Source: Deltaproteobacteria bacterium (GTDB lineage Bacteria > Chloroflexota > Dehalococcoidia > Dehalococcoidales > BS750m-G39). Taken from it: a DNA stretch of 34,318 bases. Location: the NCBI GenBank assembly GCA_030603275.1, contig JAUVYB010000014.1, forward strand, positions 1 through 34,318, given 5' to 3'. Position 1 is the first letter of the stretch; every line of letters begins with the position of its first letter. The translations under genes and the position numbers were made by a program. The notes beneath the pieces are model-generated. The model was not told where the DNA came from. It did not search any database and worked only from the letters and a program-made list of their open reading frames with translations. Below, piece after piece: positions 1 through 34,318 of this stretch.

Positions 1-1
1 C

Positions 2-130
2 TGTATGAAATGTCGAACCAAGAGAGAAATGAAGGATGCCAAGGCGATAACCATGAAGAATGGAAAGCCAGCGACTCAAGGCGTCTGCCCGGTATGTGGG
101 ACTAAGATGTTCAGGATAGGAAAGAGCTAA
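2..130 (+). CDS. DUF5679-type zinc-ribbon protein, 3' end only
   Basis: The first 43 codons read to a TAA stop at 128-130. They begin CMKCRTKREMKDAK and continue through a C-terminal CPVCGTKMF segment, giving two CxxC knuckles about 30 residues apart. This matches the short DUF5679 family, a small zinc-ribbon protein common in Chloroflexota whose function is not established. Family members normally have only a few residues before the first CxxC, so most of the protein is probably present and the true start lies just outside the window. An ATG at 5-7 would break the first CxxC and is unlikely to be the start. A strong hairpin terminator follows. Confidence 0.75.
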   Translation, partial: CMKCRTKREMKDAKAITMKNGKPATQGVCPVCGTKMFRIGKS

Positions 131-161
131 AGCCGATACTGTGGGAATCGAGATTAACGAA

Positions 162-200
162 GGCTGGATATCTGTGAATAGATATCCAGCCTTTCTTGTT
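162..200 (+). terminator. Rho-independent terminator after the DUF5679 gene
   Basis: A perfect 11-bp stem (GGCTGGATATC at 162-172 pairing with GATATCCAGCC at 181-191) with an 8-nt loop is followed by TTTCTTGTT. It closes the upstream gene and separates it from the ligase/TRAP operon. Confidence 0.85.
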
Positions 201-371
201 ATCCGCGACACATAATGGACTTTAATGAAGGACTATATACACGGCGATAGAGTTTCTTATATTGCACAGCCATTTAAGTAGAACAAAATGAGTGTATCGC
301 CCATACACGTAATTACCACCATGAGAGGGGATTTTTGAATAGGGGTAGGATCCAATATCATCATACATCGC

Positions 372-377
372 TATAAT
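372..377 (+). promoter_or_regulatory. Possible -10 box for the ligase/TRAP operon
   Basis: The 267-bp spacer 201-467 has no gene. A consensus TATAAT lies at 372-377, about 90 nt before the ligase start, but no matching -35 was found. A second weak candidate is TTGAGC at 413 with an AT-rich box near 433. Nothing else was recognised in this spacer. Confidence 0.3.
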
Positions 378-467
378 TGTGGGTCGAAGACCACGCCTAG
401 ACGAGCGCGTTCTTGAGCGATTCCAAAGACATATGTTAAAATCTACTAATTACAAACTGGAGGCAGA

Positions 468-2069
468 ATGCCCTTGTTCAATCAAGCAGCGGCCTACTGG
501 CGCTTCGCCTGGGGGCTGAGGGAGTTCCTCAAGGAGCCGATTACTCTGGAACAAAGCCGCCAGATAATCAGACAGAGGCTCCAGAACAGAGAGCAGAACC
601 TACTGGTGATGGTGAAGAGGGCTATCTACGATAACGCCGCCAGCCCCTATCTCAAGCTGCTTCAGTTAGTTGGTTGTGAATATGGCGATTTCGAAAAAAT
701 GGTGCTTGCCGACGGTATTGAGTCAGCCCTAAGAAAACTATACGAGGCAGGAGTCTATATAAGCATTGAGGAATTCAAAGGCAAAAAGGAACTCGTCCGA
801 AGTGGGAAGAGCTTTAGATTCAAGGAAAGTGACTTTGATAACCCCTTCCTGGTCAGGCATCTTGAGGCCAGCAGTGGTGCCAGCCGCAGCGCCGGAACAA
901 GGGTGACGATGAACCTCGACCGTTACTATTACATCGCTGCCCACGACATGATTGTCTCTGATGCTCATGGCATTTTGGGCGACCCGGTTTTGGTATGGAT
1001 GCCGATATTGCCTTCCGTTGCCGGGCTACCGACGATGTTACGGTTAATCAAGATGGGTAATCCACCGATAAGGTGGTTTTCCCAGGTGGAGGCAAGGACA
1101 ATCAGGCCCTCCCTTACCAAACGCCTAGCCACGTACTACGCTGTTTACGCCGGCCGGCTCTTCGGGGCAGCCTTTGCCAAACCTGAATACGTGAGCCTTG
1201 ACCAAGCCTATAAAGTTGCCGATTGCATGGCGGAGGTACTGAAGAAAGGCCAGGGCTGCATTCTGTGGACCCTGCCCAGCTCGGCAGTCAGAGTCTGCCA
1301 GACGGCTGTGGAGGGGCAGTTAGACCTATCCGGGACTACCTTCGCCGTAGCTGGCGAGCCGCTTACTGAGGCAAAGATGAAAGAAATCAGGGCGGTTGGT
1401 GCCAGGGCAATAAACATGTATGCCAGTGCCGAGGTAGGCGCTGTCGGCTTTGGCTGTGCCGGTCAGACGGCAGCCTCCGATGATATCCACCTCATCAAGG
1501 ATTTCCACGCTGTAATTCAGCACCGGCGGGAAACACCCTTTGGTGGAACGTCAGTCGATGCCTTTCTTTTCACCTCCCTGTTGCATAATTTGCCTAAGAT
1601 GCTACTGAATGTGGAGAATGGTGACCATGGGGTGATTGATACCAGGCACTGTGGTTGTAAGGTAGGGGAGCTTGGTCTTACCGACCACCTCTACAATATA
1701 CGGAGTTTTGATAAGCTCACTGGTGAAGGAATGAGTTTTGTCGGTACCGACTTGTTAAGGATTATTGAGGAGGTGCTGCCGGCTAAGTTTGGCGGCACTT
1801 CCACCGATTACCAGATGATGGAGGAGGAGGAGGAACAGGGTTATACCCGCCTTAGTATAATAGTTAACCCTGAGGTGGGAGAGATAGATGAAGGCAAACT
1901 TATCCAGACCGTCCTTTCCGAACTGAGCGAGGGGAAGGACACGCAACGGATGATGACCGAGATATGGTCCCAGGCGGATACGCTGCGGGTGAAGCGAATG
2001 CGGCCGTTCGTCACTGATGCCGGCAAGCTGCTGCCTCTGCATATTCAGAAGGTAAAGACTAAAGAATAA
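468..2069 (+). CDS. Phenylacetate-CoA-ligase-like adenylate-forming enzyme
   Basis: A 533-residue member of the ANL (acyl-CoA synthetase) superfamily, closest in layout to the PaaK/phenylacetate-CoA ligase branch. Visible motifs are SSGASRSAGTRV near residue 135 (the Ser/Gly/Thr-rich ATP-phosphate loop), AGEPLTEAKMKEI followed by MYASAEVGAVGFGC near 315-330 (the A5-like aromatic-x-x-E motif with a nearby Cys), and a C-terminal TDAGKLLPLHIQK that could carry the catalytic lysine. The family activates a carboxylate to acyl-AMP and then usually to acyl-CoA. The substrate cannot be read from sequence. An SD-like GGAGG sits 8 nt before the ATG. It heads an apparent three-gene operon with a TAXI binding protein 16 nt downstream and a TRAP permease, so the substrate may be what that importer brings in (inference). 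Confidence 0.75.
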   Translation: MPLFNQAAAYWRFAWGLREFLKEPITLEQSRQIIRQRLQNREQNLLVMVKRAIYDNAASPYLKLLQLVGCEYGDFEKMVLADGIESALRKLYEAGVYISIEEFKGKKELVRSGKSFRFKESDFDNPFLVRHLEASSGASRSAGTRVTMNLDRYYYIAAHDMIVSDAHGILGDPVLVWMPILPSVAGLPTMLRLIKMGNPPIRWFSQVEARTIRPSLTKRLATYYAVYAGRLFGAAFAKPEYVSLDQAYKVADCMAEVLKKGQGCILWTLPSSAVRVCQTAVEGQLDLSGTTFAVAGEPLTEAKMKEIRAVGARAINMYASAEVGAVGFGCAGQTAASDDIHLIKDFHAVIQHRRETPFGGTSVDAFLFTSLLHNLPKMLLNVENGDHGVIDTRHCGCKVGELGLTDHLYNIRSFDKLTGEGMSFVGTDLLRIIEEVLPAKFGGTSTDYQMMEEEEEQGYTRLSIIVNPEVGEIDEGKLIQTVLSELSEGKDTQRMMTEIWSQADTLRVKRMRPFVTDAGKLLPLHIQKVKTKE

Positions 2070-2085
2070 GGGAGGAAATAAAAAA

Positions 2086-3132
2086 ATGACTATCAAGCGA
2101 TGTGTATTACCAGCGGTATGTATGGTGCTGGCGCTGGCTGTCCTGCTGACGGCCTGCCCCGGGCAAGCACCAACCACATTACCGGAAGACATGCCCCAGA
2201 GTGTTAACCTGAACGTAGTCGGATTCCGCGTCGGGACTAGTAACCAGCTCAGAATCGATGCTATCGCCGAGGCGATAAGGATGGAGTATCCTGAGTGGAA
2301 GGTGACCTCGTTAGCAGCTGGGGGTGAAGCGCAATTGGTCAGCAAATATATCGCGGGTGAGACGGACCTTTGCCTTAGCATGTACCCGCGCCCGCTGGAA
2401 ATTGAACTCCAGGCGCCATTGCACCCGGAGATAGACTATGAGCAGGCGACGGCATATAGTTTAGTTATGCCGTCTTCTCCCCGTGATATACACTTTTTTG
2501 CCCGTGGCAATACCGGGCTTAACTCTATCCAGGAGATCGTGGACCAAAAGCGCCGGCTCACTTGGGGTATCGGTGCAGGCGGTTCCACGCTAGTAGTAGA
2601 TAAAGTACTGGAGCACTACGGAGTAAGCTGGGAGGAGGCTGAGGGCTGGGGGATGAAGCGGGAAACGCTGTTCATGACCTCACCGGATGGGGCTGAGGCC
2701 CTGCAGTCAGGCAGGGTTGATATCGGCCTTTCCTGGACGGCAGTACCCTGCCCCGCATACATGGGGGTAACCTTCGACATAAAGCTACTACCCATAGATG
2801 ACCCTGACCTTTTCCAGTTGTTCGATGAAATGGGCTTTGGTGAAGCCACCATCATACCGGCTGGTGCTTACCCCTTTGTTACCGAGGATATTCCAACGGC
2901 ATCCGAAACATCGCACCTGGTAGCCAGACCCGATTTACCTGAAGATGTGGTTTACTATTCGCTCAAGGCGTTATTCAATCAAAAGGACTTCCTGTCTGCC
3001 ACCATAGCGGAATTTGAAAGCCAGATGACAGCCGAGGCTATAGCCAACTCGTGGGCGATAAGCCAGAGAATTGGGATACCGTTTCATCCCGGAGCCCTGC
3101 GGTTTTATCAAGAGATGGGCTGGATAGAGTAA
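2086..3132 (+). CDS. TAXI-family TRAP transporter solute-binding lipoprotein
   Basis: A 348-residue extracytoplasmic binding protein. The N-terminus is a lipoprotein signal peptide: basic MTIKR, a hydrophobic stretch, then the lipobox LTAC with the lipidated Cys at about residue 24. The mature part starts with the TAXI-type IGT-like strand FRVGTSNQLR and contains AGGEAQLVSKYIAGETDL and WGIGAGGSTLVVDKVL, typical of the family that delivers ligands to TRAP permeases. An excellent SD (GGGAGG) precedes the ATG. The permease follows after 51 nt, as is usual for TAXI systems. TAXI ligands include dicarboxylates and amino acids; the actual ligand here is unknown. Confidence 0.9.
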   Translation: MTIKRCVLPAVCMVLALAVLLTACPGQAPTTLPEDMPQSVNLNVVGFRVGTSNQLRIDAIAEAIRMEYPEWKVTSLAAGGEAQLVSKYIAGETDLCLSMYPRPLEIELQAPLHPEIDYEQATAYSLVMPSSPRDIHFFARGNTGLNSIQEIVDQKRRLTWGIGAGGSTLVVDKVLEHYGVSWEEAEGWGMKRETLFMTSPDGAEALQSGRVDIGLSWTAVPCPAYMGVTFDIKLLPIDDPDLFQLFDEMGFGEATIIPAGAYPFVTEDIPTASETSHLVARPDLPEDVVYYSLKALFNQKDFLSATIAEFESQMTAEAIANSWAISQRIGIPFHPGALRFYQEMGWIE

Positions 3133-3183
3133 TAGAACCGGCAAAGGGGAGAAAATACACGGGCCGATGCATAGGGTAATCTT

Positions 3184-5103
3184 ATGCCGGGTATAGTAGG
3201 CGGCATCTTCCGGCCTGCGGCCAGAAGAAAGCTCCCGTCAGGCATTGCCCAGCGGCTCATATTTGCCTTCGCCGTCGGAGTTGCCTTATACCATATAATC
3301 GCTCTGGGAATCTGGTATGCCCCGGTAGACTTCCACTCGGTGATGCATCTTTCTACCATCCTGATATTAACCTTCCTCGGTTTTTCTTATTCAACAAGAG
3401 AGTCCGCCAGACTGCCTATTATCGATATCATCCTCGTTTTGGCATCTCTGGCGGTCGGCGCTTATTTCTTAACGAACCTGGATACATTCATTGAACGTGC
3501 CTTTGTGATTACCCCATTGTCCGGTGTGGAGATAGCGGCAGCCATTTTGCTGTTACTACTCATCTTCGAGGCTACCCGAAGAGCCATAGGTCTACCATTT
3601 GTGATTATCATTTTCATCTTTTTTACAGCCATGTACATCGGGCCTTATCTACCGGGGATATGGGCAAATCCCGGTTTTAGCTTTACCGAGATTTTAGACA
3701 CCACGGTATGGGCACGTCTGCAGGGCATATGGGGCATACCGCTACGGATGTCAGCCACCTTTATTATCTTGTTTTTTATCTTTGGCAAATTAATGCAATA
3801 TTCTGGACTTGGAGACCTAATTATTTCCCTGTGCCAGGCTGTGGCTGGTGGAGCCAGAGGGGGACCAGCTAAGGTAGCCGTGGTTGGGAGTGCTTTCGTG
3901 GGTAGTGTTACCGGAGGGCCAATCACCAATATGGTGATGACTGGGAGCTTTACCATCCCCATGATGAAACAGATAGGTTATAAGCCGCATTATGCCGGAG
4001 CCGTTGAGGCGGCGGCATCAACCGGAGCCAGCATTGTTCCCCCTATCATGACCGGGATAGTTTTCATAATGGCTGAGCTAACCGGGACACCCTTTGTCAA
4101 GATAATGTTACTGGCAATAATCCCTGCCTTTTTCTACTATTCATGCCTCCTTCTTCAGGTGCATTACCAGTCGGTAATCTTAGGCATAACCGGGAGCGGA
4201 AAAAGGATAGTCTTTAATGAAGTGTGGAACCAATTGAAGGAGAGAGGGCATTTACTCATACCTCTCATCGTTTTAATTGTGCTGTTACTGGCAGGTTATT
4301 ACCCGGTGATAGCAGTAATCTGGGCAATTCCAACAGTACCAGTGGTGGCAGCACTGAAAAAAGAAACCCGGATGGGGCTGAAGCGAATTATGGCGGCTCT
4401 CAGCGAATCAATGCAGGAGTTAGCCCGGGTAGCACCTATCTGTGCGCTGAGCGGGATAATTATAGTTGGCCTCTTCCAGACCGGGCTAGGCAGCACTTTC
4501 AGTCATCTGGTTAGCATCTCGGCCGGCGACTCCCTGTTACTTCTTGCAGTGATGGGCGGGTTGGCCTGCATCGTTTTGGGTACCGGGGTGCCCTCCATCG
4601 CAGCTTATCTGATGACAGTCCTGATTGTTGCCCCTCTTATGGTGAAGGCTGGATTACCGGTACTGGTTGCCCATTTCTTTTCCCTCTACTACGCTAATCT
4701 AGCCTTCATAACCCCTCCAATAGCTATGGGTGCCTTTGTCGCTGCCGGTATTGCCGGGGCCAGTTTCTGGCGTATCGGCTTTACTGCCGTCCGCTTGGCT
4801 ATAGTGGGTTTTATTATTCCCGTTGTCTTTGTTTACCGACCATCTCTATTACTATTCGGCAGCCCCGTGGAGATAATCTGGGCTCTGGCCGCTTCTGCGG
4901 TTCTGGTAGTCTGCCTGGCATCGGCGCTGGAGGGGTGGATGCTCAAACGGCTGAATATCCTTGAGAGGTTATTGCTATTTGTAGCCGGAATTGCTCTGAT
5001 ACCACCTAACCTGCTGGTAAATGTTGGGGCCGTTATTCTGGCTAGCCTGGTCTTACTGTGGCAAGTAAGGGGGAGGCGTAATCCGGAGAGCTATCCCAAA
5101 TAG
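3184..5103 (+). CDS. TRAP transporter fused permease (DctQM type)
   Basis: A 639-residue polytopic membrane protein with an N-terminal four-helix DctQ-like part fused to a long DctM-like part, the arrangement normal for TAXI-TRAP systems. The conserved DctM region GGPITNMVMTGSFTIPMM and VEAAASTGASIVPPIM lies near residues 245-290, and a second conserved FITPPIAMGAFVAAGIAG near 510-530. It acts with the preceding binding lipoprotein as an ion-driven importer. An in-frame stop just upstream (TAG at 3172-3174) makes the ATG at 3184 the first possible start. Its SD is weak, so translation may be coupled or reinitiated. Transcription converges with the radical SAM gene ending at 5134, and no clear terminator lies in the 30-nt gap. 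Confidence 0.92.
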   Translation: MPGIVGGIFRPAARRKLPSGIAQRLIFAFAVGVALYHIIALGIWYAPVDFHSVMHLSTILILTFLGFSYSTRESARLPIIDIILVLASLAVGAYFLTNLDTFIERAFVITPLSGVEIAAAILLLLLIFEATRRAIGLPFVIIIFIFFTAMYIGPYLPGIWANPGFSFTEILDTTVWARLQGIWGIPLRMSATFIILFFIFGKLMQYSGLGDLIISLCQAVAGGARGGPAKVAVVGSAFVGSVTGGPITNMVMTGSFTIPMMKQIGYKPHYAGAVEAAASTGASIVPPIMTGIVFIMAELTGTPFVKIMLLAIIPAFFYYSCLLLQVHYQSVILGITGSGKRIVFNEVWNQLKERGHLLIPLIVLIVLLLAGYYPVIAVIWAIPTVPVVAALKKETRMGLKRIMAALSESMQELARVAPICALSGIIIVGLFQTGLGSTFSHLVSISAGDSLLLLAVMGGLACIVLGTGVPSIAAYLMTVLIVAPLMVKAGLPVLVAHFFSLYYANLAFITPPIAMGAFVAAGIAGASFWRIGFTAVRLAIVGFIIPVVFVYRPSLLLFGSPVEIIWALAASAVLVVCLASALEGWMLKRLNILERLLLFVAGIALIPPNLLVNVGAVILASLVLLWQVRGRRNPESYPK

Positions 5104-5133
5104 TATTTTGGGCTTATTACGGTAAAAAGTATA

Positions 5134-6123
5134 TTACTTGGCCATACAACATTCTTTGCAAGAATCTAACTGCTCAAATTTCTTTTTTAGCAATAATCGC
5201 CTGTTTTCATTAGCTTTTTCGGAGTTCCAGATTTCCTTTAAGGACTGGGTTGTTACGTTACCCACCACGGCGGCTCTATTCCAATCCTCGCTACATATAA
5301 GAACATCTCCATTAAAGAGTATACTCATTTCATAGAATGGCACGTGACAGCCTAGAGCGTGTCTCACCCCACCCATTAAGCGCCGCCAGATCGCTGCCGG
5401 GCCGGAGCCGTTGTAGTGGCCAATTTTAGGTCTGATATTTTCGAATCGGTCTAGCGAGCCTGCCCTGTTTGTTACCCCCGAGACTTTGGTACGAACCCCC
5501 CGATTTTTCCAATACTTGGTTGCTTCATAAACCTCGTGCTCATTTTGCTCGGTAGCGACAAAAAACAGCTTGGTTTTTTGTCGCGTGGATGGGTTTGATA
5601 GTATGCGGGAAATATTGTTCATCACTTTTTCGTAGTTAAGCCCGTTGTTAATGCTTTTATACGTTTCCTTGGAATGTGCATTGAGGCTTATGCTTAAGGC
5701 ATCAAGCTTTGATTGCACTATTTCTTCGGGGCTGAACCTATCCAGTAATTCGCCGTTGGTGACCATTGCCACACGCTTGTCGGGAGCCTTGGATTTAATA
5801 TACTTTACGCAATCGAATATCCTTTCATCAAGCAGGGGTTCGTTGTGCAGTTCGAAAACTATCGCGGATAGGAGTGGTTCTGATGTTGCCTCATCTATTA
5901 TCTTCTGGAACAGGCTCCATTCCATTTTACCCTGGGGTAGTTTCTTGCTTGTGGTGGGGTAGGGGCAGATTGAGCACCTGCCGTTACAGAATGATTGCGT
6001 CTGGACTAGCAATATTATGGGAAAGTCCAAGCATTTACCTACGGTGAGGAACCTGGAGTAGGCACCGGTCAGGTAAAGATACAGGGGTAAATGCCCGTAT
6101 GCGTATGGACTTATTTTAGCCAT
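5134..6123 (-). CDS. Radical SAM/SPASM-type protein
   Basis: A 329-residue radical S-adenosylmethionine enzyme. The cluster-binding CNGRCSICPYP (CxxxCxxC) is near residues 46-56, followed by ELHNEPLLDE, which corresponds to the GGEP-like SAM motif. The C-terminus has a short SPASM-like region: CSEDWNRAAVVGNV, then LKEIWNS and a terminal CKECC, so an auxiliary cluster is likely but compact. SPASM proteins modify peptides or mature enzymes. No small precursor peptide or partner enzyme was seen next to it, so its substrate is unknown. No convincing SD precedes the ATG. Base composition looks lower in G+C than the housekeeping genes to the right. It lies just left of a tRNA 3'-end fragment, in a stretch with features of transferred DNA. 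Confidence 0.8.
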   Translation of the reverse strand: MAKISPYAYGHLPLYLYLTGAYSRFLTVGKCLDFPIILLVQTQSFCNGRCSICPYPTTSKKLPQGKMEWSLFQKIIDEATSEPLLSAIVFELHNEPLLDERIFDCVKYIKSKAPDKRVAMVTNGELLDRFSPEEIVQSKLDALSISLNAHSKETYKSINNGLNYEKVMNNISRILSNPSTRQKTKLFFVATEQNEHEVYEATKYWKNRGVRTKVSGVTNRAGSLDRFENIRPKIGHYNGSGPAAIWRRLMGGVRHALGCHVPFYEMSILFNGDVLICSEDWNRAAVVGNVTTQSLKEIWNSEKANENRRLLLKKKFEQLDSCKECCMAK

Positions 6124-6330
6124 GGCACACTGCTCTGGTTTTATGGTGATATGTCATCTTCATCAACCTTGCCTGTCCAACTTTAGCATTTTCCGTGGCG
6201 GCTATCAAGCTTAAAACAGCATATCTCCTACTAAAAGAGGATATATCAACTAAGCATAAAACCCTGGTCTGATGGTGCTCAATAATTCGCTATTTTTTGC
6301 CATTAGCTTGCAAATAACTCTCCAGCCCGC

Positions 6331-6370
6331 GACCCAAAGGTCGTTGGTTCGAATCCAACCCCCGCTACCA
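6331..6370 (+). repeat. tRNA 3'-end fragment (variable loop to CCA)
   Basis: About 38 nt read like the 3' end of a tRNA: AAGGTCG (variable loop), a T stem-loop GTTGG-TTCGAAT-CCAAC, acceptor strand CCCCGCT, discriminator A and encoded CCA at 6368-6370. The matching 5' acceptor strand AGCGGGG, D arm and anticodon arm are absent upstream, so this is not a working tRNA. The variable region resembles initiator tRNA-Met, but the isotype cannot be proved without the anticodon. Such displaced 3' ends are typical scars of integration into a tRNA gene. The rest of the 6124-6330 spacer shows nothing recognisable. Confidence 0.8.
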
Positions 6371-6384
6371 ATTGAATTTTAAGG

Positions 6385-6410
6385 GCACCGCCAAGAGCGG
6401 TGCTTTTTTG
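6385..6410 (+). terminator. Rho-independent terminator behind the tRNA fragment
   Basis: A perfect 7-bp stem (GCACCGC, loop CAAGA, GCGGTGC) is followed by six T residues. It sits 14 nt after the encoded CCA, as expected for the terminator of the original tRNA gene, so the fragment and its terminator appear to have travelled or remained together. Confidence 0.8.
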
Positions 6411-6450
6411 TTGCTGGCAATAGGCCTAACCAAAAGCAAACCTTTTTCGT

Positions 6451-6456
6451 TATAAT
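6451..6456 (+). promoter_or_regulatory. -10 box for the serpin gene
   Basis: TATAAT lies at 6451-6456 inside an AT-rich stretch, about 40 nt before the serpin start. No convincing -35 element was found at the proper spacing. Confidence 0.4.
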
Positions 6457-6497
6457 TATAAACGGGGTATTGCCAGTAATAGCGGGAGGTGACTGAG

Positions 6498-7778
6498 GTG
6501 AATAAGGTACTTCTGTATGCAGTAAGTATATTAATGGTGACATTGATGCTGGGCCTGGCGGCTTGCCCCAATGCAGCCGCCGGTGAGTTGATAAAATCGG
6601 ATAAGCCGCGAGAGACGGCGCCGGAAGTTAGCGCTTCCGACCTGGCGACCCTGGTCGATGGCAACAGCGCTTTCGCCTTTAACCTGTATCAGGAGCTCAG
6701 AGAAAAAGAGGGCAACCTCTTCTACTCCTCCTACAGCATTTCTCTGGCCTTAGCCATGACCTATGCCGGCGCCCGCAGCGAAACCGAAGAGCAGATGGAT
6801 GATGCCCTCTGCTTTATCCTGCCTCAGAACCAGCTGCACTCGGCATTTAACGCATTGGCCCTAGAGCTGGATAGCCGCGGCGAGGGCGCCCAGGGCAAGG
6901 ACGGCGAGGGCTTCCGGCTAAACATCGTCAATGCCATCTGGGGGCAGCGGGACTATGCGTTCCTAACCGAGTTCCTCGACCTGCTGGCGGTAAACTATGG
7001 CACCGGGCTCAGAGTCCTTGATTTTATGGGCGCGCCGGAAGAGTCCCGCGTAACCATCAACGACTGGGTCAGCGAGCAGACGGAAGACCGGATCGAGGAC
7101 CTGATTCCGCAGGGCCTGATTAATCCAGCGACCCGCCTCGTCCTGACCAACGCCATCTACTTCAACGCCGCCTGGGCCTATCCCTTCGATGAGGATTTTA
7201 CTAGGGACGGGGTATTTTACCTGCCCGACGGAGGCGAGGTGACAGTACCGATGATGAGGCAAACGGAGTCGTTCGGCTATGCCGAAGGCGATGGCTATCA
7301 GGCGGTAGAACTGCAATATGACGGCGGCGAATTCTCTATGGTAATCTTGATACCCGCATCTGGCCAGTTCGAGACATTCGAAGAGGCGCTGGACGCCCCG
7401 CAGGTGGAGGGAATCATCGGAAGCCTGGGGTACAAGCAGGTTAGCCTGACCATGCCGAAATTCGAATTCGATTCTAGCTTCAGCCTGAGAGAGGCTCTGG
7501 CGGAAATGGGGGTGCCCGTTGCTTTTTCCGGGGGCGCCGACTTTTCCGGGATGACGGGTAACCGCGACCTTTTTATAGCCGATGTGGTACACAAGGCCTT
7601 TGTCTCCGTCGATGAAGCCGGCACCGAGTCAGCGGCAGCCACCGCGGTAGTTATGGAACTGACAGCAATGCCAGAAACGGTAGAGGTTACCATTGACCGA
7701 CCGTTTATCTTCCTCATCCGTGACATTGAGACCGGGGCGATACTGTTCGTGGGGCGTACTCTAAATCCGAGTATATAA
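6498..7778 (+). CDS. Serpin (serine protease inhibitor), lipoprotein
   Basis: About 426 residues with the full serpin fold signature: NLFYSSYSISLALAMTYAGA near residue 70, LTNAIYFNAAW, and VVHKAFVSVDEAGTESAAAT near 365-380. The hinge of the reactive-centre loop, EAGTESAAATAVV, keeps the small residues of inhibitory serpins, so it should act as a suicide protease inhibitor. Counting from the hinge puts P1 near Thr in the run MELTAMPE, only approximately. The N-terminus is a lipoprotein signal with lipobox LAAC, so the protein is probably anchored outside the membrane. GTG at 6498 was chosen because GGAGGT ends 7 nt before it; an in-frame GTG at 6489 overlaps that SD. Serpins are rare and patchy in bacteria, and the flanking tRNA fragments support acquisition by transfer. 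Confidence 0.93.
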   Translation: MNKVLLYAVSILMVTLMLGLAACPNAAAGELIKSDKPRETAPEVSASDLATLVDGNSAFAFNLYQELREKEGNLFYSSYSISLALAMTYAGARSETEEQMDDALCFILPQNQLHSAFNALALELDSRGEGAQGKDGEGFRLNIVNAIWGQRDYAFLTEFLDLLAVNYGTGLRVLDFMGAPEESRVTINDWVSEQTEDRIEDLIPQGLINPATRLVLTNAIYFNAAWAYPFDEDFTRDGVFYLPDGGEVTVPMMRQTESFGYAEGDGYQAVELQYDGGEFSMVILIPASGQFETFEEALDAPQVEGIIGSLGYKQVSLTMPKFEFDSSFSLREALAEMGVPVAFSGGADFSGMTGNRDLFIADVVHKAFVSVDEAGTESAAATAVVMELTAMPETVEVTIDRPFIFLIRDIETGAILFVGRTLNPSI

Positions 7779-7815
7779 CCCACCTGACCGGTGTGGGGTT
7801 CACTCTAACTACTAC

Positions 7816-7845
7816 GCGAAGGTCGTCGGTTCAAATCCAAGCTCT
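7816..7845 (+). repeat. Second, degraded tRNA 3'-end fragment
   Basis: Positions 7819-7840 match 20 of 22 bases of the first tRNA fragment at 6337-6358, in the same orientation, covering the variable loop and T arm. The T stem is damaged (GTCGG facing CCAAG) and the acceptor end has decayed. Together the two copies form a direct repeat enclosing the terminator and the serpin gene. Confidence 0.65.
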
Positions 7846-8093
7846 GAGGCCGCAAATAAATTAGCACGTAATAAGCCAGACTGTTACGCTATACACAAAA
7901 CATCGAATTATTACTTCTGACTGCCTTATCTACTGGATTAACGGGATACTATATCTATAGTCTCCTGAGTTTGTACACTTGCAAAGCTCTTCTTTCTCCA
8001 AGAAGAGGTCGTGTAACGCTCTGGCTATGCTAGGCTTCTTTTTAGTTTCCACCGTGGCTGAGTGGTCTGCCTTTTCAGCTTATCTTCCTATTT
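7846..8093. other. AT-rich spacer with one hairpin
   Basis: No gene recognised. A perfect 8-bp hairpin (CTCTTCTT at 7987-7994 and AAGAAGAG at 8000-8007) could be a weak end signal for the minus-strand gene ending at 8094, though it has no T-tract. A short stretch at 8054-8066 (TGGCTGAGTGGTC) resembles the D arm of tRNA-Ser but has no other tRNA parts around it. Confidence 0.4.
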
Positions 8094-8513
8094 TTAATCG
8101 CCATTTCCTTGCTCATCTTCAGCTATATAGCCCTGAAGGGTTATCCCCCTATCCTTAAAAAAGCGGTATAAGATTGTGTCGATAAAGTCCTCAAAGAGTA
8201 TATCGGAAGGCCAATTCCATTCCTCAATAGCAACCTGTCTCGCTATCGCCATTATTGGCGTAAAAGGACAGGTAATGACATGCGACTGAAATCTGATTAC
8301 TTGAGCAGTGTTAATATCACTAGTAGCCGGTAGGGACTGTCCTTTGCCTTGATTACCCTCCTTTTCTTCGGCTCCCGTTGTCCCGCCTGACTTCTTCCAC
8401 CCTTGGTAGTAGTTGTAGGTGGTTTTGGGCTTCAAGCCAAGGTTCTTTACCTCTTGGTCCCCTGGTCTTTTACCCTGGTCGAACAATGCGAATGCTTGGT
8501 CCTTCTTGCTCAT
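8094..8513 (-). CDS. Small HTH-like protein of unknown function
   Basis: A 139-residue protein that I do not recognise as a named family. The first 45 residues (ALFDQGKRPGDQEVKNLG followed by LKPKTTYNYYQGWKK) look like a helix-turn-helix of the type seen in small regulators and phage proteins. A Gly/Glu/Lys-rich linker follows, then a C-terminal domain with aromatic and acidic residues (WNWPSDILFEDFIDTILYRFF). A good SD (GGAG, 8 nt before ATG) argues that the gene is real. Its upstream region carries about twelve CTACC-type sites in both orientations, a likely place for this or another protein to bind. It stands alone between two tRNA-derived scars, in sequence of lower G+C, and is probably a remnant of a mobile element (inference). 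Confidence 0.6.
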   Translation of the reverse strand: MSKKDQAFALFDQGKRPGDQEVKNLGLKPKTTYNYYQGWKKSGGTTGAEEKEGNQGKGQSLPATSDINTAQVIRFQSHVITCPFTPIMAIARQVAIEEWNWPSDILFEDFIDTILYRFFKDRGITLQGYIAEDEQGNGD

Positions 8514-8582
8514 AAAACAGCTCCAAAACTTTTTTTAGCACATGCCAAGATGTTTCTTATCTTGACGCCTCTTACTCATTGA

Positions 8583-8795
8583 TTACCTCGCAGCTACCTT
8601 GGTTCTCTACCCTAGAACTACCTCACATCAGATACACCTCCTACCCTGGATTACTACCTCAATGGCTACCCCAAATTAGCTAACTATAAGGTAGTGAATG
8701 GTAGCCATCTTAACTACCTCAGTTGGTCTTCAATTGAATCCTGATAGAATGACCGATAGCTACATTCTTCACGCCTACCAGTTCATTGTGGTAGG
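8583..8795. promoter_or_regulatory. Cluster of CTACC-type sites (possible iterons or operator array)
   Basis: YTACC(T/C/A) occurs at 8583, 8594, 8607, 8618, 8641, 8654, 8666 and 8714, reversed at 8688 and 8699, and as a perfect dyad CCTACCA (8774-8780) / TGGTAGG (8789-8795). Spacing in the left block is 11, 13, 11, 23, 13 and 12 bp, close to one or two helical turns. The cluster lies directly upstream of the HTH-like gene. Confidence 0.6.
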
Positions 8796-8851
8796 GGTGT
8801 AACTGCCAATTCGACGAAGGCTTCAATGATTTTGTGCCGAAAAGTAATGTT

Positions 8852-8896
8852 CGGTAGGCCGTACAGGTCTCGAACCTGTGCCCCCCTGATTAAAAG
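8852..8896 (-). repeat. 3' half of tRNA-Lys (anticodon TTT)
   Basis: Read on the minus strand, 8896 to 8852 runs from the anticodon loop CTTTTAA through the 3' anticodon strand, a perfect T stem-loop ACAGG-TTCGAGA-CCTGT, the acceptor strand ACGGCCT and A-CC. The 5' half (acceptor AGGCCGT, D arm, 5' anticodon strand) is missing; the bases before the loop (TCTAT) do not pair with TCAGG. Similarity begins at the anticodon loop, a classic crossover point for tRNA-targeting integrases. Not a functional tRNA. The flanks 8514-8582 and 8897-9115 hold no gene that I recognise. Confidence 0.75.
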
Positions 8897-9045
8897 ATAG
8901 ATGCTTTCTTAAATCTGCCGGATCAGCACTCTCCATTGAATTCGTACACTAAACCTCAACAAGGTCCGCGATAGATTACTCCTGTCCCGGGTGGATGTCC
9001 AACTCCGTCAGAAATGGTATAACATGAGTCGGATTACCTGTTCCG

Positions 9046-9075
9046 CAGGGGGATACAGGGGGTGAGGCTGATGAA
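9046..9075 (+). repeat. Truncated copy of the intergenic repeat tail
   Basis: A GGGGGATACAGGGGGTGAGG run matches the tail of the repeat upstream of rsfS (18600-18620). In both places a TATAAT box follows shortly before a gene. Only the tail module is present here. Confidence 0.45.
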
Positions 9076-9115
9076 ACCTAGAAACACTAAAGTAGACGGG
9101 GAATTGCCTATAGGT

Positions 9116-9121
9116 TATAAT
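9116..9121 (+). promoter_or_regulatory. -10 box for rsmI
   Basis: TATAAT ends 25 nt before the rsmI ATG, predicting a short leader that still contains the SD GGGGAGA. No good -35 was found. Confidence 0.5.
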
Positions 9122-9146
9122 AGCAAAACCGGGGAGAGAACAGACC

Positions 9147-9959
9147 ATGCCTCTTTATATCGTGGCAACCCCGATCGGTAACCTGGAGGATATCTCTTTG
9201 CGTGCCCTGCGAACCCTGTGCGAGGTGAAGCTTATCGCGGCCGAGGATACCCGCCGCACCCGGAAACTGCTTACCACCTATAATATCAAGACCCCGGTGA
9301 CCAGCTACTATGAGCATAATAAACTGGCCAAGCTGGACTATATCCTGGAATGCCTTGAAAGTGGGGACGTGGCCCTGGTTTCCGACGCCGGCATGCCCGG
9401 CATCTCCGACCCCGGCTACGAGCTCATCGTGGCCGCCGGCCAGCGGGGCATTCCCCTGGTTCCTATCCCGGGGCCTTCGGTGGTCACCACGGCCCTGGTT
9501 GTCTCCGGCCTGGACACCGGGCAGTTCCACTACCTGGGCTATCTGCTCAGTAAGGCCGGCGCCCGGCGGCGCCAGTTACAGTCAATCGCCGGTGAACAGG
9601 CTACCATTGTCGTTTTTGAAACTCCCCACCGCCTGCGGGCGGCGCTGAGGGATATCTTGACCGTCCTGGGCGACAGGAGAATAGCCGTCTGCCGGGAGCT
9701 GACCAAGCTCCACGAGGAGGTCTTTAAGGGCACGATAAGCGGGGCTATAGAGCACTTCGCCGCCCCCAGGGGGGAGTTCACCCTGGTTATCGAGGGCAAC
9801 AGAGAGCCGGAAAAGCCGCAGCTGACCGATGAGATAAAGAAACAACTTAATGAGATGAAGGGGTCCGGGGTGGGGGCTAAAGAGGCGGTGGCCAGGATGG
9901 CCGCCGAGACCGGCTTATCACGGAAAGAGCTATATCAAGCCTGGCTTGAGTTAAGTTAA
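9147..9959 (+). CDS. rsmI: 16S rRNA 2'-O-ribose C1402 methyltransferase RsmI
   Basis: A 270-residue tetrapyrrole-methylase-fold SAM methyltransferase that 2'-O-methylates C1402 of 16S rRNA in the decoding centre. The N-terminus LYIVATPIGNLEDISLRAL, then IAAEDTRRTRKLL, VSDAGMPGISDPGYEL near residues 78-94 and PIPGPSVVTTALVVSGL near 106-122 are diagnostic. FETPHRL and VCRELTKLHEEVFKG follow in the expected order. Length is normal. The SD GGGGAGA is well placed before ATG. It leads a plus-strand run of rsmI, a small CxxC protein, metG, tatD and polyprenyl synthase with short gaps or overlaps, a likely operon. Confidence 0.96.
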   Translation: MPLYIVATPIGNLEDISLRALRTLCEVKLIAAEDTRRTRKLLTTYNIKTPVTSYYEHNKLAKLDYILECLESGDVALVSDAGMPGISDPGYELIVAAGQRGIPLVPIPGPSVVTTALVVSGLDTGQFHYLGYLLSKAGARRRQLQSIAGEQATIVVFETPHRLRAALRDILTVLGDRRIAVCRELTKLHEEVFKGTISGAIEHFAAPRGEFTLVIEGNREPEKPQLTDEIKKQLNEMKGSGVGAKEAVARMAAETGLSRKELYQAWLELS

Positions 9960-9972
9960 GGAGGGTTTGCCA

Positions 9973-10179
9973 GTGCGTCGTGGCGGTATATCTTTAGGTA
10001 ATGTCCAGTGCAGCGGGTGCAAACGCCCGATACCGTACCCGGAGCGTTACCTGCTTATCGAGGAGAAGGAAGGCAAGATATCTTGTCTGTGCACCGATTG
10101 CTGCTTGAGTAAGGGTTATGCTCGCTATACCGAGGACAAGGGGGAGCAGTTGCTTACCTTTTTCCCGGAAAAGACCTAG
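9973..10179 (+). CDS. Small CxxC protein between rsmI and metG
   Basis: A 68-residue protein that I cannot assign to a named family. It has CSGC near residue 12 and CLCTDC near residue 40, a pair of cysteine knuckles that could bind one zinc ion. The GTG at 9973 was chosen because AGGAGGG at 9959-9965 ends 7 nt upstream; an in-frame TTG at 9967 is too close to that SD. It lies 13 nt after rsmI and 14 nt before metG, so it is almost certainly co-transcribed with translation genes. A role linked to translation would be only guilt by association. Confidence 0.7.
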   Translation: MRRGGISLGNVQCSGCKRPIPYPERYLLIEEKEGKISCLCTDCCLSKGYARYTEDKGEQLLTFFPEKT

Positions 10180-10193
10180 TCGGGAAGTAGAGT

Positions 10194-11876
10194 ATGAGTG
10201 AGAGAATCCTGGTGGCGGTAGCCTGGCCTTATGCCAACGGCTCACTGCATCTGGGGCAGATTGCCGGGGCCTACCTGCCGGCTGATATCTTTGCCCGCTA
10301 CCACCGCATCAAGGGGAACGAAGTATTGATGGTATCGGGCTCGGACCAGCACGGCACACCCATTACCATCAAGGCGGAGCAGGAGGATAAGACACCCGGT
10401 GAGATAGCCGCCCGCTATCACCGGGATTTTGTTGAGTCCTGGCGGCGGCTGGGCATATCCTTTGACCTGTTCACCACCACCGGCACCGAAAACCACGCTA
10501 AAGTTACCCAGGACATTTTCCTTAAATTGCTGGACAAGGGATATATCTATAAAGCCATCGTTTCCCAGCCCTACTGCTCCCAGTGCCGGCGCTACCTGCC
10601 CGACCGCTACATCGAGGGCACCTGCCCCTTCTGCGGCTCGACCGCCGCCCGCGGCGACCAGTGCGACGACTGCGGCAAGCCGATGAACCCGGGGGAGATG
10701 GTAGACCCCCGCTGCCGCCTCTGCGGCGGCACTCCCCAGTTCAAGGACTCGGAGCATTTCTTCTTTAAGCTTTCCGCCTTCCAGAGACAGCTTGGCGACT
10801 GGGTGAAAAAGCAGAGCAAAAAGGCGAACTGGCGAGCGAATGTCACTAATTTTACGATGCGCTACCTGAAGGAGGGGCTAAGGGACCGGGCTATCACCCG
10901 GGACATCGGCTGGGGGGTGGCCGTGCCGGTCAAGGGCTACGAGGAGAAGCGCATCTACGTCTGGTTCGAGGCGGTTATCGGCTATCTAGCGGCCTCTAAA
11001 GAATGGGCCAGGGCAAGCGGGGACGGGGAGGGGTGGCGCCCCTTCTGGGAGGGTGATAAAGCCAGGAGCTATTATTTCATCGGCAAGGATAATATCCCCT
11101 TCCATACTTTAATCTGGCCGGCGATGCTGATGGGCTACGGGGGGCTTAACCTCCCCTACAATGTGCCGGCCAACGAGTTTTTAACTATAGAGGGTAAGAA
11201 GCTTTCCACCAGCCGCAACTGGGCGGTCTGGGTGCCCGATTACCTGTCCCGCTACGATCCCGACCCGCTGCGCTACCTGCTATCCATCAACATGCCCGAG
11301 AGCGGGGACACCGATTTTTCCTGGCGGGAGTTCCTGCGCCGCAACAACGACGAGCTGGTGGCCACCTACGGCAACCTGGCCCACCGGGTGCTGACCTTTA
11401 CCTACCGTAATTTTGAGGGTAGCGTCCCTGAGCCGGGGGAGCTGGATGAGCCGAGTGAAGGTATTATCAATAGTGCTAGAGAAACGCTAAATAACATGGA
11501 TAGCCTGCTTTCTCAGTGTCATTTCAAGCAGGCCATTATGGCGGGAATGGCCCTGGCTCACGAGGCCAATCGCTACCTTGATGATAAATCCCCCTGGAAG
11601 GTAATTAAAGAAGACAGGCAGGCGGCGGCCAAATCGCTGTATGTTGCTCTCTATGCTATTTCCTGCCTGAAAACGGCATTATATCCCTTTTTGCCTTTCA
11701 GCTCCCAGAAACTGCATGAGTACCTTGGCTTTGAGGGCAAGGTAGAAGATTATGGCTGGAAGCCACAGCCACCGGAGCCGGGGCAGAGGTTATTAGAGCC
11801 CAGGCCCCTGTTTATCAAGCTGGACGATAAGCTGATTGATGAGGAGACAGCCCGGCTGGGGCAGGTCAATTGCTGA
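10194..11876 (+). CDS. metG: Methionyl-tRNA synthetase
   Basis: A 560-residue class I aminoacyl-tRNA synthetase that charges tRNA-Met. The HIGH-type motif appears as PYANGSLHLGQIAGAYLPAD near residue 13. The knuckle insertion carries two four-cysteine sets between about residues 126 and 178 (CSQC, CPFC, CDDC, CRLC), the double-zinc form. The KMSKS loop is the variant KKLSTSRNW near residue 339. YFIGKDNIPFHTLIWPAML is a further hallmark. The C-terminal EMAP-type tRNA-binding domain present in some bacterial enzymes is absent. The stop codon overlaps the start of tatD. Confidence 0.97.
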   Translation: MSERILVAVAWPYANGSLHLGQIAGAYLPADIFARYHRIKGNEVLMVSGSDQHGTPITIKAEQEDKTPGEIAARYHRDFVESWRRLGISFDLFTTTGTENHAKVTQDIFLKLLDKGYIYKAIVSQPYCSQCRRYLPDRYIEGTCPFCGSTAARGDQCDDCGKPMNPGEMVDPRCRLCGGTPQFKDSEHFFFKLSAFQRQLGDWVKKQSKKANWRANVTNFTMRYLKEGLRDRAITRDIGWGVAVPVKGYEEKRIYVWFEAVIGYLAASKEWARASGDGEGWRPFWEGDKARSYYFIGKDNIPFHTLIWPAMLMGYGGLNLPYNVPANEFLTIEGKKLSTSRNWAVWVPDYLSRYDPDPLRYLLSINMPESGDTDFSWREFLRRNNDELVATYGNLAHRVLTFTYRNFEGSVPEPGELDEPSEGIINSARETLNNMDSLLSQCHFKQAIMAGMALAHEANRYLDDKSPWKVIKEDRQAAAKSLYVALYAISCLKTALYPFLPFSSQKLHEYLGFEGKVEDYGWKPQPPEPGQRLLEPRPLFIKLDDKLIDEETARLGQVNC

Positions 11877-12661
11877 TAGATTCGCACGCTCATATCGATT
11901 TACCGGAGTTTAATAAAGACCGCGACCAGGTACTGGCCCGGGCCCGCCAGCAGGGGGTGAGGGCGGTGATAAACGTGGGGCTGGACGCCGAATCGAGCCG
12001 CAAATCCCTGGCGATGGCCAAAAAGTATGACGACGTCTTTGTGGCGGTGGGCTTTCATCCCCATGAGGCGGCCAGGATGAAAGAGGGCGACCTTGAATCC
12101 CTGGCCGACTTAACTAAAGATTCCCGGGTGGTGGCTATCGGCGAAATCGGGCTTGATTTTTACCGCAACCTGTCGCCGCGCCCGCGCCAGCTTGAGGTCT
12201 TTAAAAAGCAGCTTGACCTGGCCAGTGAATTAAGCCTGCCGGTGGTGGTGCACTGCCGCCAGGCCCATAGAGAGGTATATGATATATTGAATGCCTGGGT
12301 GAAAGCCACCCCTGCCGATAAGGACAGTAAGCGGGGGGTTATCCACTGCTTTAGCGGTGATATCGGGATGGCGCGGCGCTATATTGAGCTGGGTTTTTAT
12401 ATCTCGCTGGCCGGTTCGGTGACCTATCCCTCGGCGGGGGAGCTGGTAGAAGTCGCCAGAGAGCTGCCCCTGGACAGGCTGCTGCTGGAGACGGATTGCC
12501 CGTTCCTGGCCCCCCAGGCCCACCGGGGGAAGCGCAATGAGCCGGCGTATATAGCCCTTACCGCCGAAAGGGTTGCCGAGGTTAGGCAGGCGCCCATAGA
12601 GGCGGTGGCCGAGACCGCCGCCCGCAACACCATAGAGCTTTTCCGCCTGCCGGTTAGCTGA
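11870..12661 (+). CDS. tatD: TatD-family metal-dependent hydrolase (DNase)
   Basis: A 263-residue TIM-barrel hydrolase of the TatD family, implicated in DNA 3'-end processing and quality control. The N-terminal metal site is SHAHIDLPEF; further ligands lie in GFHPHEA, GEIGLDFYR (catalytic Glu), VVHCRQAH, VIHCFSGD and LLLETDCPFLAP. The family almost always starts at MLIDSHAH, which fixes the TTG at 11870 as the start. It overlaps the end of metG by 7 nt, implying translational coupling. The metG-tatD order is common in bacteria. Confidence 0.94.
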   Translation: MLIDSHAHIDLPEFNKDRDQVLARARQQGVRAVINVGLDAESSRKSLAMAKKYDDVFVAVGFHPHEAARMKEGDLESLADLTKDSRVVAIGEIGLDFYRNLSPRPRQLEVFKKQLDLASELSLPVVVHCRQAHREVYDILNAWVKATPADKDSKRGVIHCFSGDIGMARRYIELGFYISLAGSVTYPSAGELVEVARELPLDRLLLETDCPFLAPQAHRGKRNEPAYIALTAERVAEVRQAPIEAVAETAARNTIELFRLPVS

Positions 12662-12672
12662 AGGAGAGACGC

Positions 12673-13650
12673 TTGGAGCTTAAAGCCATTTATCAATCGG
12701 TGCAAGGGGATTTGGCTAAAGTAGAGAGCCAGATAAAGACGGTCACCGAGGTCGACTTTCCCGGCCTGGCCGAGCTGCTAAAGCATATCCTGCTGGGGGG
12801 CAAGGCCGTCCGGCCGGCGCTTATCTTTCTATCGGCCAGGTTCTATAAATACGACCTCGACCTGCTTTTGCCTATGGCTACCTGCGTCGAGCTGATGCAC
12901 ACCTCCACCCTGGTGCATGACGATGCCATCGATAAGTCGGCGGTGCGGCGGGGGAGGCCGACGGTTAACAGCCTCTGGGGAGTAGACCGGGCGGTGCTTT
13001 TGGGGGACTACCTCTTCGCCAAGGCGGGGGAGTTTGCCGCTTTAACCGGAAACCTGCGGGTAATCCGGCTATTTTCCCAGACTCTGCAGATTATCTCCAG
13101 CGGGGAGCTGAAGCAGACCTTCGACGCCTTTAACCTGGAGCAGAGCCGCGAACGGTATTTTGAGCGGATTACCGGTAAGACCGCCTCCCTGTTTGCCCTG
13201 TCCACCCAGTCGGGGGCTATCCTGAGCCAGGCCCCGGAGGCGTCCATCCAGGCGCTAAAGGGCTACGGCACTAACCTGGGCATCGCCTTCCAGGTTGTGG
13301 ACGATCTGCTCGACTTTACCGGTACCGAGGCGGAACTGGGCAAGCCGGTAGGCTCGGACCTGGCCCAGGGAACGCTTACCCTGCCGGCGATGCTGCTCCT
13401 GGAGCAATATCCCGAAGATAACCCGGTGAGAGAGCTGTTCAGTAACCGGGATATGCCGGAGGCGGCCCGGCAGGGGAAGATAAAACGGGCTATAGATATG
13501 GTTGGCAACTCGTCAGTGGAGCCGGAATGCTATAAGATTGCTTCGGATTACTGCGATAAAGCCCGCCGGGAGCTGGAGTCGCTGCCCGCCAGTCCCGTCC
13601 GAAAAACACTGGTGGAAATAGCCGACTTCGTGGTCAGCCGCAAGAGCTAG
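12673..13650 (+). CDS. Polyprenyl diphosphate synthase (trans, long-chain type)
   Basis: A 325-residue trans-isoprenyl diphosphate synthase that condenses isopentenyl diphosphate onto an allylic primer. The first Asp-rich motif is LVHDDAIDKSAVRRGRPT near residues 77-94 and the second is QVVDDLLDFTGTEAELGKP near 211-229. Small residues (Ser/Thr) sit 4-5 positions before the first motif, which usually permits long products such as quinone side chains; exact chain length cannot be read. TTG start with AAGGAGA 5 nt upstream. It follows tatD by 11 nt. Its stop overlaps the stop of the convergent ABC permease by 4 nt. Confidence 0.92.
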   Translation: MELKAIYQSVQGDLAKVESQIKTVTEVDFPGLAELLKHILLGGKAVRPALIFLSARFYKYDLDLLLPMATCVELMHTSTLVHDDAIDKSAVRRGRPTVNSLWGVDRAVLLGDYLFAKAGEFAALTGNLRVIRLFSQTLQIISSGELKQTFDAFNLEQSRERYFERITGKTASLFALSTQSGAILSQAPEASIQALKGYGTNLGIAFQVVDDLLDFTGTEAELGKPVGSDLAQGTLTLPAMLLLEQYPEDNPVRELFSNRDMPEAARQGKIKRAIDMVGNSSVEPECYKIASDYCDKARRELESLPASPVRKTLVEIADFVVSRKS

Positions 13651-14378
13651 CCCTTACCTCTCCTCAGGGTGACGGCGGATAATATCAGCAGGCCGACGGC
13701 ATAGGCCGCCAGGACGCCGATTTCCTTGCCGATATCCAGCAGGTTCTGCCCCTGCAGCATCAGCGCCCGGGTGCCTTCCACGCCGTAGGTCATGGGCAGG
13801 GCGTTGGCCAGCCACTGCAGGTATTCCGGCATCTGGCTTACCGGCCAGATCAGCCCGCAGAGGAACATCTGGGGCACGATAATCATGGGAATGAACTGCA
13901 CCATCTGGAATTCGTTTTTAGCCAGTACCGAGAAGAAAGTCCCCATGCAGACGGCGCCGATGCCGATGAGAACCTGGAAAACGAGAATCTGCCACAGGTC
14001 GCCGTAGTAGTTGACTTTAATCACGTATATTAAATAGAAAAACAGGACCATGGTCTGGACGACGGCAAAGAGCAGGAAACCGAGCAGGTAACCCCCCACT
14101 ATATCCAGCCTGGAGACCGGTGACGCCATCAGCCGTTCCAGTGTCCCCTGAGAGCGCTCCCTCAAGAAGCTGACGCCGGTGAGCAGGAAACCGAAGAAGA
14201 GTATCATCACGGCCAGTATGGCCGGAGCCGTATAGTCCAGCATGCTCTTATCGGGGACGCTGACGCCGACCAGGCTGGCTATCACCAGGGGCACGACGAC
14301 GATTAATATCAGGGTGCGCCGGTCGCGAATCAGCTGGTTTATAATCCGGCTGGCGATGGTCAGGGTGCTACCGGACAT
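13647..14378 (-). CDS. ABC-2-type transporter permease
   Basis: A 243-residue membrane protein with about six hydrophobic helices and the ABC-2 hallmark FLRERSQGTLERLMASPVSR near residues 73-92. Such permeases form exporters for drugs, lipids or polysaccharides, or act in antibiotic resistance and gliding. Its partner ATPase lies directly upstream and overlaps it by 11 nt, so both are translated together. The substrate is not apparent. It is the last gene of the minus-strand group ftsH-moaE-ATPase-permease. Confidence 0.9.
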   Translation of the reverse strand: MSGSTLTIASRIINQLIRDRRTLILIVVVPLVIASLVGVSVPDKSMLDYTAPAILAVMILFFGFLLTGVSFLRERSQGTLERLMASPVSRLDIVGGYLLGFLLFAVVQTMVLFFYLIYVIKVNYYGDLWQILVFQVLIGIGAVCMGTFFSVLAKNEFQMVQFIPMIIVPQMFLCGLIWPVSQMPEYLQWLANALPMTYGVEGTRALMLQGQNLLDIGKEIGVLAAYAVGLLILSAVTLRRGKG

Positions 14379-15132
14379 TTTTATTCACCCCGCCGTGCTT
14401 AATAAAGTATAAGAATGCGTCTTCCAGGGTGGCCTTGGCCTGTCCCGTGGCCTGTCTTAGCTCATCCGGGGTGCCTAGAGCGATAACCTTACCGTCGCGC
14501 ATGAAGGCCAGGCGGTCGCAGTGGGCGGCATCGTCCATGGTGTGGCTGGAGATAATCAGGGTAGTCCCCTGCCTGGTCAGGGCGGTAAAGTATTCCCAGA
14601 AGGTAACTCTTAATTCGGGGTCGAGGCCGACGGTGGGCTCGTCGAGGAAGAGCAGCGGCGGGTTGTGGACGATGGCGCAGGCCAGGCTGGCCCGCTGCCT
14701 CATGCCGCCGCTCAGGTTGGTGACGCTTTTATTACGGTGTCCCCATAAATCAACCAGCTTGATTACCTCTTCCACCCGTTGCGTTCTCTGTTTCCTGCCC
14801 CTCAGGCGGTAGATGCGGGCGAAGAATTCGACGTTCTGGATAACCGAAAGCTCGGCGTAGAGGGAGGGCAGCTGGGGCATATAGCCGATGAGGTGGGCGG
14901 TGTGGGGGGAGGGTTTTTTGCCTAAAGTAAGAATGGTGCCGGCTCTGGCTCTAAGCAGGCCGACCAGCAGGCGGATTAGGGTTGTTTTGCCGGCGCCGTT
15001 GGGGCCGAGCAGGCCGAAGCTGATACCGCTGGGAATCTCCAGCGAGAATTTATCCAGTACCCTCTGACGGCTGTAGCTGAATGATAATTTATCTACCTCT
15101 ACCGCCGGCCCGGAAAAGTTGCTTTCTGGCAT
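14368..15132 (-). CDS. ABC transporter ATP-binding protein
   Basis: About 254 residues of an ABC ATPase. The Walker A motif GPNGAGKTTLIRLL, the ABC signature NLSGGMRQRASLA, Walker B LLFLDEPTVGLDPE and the H-loop SSHTMDDA are all intact. With the overlapping ABC-2 permease it forms an exporter of unknown substrate. The ATG at 15132 is taken as the start because the protein there begins shortly before the conserved VEVDKLSFSY strand. The reading frame stays open to a TTG at 15174, but no SD precedes that codon. The 56-nt gap after moaE shows no promoter. Confidence 0.93.
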   Translation of the reverse strand: MPESNFSGPAVEVDKLSFSYSRQRVLDKFSLEIPSGISFGLLGPNGAGKTTLIRLLVGLLRARAGTILTLGKKPSPHTAHLIGYMPQLPSLYAELSVIQNVEFFARIYRLRGRKQRTQRVEEVIKLVDLWGHRNKSVTNLSGGMRQRASLACAIVHNPPLLFLDEPTVGLDPELRVTFWEYFTALTRQGTTLIISSHTMDDAAHCDRLAFMRDGKVIALGTPDELRQATGQAKATLEDAFLYFIKHGGVNKNVR

Positions 15133-15188
15133 AGAACCAGCTACAACTTTATCGCTTGCGCGGGGTGGTGTCAAGGGGTGGGTTTGGG

Positions 15189-15607
15189 CTACCGGGAGGT
15201 AACCGAGGTGCTGCCGTCGCTGTAGGTCTCTGTCTTTCTGGTGGGCAGGAGCTCTTTGAAGCGGTCAACGGCGTAGCTGCAGGCGGCGAAGCCTTCCTGG
15301 CGGTGGGCGCTGGCGACGGCAACGAGAAAGTTAATATCCCCCACCTTTAGCTTGCCTACCCGGTGGCATATGGCCACATTTTCCACTGGCCACTTTTGCC
15401 TGATTTCGCCGGCTATAGCCTTGAGGCCGTCGGCGGCAGTTCCCCGGGCATCTTCATATTCCACGGAGGTTACCGCTTTGCCCCGGGAAAGGTTGCGAAT
15501 GAGGCCGACATAGGTTGCCACGCAGCCGCTGCCATCGGTCTTGACCTGGCTGATTACTCGCTCCGGGGAGATTGGCTTATGCGTAATCTCAATCACGCCG
15601 CTGTCAC

Positions 15608-15611
<4 letters not shown>
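15189..15611 (-). CDS. moaE: Molybdopterin synthase large subunit MoaE
   Basis: A 140-residue MoaE. With MoaD thiocarboxylate it converts cyclic pyranopterin monophosphate to molybdopterin. Characteristic segments are [39 protein letters not shown] and [20 protein letters not shown], with the C-terminal [10 protein letters not shown] carrying conserved lysines. Its ATG overlaps the ftsH stop (ATGA), so it is coupled to ftsH. No other molybdenum-cofactor gene lies in the window; the rest of the pathway must be elsewhere. Confidence 0.93.
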
Positions 15612-17545
<1,934 letters not shown>

Positions 17546-17566
17546 CTATTTACCTCTTACGTTTAT

Positions 17567-17575
17567 ATTATAGCA
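17567..17575 (-). promoter_or_regulatory. Extended -10 promoter of ftsH
   Basis: On the minus strand TGCTATAAT ends 21 nt before the ftsH ATG, leaving a short leader with an SD. TTGACG upstream is only 11 nt away, so the extended -10 probably carries recognition. Confidence 0.55.
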
Positions 17576-17646
17576 GAAATAGCCGTCAATAGGAAAAATG
17601 TCAATACCCATCCGGTATGGTGAATTGGTACCGGGTACTTGGCCTG

Positions 17647-18474
17647 TTATAGCTTATGATAGGTTTCCTGGAGAAGGAGAGCATCTTCCTCCAGGCTGGG
17701 GCTTTCGCAGATTAGCAGCCCCTTTGCCTGATAGTCCTTGAGCGCCTGGAGAAGCTCAATATAGCGCAGGTCTGAATCCTTGAGGTTGAGGTGCTTTAGC
17801 TCCCCCTTCTGGCCGTAGGCGATTCCGGAGACGTGGATGTGCATATCGGCGAGGGCTTGGTCTCCCAGTTTTTCTTTTATCTGCTCCAGAGTTGAGGCGA
17901 ACTCGGCGTAGGAGTTGGCTTTGCCGTTGTAGGCGTGCCAGTGGGCGAAGTCCATGCAGATGCCGGTGCCCTCCAGCTCGGAGCATAGGCTAAGCACCTC
18001 GTCCAGGGTGCCGAAGGCGGTGGGCTTGCCCATGACCTCGGGCCTGATGACCACCCGGTTGTTTTCTTTTTTAAGCCGGTTTAGGACCTCGGCCAGGTTT
18101 TTCTTTACCGCCCGGTAGGTCTTTTCCGGGGGGTCGCCGAGGTAGAAGGCGGCGTGGAAGGTAACGCTCTGCGCCCCGCAGACGGCGGCGATGCGGGCGG
18201 TCTGGAGTATCCGCTGCTGGCTGGCGGCTACCTTTTCCTCCTCGCGTGCGTTGAGGTTGATGTAGTAGGGGCCGTGCGCCGATAGCCTGATGCCTGCGCT
18301 CCGGGCGGTTTCCGCCACCAGCCTGGCTCCCGCCTCCCCCATCCTGACCCCGTAGACGAACTCCAGCTCCATGCAGCTTAAGCCCAGTTCGGCAATACGC
18401 TTGATGCCGTCTATGGTGGTCTTGGTCTTGGAGCTGTGGGGGCTGCCGCCGGTGCCGAAGAGCAGCTTTTCCAT
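17647..18474 (-). CDS. Endonuclease IV-like TIM-barrel protein (AP endonuclease family 2)
   Basis: A 275-residue xylose-isomerase-like TIM barrel with the metal-ligand pattern of endonuclease IV: HGPYYINLN near residue 70, FHAAFY near 110, PEVMG near 152, MDFAHWHA near 180, DMHIHVSG near 219 and a final CESPSLEEDA. Endonuclease IV cleaves DNA at abasic sites; sugar-phosphate isomerases share the fold, but the set of His and Glu ligands favours the nuclease. No SD precedes ATG; instead an extended -10 sits 6 nt before it, suggesting a leaderless mRNA. Monocistronic and divergent from rsfS. Confidence 0.85.
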   Translation of the reverse strand: MEKLLFGTGGSPHSSKTKTTIDGIKRIAELGLSCMELEFVYGVRMGEAGARLVAETARSAGIRLSAHGPYYINLNAREEEKVAASQQRILQTARIAAVCGAQSVTFHAAFYLGDPPEKTYRAVKKNLAEVLNRLKKENNRVVIRPEVMGKPTAFGTLDEVLSLCSELEGTGICMDFAHWHAYNGKANSYAEFASTLEQIKEKLGDQALADMHIHVSGIAYGQKGELKHLNLKDSDLRYIELLQALKDYQAKGLLICESPSLEEDALLLQETYHKL

Positions 18475-18480
18475 AGTTTA

Positions 18481-18489
18481 AGTATAACA
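18481..18489 (-). promoter_or_regulatory. Extended -10 promoter, leaderless, for the nfo-like gene
   Basis: Minus-strand TGTTATACT lies with only 6 nt between the box and the ATG. Transcription would begin at or within a base or two of the start codon. Confidence 0.55.
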
Positions 18490-18504
18490 TAACGCTAAAT
18501 GGGG

Positions 18505-18620
18505 GGAGTTTGAGAGGGGGTGGAGCCATGAATTCAGGGGGTTTAAGGGGGACGAAGTCCCCCTCTTAAATCTAATTCCCCCTCTCCAAGAGTGGAGAGG
18601 GGGATAAAGGGGGTGAGGTT
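18505..18620 (+). repeat. Intergenic hairpin repeat, copy 1
   Basis: Contains an AAGGGGGAC-GAA-GTCCCCCT hairpin at 18545-18564 and a CCCCCTCTCC / GGAGAGGGGG hairpin at 18578-18603, then the tail ATAAAGGGGGTGAGG. It lies between the divergent nfo-like gene and rsfS. Other copies lie near 19.5, 23.9, 27.4, 31.6 and 33.9 kb. Confidence 0.75.
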
Positions 18621-18631
18621 GATACCAATTA

Positions 18632-18640
18632 TGCTATAAT
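18632..18640 (+). promoter_or_regulatory. Extended -10 promoter of rsfS
   Basis: TGCTATAAT at 18632-18640 places the transcription start near 18647, just before the GGAGG at 18648-18652. Confidence 0.55.
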
Positions 18641-18659
18641 GTTAACTGGAGGCTGAGAG

Positions 18660-19004
18660 CTGGAAGCACTAGAAATGGCACGTAAGGCGGTAGAGGCGGC
18701 CGCCGACAAGCAGGCAGTAGATATTCTTCTGCTGGATGCCCGCGAGGTGTGCAGCTTTGCCGATTATTTCGTGATATGCAGCGGCGAGTCAGGCCGTCAG
18801 ATTTCCGCTATCTATGATGAAATCGGGCACCGGCTTAAAAACGAGGGCGTTCTACCCCACCACCACGAAGGGACTATAGACTCCGGCTGGCTACTGTTCG
18901 ACTATGGCGATACTATAATTCATATCTTTGCCCCATTTGAGCGGGAGTTCTACCAGCTTGACGAGCTGTGGAGCCAGGCCACGCCGGTATTACGGATTCA
19001 ATAG
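18660..19004 (+). CDS. rsfS: Ribosomal silencing factor RsfS
   Basis: A RsfS/DUF143 protein of about 110-114 residues that binds ribosomal protein L14 and blocks subunit joining when growth slows. Diagnostic segments are CSFADYFVICSGESGRQISA, HHHEGTIDSGWLLFDYGD and HIFAPFEREFYQLDELW. The first ATG is at 18675, but the only SD (GGAGG, 18648-18652) is 7 nt before an in-frame CTG at 18660, and the five residues it adds (LEALE-type) match the usual N-terminus of the family. I therefore place the start at CTG; a stop at 18654 excludes anything earlier. The 3' end overlaps convergent ndk by 7 nt. Confidence 0.92.
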   Translation: MEALEMARKAVEAAADKQAVDILLLDAREVCSFADYFVICSGESGRQISAIYDEIGHRLKNEGVLPHHHEGTIDSGWLLFDYGDTIIHIFAPFEREFYQLDELWSQATPVLRIQ

Positions 19005-19417
19005 CCGAATAGCTCATCGGGGGAGAAGAAAAGCTTTATTTCCACCTCGGCGTTGGCCGGTGAATCCGAGCCGTGAACGCTATTTTTCTCAATGCTCAGG
19101 CCGAAATCGTACCTTATGGTGCCTTTTTCCGCCTTGGCCGGGTCGGTGGCCCCCAGAGCTTTTCTGGTGGTCTCCACCGCCCCATCGCCCTCAAAGACAC
19201 AGGCGGCTATCGGGGCGGAGGTGATATAGTCCACAAGGTCATTGTAGAAGGGCTTGTCCTTGTGTACGGCGTAGTGGCGCCGGGCCAGGGCTTTATCGGG
19301 GTGGAGCATCTTGAGCGCCACCAGCTTCAATCCCAGCTTCTCCAGCCGGGAGATAATAGCCCCCGCCAAGTCTCTCTGCGTTGCGTCCGGTTTGATTAAA
19401 ACCAGGGTCCGTTCCAT
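18998..19417 (-). CDS. ndk: Nucleoside diphosphate kinase
   Basis: A 139-residue NDK that transfers the terminal phosphate between nucleoside triphosphates and diphosphates through a phosphohistidine. The N-terminus ERTLVLIKPDATQR and the active-site NSVHGSDSPANAEVEI (catalytic His near residue 115) are typical, and length is normal. A strong SD (AAAGGAG) lies 5 nt before ATG. A TATTAT box at 19435-19440 with TTGCCA at 19456-19461 (minus strand, 15-bp spacer) is a possible promoter. Confidence 0.97.
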   Translation of the reverse strand: MERTLVLIKPDATQRDLAGAIISRLEKLGLKLVALKMLHPDKALARRHYAVHKDKPFYNDLVDYITSAPIAACVFEGDGAVETTRKALGATDPAKAEKGTIRYDFGLSIEKNSVHGSDSPANAEVEIKLFFSPDELFGY

Positions 19418-19489
19418 GATTACTCCTTTAGAGGATAATATTTTATGGGGTGGTTTGGCAAGTTTTCCTTAAAGGGGAGGGGTTAGCCT

Positions 19490-19915
19490 GGTTTTTAGAG
19501 TATGTTTTGATTCCCATACCCACCCGCCCGAAAGAGGTGTTACCTCTCTTCACTTTGGGGGGTTATGCCCCCCGCCCCGTTTTTAACGGGTGTTTTACTT
19601 CCCACCCTGACCCACCCTACAGAGGTTAGACCTCTAGAACTCTCCAATTGAGGGTGTTTAAGAGGGGGCGAAGCCGTGAACTTAGGGGGTTTAAGGGGGA
19701 ACTCTAGCGTTTGTTTTGCGTCCCACCCTCCCGCCCTCATAAGCTGCGCTTCTGGAACTTTCGATTAGGGGGAGGGGGAGAGAGCGTAAAAGGATGAAAC
19801 CTTTTTGGGTGGGGGGAAAGGGGGAGGAAACTAATCAGGGGGGTTTAAGGGGGACGAAGTCCCCCTTTACCTTAAAGGGTGGCGGGTGGGAATAGATAAA
19901 AATGGGGGGAGGGTA
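19490..19915. repeat. Intergenic hairpin repeat tract, copy 2
   Basis: The roughly 500-bp gap between ndk and the thioesterase gene has no gene. It holds AGAGGT-NNN-ACCTCT palindromes at 19533-19547 and 19621-19635, a GGGG-TTAT-CCCC-type hairpin near 19556-19574, the alternative AAGC-TGC-GCTT stem at 19741-19751, an AAGGGGGAC-GAA-GTCCCCCTT hairpin at 19847-19867, and GGGTGGCGGGTGGG near 19877. Several modules recur more than once within it. Confidence 0.8.
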
Positions 19916-19921
19916 AAAATC

Positions 19922-20356
19922 CTATTTTTTCTCCCTCTGGCTGTGGATGAACATGGTGGCGGTGCTATCGGCCACCGGCGTGCCGTCCTTGAGGTGCATC
20001 TCAGCTTCGGCCTCGATAAGCTTTCTCGTCTTCTTGTTGATATGGGCGGTGATAACCAGGGACGCGCCGGTCTGGAGGGGGCGTTTGAACCGGGTATGCA
20101 TCCTGGCCGTCAGGCTGTTGACCCCGGCGGCGAGGGAGGCGTAGCTCATCGCCTCGTCCAGAATGCAGCCGATGATGCCGCCGTGGACAACCCCCGACCA
20201 GCCCTGATGCAACTCACCGGGGGTGAACTCGGCCCTGACCCCTTTGCCATCACGGGCAAAATTTAGCTTCAGGCCGATGGGGTTTTTCTGCCCGCAGGCA
20301 AAGCACATGTCAAAGTCCTTATGGATATCTACCGATATTTTTGGCCAGTTCGTCAT
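19922..20356 (-). CDS. PaaI-type hotdog thioesterase
   Basis: A 144-residue hotdog-fold protein. The active-site stretch is HQGWSGVVHGGIIGCILDEA near residues 50-70, with the HGG turn and the acidic residue on the following helix, as in PaaI/YbgC acyl-CoA thioesterases. The N-terminal CFACGQKNPIGL is typical of a subgroup with a short Cys-containing head. The acyl-CoA substrate is unknown. It lies 21 nt after tsaB with its own SD (CGGAG), so it is probably the last gene of the thiL-tsaE-tsaB transcript. Confidence 0.88.
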   Translation of the reverse strand: MTNWPKISVDIHKDFDMCFACGQKNPIGLKLNFARDGKGVRAEFTPGELHQGWSGVVHGGIIGCILDEAMSYASLAAGVNSLTARMHTRFKRPLQTGASLVITAHINKKTRKLIEAEAEMHLKDGTPVADSTATMFIHSQREKK

Positions 20357-20377
20357 TTTTAATCTCCGTTCCTGGTA

Positions 20378-21055
20378 TTAGCGGTGCCGGCGCTGAGTAA
20401 TCACCGGGTGCCTGAGGTAGAGGGGCTGCAGGGTGGTGGGGTTGTCATAGTCACCCGCCTTTAATCTCTCTTTAGCCAGCTCCGCCATCAGGCTGGCGCG
20501 GCGGGGCCGGGCGGGGGCGATTACCGCTTTATCTTTAAGTTGTTCCTTTAGCTGGCCGGCGATTACGGGCACGTACTCCCCGCAGAAGAGGGTCTGGCTC
20601 TTTATTTCAGTGTCTAATGTGTCAACGGTGGTTATGTGTTCAGCGGCGAGCTGTTGCCACTTATTATCTCTTTTTTGATATAGGGCGGTGGCAATCTCTC
20701 CCCGCCTGGCGTTGAATATGGGGCAGATGGGCAGGTCATTTTCGGCATGCTGGCAGGCTTCCAGCTCCAGGCTGCTGACGCCGATGATGGGTATGTCAAG
20801 GCTGAAGGCCAGCCCCTTGGCCGTGCTCAGGCCTACCCGCAGCCCGTTAAAGCTCCCCGGGCCTTTAGCCACCAGAATACAGCTTACTGATTGAAGACTT
20901 ACCTCAGCCTTGTTGAGCAGTTCAACCAGGCGGGGCAGCAACTCCACGCTGTGGTTCTGCCCGCAGTGCCAGGTCGCCTCGGCCAGCGTCCTGCCGTCCT
21001 GCACCAGGGCCAGGCTGGCGCTATCTGTCGAGGTGTCTATTGCCAGTAACATCAT
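20378..21055 (-). CDS. tsaB: tRNA t6A biosynthesis protein TsaB
   Basis: A 225-residue ASKHA-fold protein that scaffolds the TsaB-TsaD-TsaE complex making N6-threonylcarbamoyladenosine in ANN-decoding tRNAs. The N-terminus LLAIDTSTDSASLALV, NHSVELLPRLVELL and GPGSFNGLRVGLSTAKGLA near residues 67-85 are diagnostic. Translation starts at tandem ATG codons overlapping the end of tsaE. The rimI gene often found next to tsaB is not here, and neither is tsaD. Confidence 0.95.
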   Translation of the reverse strand: MMLLAIDTSTDSASLALVQDGRTLAEATWHCGQNHSVELLPRLVELLNKAEVSLQSVSCILVAKGPGSFNGLRVGLSTAKGLAFSLDIPIIGVSSLELEACQHAENDLPICPIFNARRGEIATALYQKRDNKWQQLAAEHITTVDTLDTEIKSQTLFCGEYVPVIAGQLKEQLKDKAVIAPARPRRASLMAELAKERLKAGDYDNPTTLQPLYLRHPVITQRRHR

Positions 21056-21510
21056 TTCAGCTTTGCCACCAGTTCGCGGTAGCGTTTGCCTCCAGCTTTG
21101 AGTTTAAGGCGGCGGCCGGTATCGGAGACATAGCTCATCTCAATCAGCAGGTGCTCCGGCGGCAGCAGGCTTAAGCCCTTCTCCGCCCACTCTACCACCG
21201 AAACGCCACTGCCGTAGAAATAGTCATCCAGGCCCAGGTCGGCAATCTCCTCTAAATTGTCCAGGCGGTAGAAGTCCATATGATACAGCGGTAATCTGCC
21301 GTAAAGCTCCCTGACCACGACAAAAGAAGGGCTGGCGGCGTACTCCCTTATACCCAGTCCCCGGGCGATGCCCTGGGTGAGGCAGGTCTTGCCCGCCCCC
21401 AGCTTGCCCACCAGCAGAAAGATATCGCCGGGCAGGGCCAGCTCGCCGAGGTGGGCGCCAAACTCCTGCGTCTCCTCCGGGCTGCTGCTTGTTATCTCCG
21501 GCTGGTTCAT
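21052..21510 (-). CDS. tsaE: tRNA t6A biosynthesis ATPase TsaE
   Basis: A 152-residue P-loop ATPase that drives turnover of the t6A-forming complex. Walker A is KLGAGKTCLTQGIARGLG near residues 36-53; SPSFVVVRELYGRLPLYHMD and DLGLDDYF..VVEWAEKG follow as in the family. Its start overlaps the thiL stop and its stop overlaps tsaB, both as ATGA, implying coupled translation. Confidence 0.95.
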   Translation of the reverse strand: MNQPEITSSSPEETQEFGAHLGELALPGDIFLLVGKLGAGKTCLTQGIARGLGIREYAASPSFVVVRELYGRLPLYHMDFYRLDNLEEIADLGLDDYFYGSGVSVVEWAEKGLSLLPPEHLLIEMSYVSDTGRRLKLKAGGKRYRELVAKLK

Positions 21511-22490
21511 CGGCGGGTAAAGTGCTCCCAGCCCGACTTGCCTGAATCTACAGGGTTCCCCTGGCGGTCAACCACGGTTACCCCCTTGCCGGCGGTGATT
21601 TCGCCGATGACCGTTATCGGGCAGGAGGCGGCCTTCTTTACCTTATCTATTATTTCCGTCCCGGCGGTAAATAGCAGTTCGTAGTCCTCACCGCCGGTTA
21701 GAGCCAGTTCCAGGGCTTTATCGCCGAAGGCGGCTAAGACTTTTGGCTCCACGGGCACACGGTTGGTATCTATGCTGGCGCCGACCCGGCTGGCCTTACA
21801 TATTTGATTTAAATCGGCGACCAGCCCATCGCTGATATCTATGGCCGTTTTCACCCCCTGCTCTAATAGTAATTGACCTTCGGCAATGCGGGGGGTGGGG
21901 TGGAGGAAAGCCTGCCGGAAGCGGGCGGTGGCCTGGGGGGCGAATTTAAGCTTTTTGGTTAGCATCTCCAGCCCGGCGGCGGCCGCCCCCAGATGGCCGG
22001 TAACGGCTACCATCTCTCCGGGTTTGGCCGAGGAGCGGGTTAGTATCTGCTTTTGGGGGCTGCTGCCCAGGACGGTTATGGAGATAACGACTAAAGGGGC
22101 ATTGCTGATATCGCCGCCGACTATGGTTACTTTATGTTTTTTTGCCAGTTCCAGCATGCCGGTGTAGAGGGCGGTAACATCGTCCACCTCGGTTTGGGGG
22201 GGTAAAGCTAAAGACACCAGGCCGTAGCGTGGGGCGCCGCCCATGGCGGCGATATCGCTTAAGTTGACCGCCAGCGCCTTCCCGCCCAGCTCCGGCCAGG
22301 GGGCTATACCGGCGGGGAAGTGAACATCCTGAATGAAGGAATCTACTGTTGCCAGCTGTATAGAGGTATCGCCCTTCCAGGCGGCGGCATCATCGCCGAT
22401 GCCGATTAAGAGCTGCTTATCCCGCCCGCCGCCGGCCATTTTAGCCAGCAGGTCAATCAGCCCGAACTCCCCCAAATCCTTAACCTTCAT
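21507..22490 (-). CDS. thiL: Thiamine-monophosphate kinase ThiL
   Basis: A 327-residue AIR-synthase-like kinase that makes thiamine diphosphate from the monophosphate. The N-terminal GEFGLIDLLAKM, GIGDDAAAW near residue 31, VDSFIQDVHF, AVNLSDIAAMGGAPRYGLVS near 73-92, VGGDISNAP, DISDGLVADLNQI and ALTGGEDYELLFT all match. It has no SD; an extended -10 box lies 6 nt before the ATG, so the mRNA appears leaderless. First gene of thiL-tsaE-tsaB-thioesterase. Confidence 0.95.
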   Translation of the reverse strand: MKVKDLGEFGLIDLLAKMAGGGRDKQLLIGIGDDAAAWKGDTSIQLATVDSFIQDVHFPAGIAPWPELGGKALAVNLSDIAAMGGAPRYGLVSLALPPQTEVDDVTALYTGMLELAKKHKVTIVGGDISNAPLVVISITVLGSSPQKQILTRSSAKPGEMVAVTGHLGAAAAGLEMLTKKLKFAPQATARFRQAFLHPTPRIAEGQLLLEQGVKTAIDISDGLVADLNQICKASRVGASIDTNRVPVEPKVLAAFGDKALELALTGGEDYELLFTAGTEIIDKVKKAASCPITVIGEITAGKGVTVVDRQGNPVDSGKSGWEHFTRR

Positions 22491-22496
22491 GGCAAA

Positions 22497-22505
22497 ATTA
22501 TAGCA
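22497..22505 (-). promoter_or_regulatory. Extended -10 promoter, leaderless, for thiL
   Basis: Minus-strand TGCTATAAT is followed by six bases and then the thiL ATG. Normal -10 to +1 spacing would start the RNA at the A of ATG. Confidence 0.6.
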
Positions 22506-22591
22506 CGGCGGTATTTGGGGTCACAAGGTAAGGGAGTTTTAGGTGAGCTAACGCTATTATAGGGCAGGAGCGTCTTTACTTGTTATTAGTC

Positions 22592-23728
22592 TTACTTAGT
22601 TGACTCTTCTCTTAATGCCAATCCGAGTTGCACTCCCTCAATTTGTTCCCCTTCAGTACCTAATGGCTCAGTTGACGCCAGAATATAGCGGACATTGCGC
22701 CCTTTGCCTTCAACCCGCATTATCCCCATTTCTATAAGCGCGTTAAAACGCTTCACCACTGTAGCACGAGATAACCTAGTAGCGTCCATATAGACACCTG
22801 TAGTAACAAACCCGTAAGTTGCAGCATAAATGATTGCCTGAACTTGGTCTCTGGAAAGACCCTTTTCCTCCCCTAGGTTGTAGGCGTTTACAAAAGATTT
22901 CTGGATGTGAAGTAATTCGGACTTCTTTTCGACCAAACTCTTAGCTACAGACTCAGTAAAATACTCTAGCCATTCTGTAGGGTCATTATTAGCTCCATAT
23001 CGAGCACCAAGAACCTGTCTTATTCTTTGGTGATAGGTGTCCATGTCTATGCCTGCTTGACGTACCCAAGAAAATAAATATCTACATTTGTATCCGTACC
23101 TGTAGAGAATAAGGTCTGCCAAAGCACGTGCCGTGCGTCCATTTCCATTATCAAATGGGTGTATAGCAACTAATTCCAAATGAGCTACACCGGCGAAAAT
23201 CACCGGGTTAATTGCTATTGGTCCCTGTCTGAGCCAAGCACTTAATTCGCTCATAAGTTTTACGGAATCGCTTGGGCTGGGTGGAAGAAAAATAATTTCA
23301 CCCGATAACCTGTCTTTAATTGCATTTGGTTTTAATTTATACACACCTGGTGACCCTTGCTTTGGGATATCCCTAACAACAAAGGCGTGAATTTGCTTGA
23401 TAACTTCTTCATCTATCGGAACATTGTGGCGGTCAGCAAGGTCACGTATAAAACCCATTGCTCTATATAAATTAACGTGTTCCTGCTCGCTTGTACCAAG
23501 CTCTTTTTGCGAGAGGCGGTTCTTCCCAAGCCTCTCTGCAGTTTGCATGTTTAAGGGATTACCCTCAATGCGAGCTGTATAATAGACTGTTTCAACCAAA
23601 GCGCGATGTTGAATAGGTGCTTCAACAATGTCTAAGACTGGAATCATCCGAATCAGTGCACGGACTTCTTCTATTTCCCCCAAGCTTTTCTGGAGCTTCT
23701 CTGTTAATTTGAAATTTGGTTCATACAT
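22592..23728 (-). CDS. Fic-domain protein with N-terminal inhibitory helix and C-terminal wHTH
   Basis: A 378-residue class II Fic protein, predicted to transfer AMP from ATP to a hydroxyl group on a target protein. The catalytic HPFDNGNGR is at residues 190-198. The N-terminal inhibitory motif (S/T)xxxE(G/N) appears as TARIEG at 51-56, so the enzyme should be self-restrained. The C-terminal 90 residues (YGFVTTGVYMDATRLSRATV) look like a winged HTH, fitting autoregulation from the ATGATT sites in its promoter. The gene is visibly richer in A+T than its neighbours and stands alone, which suggests transfer. No antitoxin gene lies beside it. An SD-like AGGGA precedes ATG. Confidence 0.9.
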   Translation of the reverse strand: MYEPNFKLTEKLQKSLGEIEEVRALIRMIPVLDIVEAPIQHRALVETVYYTARIEGNPLNMQTAERLGKNRLSQKELGTSEQEHVNLYRAMGFIRDLADRHNVPIDEEVIKQIHAFVVRDIPKQGSPGVYKLKPNAIKDRLSGEIIFLPPSPSDSVKLMSELSAWLRQGPIAINPVIFAGVAHLELVAIHPFDNGNGRTARALADLILYRYGYKCRYLFSWVRQAGIDMDTYHQRIRQVLGARYGANNDPTEWLEYFTESVAKSLVEKKSELLHIQKSFVNAYNLGEEKGLSRDQVQAIIYAATYGFVTTGVYMDATRLSRATVVKRFNALIEMGIMRVEGKGRNVRYILASTEPLGTEGEQIEGVQLGLALREESTK

Positions 23729-23746
23729 TTTTATTTCATTCCCTAA

Positions 23747-23813
23747 ATGATTAAAATGATTGTCTAAATAAAATGTTTAGTATTTTACTTAATCATCTAT
23801 CATTTATATGATT
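23747..23813. promoter_or_regulatory. ATGATT operator-like sites upstream of the Fic gene
   Basis: ATGATT occurs directly repeated at 23747-23752 and 23756-23761 (9 bp apart). An inverted pair, AATCAT at 23791-23796 and ATGATT at 23808-23813, overlaps the -10 box. The placement would let a bound repressor block RNA polymerase. Confidence 0.5.
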
Positions 23814-23838
23814 ATATCACAAAGTATATATTTGTCAA
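23811..23838 (-). promoter_or_regulatory. Consensus sigma-70-type promoter of the Fic gene
   Basis: On the minus strand TTGACA (23833-23838) and TATAAT (23811-23816) are separated by 16 bp. Both boxes are perfect. The transcript would have a leader of about 75 nt. Confidence 0.8.
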
Positions 23839-23898
23839 GTCATTTTTATGAAAGACTCATTTTATGTTTGATTAATAGCGTTTCGCAATAAGTTACAG

Positions 23899-24020
23899 CT
23901 AAGGGGTGTTTTAGAGGGGCGAAACCATGAATTCAGGGGGTTTAAGGGGGACTTCGTCCCCCTTTACCTTAAAGGGTGGCGGGTGGGTAAAGATAAAATT
24001 GGGGGTGAGGTTGATAAGCA
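23899..24020 (+). repeat. Intergenic hairpin repeat, copy 3 (inverted loop)
   Basis: Similar to parts of copies 1 and 2. The hairpin at 23944-23964 reads AAGGGGGAC-TTC-GTCCCCCTT, with the loop reverse-complemented relative to the GAA of the other copies although the flanks keep the same orientation. GGGTGGCGGGTGGG follows near 23974. Confidence 0.75.
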
Positions 24021-24063
24021 GGTGCTATAGAGAATAAAACTCTAGCCTTATGGCCAAAAAACT

Positions 24064-24071
24064 GGTATAGT
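24064..24071 (+). promoter_or_regulatory. -10 box, near-leaderless, for the metallophosphoesterase
   Basis: TATAGT at 24066-24071, preceded by TG one base upstream (extended -10), leaves 10 nt before the ATG and no SD. No -35 was recognised. Confidence 0.45.
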
Positions 24072-24081
24072 TTTAGTGTAA

Positions 24082-24816
24082 ATGCGTTACGCAATTATTG
24101 CCGATATCCATGCCAATCTGACCGCTTTTATGGCGGTTCTGGTTGATATTAAGGAGCAGGGGGAGGTGGAGGAGATATGGTGTCTGGGGGATATCATCGG
24201 CTATGGACCGGACCCGCACCAGTGCATTGAGCTCCTGCGCCAGACCAACCATATCTGCGTGGCCGGTAACCACGACCTGGCGGCCATAGGCGAGATTGAT
24301 ACCAACCAGTTCAATCCCGATGCCGTCGTCGCCTGTGGGTGGACGGCAAGGCAGTTGACTCCGCGGGATGTGGTCTATATTAAGGACCTGCCCTCGGTTA
24401 TTGAGAGGGACGACTTTACCCTGGTGCACGGCAGCCCCCGGGAGCCCGTCTGGGAGTATATCCTGTCCATTAGTGGAGCCAATGAGAATTTTGCCTACTT
24501 TAAGACCAAGTATTGCCTGGTGTGCCATTCCCATGTGCCGGCGGTGTTTAGGTTGGGCAAGGGCGGCGCCTGTTCTTTCAGCAAGTTTTTACCGGGTAGC
24601 GCGGTGGGGTTGGGGGAGGAGCGGTTGATTATCAACCCCGGTTCCGTGGGACAGCCGCGGGACGGCGACCCCAGGGCGAGCTACGCTATCTATGACAGCA
24701 AGGCCGGCCAGGTCAGGCTCCACCGTGTTCCTTACGATATTACCGCCACTCAGGCCAGGATGGTGGAGCAGAGACTGCCGATGAGGCTGGTAGTTCGCCT
24801 GAACCGTGGTGCTTAG
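24082..24816 (+). CDS. Calcineurin-like metallophosphoesterase
   Basis: A 244-residue two-metal phosphoesterase. Metal ligands appear in order: ADIHANLTA near residue 8, LGDIIGYGPDP near 36, GNHDLAA near 61, LVHGSPRE near 113, CHSHVPAVF near 149 and a late NPGSVGQPRDGDPRASYA. The last motif is typical of the small YfcE/MJ0936-like group of phosphodiesterases. The substrate is not known. ATG at 24082 is the only start that keeps the opening strand MRYAIIADIHAN. Divergent from the Fic gene, with a repeat between them. Confidence 0.9.
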   Translation: MRYAIIADIHANLTAFMAVLVDIKEQGEVEEIWCLGDIIGYGPDPHQCIELLRQTNHICVAGNHDLAAIGEIDTNQFNPDAVVACGWTARQLTPRDVVYIKDLPSVIERDDFTLVHGSPREPVWEYILSISGANENFAYFKTKYCLVCHSHVPAVFRLGKGGACSFSKFLPGSAVGLGEERLIINPGSVGQPRDGDPRASYAIYDSKAGQVRLHRVPYDITATQARMVEQRLPMRLVVRLNRGA

Positions 24817-24836
24817 TCGGGCGCTATCCTCCATTG

Positions 24837-24866
24837 TTGACATGAAGTGCACTCAAGCGATAAACT
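24837..24866 (+). promoter_or_regulatory. Promoter of had-oah
   Basis: A perfect TTGACA at 24837-24842 with TAAACT at 24861-24866 (18-bp spacer). The leader would be about 50 nt. Confidence 0.55.
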
Positions 24867-24922
24867 TATTGAGTTGTCTTAAAAACCGCCAGTTTATTGA
24901 TTCTTAGTGAGGAGTGAAGAAA

Positions 24923-25996
24923 ATGGCAAAAGTACCGAGTAAAATTGAAACCTGGCAGATGGTAGAGCCGGGCAAGCTGGAGAGGAAGAGCATCGATGCC
25001 CCCAAGCTAAAGCCCGGTGAGGTGATGGTTGAGATTGCCGGCTGCGGCGTCTGCCATACCGACCTGGGCTATTTCTATGACGGCGTGCCCACGGTTAACA
25101 AACCGCCGCTTACCCTGGGGCATGAAATCAGCGGCACGGTAATAGCCGGTGAAAAGGACTGGGTGGGCAAGGAAGTGATTATCCCGGCGGTGATGCCCTG
25201 TAATAACTGCCCCATCTGCGCTGCCGGCCGGGGCAACCGCTGCCTGGCCCAGAAGATGCCCGGCAACAGCATGGAAATCTACGGCGGTTTCTCCAGCCAT
25301 ATCGTGGTGCCGGCCGAGGACTTGTGCCTAGTGTCGAATCGAGACGGCGTGCCCCTATCTCATTTCGCCGTCATTGCCGATGCCGTGACCTCGCCCTACC
25401 AGGCGGCGATGAGGGCCGAGGTCAAGCCCGGTGATTTGACCATCATTATCGGGATTACCGGTGGGCTGGGGGTATATGCCGCCCAGGTCTGTAAGGCGCT
25501 GGGGGCCAAAGAGGTCATCGGTATCGCCCGCAACCCGGATAAGCTGAAGAGGGCCTTAGACTACGGCGCCACCCATGTCATCAGCTCGGTGGATAAGAGC
25601 CCCCGCGACATCAGAGACGAGTTCCGCGCCTATTGCAAGGAGAAGGGTGTGCCGACGAACTACGGCTGGAAGATTTTTGAGTGGACCGGTACCGCTGATG
25701 GCCAGGCCATCGGTCTGGAGCTGCTTTCCTTTATCGGCAAGCTGGTAATCTGCGGCTTCGGCATGCTGAAGAACGAGTACTCTCTTTCCCGGTTGATGGC
25801 CTTCGACGCTGATATCCTGGGCTCCTGGGGCTGTCTGCCCAAGTACTACCCCGAGGTCCTTGATTTGGTGCTGAAGGGCAAGATAGAGGTAGAGCCCTTT
25901 ATCGAGACACGGCCGATGAGTCAGATACAGCAGGCATTCGAGCAGGGCCACAAGGGTGGTCTGACTAAAAGAATAATACTGACCCCTGACTTTTAA
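24923..25996 (+). CDS. had: 6-hydroxycyclohex-1-ene-1-carbonyl-CoA dehydrogenase
   Basis: A 357-residue zinc-dependent medium-chain alcohol dehydrogenase. GCGVCHTDLGYFYDG near residue 34 and GHEISGTV carry catalytic-zinc ligands; CNNCPICAAGRGNRC near 93-107 gives the structural zinc; GITGGLGVYAAQVCKALGA near 175 is the NAD site. Several features (VPTVNKPPLTLGHEISG, and an overall match to the benzoyl-CoA pathway enzymes of Thauera and Syntrophus types) support Had, which oxidises the 6-hydroxy intermediate to 6-oxocyclohex-1-ene-1-carbonyl-CoA. ATG at 24923 has GAGGAG 8 nt upstream; an in-frame GTG at 24914 overlaps that SD. oah follows after 30 nt, so the two consecutive pathway steps are adjacent. 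Confidence 0.88.
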   Translation: MAKVPSKIETWQMVEPGKLERKSIDAPKLKPGEVMVEIAGCGVCHTDLGYFYDGVPTVNKPPLTLGHEISGTVIAGEKDWVGKEVIIPAVMPCNNCPICAAGRGNRCLAQKMPGNSMEIYGGFSSHIVVPAEDLCLVSNRDGVPLSHFAVIADAVTSPYQAAMRAEVKPGDLTIIIGITGGLGVYAAQVCKALGAKEVIGIARNPDKLKRALDYGATHVISSVDKSPRDIRDEFRAYCKEKGVPTNYGWKIFEWTGTADGQAIGLELLSFIGKLVICGFGMLKNEYSLSRLMAFDADILGSWGCLPKYYPEVLDLVLKGKIEVEPFIETRPMSQIQQAFEQGHKGGLTKRIILTPDF

Positions 25997-26026
25997 AGTA
26001 AAATTAAATCAAAAAGGAGGATATAA

Positions 26027-27157
26027 ATGGCTTTAGATTGGGTACCCAGAGAAGGTGGTGTAAAAGACCACAATATTTGGGGTATGGAGCATTTCGGCAC
26101 CGAGCCGCCCTGCACCATGTATGAGGAAAAACCGATAATCGACCCCAGCGGCAAACCGGTAGACGGGGTTTACAGCGCCTGGATTACCCTGAACAACCCC
26201 GCCCAGTACAACTCCTACACCACCGAGATGGTTAAGGGCGTTATCGCCGGTTTCCACCGGGCGCAGATGAACCGCGCCGTGGTGGCGGTGGTCTTTACCG
26301 GTGCCGGCCACAACGCTTTCTGCACCGGCGGCAACACCAAGGAATATTCGGAGTATTATTCCACCAAACCGACGGAGTACGGCCAGTACATGGACCTCTT
26401 CAACGGCATGGTTGATTCCATCCTGATGTGCCAGAAGCCGGTTATCCGGCGGATTAACGGCATGAGCGTCGCCGGCGGCCAGGAAATCGGTGGCGCCTGC
26501 GATATAGCGGTGGCCTCCGACCTGGCTATCTTCGGGCAGGCCGGCCCCAGGCACGGTTCGGCGCCGGTGGGCGGCTCTTCCGACTTCCTGCCCTGGGCCC
26601 TGACCAGCGAGGACGCCATGTGGAACTGCATCTCCTGCGAGATGTGGAGCGCCTACAAGATGCTGCGCAAGAACTACGTCAGCAAGGTGGTGCCGGTGCT
26701 CAAGCAGGGCGACAAATTCATCCGCAACCCGCAGGTCTTTACCGACAGCTACGTCAAAGACGGCGAGATTGTCTACGGCGAGTTCCTCAGGGGCGAGGAA
26801 GCCAAGAAAGCCCGCGAGCTGGTCAAGTCCCTCGAGGTGGACTTAACTCCCCTGGATAACGAAGTGAACAAGATGCTCTGGACATTCACCAACCTCTTCG
26901 AAGGCTGCCTGATGAAGTCAATCATCGGTGTCCGGGAGAAGAAGAAATTCTTCTGGGATATGAACAAGAACGACCACCGCTACTGGCTGGCTATCAACAT
27001 GACCGGCGAGGCCTTCCTGGGCTTCGGCGCCTTCAATACCAAAAAGATAACCGGCAAGGACACCATCGACTTCCTCAAGTACCGCCAGATGGTTGCCGAG
27101 GGTCATCCCCTGGACGAGGAGCTTTTCGAAGCCGTTCTGGGCAAACCCCAGACTTAA
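26027..27157 (+). CDS. oah: 6-oxocyclohex-1-ene-1-carbonyl-CoA hydrolase (BamA/Oah)
   Basis: A 376-residue enoyl-CoA-hydratase-fold protein, longer than ordinary crotonases (about 260), as expected for Oah/BamA. The N-terminal DHNIWGMEHFGTEPPCTMYE is characteristic. Oxyanion-hole segments are FCTGGNTKEY near residue 106 and GMSVAGGQEIGGACDIAVAS near 144-164, followed by GPRHGSAPVGGSSDFLPW. The enzyme adds water and opens the ring to a pimeloyl-CoA-type product, the step used as a marker of anaerobic aromatic degradation. A strong SD (AGGAGG) precedes the ATG. Downstream is a clear terminator. No dienoyl-CoA hydratase or benzoyl-CoA reductase gene is in the window. Confidence 0.93.
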   Translation: MALDWVPREGGVKDHNIWGMEHFGTEPPCTMYEEKPIIDPSGKPVDGVYSAWITLNNPAQYNSYTTEMVKGVIAGFHRAQMNRAVVAVVFTGAGHNAFCTGGNTKEYSEYYSTKPTEYGQYMDLFNGMVDSILMCQKPVIRRINGMSVAGGQEIGGACDIAVASDLAIFGQAGPRHGSAPVGGSSDFLPWALTSEDAMWNCISCEMWSAYKMLRKNYVSKVVPVLKQGDKFIRNPQVFTDSYVKDGEIVYGEFLRGEEAKKARELVKSLEVDLTPLDNEVNKMLWTFTNLFEGCLMKSIIGVREKKKFFWDMNKNDHRYWLAINMTGEAFLGFGAFNTKKITGKDTIDFLKYRQMVAEGHPLDEELFEAVLGKPQT

Positions 27158-27175
27158 TAAACCTGATTGTTATTG

Positions 27176-27212
27176 AGAAGCCCCGTGGTAAAGCTGCGGG
27201 GCTTCTCTTTTT
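27176..27212 (+). terminator. Rho-independent terminator of had-oah
   Basis: A perfect 10-bp stem (AGAAGCCCCG at 27176-27185 with CGGGGCTTCT at 27197-27206) is followed by CTCTTTTT. It ends the two-gene operon. Confidence 0.85.
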
Positions 27213-27235
27213 GGCTGATTTTGCTTCGTTTACTA

Positions 27236-27660
27236 TGAGGGGGGGGATAAGGGGAGGTCTCGCCCTGATTTTAGAGTGTGTTTTGCGTCCCACCCTCCCG
27301 CCCAATAGAGGTTATACCTCTCTTCACTCCTTTTTACGGGGGTTATGCCCCACTCCTCTCCTGCTTTCGGGCGTTTCTCTTCCCACCCGCCCGCCCACAG
27401 AAGTGATACTTCTATCAATTTCTTCTTGGGGGGTGGGGTTTAAGAGATGAAAAGAGGCGAAGCCTTAATTTTTAATGGGGATTAGAGTGGGACGAAGTGC
27501 GCAATAGGGGTGTCTAAGAGGGGGCGAAGCCCCCTCTTCTTAAAAAACAATTCCCCTTCCCCTTGCTAAGGGGAAGGGGATAAAGGGGATAGGGTTTCCT
27601 TAAATAATGAAAAATAAGGTGGGGTGGGAATAGATATAAAACGGGGGTGGGGATAGTTTT
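27236..27660. repeat. Intergenic hairpin repeat tract, copy 4
   Basis: Gene-free tract between oah and the SRP RNA. Modules seen are AGAGGT-TAT-ACCTCT at 27307-27321, a GGGGTTATGCCCC hairpin near 27337-27351, AGAAGT-GAT-ACTTCT at 27399-27413, AAGAGGGGGC-GAA-GCCCCCTCTT at 27516-27538, and CCCCTTCCCCTT-GCT-AAGGGGAAGGGG at 27553-27579 with the tail ATAAAGGGGATAGGG. The two palindromes differ by paired changes that preserve pairing. Confidence 0.8.
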
Positions 27661-27673
27661 CCCCCATTCTGGC

Positions 27674-27702
27674 TTGACAAAGAAGTAGCCACCCATTAGC
27701 AT
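27674..27702 (+). promoter_or_regulatory. Promoter of the SRP RNA
   Basis: TTGACA at 27674-27679 and TAGCAT at 27697-27702 are separated by 17 bp. The predicted start near 27709 agrees with the first conserved SRP RNA bases (GGTCGTGCTAGACGGGGAG). Confidence 0.7.
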
Positions 27703-27708
27703 TTTATT

Positions 27709-27977
27709 GAGGTCGTGCTAGACGGGGAGCCAGCGGTGCCCTGAACTCGCAATCCGCTATAGCGGGGTTGAATTCCTGCTTGAGGCCTTTGTCTGGTGGG
27801 ACTACCCGGGTTAAGTGGTGTTGAAGGCCGGGTCCTGCGCGGCAGAGCTCTATGAATCCCGTCAGATCTGAGAGGAAGCAGCGGTAAATAGAAGCCCTGG
27901 GTGCCGCAGGGTTACCTGGCTGGAGCCGGCTGGCTTCGGGCAAGCTGCGGGGCGGGGTCGAGGGTGGGTGCACGGCC
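27709..27977 (+). ncRNA. ffs: Signal recognition particle RNA, large bacterial type with Alu domain
   Basis: The region reads as a roughly 265-nt SRP RNA similar in layout to Bacillus scRNA. The 5' Alu part has GTGCTAGACGGGGAG, GCGGTGCCCTG and CGCAATCCGCTATAGC. GGGTCCTGCGC pairs with GTGCCGCAGGG. The S domain (27861-27882) has GTCAG and GGAAGCAGC around a GAGA tetraloop. The 3' end carries GGTGCACGG as in the Bacillus RNA. It binds Ffh for membrane targeting of nascent proteins. No T-tract terminator follows; the RNA end abuts the rsmA coding region, so processing from a longer transcript is possible. Confidence 0.92.
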
Positions 27978-27991
27978 TCACTATTTCTGAT

Positions 27992-28858
27992 ATGGATAAA
28001 AGCCCGAATTCACTGCTGGTTCAGACGAAAAGGCGGCTGCGGCAGTTTGGCCTTAAGCCGAGAAAGGGGCTGGGGCAGCACTTCCTGGTTGATGAGGAGG
28101 TGCTGGAGGTCATTACCTCCGCTGCTAAACTTACCCCCGACGACCTGGTGGTGGAGGTGGGGCCGGGGCTGGGTATCCTGACCGAGGCGTTAGCCCGGAG
28201 AGCCGGCGGGGTAATCGCCATTGAGCTGGATGATAAGCTGGCGGCTTTGCTTGAAAAAACGCTGCTTTCTTTTAAAAACGTCACCATCGTCAACGATAAT
28301 GTGCTTAATATCGAGCCGGGGGAGTTGCTGGCGAGGCGGGGGGTAAATCCTGTTTACAAGGTGGTGGCCAACCTGCCTTACTATATTACTTCGCCCGTCC
28401 TGCGCCATTTCCTGGATAGTTCGGCCCGGCCGCAGGTGATGATTTTTATGGTGCAGAAAGAAGTGGCCGAGGCTATTGCCGCAAAGCCCGGCGATATGAG
28501 TTTGCTCAGTGTAAGCGTCCAGTTCTACGGTAAGCCGGAAATAGTAAGCTACGTGCCGGCGGAGTCGTTCTACCCGGCGCCGGAGGTCGATTCGGCGGTG
28601 CTGCGCATTGAGCTCTACCCTGAGCCGGCGGTGGCGGTGAGTGACGAGGGGGGCTTTTTTGAGCTGGTGAGGGCCGGTTTTGCCGCCCCGCGTAAGCAGA
28701 TAGCCAATTCCCTGTCCCAGGGGCTGGGGCTGCCCAGGGACGTGATTTTACCACTTTTGGAGAAAGCCGATATATCCGGACAGCGGCGAGCGGAGACCCT
28801 GACCCTTGAGGAGTGGGCCCGGCTGTGGCGGGTTTTTGAGGAGAAAAAAGCATGGTAG
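27992..28858 (+). CDS. rsmA: 16S rRNA dimethyladenosine transferase RsmA (KsgA)
   Basis: A 288-residue SAM methyltransferase that dimethylates A1518 and A1519 of 16S rRNA. KPRKGLGQHFLVDEEVLE near residue 20 and VVEVGPGLGILTEALARRAG near 51-70 form the SAM site; VVANLPYYITSPVLRHFL near 122-139 holds the NLPY catalytic motif; VPAESFYPAPEVDSAVLRIE follows. ATG at 27992 was chosen because an in-frame GTG at 27968 lies inside the 3' end of the SRP RNA. No SD is obvious. It is followed by ispE after a 17-bp tandem duplication. Confidence 0.95.
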   Translation: MDKSPNSLLVQTKRRLRQFGLKPRKGLGQHFLVDEEVLEVITSAAKLTPDDLVVEVGPGLGILTEALARRAGGVIAIELDDKLAALLEKTLLSFKNVTIVNDNVLNIEPGELLARRGVNPVYKVVANLPYYITSPVLRHFLDSSARPQVMIFMVQKEVAEAIAAKPGDMSLLSVSVQFYGKPEIVSYVPAESFYPAPEVDSAVLRIELYPEPAVAVSDEGGFFELVRAGFAAPRKQIANSLSQGLGLPRDVILPLLEKADISGQRRAETLTLEEWARLWRVFEEKKAW

Positions 28859-28874
28859 AGAAAAAATCATGGTA
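28841..28874 (+). repeat. 17-bp tandem duplication at the rsmA/ispE junction
   Basis: Positions 28841-28857 and 28858-28874 are adjacent copies differing at one base. The first contains the end of rsmA, the second the ispE start codon. Both carry CATGGTA, so the rsmA stop (TAG) and the ispE ATG derive from the same unit. Confidence 0.75.
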
Positions 28875-29735
28875 GATGTTAAGGCGCCGGCCAAGATTAA
28901 CCTCACCCTTGAGGTTCTGGGCGAGCGTCCCGACGGCTTTCATGAGATACGCAGTGTTATCCAGACGATAGACCTCTATGACAGCCTCCGTTTCCGCTCC
29001 AATCGTAGGCTCCGCTTTAGCTGTGATAACCCCGAATTTATCGTGGAGGAGAGCTTGGTGACCAGGGCGGCGGCCCTGCTCCAGGAAGCCGGTGGTTCCT
29101 CCAGGGGGGCGACCATAGATATTAAAAAGCGTATCCCGCTGGTGGCCGGGCTGGGTGGGGACAGCAGTGACGCCGCCGCTGTCCTGAGCCAGCTTAACAA
29201 GCTCTGGAAGATGGGTCTGTCAACGGAGCAGCTGCTTGAGCTGGCCCCCGGGCTGGGTTCGGATGTGGCTTTCTTTCTCTACGGGGGCACGGCGCTGGTG
29301 AAGGGGAGGGGGGAAGAGGTAACGGCGCTGCCGCCGCTTCCCCGCAGGTGGGTGGTACTGCTGGTGCCGCCTTTTTCCCGGATGCCAGAAAAGACTGCCA
29401 AGCTCTATGCCAGCCTTAAGCCCAGCCACTATACCGACGGGCAGATTACGGAAAGGCTGGTCAAAGTTTTGAACGAGGGGCGGGGGTTTAAGCCGTCAAT
29501 GCTTTTTAACACCTTTGAGAACGTCGCCTTTGAGCTTTTTCCCAGGCTTAAACTATATAGAGACCACTTTATCAAGCTGGGCGCTTACAATGTGCACCTG
29601 GCCGGCTCGGGGCCGGCGCTGTTTACCATGATGGATGACCAGTTTCAGGCGGAGAACCTGTACGCGCGCTGCCAGCAGCAGAACCTGGAATCTTATCTGG
29701 CCGAGACAACCGATAGCGAGGGAGGTATCAAATGA
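28869..29735 (+). CDS. ispE: 4-diphosphocytidyl-2-C-methyl-D-erythritol kinase IspE
   Basis: A 288-residue GHMP kinase of the MEP isoprenoid pathway, phosphorylating CDP-methylerythritol. The start VDVKAPAKINLTLEVLGERP is diagnostic, the ATP loop is PLVAGLGGDSSDAAAVLSQL near residues 90-109, and the C-terminal GAYNVHLAGSGPALFTMM completes the motifs. ATG at 28869 fixes the family N-terminus. Its stop overlaps the rubrerythrin start (ATGA). The polyprenyl synthase at 12.7 kb belongs to the same precursor supply. Confidence 0.95.
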   Translation: MVDVKAPAKINLTLEVLGERPDGFHEIRSVIQTIDLYDSLRFRSNRRLRFSCDNPEFIVEESLVTRAAALLQEAGGSSRGATIDIKKRIPLVAGLGGDSSDAAAVLSQLNKLWKMGLSTEQLLELAPGLGSDVAFFLYGGTALVKGRGEEVTALPPLPRRWVVLLVPPFSRMPEKTAKLYASLKPSHYTDGQITERLVKVLNEGRGFKPSMLFNTFENVAFELFPRLKLYRDHFIKLGAYNVHLAGSGPALFTMMDDQFQAENLYARCQQQNLESYLAETTDSEGGIK

Positions 29736-30235
29736 GCACTACCAGGGATAATTTAGAGGAGGCTTTTGCCGGGGAAAGCCAGGCCAGCCGGCGCTACCTT
29801 TTCTTTGCCGAAAAGGCGGATGGCGAGGGGCTGCCCCAGATAGCCAGGCTGTTCCGGGCGGCGGCTGAGGCGGAGACGGTCCACGCCCGCAATCACCTTA
29901 AAGTCATGGATGACATCGGTGGAACTAAGGATAATCTGAAGGCGTCTATCGGCGGCGAGAGCTATGAGTTCACCGAGATGTACCCCGGTTTCATCGAGCA
30001 GGCCAAGGCTGAGAATAACGAGAAGGCCGAGATTACCTTTAACTATGCCAATAAGGTGGAGAAGGTCCACCACGGCCTGTACCAGAAGGCGCTGGAGCTG
30101 CTTGAGGTGGGGCAGGAGGCTAAAGCCGAGCCCTACTTTGTCTGCCCGGTCTGCGGCTATACCGTGGCCGGTGAAGCCCCGGAGAAGTGCCCGATCTGCG
30201 GCACGCCCGGGAGCAAGTTTATGCGGGTGGAGTAG
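29732..30235 (+). CDS. rbr: Rubrerythrin
   Basis: A 167-residue rubrerythrin. The N-terminal ferritin-like domain has diiron ligands in LEEAFAGESQASRRYLFFAE near residue 8, AEAETVHARNHL near 47 and EITFNYANKVEKVHH near 97-111. The C-terminal rubredoxin-like domain has CPVCGYT and CPICGTPGS (two CxxC). It reduces hydrogen peroxide in anaerobes using electrons from rubredoxin or NADH-linked partners. Coupled by 4 nt to ispE. Its end overlaps the convergent nucleotidyltransferase gene by 17 nt. Confidence 0.95.
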   Translation: MSTTRDNLEEAFAGESQASRRYLFFAEKADGEGLPQIARLFRAAAEAETVHARNHLKVMDDIGGTKDNLKASIGGESYEFTEMYPGFIEQAKAENNEKAEITFNYANKVEKVHHGLYQKALELLEVGQEAKAEPYFVCPVCGYTVAGEAPEKCPICGTPGSKFMRVE

Positions 30236-31499
30236 TTCCCCCCTGTTGCTGGGCCAGCCACCCCTTAATTATCTCTTCCTCATCATGGCGGGTGTTTATC
30301 TTCCCGTTCAGCTTGGCCTGGTGAAGCAGGCCCAGTATCTCCTTTATCTGGGGGCCGGGGGCAATGCCCATCTGGATTAAGTCGTCGCCGGTGAGCGATA
30401 CCTGCACGTCTTTGAGCCGGTTGAGGAAGAGGTGAATAGCTTGGCCGGCCACCGCCGACTGGGTGACCAGTGAGTTCGCTTCTAAAGCGGTGGGGGAGAA
30501 ATCGCGGAGGAGGTTATAGATGGCGCCGGGCGAGACGCCGGGGGTGGACAGCGAGCGCATCTTGTTCTTGACGGCGATGGTATCCCGGAGGGTTTTAGCC
30601 GACAACCTGGGCAGGTTGAGGCGCGATATCAGCTGTTCGATTTCCTCGGCGGTGAGGGGATAAGCCAGCAGCGCCAGGTAGAGGTCAAACGATGGCGGTT
30701 CCGGGGAGCATTCCTGGCGGGCGTGCTCGAATTTTTCCTTGAGAAAGCCGTCACCCTTTAGCGACGGGTGTAACGCCGCCAGCACCCCCAGTTCCCCGGC
30801 GCGATTAAAGACCTTTTCCGGATATTTTTCCTTGCATATGCACTCCATCTCATAGCGGGTGCGGTCGGCGCTTATAGTTTCCAGCATGGGTATATCCCGC
30901 TGGAGCAGGGTTTGCGTTCTTCTCTCCAGGTGGAAGCTCAGCCGCTGCTCGTAGCGCAAAGCACGCCAGATGCGGGTGGCGTCGTCGGTGAAGCTTTTTT
31001 CGTGGAGTATGCGGATGCGCTTACTCTGCAGGTCCTCGCGGCCGCCGTGGGGGTCGACCAGCTTGCCGTAGTAGCCGGGGTTGAGGCGGATAGCCATGGT
31101 GTTGATGGTGAAATCGCGGCGGGAGAGGTCGTCGTCAATAGAGCTGGGGGTCACCGCGGGCAGGGCTCCGGGTTTGGCATAGGTTTCACTGCGGGCGGTG
31201 GCCAGGTCGATGCTCCAGTCGTGCCACTGGAGCTTGGCGGTGTTGAAGCGGGGGTGGGTGGTGATTTTGCCCTTGTTGATTCCTGTTAGCTGCTGGGCCA
31301 GCTCGATGGCATTGCCCTCAACCACCAGGTCGAGGTCAAAATTGGCCTGTTCCATGAGCAGGTCGCGGACAACCCCGCCGACGAGGTAGAGCTTCTCCCC
31401 GCGGCTGTTGGCCATCTCGCCGGCCACCCACATGAAGTTGACCAGTTCCGGGGGCAGCTGTTTTTCTATTAATTTGCCGAAGTTAATGCGCTTGGACAT
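30219..31499 (-). CDS. CCA-adding/poly(A) polymerase family nucleotidyltransferase
   Basis: A 426-residue class II tRNA nucleotidyltransferase-family protein. LYLVGGVVRDLLME near residue 38 with NFDLDLVVEG (DxD metal site) near 53 forms the catalytic head; SRRDFTINTMAIRLNPG near 128 and GREDLQSKRIRILHEKSFTDDATRIWRALRYE near 151-182 follow. Such enzymes repair or add the tRNA 3' CCA, or add A tails; members cannot be told apart from these motifs alone. No HD phosphohydrolase domain was seen. It lacks an SD; a TGCTATAAT box ends 11 nt before the ATG. Confidence 0.88.
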   Translation of the reverse strand: MSKRINFGKLIEKQLPPELVNFMWVAGEMANSRGEKLYLVGGVVRDLLMEQANFDLDLVVEGNAIELAQQLTGINKGKITTHPRFNTAKLQWHDWSIDLATARSETYAKPGALPAVTPSSIDDDLSRRDFTINTMAIRLNPGYYGKLVDPHGGREDLQSKRIRILHEKSFTDDATRIWRALRYEQRLSFHLERRTQTLLQRDIPMLETISADRTRYEMECICKEKYPEKVFNRAGELGVLAALHPSLKGDGFLKEKFEHARQECSPEPPSFDLYLALLAYPLTAEEIEQLISRLNLPRLSAKTLRDTIAVKNKMRSLSTPGVSPGAIYNLLRDFSPTALEANSLVTQSAVAGQAIHLFLNRLKDVQVSLTGDDLIQMGIAPGPQIKEILGLLHQAKLNGKINTRHDEEEIIKGWLAQQQGGTTPPA

Positions 31500-31510
31500 G
31501 GTCTATAAAA

Positions 31511-31519
31511 ATTATAGCA
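31511..31519 (-). promoter_or_regulatory. Extended -10 promoter, near-leaderless, for the nucleotidyltransferase
   Basis: Minus-strand TGCTATAAT with 11 nt to the ATG predicts a leader of about 4 nt. Confidence 0.55.
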
Positions 31520-31540
31520 CAGTATGTGACTGGTCAATAG

Positions 31541-31770
31541 GGGGAAAGTGAGAGATTTTTAGGAGTATGAAGGCTAACTTGACTGGGTGGGGGGAAAAGG
31601 GGTGGTGATTAATCAGGAATGTTTAAGAGGGGAGATTTTTTAGGGAGTACTAGAGGGGCAGAGTGCGTAATCAGGGGAGTTTAAGAGGGGGCGAAGCCCC
31701 CTCTTTCAAGAGAATAATTCCCCTTCCCCTTGGCAAGGGGAAGGGGATAAAGGGGATAGGGTTCCCCTGT
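31541..31770 (+). repeat. Intergenic hairpin repeat, copy 5
   Basis: Contains AAGAGGGGGC-GAA-GCCCCCTCTT at 31683-31705 and CCCCTTCCCCTT-GGC-AAGGGGAAGGGG at 31720-31746 with the tail ATAAAGGGGATAGGG. It occupies most of the divergent gap between the nucleotidyltransferase and the SDR gene and ends a few bases before the SDR promoter. Confidence 0.8.
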
Positions 31771-31773
31771 ATA

Positions 31774-31782
31774 TGCTATAAT
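31774..31782 (+). promoter_or_regulatory. Extended -10 promoter, near-leaderless, for the SDR gene
   Basis: TGCTATAAT at 31774-31782 leaves 12 nt before the ATG at 31795; predicted leader about 6 nt without an SD. Confidence 0.55.
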
Positions 31783-31794
31783 GGCTGGCAAATA

Positions 31795-32805
31795 ATGATA
31801 GTTGTAACCGGTGCCGCCGGGCACGTTGGGGCTAACCTGGTACCGGCTCTGCTGGCCCAGGGCCGTCCGGTGCGGGTTCTGGTCCATGCCGACCGGCGGG
31901 CTTTCCAGGGACTGGATGTTGAAGCTGTCCAGGGCGATATCCGCGACCCGGAGTCTCTGGTAAGCGCCTTTAAGAACGCTGAGGTGGTCTATCACCTGGC
32001 GGCTCGTATCTCCATCTTTCAGCACGATTGGCCCTTACTTGAGGCGGTCAATGTTACCGGCACCCGGAATGTGGTCGAGGCTTGCCTGCGCTGCGGAGTG
32101 CGCCGCCTTGTCCATTTCAGCACCATCCACAGCATAGCCCAGACGATTTCCGGCAGCCCGGTCGGTGAATCAAACTCCCTGGTTGAATCCCGGCGCTACC
32201 CGGCTTACGACCGCTCCAAGGCGGCGGCGGAGAGAGAGGTGCGTCAGGGGATAGAGAGGGGATTGGACGCGGTTATCATCAGTCCCACCGGGATTATCGG
32301 TCCCAATGACTACAGGCCTTCCCACTTCGGTGACGCTTTGCTAAGGTTGGCCGACGGCAGGCTGCCGTCCCTGGTTTCCGGCGGGTTTGACTGGGTGGAT
32401 GTCCGCGACGTTGTCCGGGGGGCGGTGCGGGCCGAAGAACAAGCCCCGGCCGGAGCCAAGTACATCCTTTCCGGTCACTGGGTGTCACTGCGGGAGGTGG
32501 CCGGGCTGGTAGCGCAGATAACCGGAGTGCCGGCCCCCGGTTTTGTCTGCCCTATGTGGCTGGCCCGTGTCGGCGCCCCGTTCATCACCGCCTTTGACCG
32601 TCTGGCCGGCAGGCGGCCGCTCTACACCAGTGTTTCCCTGCAGGCACTGCGTGACAATCGGAACATAAGCCACCAGAAGGCGACCGGGGAGCTGGACTAT
32701 CACCCGCGCCCGTTTAGGGAAACGCTTGTCGATACCCTCCGCTGGTTTGAGAAGAACGGGCGGCTTGCCCGCCCCTTAAAGATAACGTCAACGGGGTCAG
32801 CTTGA
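31795..32805 (+). CDS. Extended SDR, 3-beta-HSD/epimerase-like
   Basis: A 336-residue NAD(P)-dependent extended short-chain dehydrogenase. The glycine motif VTGAAGHVGANLV starts at residue 4, YHLAARISI is near 66, NVTGTRNVVEACLRCGVRRL near 80-99, and the catalytic YxxxK is YDRSK after a VHFSTIHS strand. The family includes 3-beta-hydroxysteroid dehydrogenases, hopanoid-associated epimerases and dihydroflavonol reductases; the substrate is open. ATG at 31795 matches the family start, while the frame upstream runs through the repeat. The next gene, a 5-alpha-reductase-like membrane protein, overlaps it by 4 nt, so both probably act on the same type of substrate. Confidence 0.85.
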   Translation: MIVVTGAAGHVGANLVPALLAQGRPVRVLVHADRRAFQGLDVEAVQGDIRDPESLVSAFKNAEVVYHLAARISIFQHDWPLLEAVNVTGTRNVVEACLRCGVRRLVHFSTIHSIAQTISGSPVGESNSLVESRRYPAYDRSKAAAEREVRQGIERGLDAVIISPTGIIGPNDYRPSHFGDALLRLADGRLPSLVSGGFDWVDVRDVVRGAVRAEEQAPAGAKYILSGHWVSLREVAGLVAQITGVPAPGFVCPMWLARVGAPFITAFDRLAGRRPLYTSVSLQALRDNRNISHQKATGELDYHPRPFRETLVDTLRWFEKNGRLARPLKITSTGSA

Positions 32806-33563
32806 GCGAGCTGGCTGTTTTTAATGTTCTCATCGCCGGCTGGTTTTCACTGGCGGCGGTAGTCTTTCTATCCCTGCTGTTCTTCGCCGCCCCGTATGGC
32901 CGCCACGTCCGCCGTGGCTGGGGTCTGGCCATCAACAACAGGCTGGGCTGGGTTATCATGGAAGCGGTGGCGCCGGTGGCCTTCGCCGTGTGCTTTGTCC
33001 TCGGCGGCAACCCCAATACCGTTACAACACTGGTCTTCCTGGGATTGTGGCAGGCCCATTACCTGCACCGGGCTTTTATCTACCCCTTTAGTCTGCGCAG
33101 CCGGAGCCGGGGGATGCCGCTGCTCGTTATTAGCTTTGGCTTTCTGTTCAACACGGTGAACGGCTACCTCAACGGGCGCCACATTTTCTGTTTCTCCGGC
33201 GGCTACGGCAACCAGTGGCTGGGGGACCCGCGGTTTATCGCCGGAGTGGCCCTGTTTATCACCGGTTTCATCATCAACCGGCAGGCCGACCGGATTCTGG
33301 GTAGCTTAAGCAAATCGGCCGACTCCGGTTATAAGATTCCGTATGGCGGGCTTTACCGCTGGATATCGTGCCCTAACTACCTGGGGGAGATTATTATATG
33401 GCTGGGCTGGGCGGTGGCGACCTGGTCGCTGCCGGGGCTGGCATTTGCCGTTTGGACGCTGGCTAATCTGGTGCCCCGCGCCCGTTCCCACCACGCCTGG
33501 TACCGGCAGCGCTTTCCGGATTATCCGCACCGGCGCCGGGCGCTTTTGCCGGGGATATGGTAG
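32802..33563 (+). CDS. Steroid 5-alpha-reductase-like membrane protein
   Basis: A 253-residue polytopic protein with about six or seven helices. The C-terminal third carries the 3-oxo-5-alpha-steroid 4-dehydrogenase (PF02544) pattern: SGYKIPYGGLYRWISCPNYL near residues 176-195, GEIIIWLGWAVATWS, then RARSHHAWYRQRFPDYPHRR near the end. QAHYLHRAFIYPF near 85 is also typical. The family reduces C=C bonds next to a carbonyl in steroids, or in long-chain enoyl-CoA and polyprenols. TTG start; the SD is poor but the start overlaps the SDR stop, indicating coupling. Few anaerobic bacteria are known to use this family, so the real substrate is an open question. Confidence 0.87.
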   Translation: MSELAVFNVLIAGWFSLAAVVFLSLLFFAAPYGRHVRRGWGLAINNRLGWVIMEAVAPVAFAVCFVLGGNPNTVTTLVFLGLWQAHYLHRAFIYPFSLRSRSRGMPLLVISFGFLFNTVNGYLNGRHIFCFSGGYGNQWLGDPRFIAGVALFITGFIINRQADRILGSLSKSADSGYKIPYGGLYRWISCPNYLGEIIIWLGWAVATWSLPGLAFAVWTLANLVPRARSHHAWYRQRFPDYPHRRRALLPGIW

Positions 33564-33574
33564 GGGGGAGTTTT

Positions 33575-34225
33575 TCTACCCACCCTCCCGCCCACATAAG
33601 CTGCGCTTCTGAAACTTTTTGGGTTTATGCCCCCAACCCCATTTTAAACCAGTGTTTTTCTTTCCCGCTCTGACCCACCCTAAAGAGGTGATACCTCTCT
33701 TCCACTCTGGGGAGTTATGCCCCGCACCCCTCCTTATTTGACGGTTCTCTTTTTTCCCACCCTCCCACCCTATAGAGGTTTCAACTCTCTCACTGTGGGA
33801 GGTTATTCCCCCAACCCCGCTTTTTCGGAGGTGTGTTGAGGTATATTATTTATTTTGGGTGGGGGGAAAAGGGGAGGGTCTGGCCTGATTTTTAGAGTGC
33901 GTTTTGTGTCCCGCCCTCCCGCCCTAAAGAAGTGATACTTCTATTAAATTCATCTTAGGGGGAGTGGGGAAAAGGGGGGATAATCTAACGGGGGTGTTTA
34001 AGAGGGGGCAGAGCCATGAATTTAGGGGGTTTAAGGGGGACGAAGTCCCCCTTTTTATATTATTATTCCCCTTCCCCTTGGCAAGGGGAAGGGGATAAAG
34101 GGGATAGGGTTTCCTTAAATAATATAAAAAATAATTGGGTTGGGGAGGGGTAAAAAGGGCTTTAGCCCGCTTCCATTAAGGGTGGCGGGCGGGAAAAGAT
34201 ATAAAACGGAGTGGGGGGAAATAGC
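33575..34225. repeat. Intergenic hairpin repeat tract, copy 6 (largest)
   Basis: About 650 bp with no gene. Modules are AAGC-TGC-GCTT at 33598-33608, AGAGGT-GAT-ACCTCT at 33684-33698, an imperfect one at 33774-33788, AGAAGT-GAT-ACTTCT at 33928-33942, several GGGG..CCCC hairpins (near 33715 and 33797), AAGGGGGAC-GAA-GTCCCCCTT at 34033-34053, CCCCTTCCCCTT-GGC-AAGGGGAAGGGG at 34068-34094, and GGGTGGCGGGCGGG near 34180. CCCACCCTCCCGCCC-type segments precede most of the palindromes. Confidence 0.8.
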
Positions 34226-34236
34226 CCCCAAAATCA

Positions 34237-34266
34237 TTGTCATGGGGTTATCCTTTGCTTTATAAT
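34237..34266 (+). promoter_or_regulatory. Promoter, leaderless, for the P-loop gene
   Basis: TTGTCA at 34237-34242 and TATAAT at 34261-34266 (18-bp spacer). The GTG start lies 7 nt after the -10 box, so the RNA should begin at or next to the start codon. Confidence 0.65.
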
Positions 34267-34273
34267 AAACCCC

Positions 34274-34318
34274 GTGAAAGTCGTCTCAATTGTGGGCATG
34301 ACCGGAGCCGGTAAATCA
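34274..34318 (+). CDS. P-loop nucleotide-binding protein, 5' end only
   Basis: Fifteen codons before the window ends, reading VKVVSIVGMTGAGKS after a GTG start. The G-M-T-G-A-G-K-S run is a Walker A motif at the very N-terminus, as in small nucleotide kinases and dephospho-CoA-kinase-like proteins. The family cannot be decided from this. There is no SD, and a promoter immediately upstream fits leaderless expression. Confidence 0.6.
   Translation, partial: MKVVSIVGMTGAGKS

Follow-up and report, generated by a model that had tools for sequence, protein, structure and literature searches.

The analysed window comprises 34,318 nt and represents contig 33 of the host genome, which belongs to the Dehalococcoidia (G000, 1.52 Mb in 50 contigs). 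It contains the gene for a small protein, designated P0001, which is preceded by a leader and a dense array of CTACC sites (Table 1). Genes neighbouring this locus are those for a serpin, rsmI, metG, and a radical SAM protein. The serpin gene, located at positions 6489-7778 beside the array region, specifies a bacterial serpin (Pfam E 1e-112). A large bacterial SRP RNA was also detected in the window at positions 27713-27975 (Rfam RF01854, 176 bits).

Table 1. Features of the P0001 locus (positions in the window; a dot denotes features without a strand)
Feature	Position	Strand	Remarks
P0001, 139-aa protein	8094..8513	-	predicted HTH, residues 1-42; short C-terminal domain, residues about 70-130
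Leader, from array to start codon	8514..8582	-	with GGAG, Shine-Dalgarno-like
Array	8583..8795	.	11 CTACC, one TTACC; sites in both orientations, register of 12 bp
TTACC site	8583		
CTACC sites	8594, 8607, 8618, 8641, 8654, 8666, 8714, 8775	+	
CTACC sites	8690, 8700, 8790	-	
Array section aligning with the unit conserved in G005 and G038	8690..8730	+	GGTAGT-N17-ACTACC
Dyad at the array's outer end	8774-8795	.	CCTACCA-N8-TGGTAGG
Possible tRNA remnant	8863..8927	-	sub-threshold, 17.1 bits, E 2.5

A recount confirmed what a preliminary description of this DNA had reported for the array: at least eleven CTACC-type sites and one TTACC, steps of 11, 13, 11, 23, 13, and 12 bp in the left block, and the dyad. 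The proposed clustering beyond chance was also found. In 2000 dinucleotide-preserving shuffles of positions 7780-9146, the densest CTACC cluster per 213 bp contained five sites (mean 1.8) compared to 11 in the array, and any pentamer reached ten in only one out of 500 shuffles. Certain G+C-rich pentamers attain 11 to 12 copies elsewhere in the window, which is probably an effect of G runs or codons. Searching the whole genome for CTACC-N5-9-CTACC yielded 25 matches versus 26 for the reversed control; five of the 25 lie within the array, and a second cluster was not detected anywhere in the genome. The G+C content of the intergenic region is 45% compared to 55% for the window.

The sites had been considered helically phased, and in this respect the description had to be revised. 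For sites on the same strand, the period is 12.0 bp (R 0.95, p about 5e-4), with no signal at 10.5 bp (R 0.17), so that successive sites turn by about 50 degrees about the helix. Same-strand steps of 12-13 bp were also obtained when arrays were pooled. A lag-autocorrelation score did not distinguish the arrays from controls. Repeats coding for a repeated peptide were ruled out, since the majority of the steps are not divisible by three.

According to an AlphaFold model, the N-terminus of P0001 is predicted with good support to form a three-helix (trihelical) HTH, and the short C-terminal domain to consist of two helices, the latter with moderate confidence only. Foldseek searches against the PDB revealed no significant fold match for this model or for a second one, and P0001 had no match in Pfam, NCBIfam, PHROGs, PADLOC, or plasmid records.

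That the gene lies between tRNA scars, as had been suggested, was borne out weakly at best. No tRNA was found in the window by ARAGORN or by Rfam at gathering score. The sub-threshold piece listed in Table 1 and a 22-nt match of 91% to the locus of a tRNA of the genome could represent such remnants. Upstream of rsmI, guaB-like genes, as judged from sequence, or an integrase are present in other genera, and this region is a possible insertion hotspot. In G003 (L092:502-1440), a tyrosine-recombinase-like gene is found directly 5' of rsmI, the place of the array in the window.

A search for homologues of P0001 over 200 genomes produced matches in five, its own genome included. No match was obtained in two congeners, and the distribution is therefore patchy. 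A full-length homologue with 53% identity is encoded in G005 (DAOWJM010000106.1), a related family member from another genus, in a chromosomal neighbourhood different from that of P0001. Codon positions 1 and 2 are kept at 65% and position 3 at 40% between the two genes; as judged from this comparison, the first two positions are under constraint. The expectation that an array would be found beside homologues of P0001 held for G005, where at least 12 ACTACC sites are located upstream and the array reaches the start codon. In G186 (L023:1483-1893), where a C-terminal domain of the P0001 type follows an N-terminus resembling a C2H2 zinc finger in place of the HTH, no array is present beside the gene. 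A sub-threshold tRNA-like piece was noted near the G186 gene. A promoter above chance was not predicted in or near either of the upstream arrays of G000 and G005.

The HTH subfamily, characterised by the pattern GKRPxDPEVKALG...YxYYQxWKK, also occurs in a second architecture. In G248, G482, and G859, it constitutes the C-terminus of an otherwise unrelated 514-aa protein, the only branch of these HTH proteins with long helices. Arrays of ACTATGATT with steps of 12-13 bp are located directly past the stop codon and align with each other; in G248 and G859, the array sits between convergent gene ends. The reading frame is split in G482. With dN/dS values of 0.21 and 0.26, the HTH-bearing 514-aa protein is under purifying selection. 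Residues of the recognition helix vary with the repeated word, KPKTTYNY or KSKSTYNY occurring with CTACC and KPN(T/S)AYRY with CTATGATT. A relative of the 514-aa protein in G321 (34% identity over 450 aa) lacks both the HTH and the array; like the G186 gene, it is a loss control in favour of an array tied to the HTH. The assignment of the array to the HTH gene, made previously for the window, is therefore supported by the G005 homologue and by all intact members of the subfamily found: each has an array, which touches the HTH-coding end of the gene in both architectures, the independent cases being few (two branches, five genes, two fragments). The wider family of P0001 comprises HTH_23-type, homeodomain-like HTH proteins found in integrative elements of Dehalococcoidia; several of these more distant relatives adjoin tyrosine recombinases and, unlike P0001, they are not accompanied by an array of this kind.

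When 156 genomes of the order were scanned for three phased CTACC sites, arrays other than simple repeats were found in G000, G005, and G038 only; the remaining CTACC triplets, simple repeats excepted, were not arrays. The G038 array is 80% identical to that of G005 over 71 bp. The array copies share the unit GGTAGT-N17-ACTACC with an unchanged 17-bp spacer, and one copy of the unit in G005 includes AATCATAGT, the word of the 514-aa branch. Clustering of sites without the gene had been named as an argument against a connection of the two, and it was seen this one time among the 156 genomes: a recognisable HTH gene is present neither beside the G038 array nor elsewhere in this genome at E 0.001, the genome being only 93% complete. 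The G038 array is flanked by a comEA-like gene and an integrative element with genes for an XRE regulator, a Lin1244/DnaD initiator, a resolvase, a tyrosine recombinase, and defence-type proteins, among them a DISARM-like (DrmMII-like) methylase. The integrase gene is about 3 kb from the array, and clear flanking repeats were not apparent. This element, located on contig 24 (L163:1372-17968), lies next to comEA/comEC-like genes. From inspection of the translations only, a 158-aa protein of this element resembles the 152-aa protein encoded beside the 514-aa relative in G321, which is accompanied by integrase fragments and a helicase-like gene for replication. The earlier proposal, in which the window array may have served a decayed element as its control or replication region, is thus plausible, since the homologous G038 array borders an integrative element that encodes replication and recombination functions. 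No true relatives were obtained from viral contigs, which were searched with three protein alignments and two DNA patterns, or from records of phages and plasmids; one viral ACTATGATT array (L139) was set aside as an exact simple repeat.

Because the array tracks the HTH and abuts the HTH-coding end, binding of the HTH to the array is the simplest reading. We infer, with a probability of about 0.6, that the array serves the neighbouring HTH protein as its cognate binding platform and has survived as a remnant of a family of Dehalococcoidia integrative elements. The trihelical HTH would recognise a short word centred on CTA, CTACC in the window and CTATGATT in the other branch. With copies spaced by about 12 bp, protomers would be placed in tandem and could cooperate via the other parts of the protein to build up a nucleoprotein filament over the array. 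Self-association of P0001 is only presumed, as the C-terminal model is of moderate confidence and without a fold match. Bound upstream of the gene, as in G000 and G005, the protein may repress or set its own transcription. A structural role in cis for the element could be added, in maintenance or partition, copy control, or anchoring, as for KfrA and centromere-binding proteins. The location of the array downstream, between convergent genes, in the 514-aa branch implies that the conserved function is probably not transcriptional alone. Since a partner ATPase, a replication gene, or an integrase was not found near P0001, a maintenance role at this locus would be vestigial.

Several other explanations were weighed against this platform. 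If the array were a plain autoregulatory operator, at which P0001 cooperatively represses its own promoter and nothing more, its position across the upstream region in G000 and up to the start codon in G005 would be accounted for, and its occurrence as the sole cluster of the genome would fit as well. This is rather unlikely, because the downstream arrays of G248, G482, and G859 are not upstream operators and 11-12 sites over 200-280 bp exceed the needs of a simple operator. An iteron origin of a decayed integrative element, with the initiator lost since and the HTH protein as an accessory, would agree with G038, where the Lin1244/DnaD initiator gene is about 1 kb from the array and recombinases follow beyond. 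Only the G038 element has such a gene, however; none lies beside the window array or near any HTH-linked array, and the array tracks the HTH rather than replication genes, which renders this origin distinctly improbable.

The mixed orientation of the sites, the tyrosine recombinase of the G038 element, and the recombinases beside several HTH genes of the wider family would be in line with arm-type binding sites in the attachment region of a tyrosine recombinase. Yet this is very improbable, considering that an integrase is absent near the arrays of G000, G005, G248, and G859 and that att-like direct repeats were not found around the arrays of G000 or G038. A structured RNA leader or a single-stranded hairpin region in place of a protein-bound double-stranded array is hardly credible. 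The G005 array does fold far better than its shuffles (z -6.9) and that of G000 mildly so (z -2.3), but such folds follow from sites in both orientations. The G248 array, in which all sites point one way, is for this reason unstructured (z +0.9), and no Rfam family was detected at gathering score.

Among known systems, KfrA of plasmid RA3 is the best functional parallel. It possesses an N-terminal HTH and a self-associating remainder with a long alpha-helical tail of about 300 residues, acts as an autorepressor, and supports plasmid maintenance; its operator comprises five short repeats of 9 bp, which occur in both orientations at the promoter of its own gene (PMC7783346). P0001 has a predicted HTH at the N-terminus and repeats upstream of its gene, a position that suggests autoregulation. 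The array is longer, however, with 12-bp steps, and is downstream of the gene in the 514-aa branch; P0001 has a short two-helix C-terminal domain in place of a long alpha-helical coiled-coil tail, and sequence homology was not found. TubR/tubC and ParR/parC centromeres are the second parallel. There, a small DNA-binding protein binds along a direct-repeat array upstream of its gene and represses its own synthesis (PMC5016525). Multiple direct repeats are similarly located upstream in G000 and G005, and downstream in G248 and G859. A gene for a partner cytomotive NTPase (TubZ/ParM) was not recognised near the window array or at L030 and L160-L163, and the predicted trihelical HTH lacks a wing, in contrast to the winged HTH or RHH of these systems. 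As neither homology nor partner genes were found, the locus is assigned to neither system. It is best read as KfrA-like, with an HTH protein that would coat its own tandem sites for autoregulation, element maintenance, or both.

Tentatively, and with the odds rather against it, HTH segment and site array could be a portable 'self-addressing' module, both moving as one DNA unit. Such a module would have been joined to unrelated proteins, at the N-terminus to a short regulator and at the C-terminus to a helical 514-aa protein, and the array, always on the HTH side, would direct the fusion protein to its own gene or element. If HTH and array indeed move together between proteins, this would be an unusual DNA-binding domain carrying its address. 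The previously undescribed HTH subfamily gains a predicted DNA target, for which nature offers two specificity classes (CTACC and CTATGATT), and the finding points to a part of the apparatus by which mobile elements of Dehalococcoidia are maintained or controlled.

Repeats of CTA words also directly precede fragments of the HTH in G389 and G495. In G495 (L100:1400-1566), near-perfect 12-bp tandem repeats of TTTACTATATCT lead straight into the HTH-coding fragment, which may show how such arrays arise.

Follow-up and report, generated by a model that had tools for sequence, protein, structure and literature searches.

Intergenic hairpin mosaics in a Dehalococcoidia genome: paired substitutions consistent with DNA-level template switching, and a putative intrastrand triplex motif

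Hairpin modules in six spacers of the window

The window analysed here is a 34,318-nucleotide stretch of DNA (GCA_030603275.1, contig JAUVYB010000014.1), in which six intergenic spacers, at about 18.5, 19.5, 23.9, 27.4, 31.6 and 33.9 kb, are built as mosaics from three or more kinds of hairpin module (A, B and C). Hairpin modules were located in all six spacers where the initial annotation had placed them, and the stem pairs that it had quoted are present in the sequence: AGAGGT/ACCTCT, AGAAGT/ACTTCT, AAGC/GCTT, AAGAGGGGGC/GCCCCCTCTT, AAGGGGGAC/GTCCCCCTT, CCCCTTCCCCTT/AAGGGGAAGGGG, and CCCCCTCTCC/GGAGAGGGGG. Every module in the window lies on one strand (the plus strand for all coordinates below) and genes lie on both, a point absent from that annotation.

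The first spacer contains a truncated A with left arm and loop only (18508..18527), a short-stem A of the form AAGGGGGAC-GAA-GTCCCCCT (18537..18565), and a subtype I B (18578..18618). The latter consists of a C arm (18578-18587), a G arm (18594-18603), an ATAAA linker, and a tail that would serve as third strand (18609-18618); at the place of this B, the same-genus genome G010 carries C-C-A instead. In the second spacer, two C modules (19516..19556 and 19595..19640), a truncated A (19652..19675), and a C with the AAGC/GCTT hairpin (19716..19762) are followed by a short-stem A (19839..19867) and by module D (19863..19918; TACCTTAAAGGGTGGCGGGTGGG...), a G-rich partner block of family D5. The interval 19516-19763 is absent from G010, where the gap measures 25 as compared with 491 in the own genome. 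The third spacer holds a short-stem A with loop TTC (23936..23964) and a D (23960..24015). Two C modules (27283..27325 and 27378..27420), a full-length A (27507..27548), a subtype II B with the structure CCCCTTCCCCTT-GCT-AAGGGGAAGGGG-ATAAA-tail GGGGATAGGGTT (27553..27596), and the right part of a D (27601..27656) make up the fourth, and a full-length A (31674..31715) with a subtype II B (31720..31763) the fifth. The sixth comprises an AAGC/GCTT C (33573..33618), two further C modules (33662..33705 and 33751..33792), a C with AGAAGT/ACTTCT (33904..33946), a truncated A (33991..34015), a short-stem A (34025..34053), a subtype II B (34067..34111), and a D (34166..34221). A solo B tail, also absent from the initial annotation, was seen at 9047-9072.

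When a 1.13-Mb sample of the 1.52-Mb genome was scanned with profiles at a threshold of at least 14 bits, 302 module matches were obtained (A, 95; B, 101; C, 106), as compared with none for A, B, and C in reversed contigs at the same threshold and none in a first-order Markov shuffle of the 1.13 Mb. Similarly, a 20-base A pattern allowing up to 3 mismatches gave 24 + 23 matches in the own genome, and the reversed pattern gave 1 + 0. Module A is a palindrome of 20-40 nt in high copy, and the modules are intergenic, given that only 9 of the 302 midpoints (A, B, and C pooled) fell inside called ORFs longer than 150 aa. DNA folding of the A+B stretches gave z values of -5.2, -5.3, and -5.8 in three spacers; for a single C stretch, z was -3.0. 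Among cassettes with at least two modules, 78 of 96 had every module on one strand.

Paired stem changes and inverted loops

The initial annotation had claimed that the stems change on both arms with pairing kept, and had proposed a statistical test of covariation. Such a test was carried out, and the claim held. In 60 distinct copies of A, located through the neighbouring B module and hence independently of their own pairing, 297 of 300 cells in the inner five pairs were Watson-Crick, compared with 245.5 (sd 3.5) when partners were shuffled; both sides had changed in 30 cells, and only 3 cells were unpaired. For the C triloop hairpins, whose inclusion required at least 3 of 5 pairs, 237 of 248 cells in the inner four pairs were paired (shuffled, 178.1; sd 5.0), with 42 cells changed on both sides and 11 unpaired. 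The B stem, for which at least 7 of 10 pairs were required, was paired in 380 of 390 cells (shuffled, 330.2; sd 5.7). These partner shuffles ignore the relatedness of copies.

Such strong covariation is what would be expected of structured RNA, that is, if the hairpins were transcribed as part of a small RNA, 5' UTR, or terminator, and selection on RNA pairing had produced the paired changes. Mismatches of the G.T/T.G and A.C kinds, counted as a means of separating RNA from DNA, numbered 4 and 1, respectively, in A, and 9 and 7 in C, cells too few for this purpose and too few to reveal RNA wobble. Moreover, the only Rfam family to reach the gathering score in the window was that of the adjacent SRP RNA (RF01854).

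Template switching, by contrast, has been described as a cause of both paired changes and loop inversions (PMC8794818; PMC8604942), and exact loop inversions, which speak against RNA selection, were found here. Eight A loci were aligned between the own genome and G010. One of these, C7:44725, showed an inverted loop and was set aside, because the B of G010 is of another subtype there and the unit may have been replaced. At the remaining seven loci, the triloops were exactly inverted at three (C6:23467, C8:193, and C38:10721), identical at three (C19, C2, and C17), and otherwise changed at one (C38:18023); stem changes were confined to a single paired change at C19 and another at C17, with none one-sided. 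A first automatic count had given 4 inversions at 7 loci, with C7:44725 included; C17, which shows 94.5% identity over 637 bases on one side, an identical loop, and one paired stem change, was added later. In the automatic count, in which some A loci were read on both strands, the 106 pair cells of module A contained no one-sided and a single two-sided change, as compared with 15 one-sided and 2 two-sided changes in 102 cells for other hairpins found by the same search. Looser filters returned identical loops also at C41:43290 and C29, as well as GAA versus AAA at C8 in a second same-genus genome (G011) and paralogous rows, all of which were left out of the count.

The A loci compared between orthologues are few, and their changes are unpolarised. 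Were units replaced at random by family copies instead of being altered in place, 19% of differing triloop pairs would be reverse complements, so that 3 inverted loops among 4 that differ are only suggestive by themselves; at C38:10721, moreover, the adjoining C hairpin differs too. The B loops provide a second line of evidence. Among 14 distinct six-base loops of subtype I from the own genome and G010, four reverse-complement pairs were present (AAGAGT/ACTCTT, AAGAAT/ATTCTT, TTTGAA/TTCAAA, and CTTGAG/CTCAAG), whereas letter-shuffled loops contained 0.088 such pairs on average and reached four in none of 20,000 trials. In 12 comparisons of orthologous B, some of them from one locus, differences were found at 0 of 176 stem sites, 8 of 123 loop sites, 2 of 120 tail sites, and 122 of 960 flanking sites; the loops altered at orthologous loci included no exact inversions, which counts against template switching.

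It could also be supposed that the modules are inert remnants of old repeats, whose paired changes are merely inherited differences between subfamilies. There are indeed few major subtypes, and copies within a subtype are near identical. However, inverted loops and paired stem changes occur at orthologous loci, and orthologous stems are intact where other hairpins found in the same way show one-sided changes, making this reading highly improbable.

The initial annotation had offered two readings, selection acting on structure and a mechanism of copying by which palindromes are renewed. The inverted A loops, the paired stem changes, and the B loop pairs directly support the copying mechanism. 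Both arm homogenisation and loop inversion, the footprints described previously, were thus found, at the seven A loci (a small sample) and in B loops; known footprints come from RNA genes, including bacterial rRNA, and from yeast coding DNA, whereas the present ones lie in dispersed bacterial repeats (PMC8794818; PMC8604942). We propose that in modules A and B, and probably in C, template switching during replication keeps the hairpins perfect, in that the polymerase would copy one arm onto the other and occasionally flip the loop, presumably on structures formed in single-stranded DNA at the fork. Because one arm would be copied onto the other, both could change together without selection on RNA; inverted loops and stem changes that are exclusively paired therefore mean that paired substitution need not imply such selection, although selection could act alongside template switching.

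Module B as a putative intrastrand triplex motif

By its sequence, module B falls among the class II intrastrand triplex motifs, a kind already known (PMC4666352). It has a pyrimidine arm, a purine arm, and a purine stretch mirroring the purine arm, predicted to fold back as a third strand on the C/G hairpin; the initial annotation had not treated this G-rich tail as part of the structure. In 39 distinct copies, 368 of 390 triplets were C-G.G, T-A.A, or T-A.T, as compared with a mean of 319.7 (sd 5.9, maximum 341) when tails were shuffled. At positions 5-10, all 76 T-A pairs of the stem faced T or A, and 137 of 149 C-G pairs faced G, suggesting that the tail changed in step with the arms. When each distinct arm was represented by a single row, 90 of 100 triplets fitted, and 19 of 20,000 shuffles did as well; this level provides 10 rows only, and the B subtypes may represent few founding events. 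The stems of about 10-12, first loops mostly of 3-6 (a few of 7), and second loops of 5 agree with the limits of the ITxF search (stem 6-15, loops 1-6 nt; PMC4666352). As expected for class II motifs, B is intergenic and multi-copy (101 matches in 1.13 Mb).

B shares with the PIT elements (TM/TMECO or BoxC) a C arm, a purine arm, an antiparallel purine third strand, G/C richness, and an intergenic, many-copy distribution, and its subtype I has the same core, CCCTCTCC..GGAGAGGG..GGGTGAGG, as the E. coli motif (PMC4666352). In comparison with the PIT motif as described there, the second loop is ATAAA, ATTAA, or ATACA rather than TTA or CCG; subtypes II and III occur, with covarying arms and tails within one genome; B is usually joined to a second palindrome (A) within larger mosaics; and it is strand-coherent along contigs, whereas the E. 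coli motif was reported to have no strand bias (PMC4666352). When 400 Chloroflexota genomes were searched, the subtype I pattern matched the own genome only, which was the sole member of the window's family in that draw.

These data support constraint on structure in B, as a putative three-strand DNA structure; to this extent selection on structure, as suggested by the initial annotation, was upheld, but not for a plain hairpin. A purine-motif triplex with an antiparallel third strand is favoured by DNA, a further argument against structured RNA. Since a polymerase can copy arm onto arm but not into a mirror image, tail covariation would be a record of the triplex itself. It is thus possible, if somewhat doubtful, that the match of tails to arms across subtypes is a natural covariation record of a triplex that arises in the living cell and is subject to recognition or selection, perhaps serving as a signal for fork pausing, copying, or insertion. 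For the E. coli motif, a published footprint gave no support for folding in the cell (PMC4666352).

Turnover, placement, and origin of the mosaics

Between the own genome and G010, 2 of 20 testable cassettes were the same, 8 places had no module match, and 10 carried a different content. Near-empty and refilled sites thus occur between same-genus genomes, and whole units are quickly gained and lost; because several module-free sites keep remnants, gains and losses are mixed. That most testable elements are not kept in place argues further against structured RNA, as does the placement of cassettes, which is neither terminator- nor promoter-like: 16 of 122 lay in convergent, 26 in divergent, and 80 in tandem spacers, compared with 67, 123, and 275 of all 465 spacers. 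On the other hand, 53 of the 80 cassettes in tandem spacers shared the strand of the genes. The suggestion in the initial annotation that a -10 box often directly follows the tails gained modest support, in that a TATAAT-like hexamer (at most 1 mismatch) was present within the next 60 nt of 36 of 56 own B copies, as compared with 105 of 284 segments of 60 nt drawn at random from module-free spacers; this excess would suit transcribed hairpins, and may also arise from a tendency of B to sit near gene starts. All of this considered, selection on structured RNA appears improbable.

Orientation was coherent within contigs, the sum of |n+ - n-| being 70 against a null of 41.7 (sd 7.0) that reached this value in 4 of 20,000 trials. 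Orientation by replication strand was considered and rejected (leading-strand agreement in 69 of 132 cassettes; contigs split 10 to 10); agreement appeared only at a gene-corrected GC3 skew of at least 0.08 (33 of 40 cassettes, with 7 contigs in favour and none opposed). Sharing across phyla was also considered, module A being found in MAGs labelled Deltaproteobacteria. The loci, however, were the same as in G010 and G011, which were placed in the genus of the window and whose loci match own contigs mostly at 84-95% identity with order conserved; the idea was therefore dropped, and the NCBI labels of these MAGs look wrong.

The near-empty and refilled sites would also be expected of MITE- or REP-like transposons that a dedicated transposase mobilises in trans, with palindromes kept because the enzyme requires them. 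Consistent with this, G010 has a different B subtype at C7:44725, hairpins are nested inside hairpins, one insertion (C21:111008) has a 7-base direct repeat, CCATGAA, and one whole cassette has inverted, TIR-like CAACCTCACCCC ends. However, no target duplication was consistent across the 11 sites read, and the REP-type transposase anticipated by the initial annotation (PF01797; Y1_Tnp, RAYT) was found in none of 11 genomes of the family, which were for the most part incomplete (67-93% complete), and in 5 of 14 control genomes. We therefore consider such transposons unlikely. Like MITEs and other small mobile repeats (PMC2229807), the modules are short, non-coding, and present or absent between relatives, but no consistent terminal inverted repeat with target duplication was found in them. 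With BIMEs and REP they share short, high-copy intergenic palindromes combined with other conserved blocks (PMC3733652; PMC2817692). In contrast to the GTAG- and CGTC-tagged palindromes of the latter, the A consensus has neither tag beside its stem; the RAYT domain was not found in the 11 family genomes, B is a putative triplex motif, and multi-module cassettes mostly keep one orientation where BIME palindromes alternate (PMC3733652). The initial annotation knew of no described family with this make-up; the set of modules is indeed undescribed in the literature searched, but B is a member of a motif family already described (PMC4666352), and the mosaic layout is similar to that of BIMEs.

We favour, with a probability of roughly 0.6, the reading that the modules are non-coding, strand-polar, BIME-like mosaic repeats, belonging to a Dehalococcoidia lineage, whose action and evolution take place at the level of DNA, their hairpins kept by template switching, B being a triplex motif, and units rapidly gained and lost. 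Units may spread by hairpin-dependent copying or through an enzyme. If so, strong paired substitutions in intergenic hairpins can stem from template switching at the DNA level, and covariation alone should not be read as structured RNA, because template switching can yield it. Furthermore, with several covarying subtypes in one genome, in-cell folding of bacterial intrastrand triplex motifs becomes testable here.

Anatomy, distribution, and placement of the modules

The intergenic cassettes are built from three recurrent modules, usually arranged C-A-B along a single strand. In module C, a short triloop hairpin comes after CCCACCCTCCCGCCC; module A comprises GGGGTGTTTAAG followed by a palindrome such as AAGAGGGGGC-GAA-GCCCCCTCTT; and module B comprises a C-rich arm, a loop, a G-rich arm, a linker (ATAAA, ATTAA, or ATACA), and a G-rich tail. 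The fourth block, D, is G-rich. When 22 contigs (1.13 Mb) were scanned with profiles for A, B, and C, 302 matches (106 C, 101 B, and 95 A) in 154 cassettes were obtained, and none were found in reversed or shuffled contigs. Of the 465 spacers that were 60 nt or longer, 130 contained a module, and 9 of the 302 match midpoints fell inside ORFs longer than 150 aa, genes being called by a simple longest-ORF rule. A scan of the window's own genome with the A model returned 128 matches at E 0.1, a number that includes palindromes matched a second time in the reverse reading. At 9047-9072 of the window, a B linker and tail (AGGGGGATACAGGGGGTGAGGCTGAT) stood without a hairpin, apparently as a remnant. 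Directly after the mosaic at 27.4 kb, a bacterial large SRP RNA (RF01854, 176.2 bits) was located at 27713-27975 on the plus strand.

The window is contig C33 of the own genome, which comes from an uncultured organism; this genome spans 50 contigs totalling 1.52 Mb and is 93% complete. In an order search, the A model matched 13 of 156 genomes at E 1e-7, and 9 of these 13, the own genome included, belong to the window's family. The named relatives carrying module A were Dehalococcoidia/Chloroflexi MAGs and MAGs labelled Deltaproteobacteria, and a genome search placed the latter in the window's genus; these include JABMRW01 (bin.571) and JAUWGI01 (CSMAG_2238), whose loci are among L048-L071. The NCBI labels of these two MAGs look wrong, and given the genus placement the host was taken as a member of the Dehalococcoidales (Chloroflexota).

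Cassettes shared orientation along a contig beyond chance (C7, C14, C33, C35, C21, C38, and others), and this orientation tracked strong, not weak, skew. In 36 of 56 own B copies, a TATAAT-like hexamer lay in the 60 nt downstream of the tail, compared with 105 of 284 control spacers. No Rfam match to the window's elements was obtained. The associated REP-type transposase that the initial annotation proposed to search for was not found: domain PF01797 was absent from all 11 family genomes, not all of which are complete, and positive controls were detected. The placement of the cassettes was not terminator- or promoter-like.

Paired stem changes and inverted loops

To avoid selecting copies by their own pairing, A hairpins were located via the neighbouring B module; 70 were found and 1 was not. 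The inner five pairs of 60 distinct copies were Watson-Crick in 297 of 300 cells, compared with 245.5 (sd 3.5) when partners were shuffled, a shuffle that ignores kinship of the copies. In 30 cells both bases departed from the commonest pair, and 3 cells were unpaired. The hairpin family with paired substitutions originally described is confirmed. The C triloop hairpins and B stems behaved in the same way, but were picked with a mild pairing requirement.

The published footprint of template switching consists of loop inversion and of paired changes that arise simultaneously (PMC8794818, PMC8604942). Eight A loci were aligned between the own genome and G010, a genome of the same genus; C7:44725, where the loop was inverted, was set aside because its B module in G010 is of another subtype, and seven were counted. 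The loop in G010 was the exact reverse complement at three (C6:23467, C8:193, and C38:10721), identical at three (on C19, C2, and C17), and one base short of an inversion at C38:18023 (GTA versus TAT). The surroundings of C6:23467 were 88.6% identical over 666 bases. Stem changes at these seven loci were confined to C19 and C17, with a single paired change at either locus, and none was one-sided. In an automatic count, the 106 pair cells of module A rows contained 1 paired and no one-sided change, compared with 2 and 15, respectively, in 102 pair cells of other perfect hairpins found alike. Replacement of whole units by randomly drawn members of the family would make 19% of differing triloops reverse complements, so that the A loci alone are only suggestive.

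The B loops carry more weight. The 14 distinct six-base loops of B subtype I included 4 reverse-complement pairs, a number never reached in 20000 letter shuffles; because the linker and tail kept their place where loops were reverse-complement, the tip of the B hairpin has been inverted. Among changed B loops at orthologous loci, no exact inversions were found.

The module B tail as a putative third strand

The tail of module B mirrors the G arm and places T or A opposite each T-A pair; judged by its sequence, module B is a class II purine-motif triplex motif. Holder et al. (PMC4666352) report this motif from more than 260 genomes, the triplex being shown in vitro and a stable triplex in vivo not being supported. 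Three main B subtypes, differing in arms and tail, occur side by side in the own genome. From 75 B copies, 2 were dropped at parsing, 2 had fewer than 7 of 10 pairs, and duplicates were removed, leaving 39 distinct copies in which 368 of 390 triplets fit, compared with 319.7 when tails were shuffled. When each distinct arm was represented only once (10 rows), the fit was 90 of 100 triplets, and 19 of 20000 shuffles did as well. An arm fit 9.0 to 9.8 of 10 positions with its own tail, but 7.3 to 7.8 with another subtype's. In the 39 distinct copies, no comparable excess was found for a direct-repeat or Watson-Crick relation of the tail. No polymerase is known to copy a mirror image, and template switching therefore cannot produce the match between tail and arm; this leaves constraint on a three-strand structure or a small number of founding events. 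At C7:44725 and L145 near 8906, subtype III in the own genome stands at the place of subtype I in G010. The arms differ as well as the tail, which reflects either a swapped unit or conversion of the whole triplex.

Turnover and overall reading

Turnover was sampled in 10 own contigs (106 cassettes) and 534 kb of G010 (76 cassettes), cassettes with both flanks usable being testable. From the own genome to G010, 2 of 20 testable cassettes had the same modules, 8 had no module match and a shorter gap, and 10 differed; in the reverse direction, 1 of 17 was the same, 3 had none, and 13 were different. In the window, G010 lacks 19516-19763 (491 versus 25 bases) and carries C-C-A in place of B at 18576. 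When the 11 sites without a module match were read, both clean gaps and gaps holding remnants were seen: G010 retained an A palindrome at the edge of C41:69271, and the own genome retained a C-like piece, below the cut-off, at the L184 site. At C21:111008 (L136 11008-11085), an A-B unit lies inside a gene overlap (RseP/IspG, by eye) with CCATGAA on each side, so that neither the stop nor the start codon is lost. By eye, three B-A units lie next to a CCCACCC block that belongs to C or D and is broken.

Other hairpins have entered the modules. At C41:71964 (L126 near 11964), a different hairpin (GGGGCCCCCGAAAAAACAAAGTTTTTTGGGGG) is inserted within an A loop that is plain in the G010 orthologue, and a loose pattern for it gave 12 matches in 1.13 Mb. 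The B linker at L118 (contig C15, within 8683-9181) and L126 near 12802 (contig C41) contains an inserted third hairpin (AAGCGGG..GATTTTTCTGGGTGCTT), possibly flanked by duplicated TA or TTAA, as in an IS630-type MITE.

The mosaic layout is BIME-like, and module B is an already known triplex motif. The best reading of these combined data is a BIME-like mosaic of this motif and of palindromes that would be renewed by template switching.
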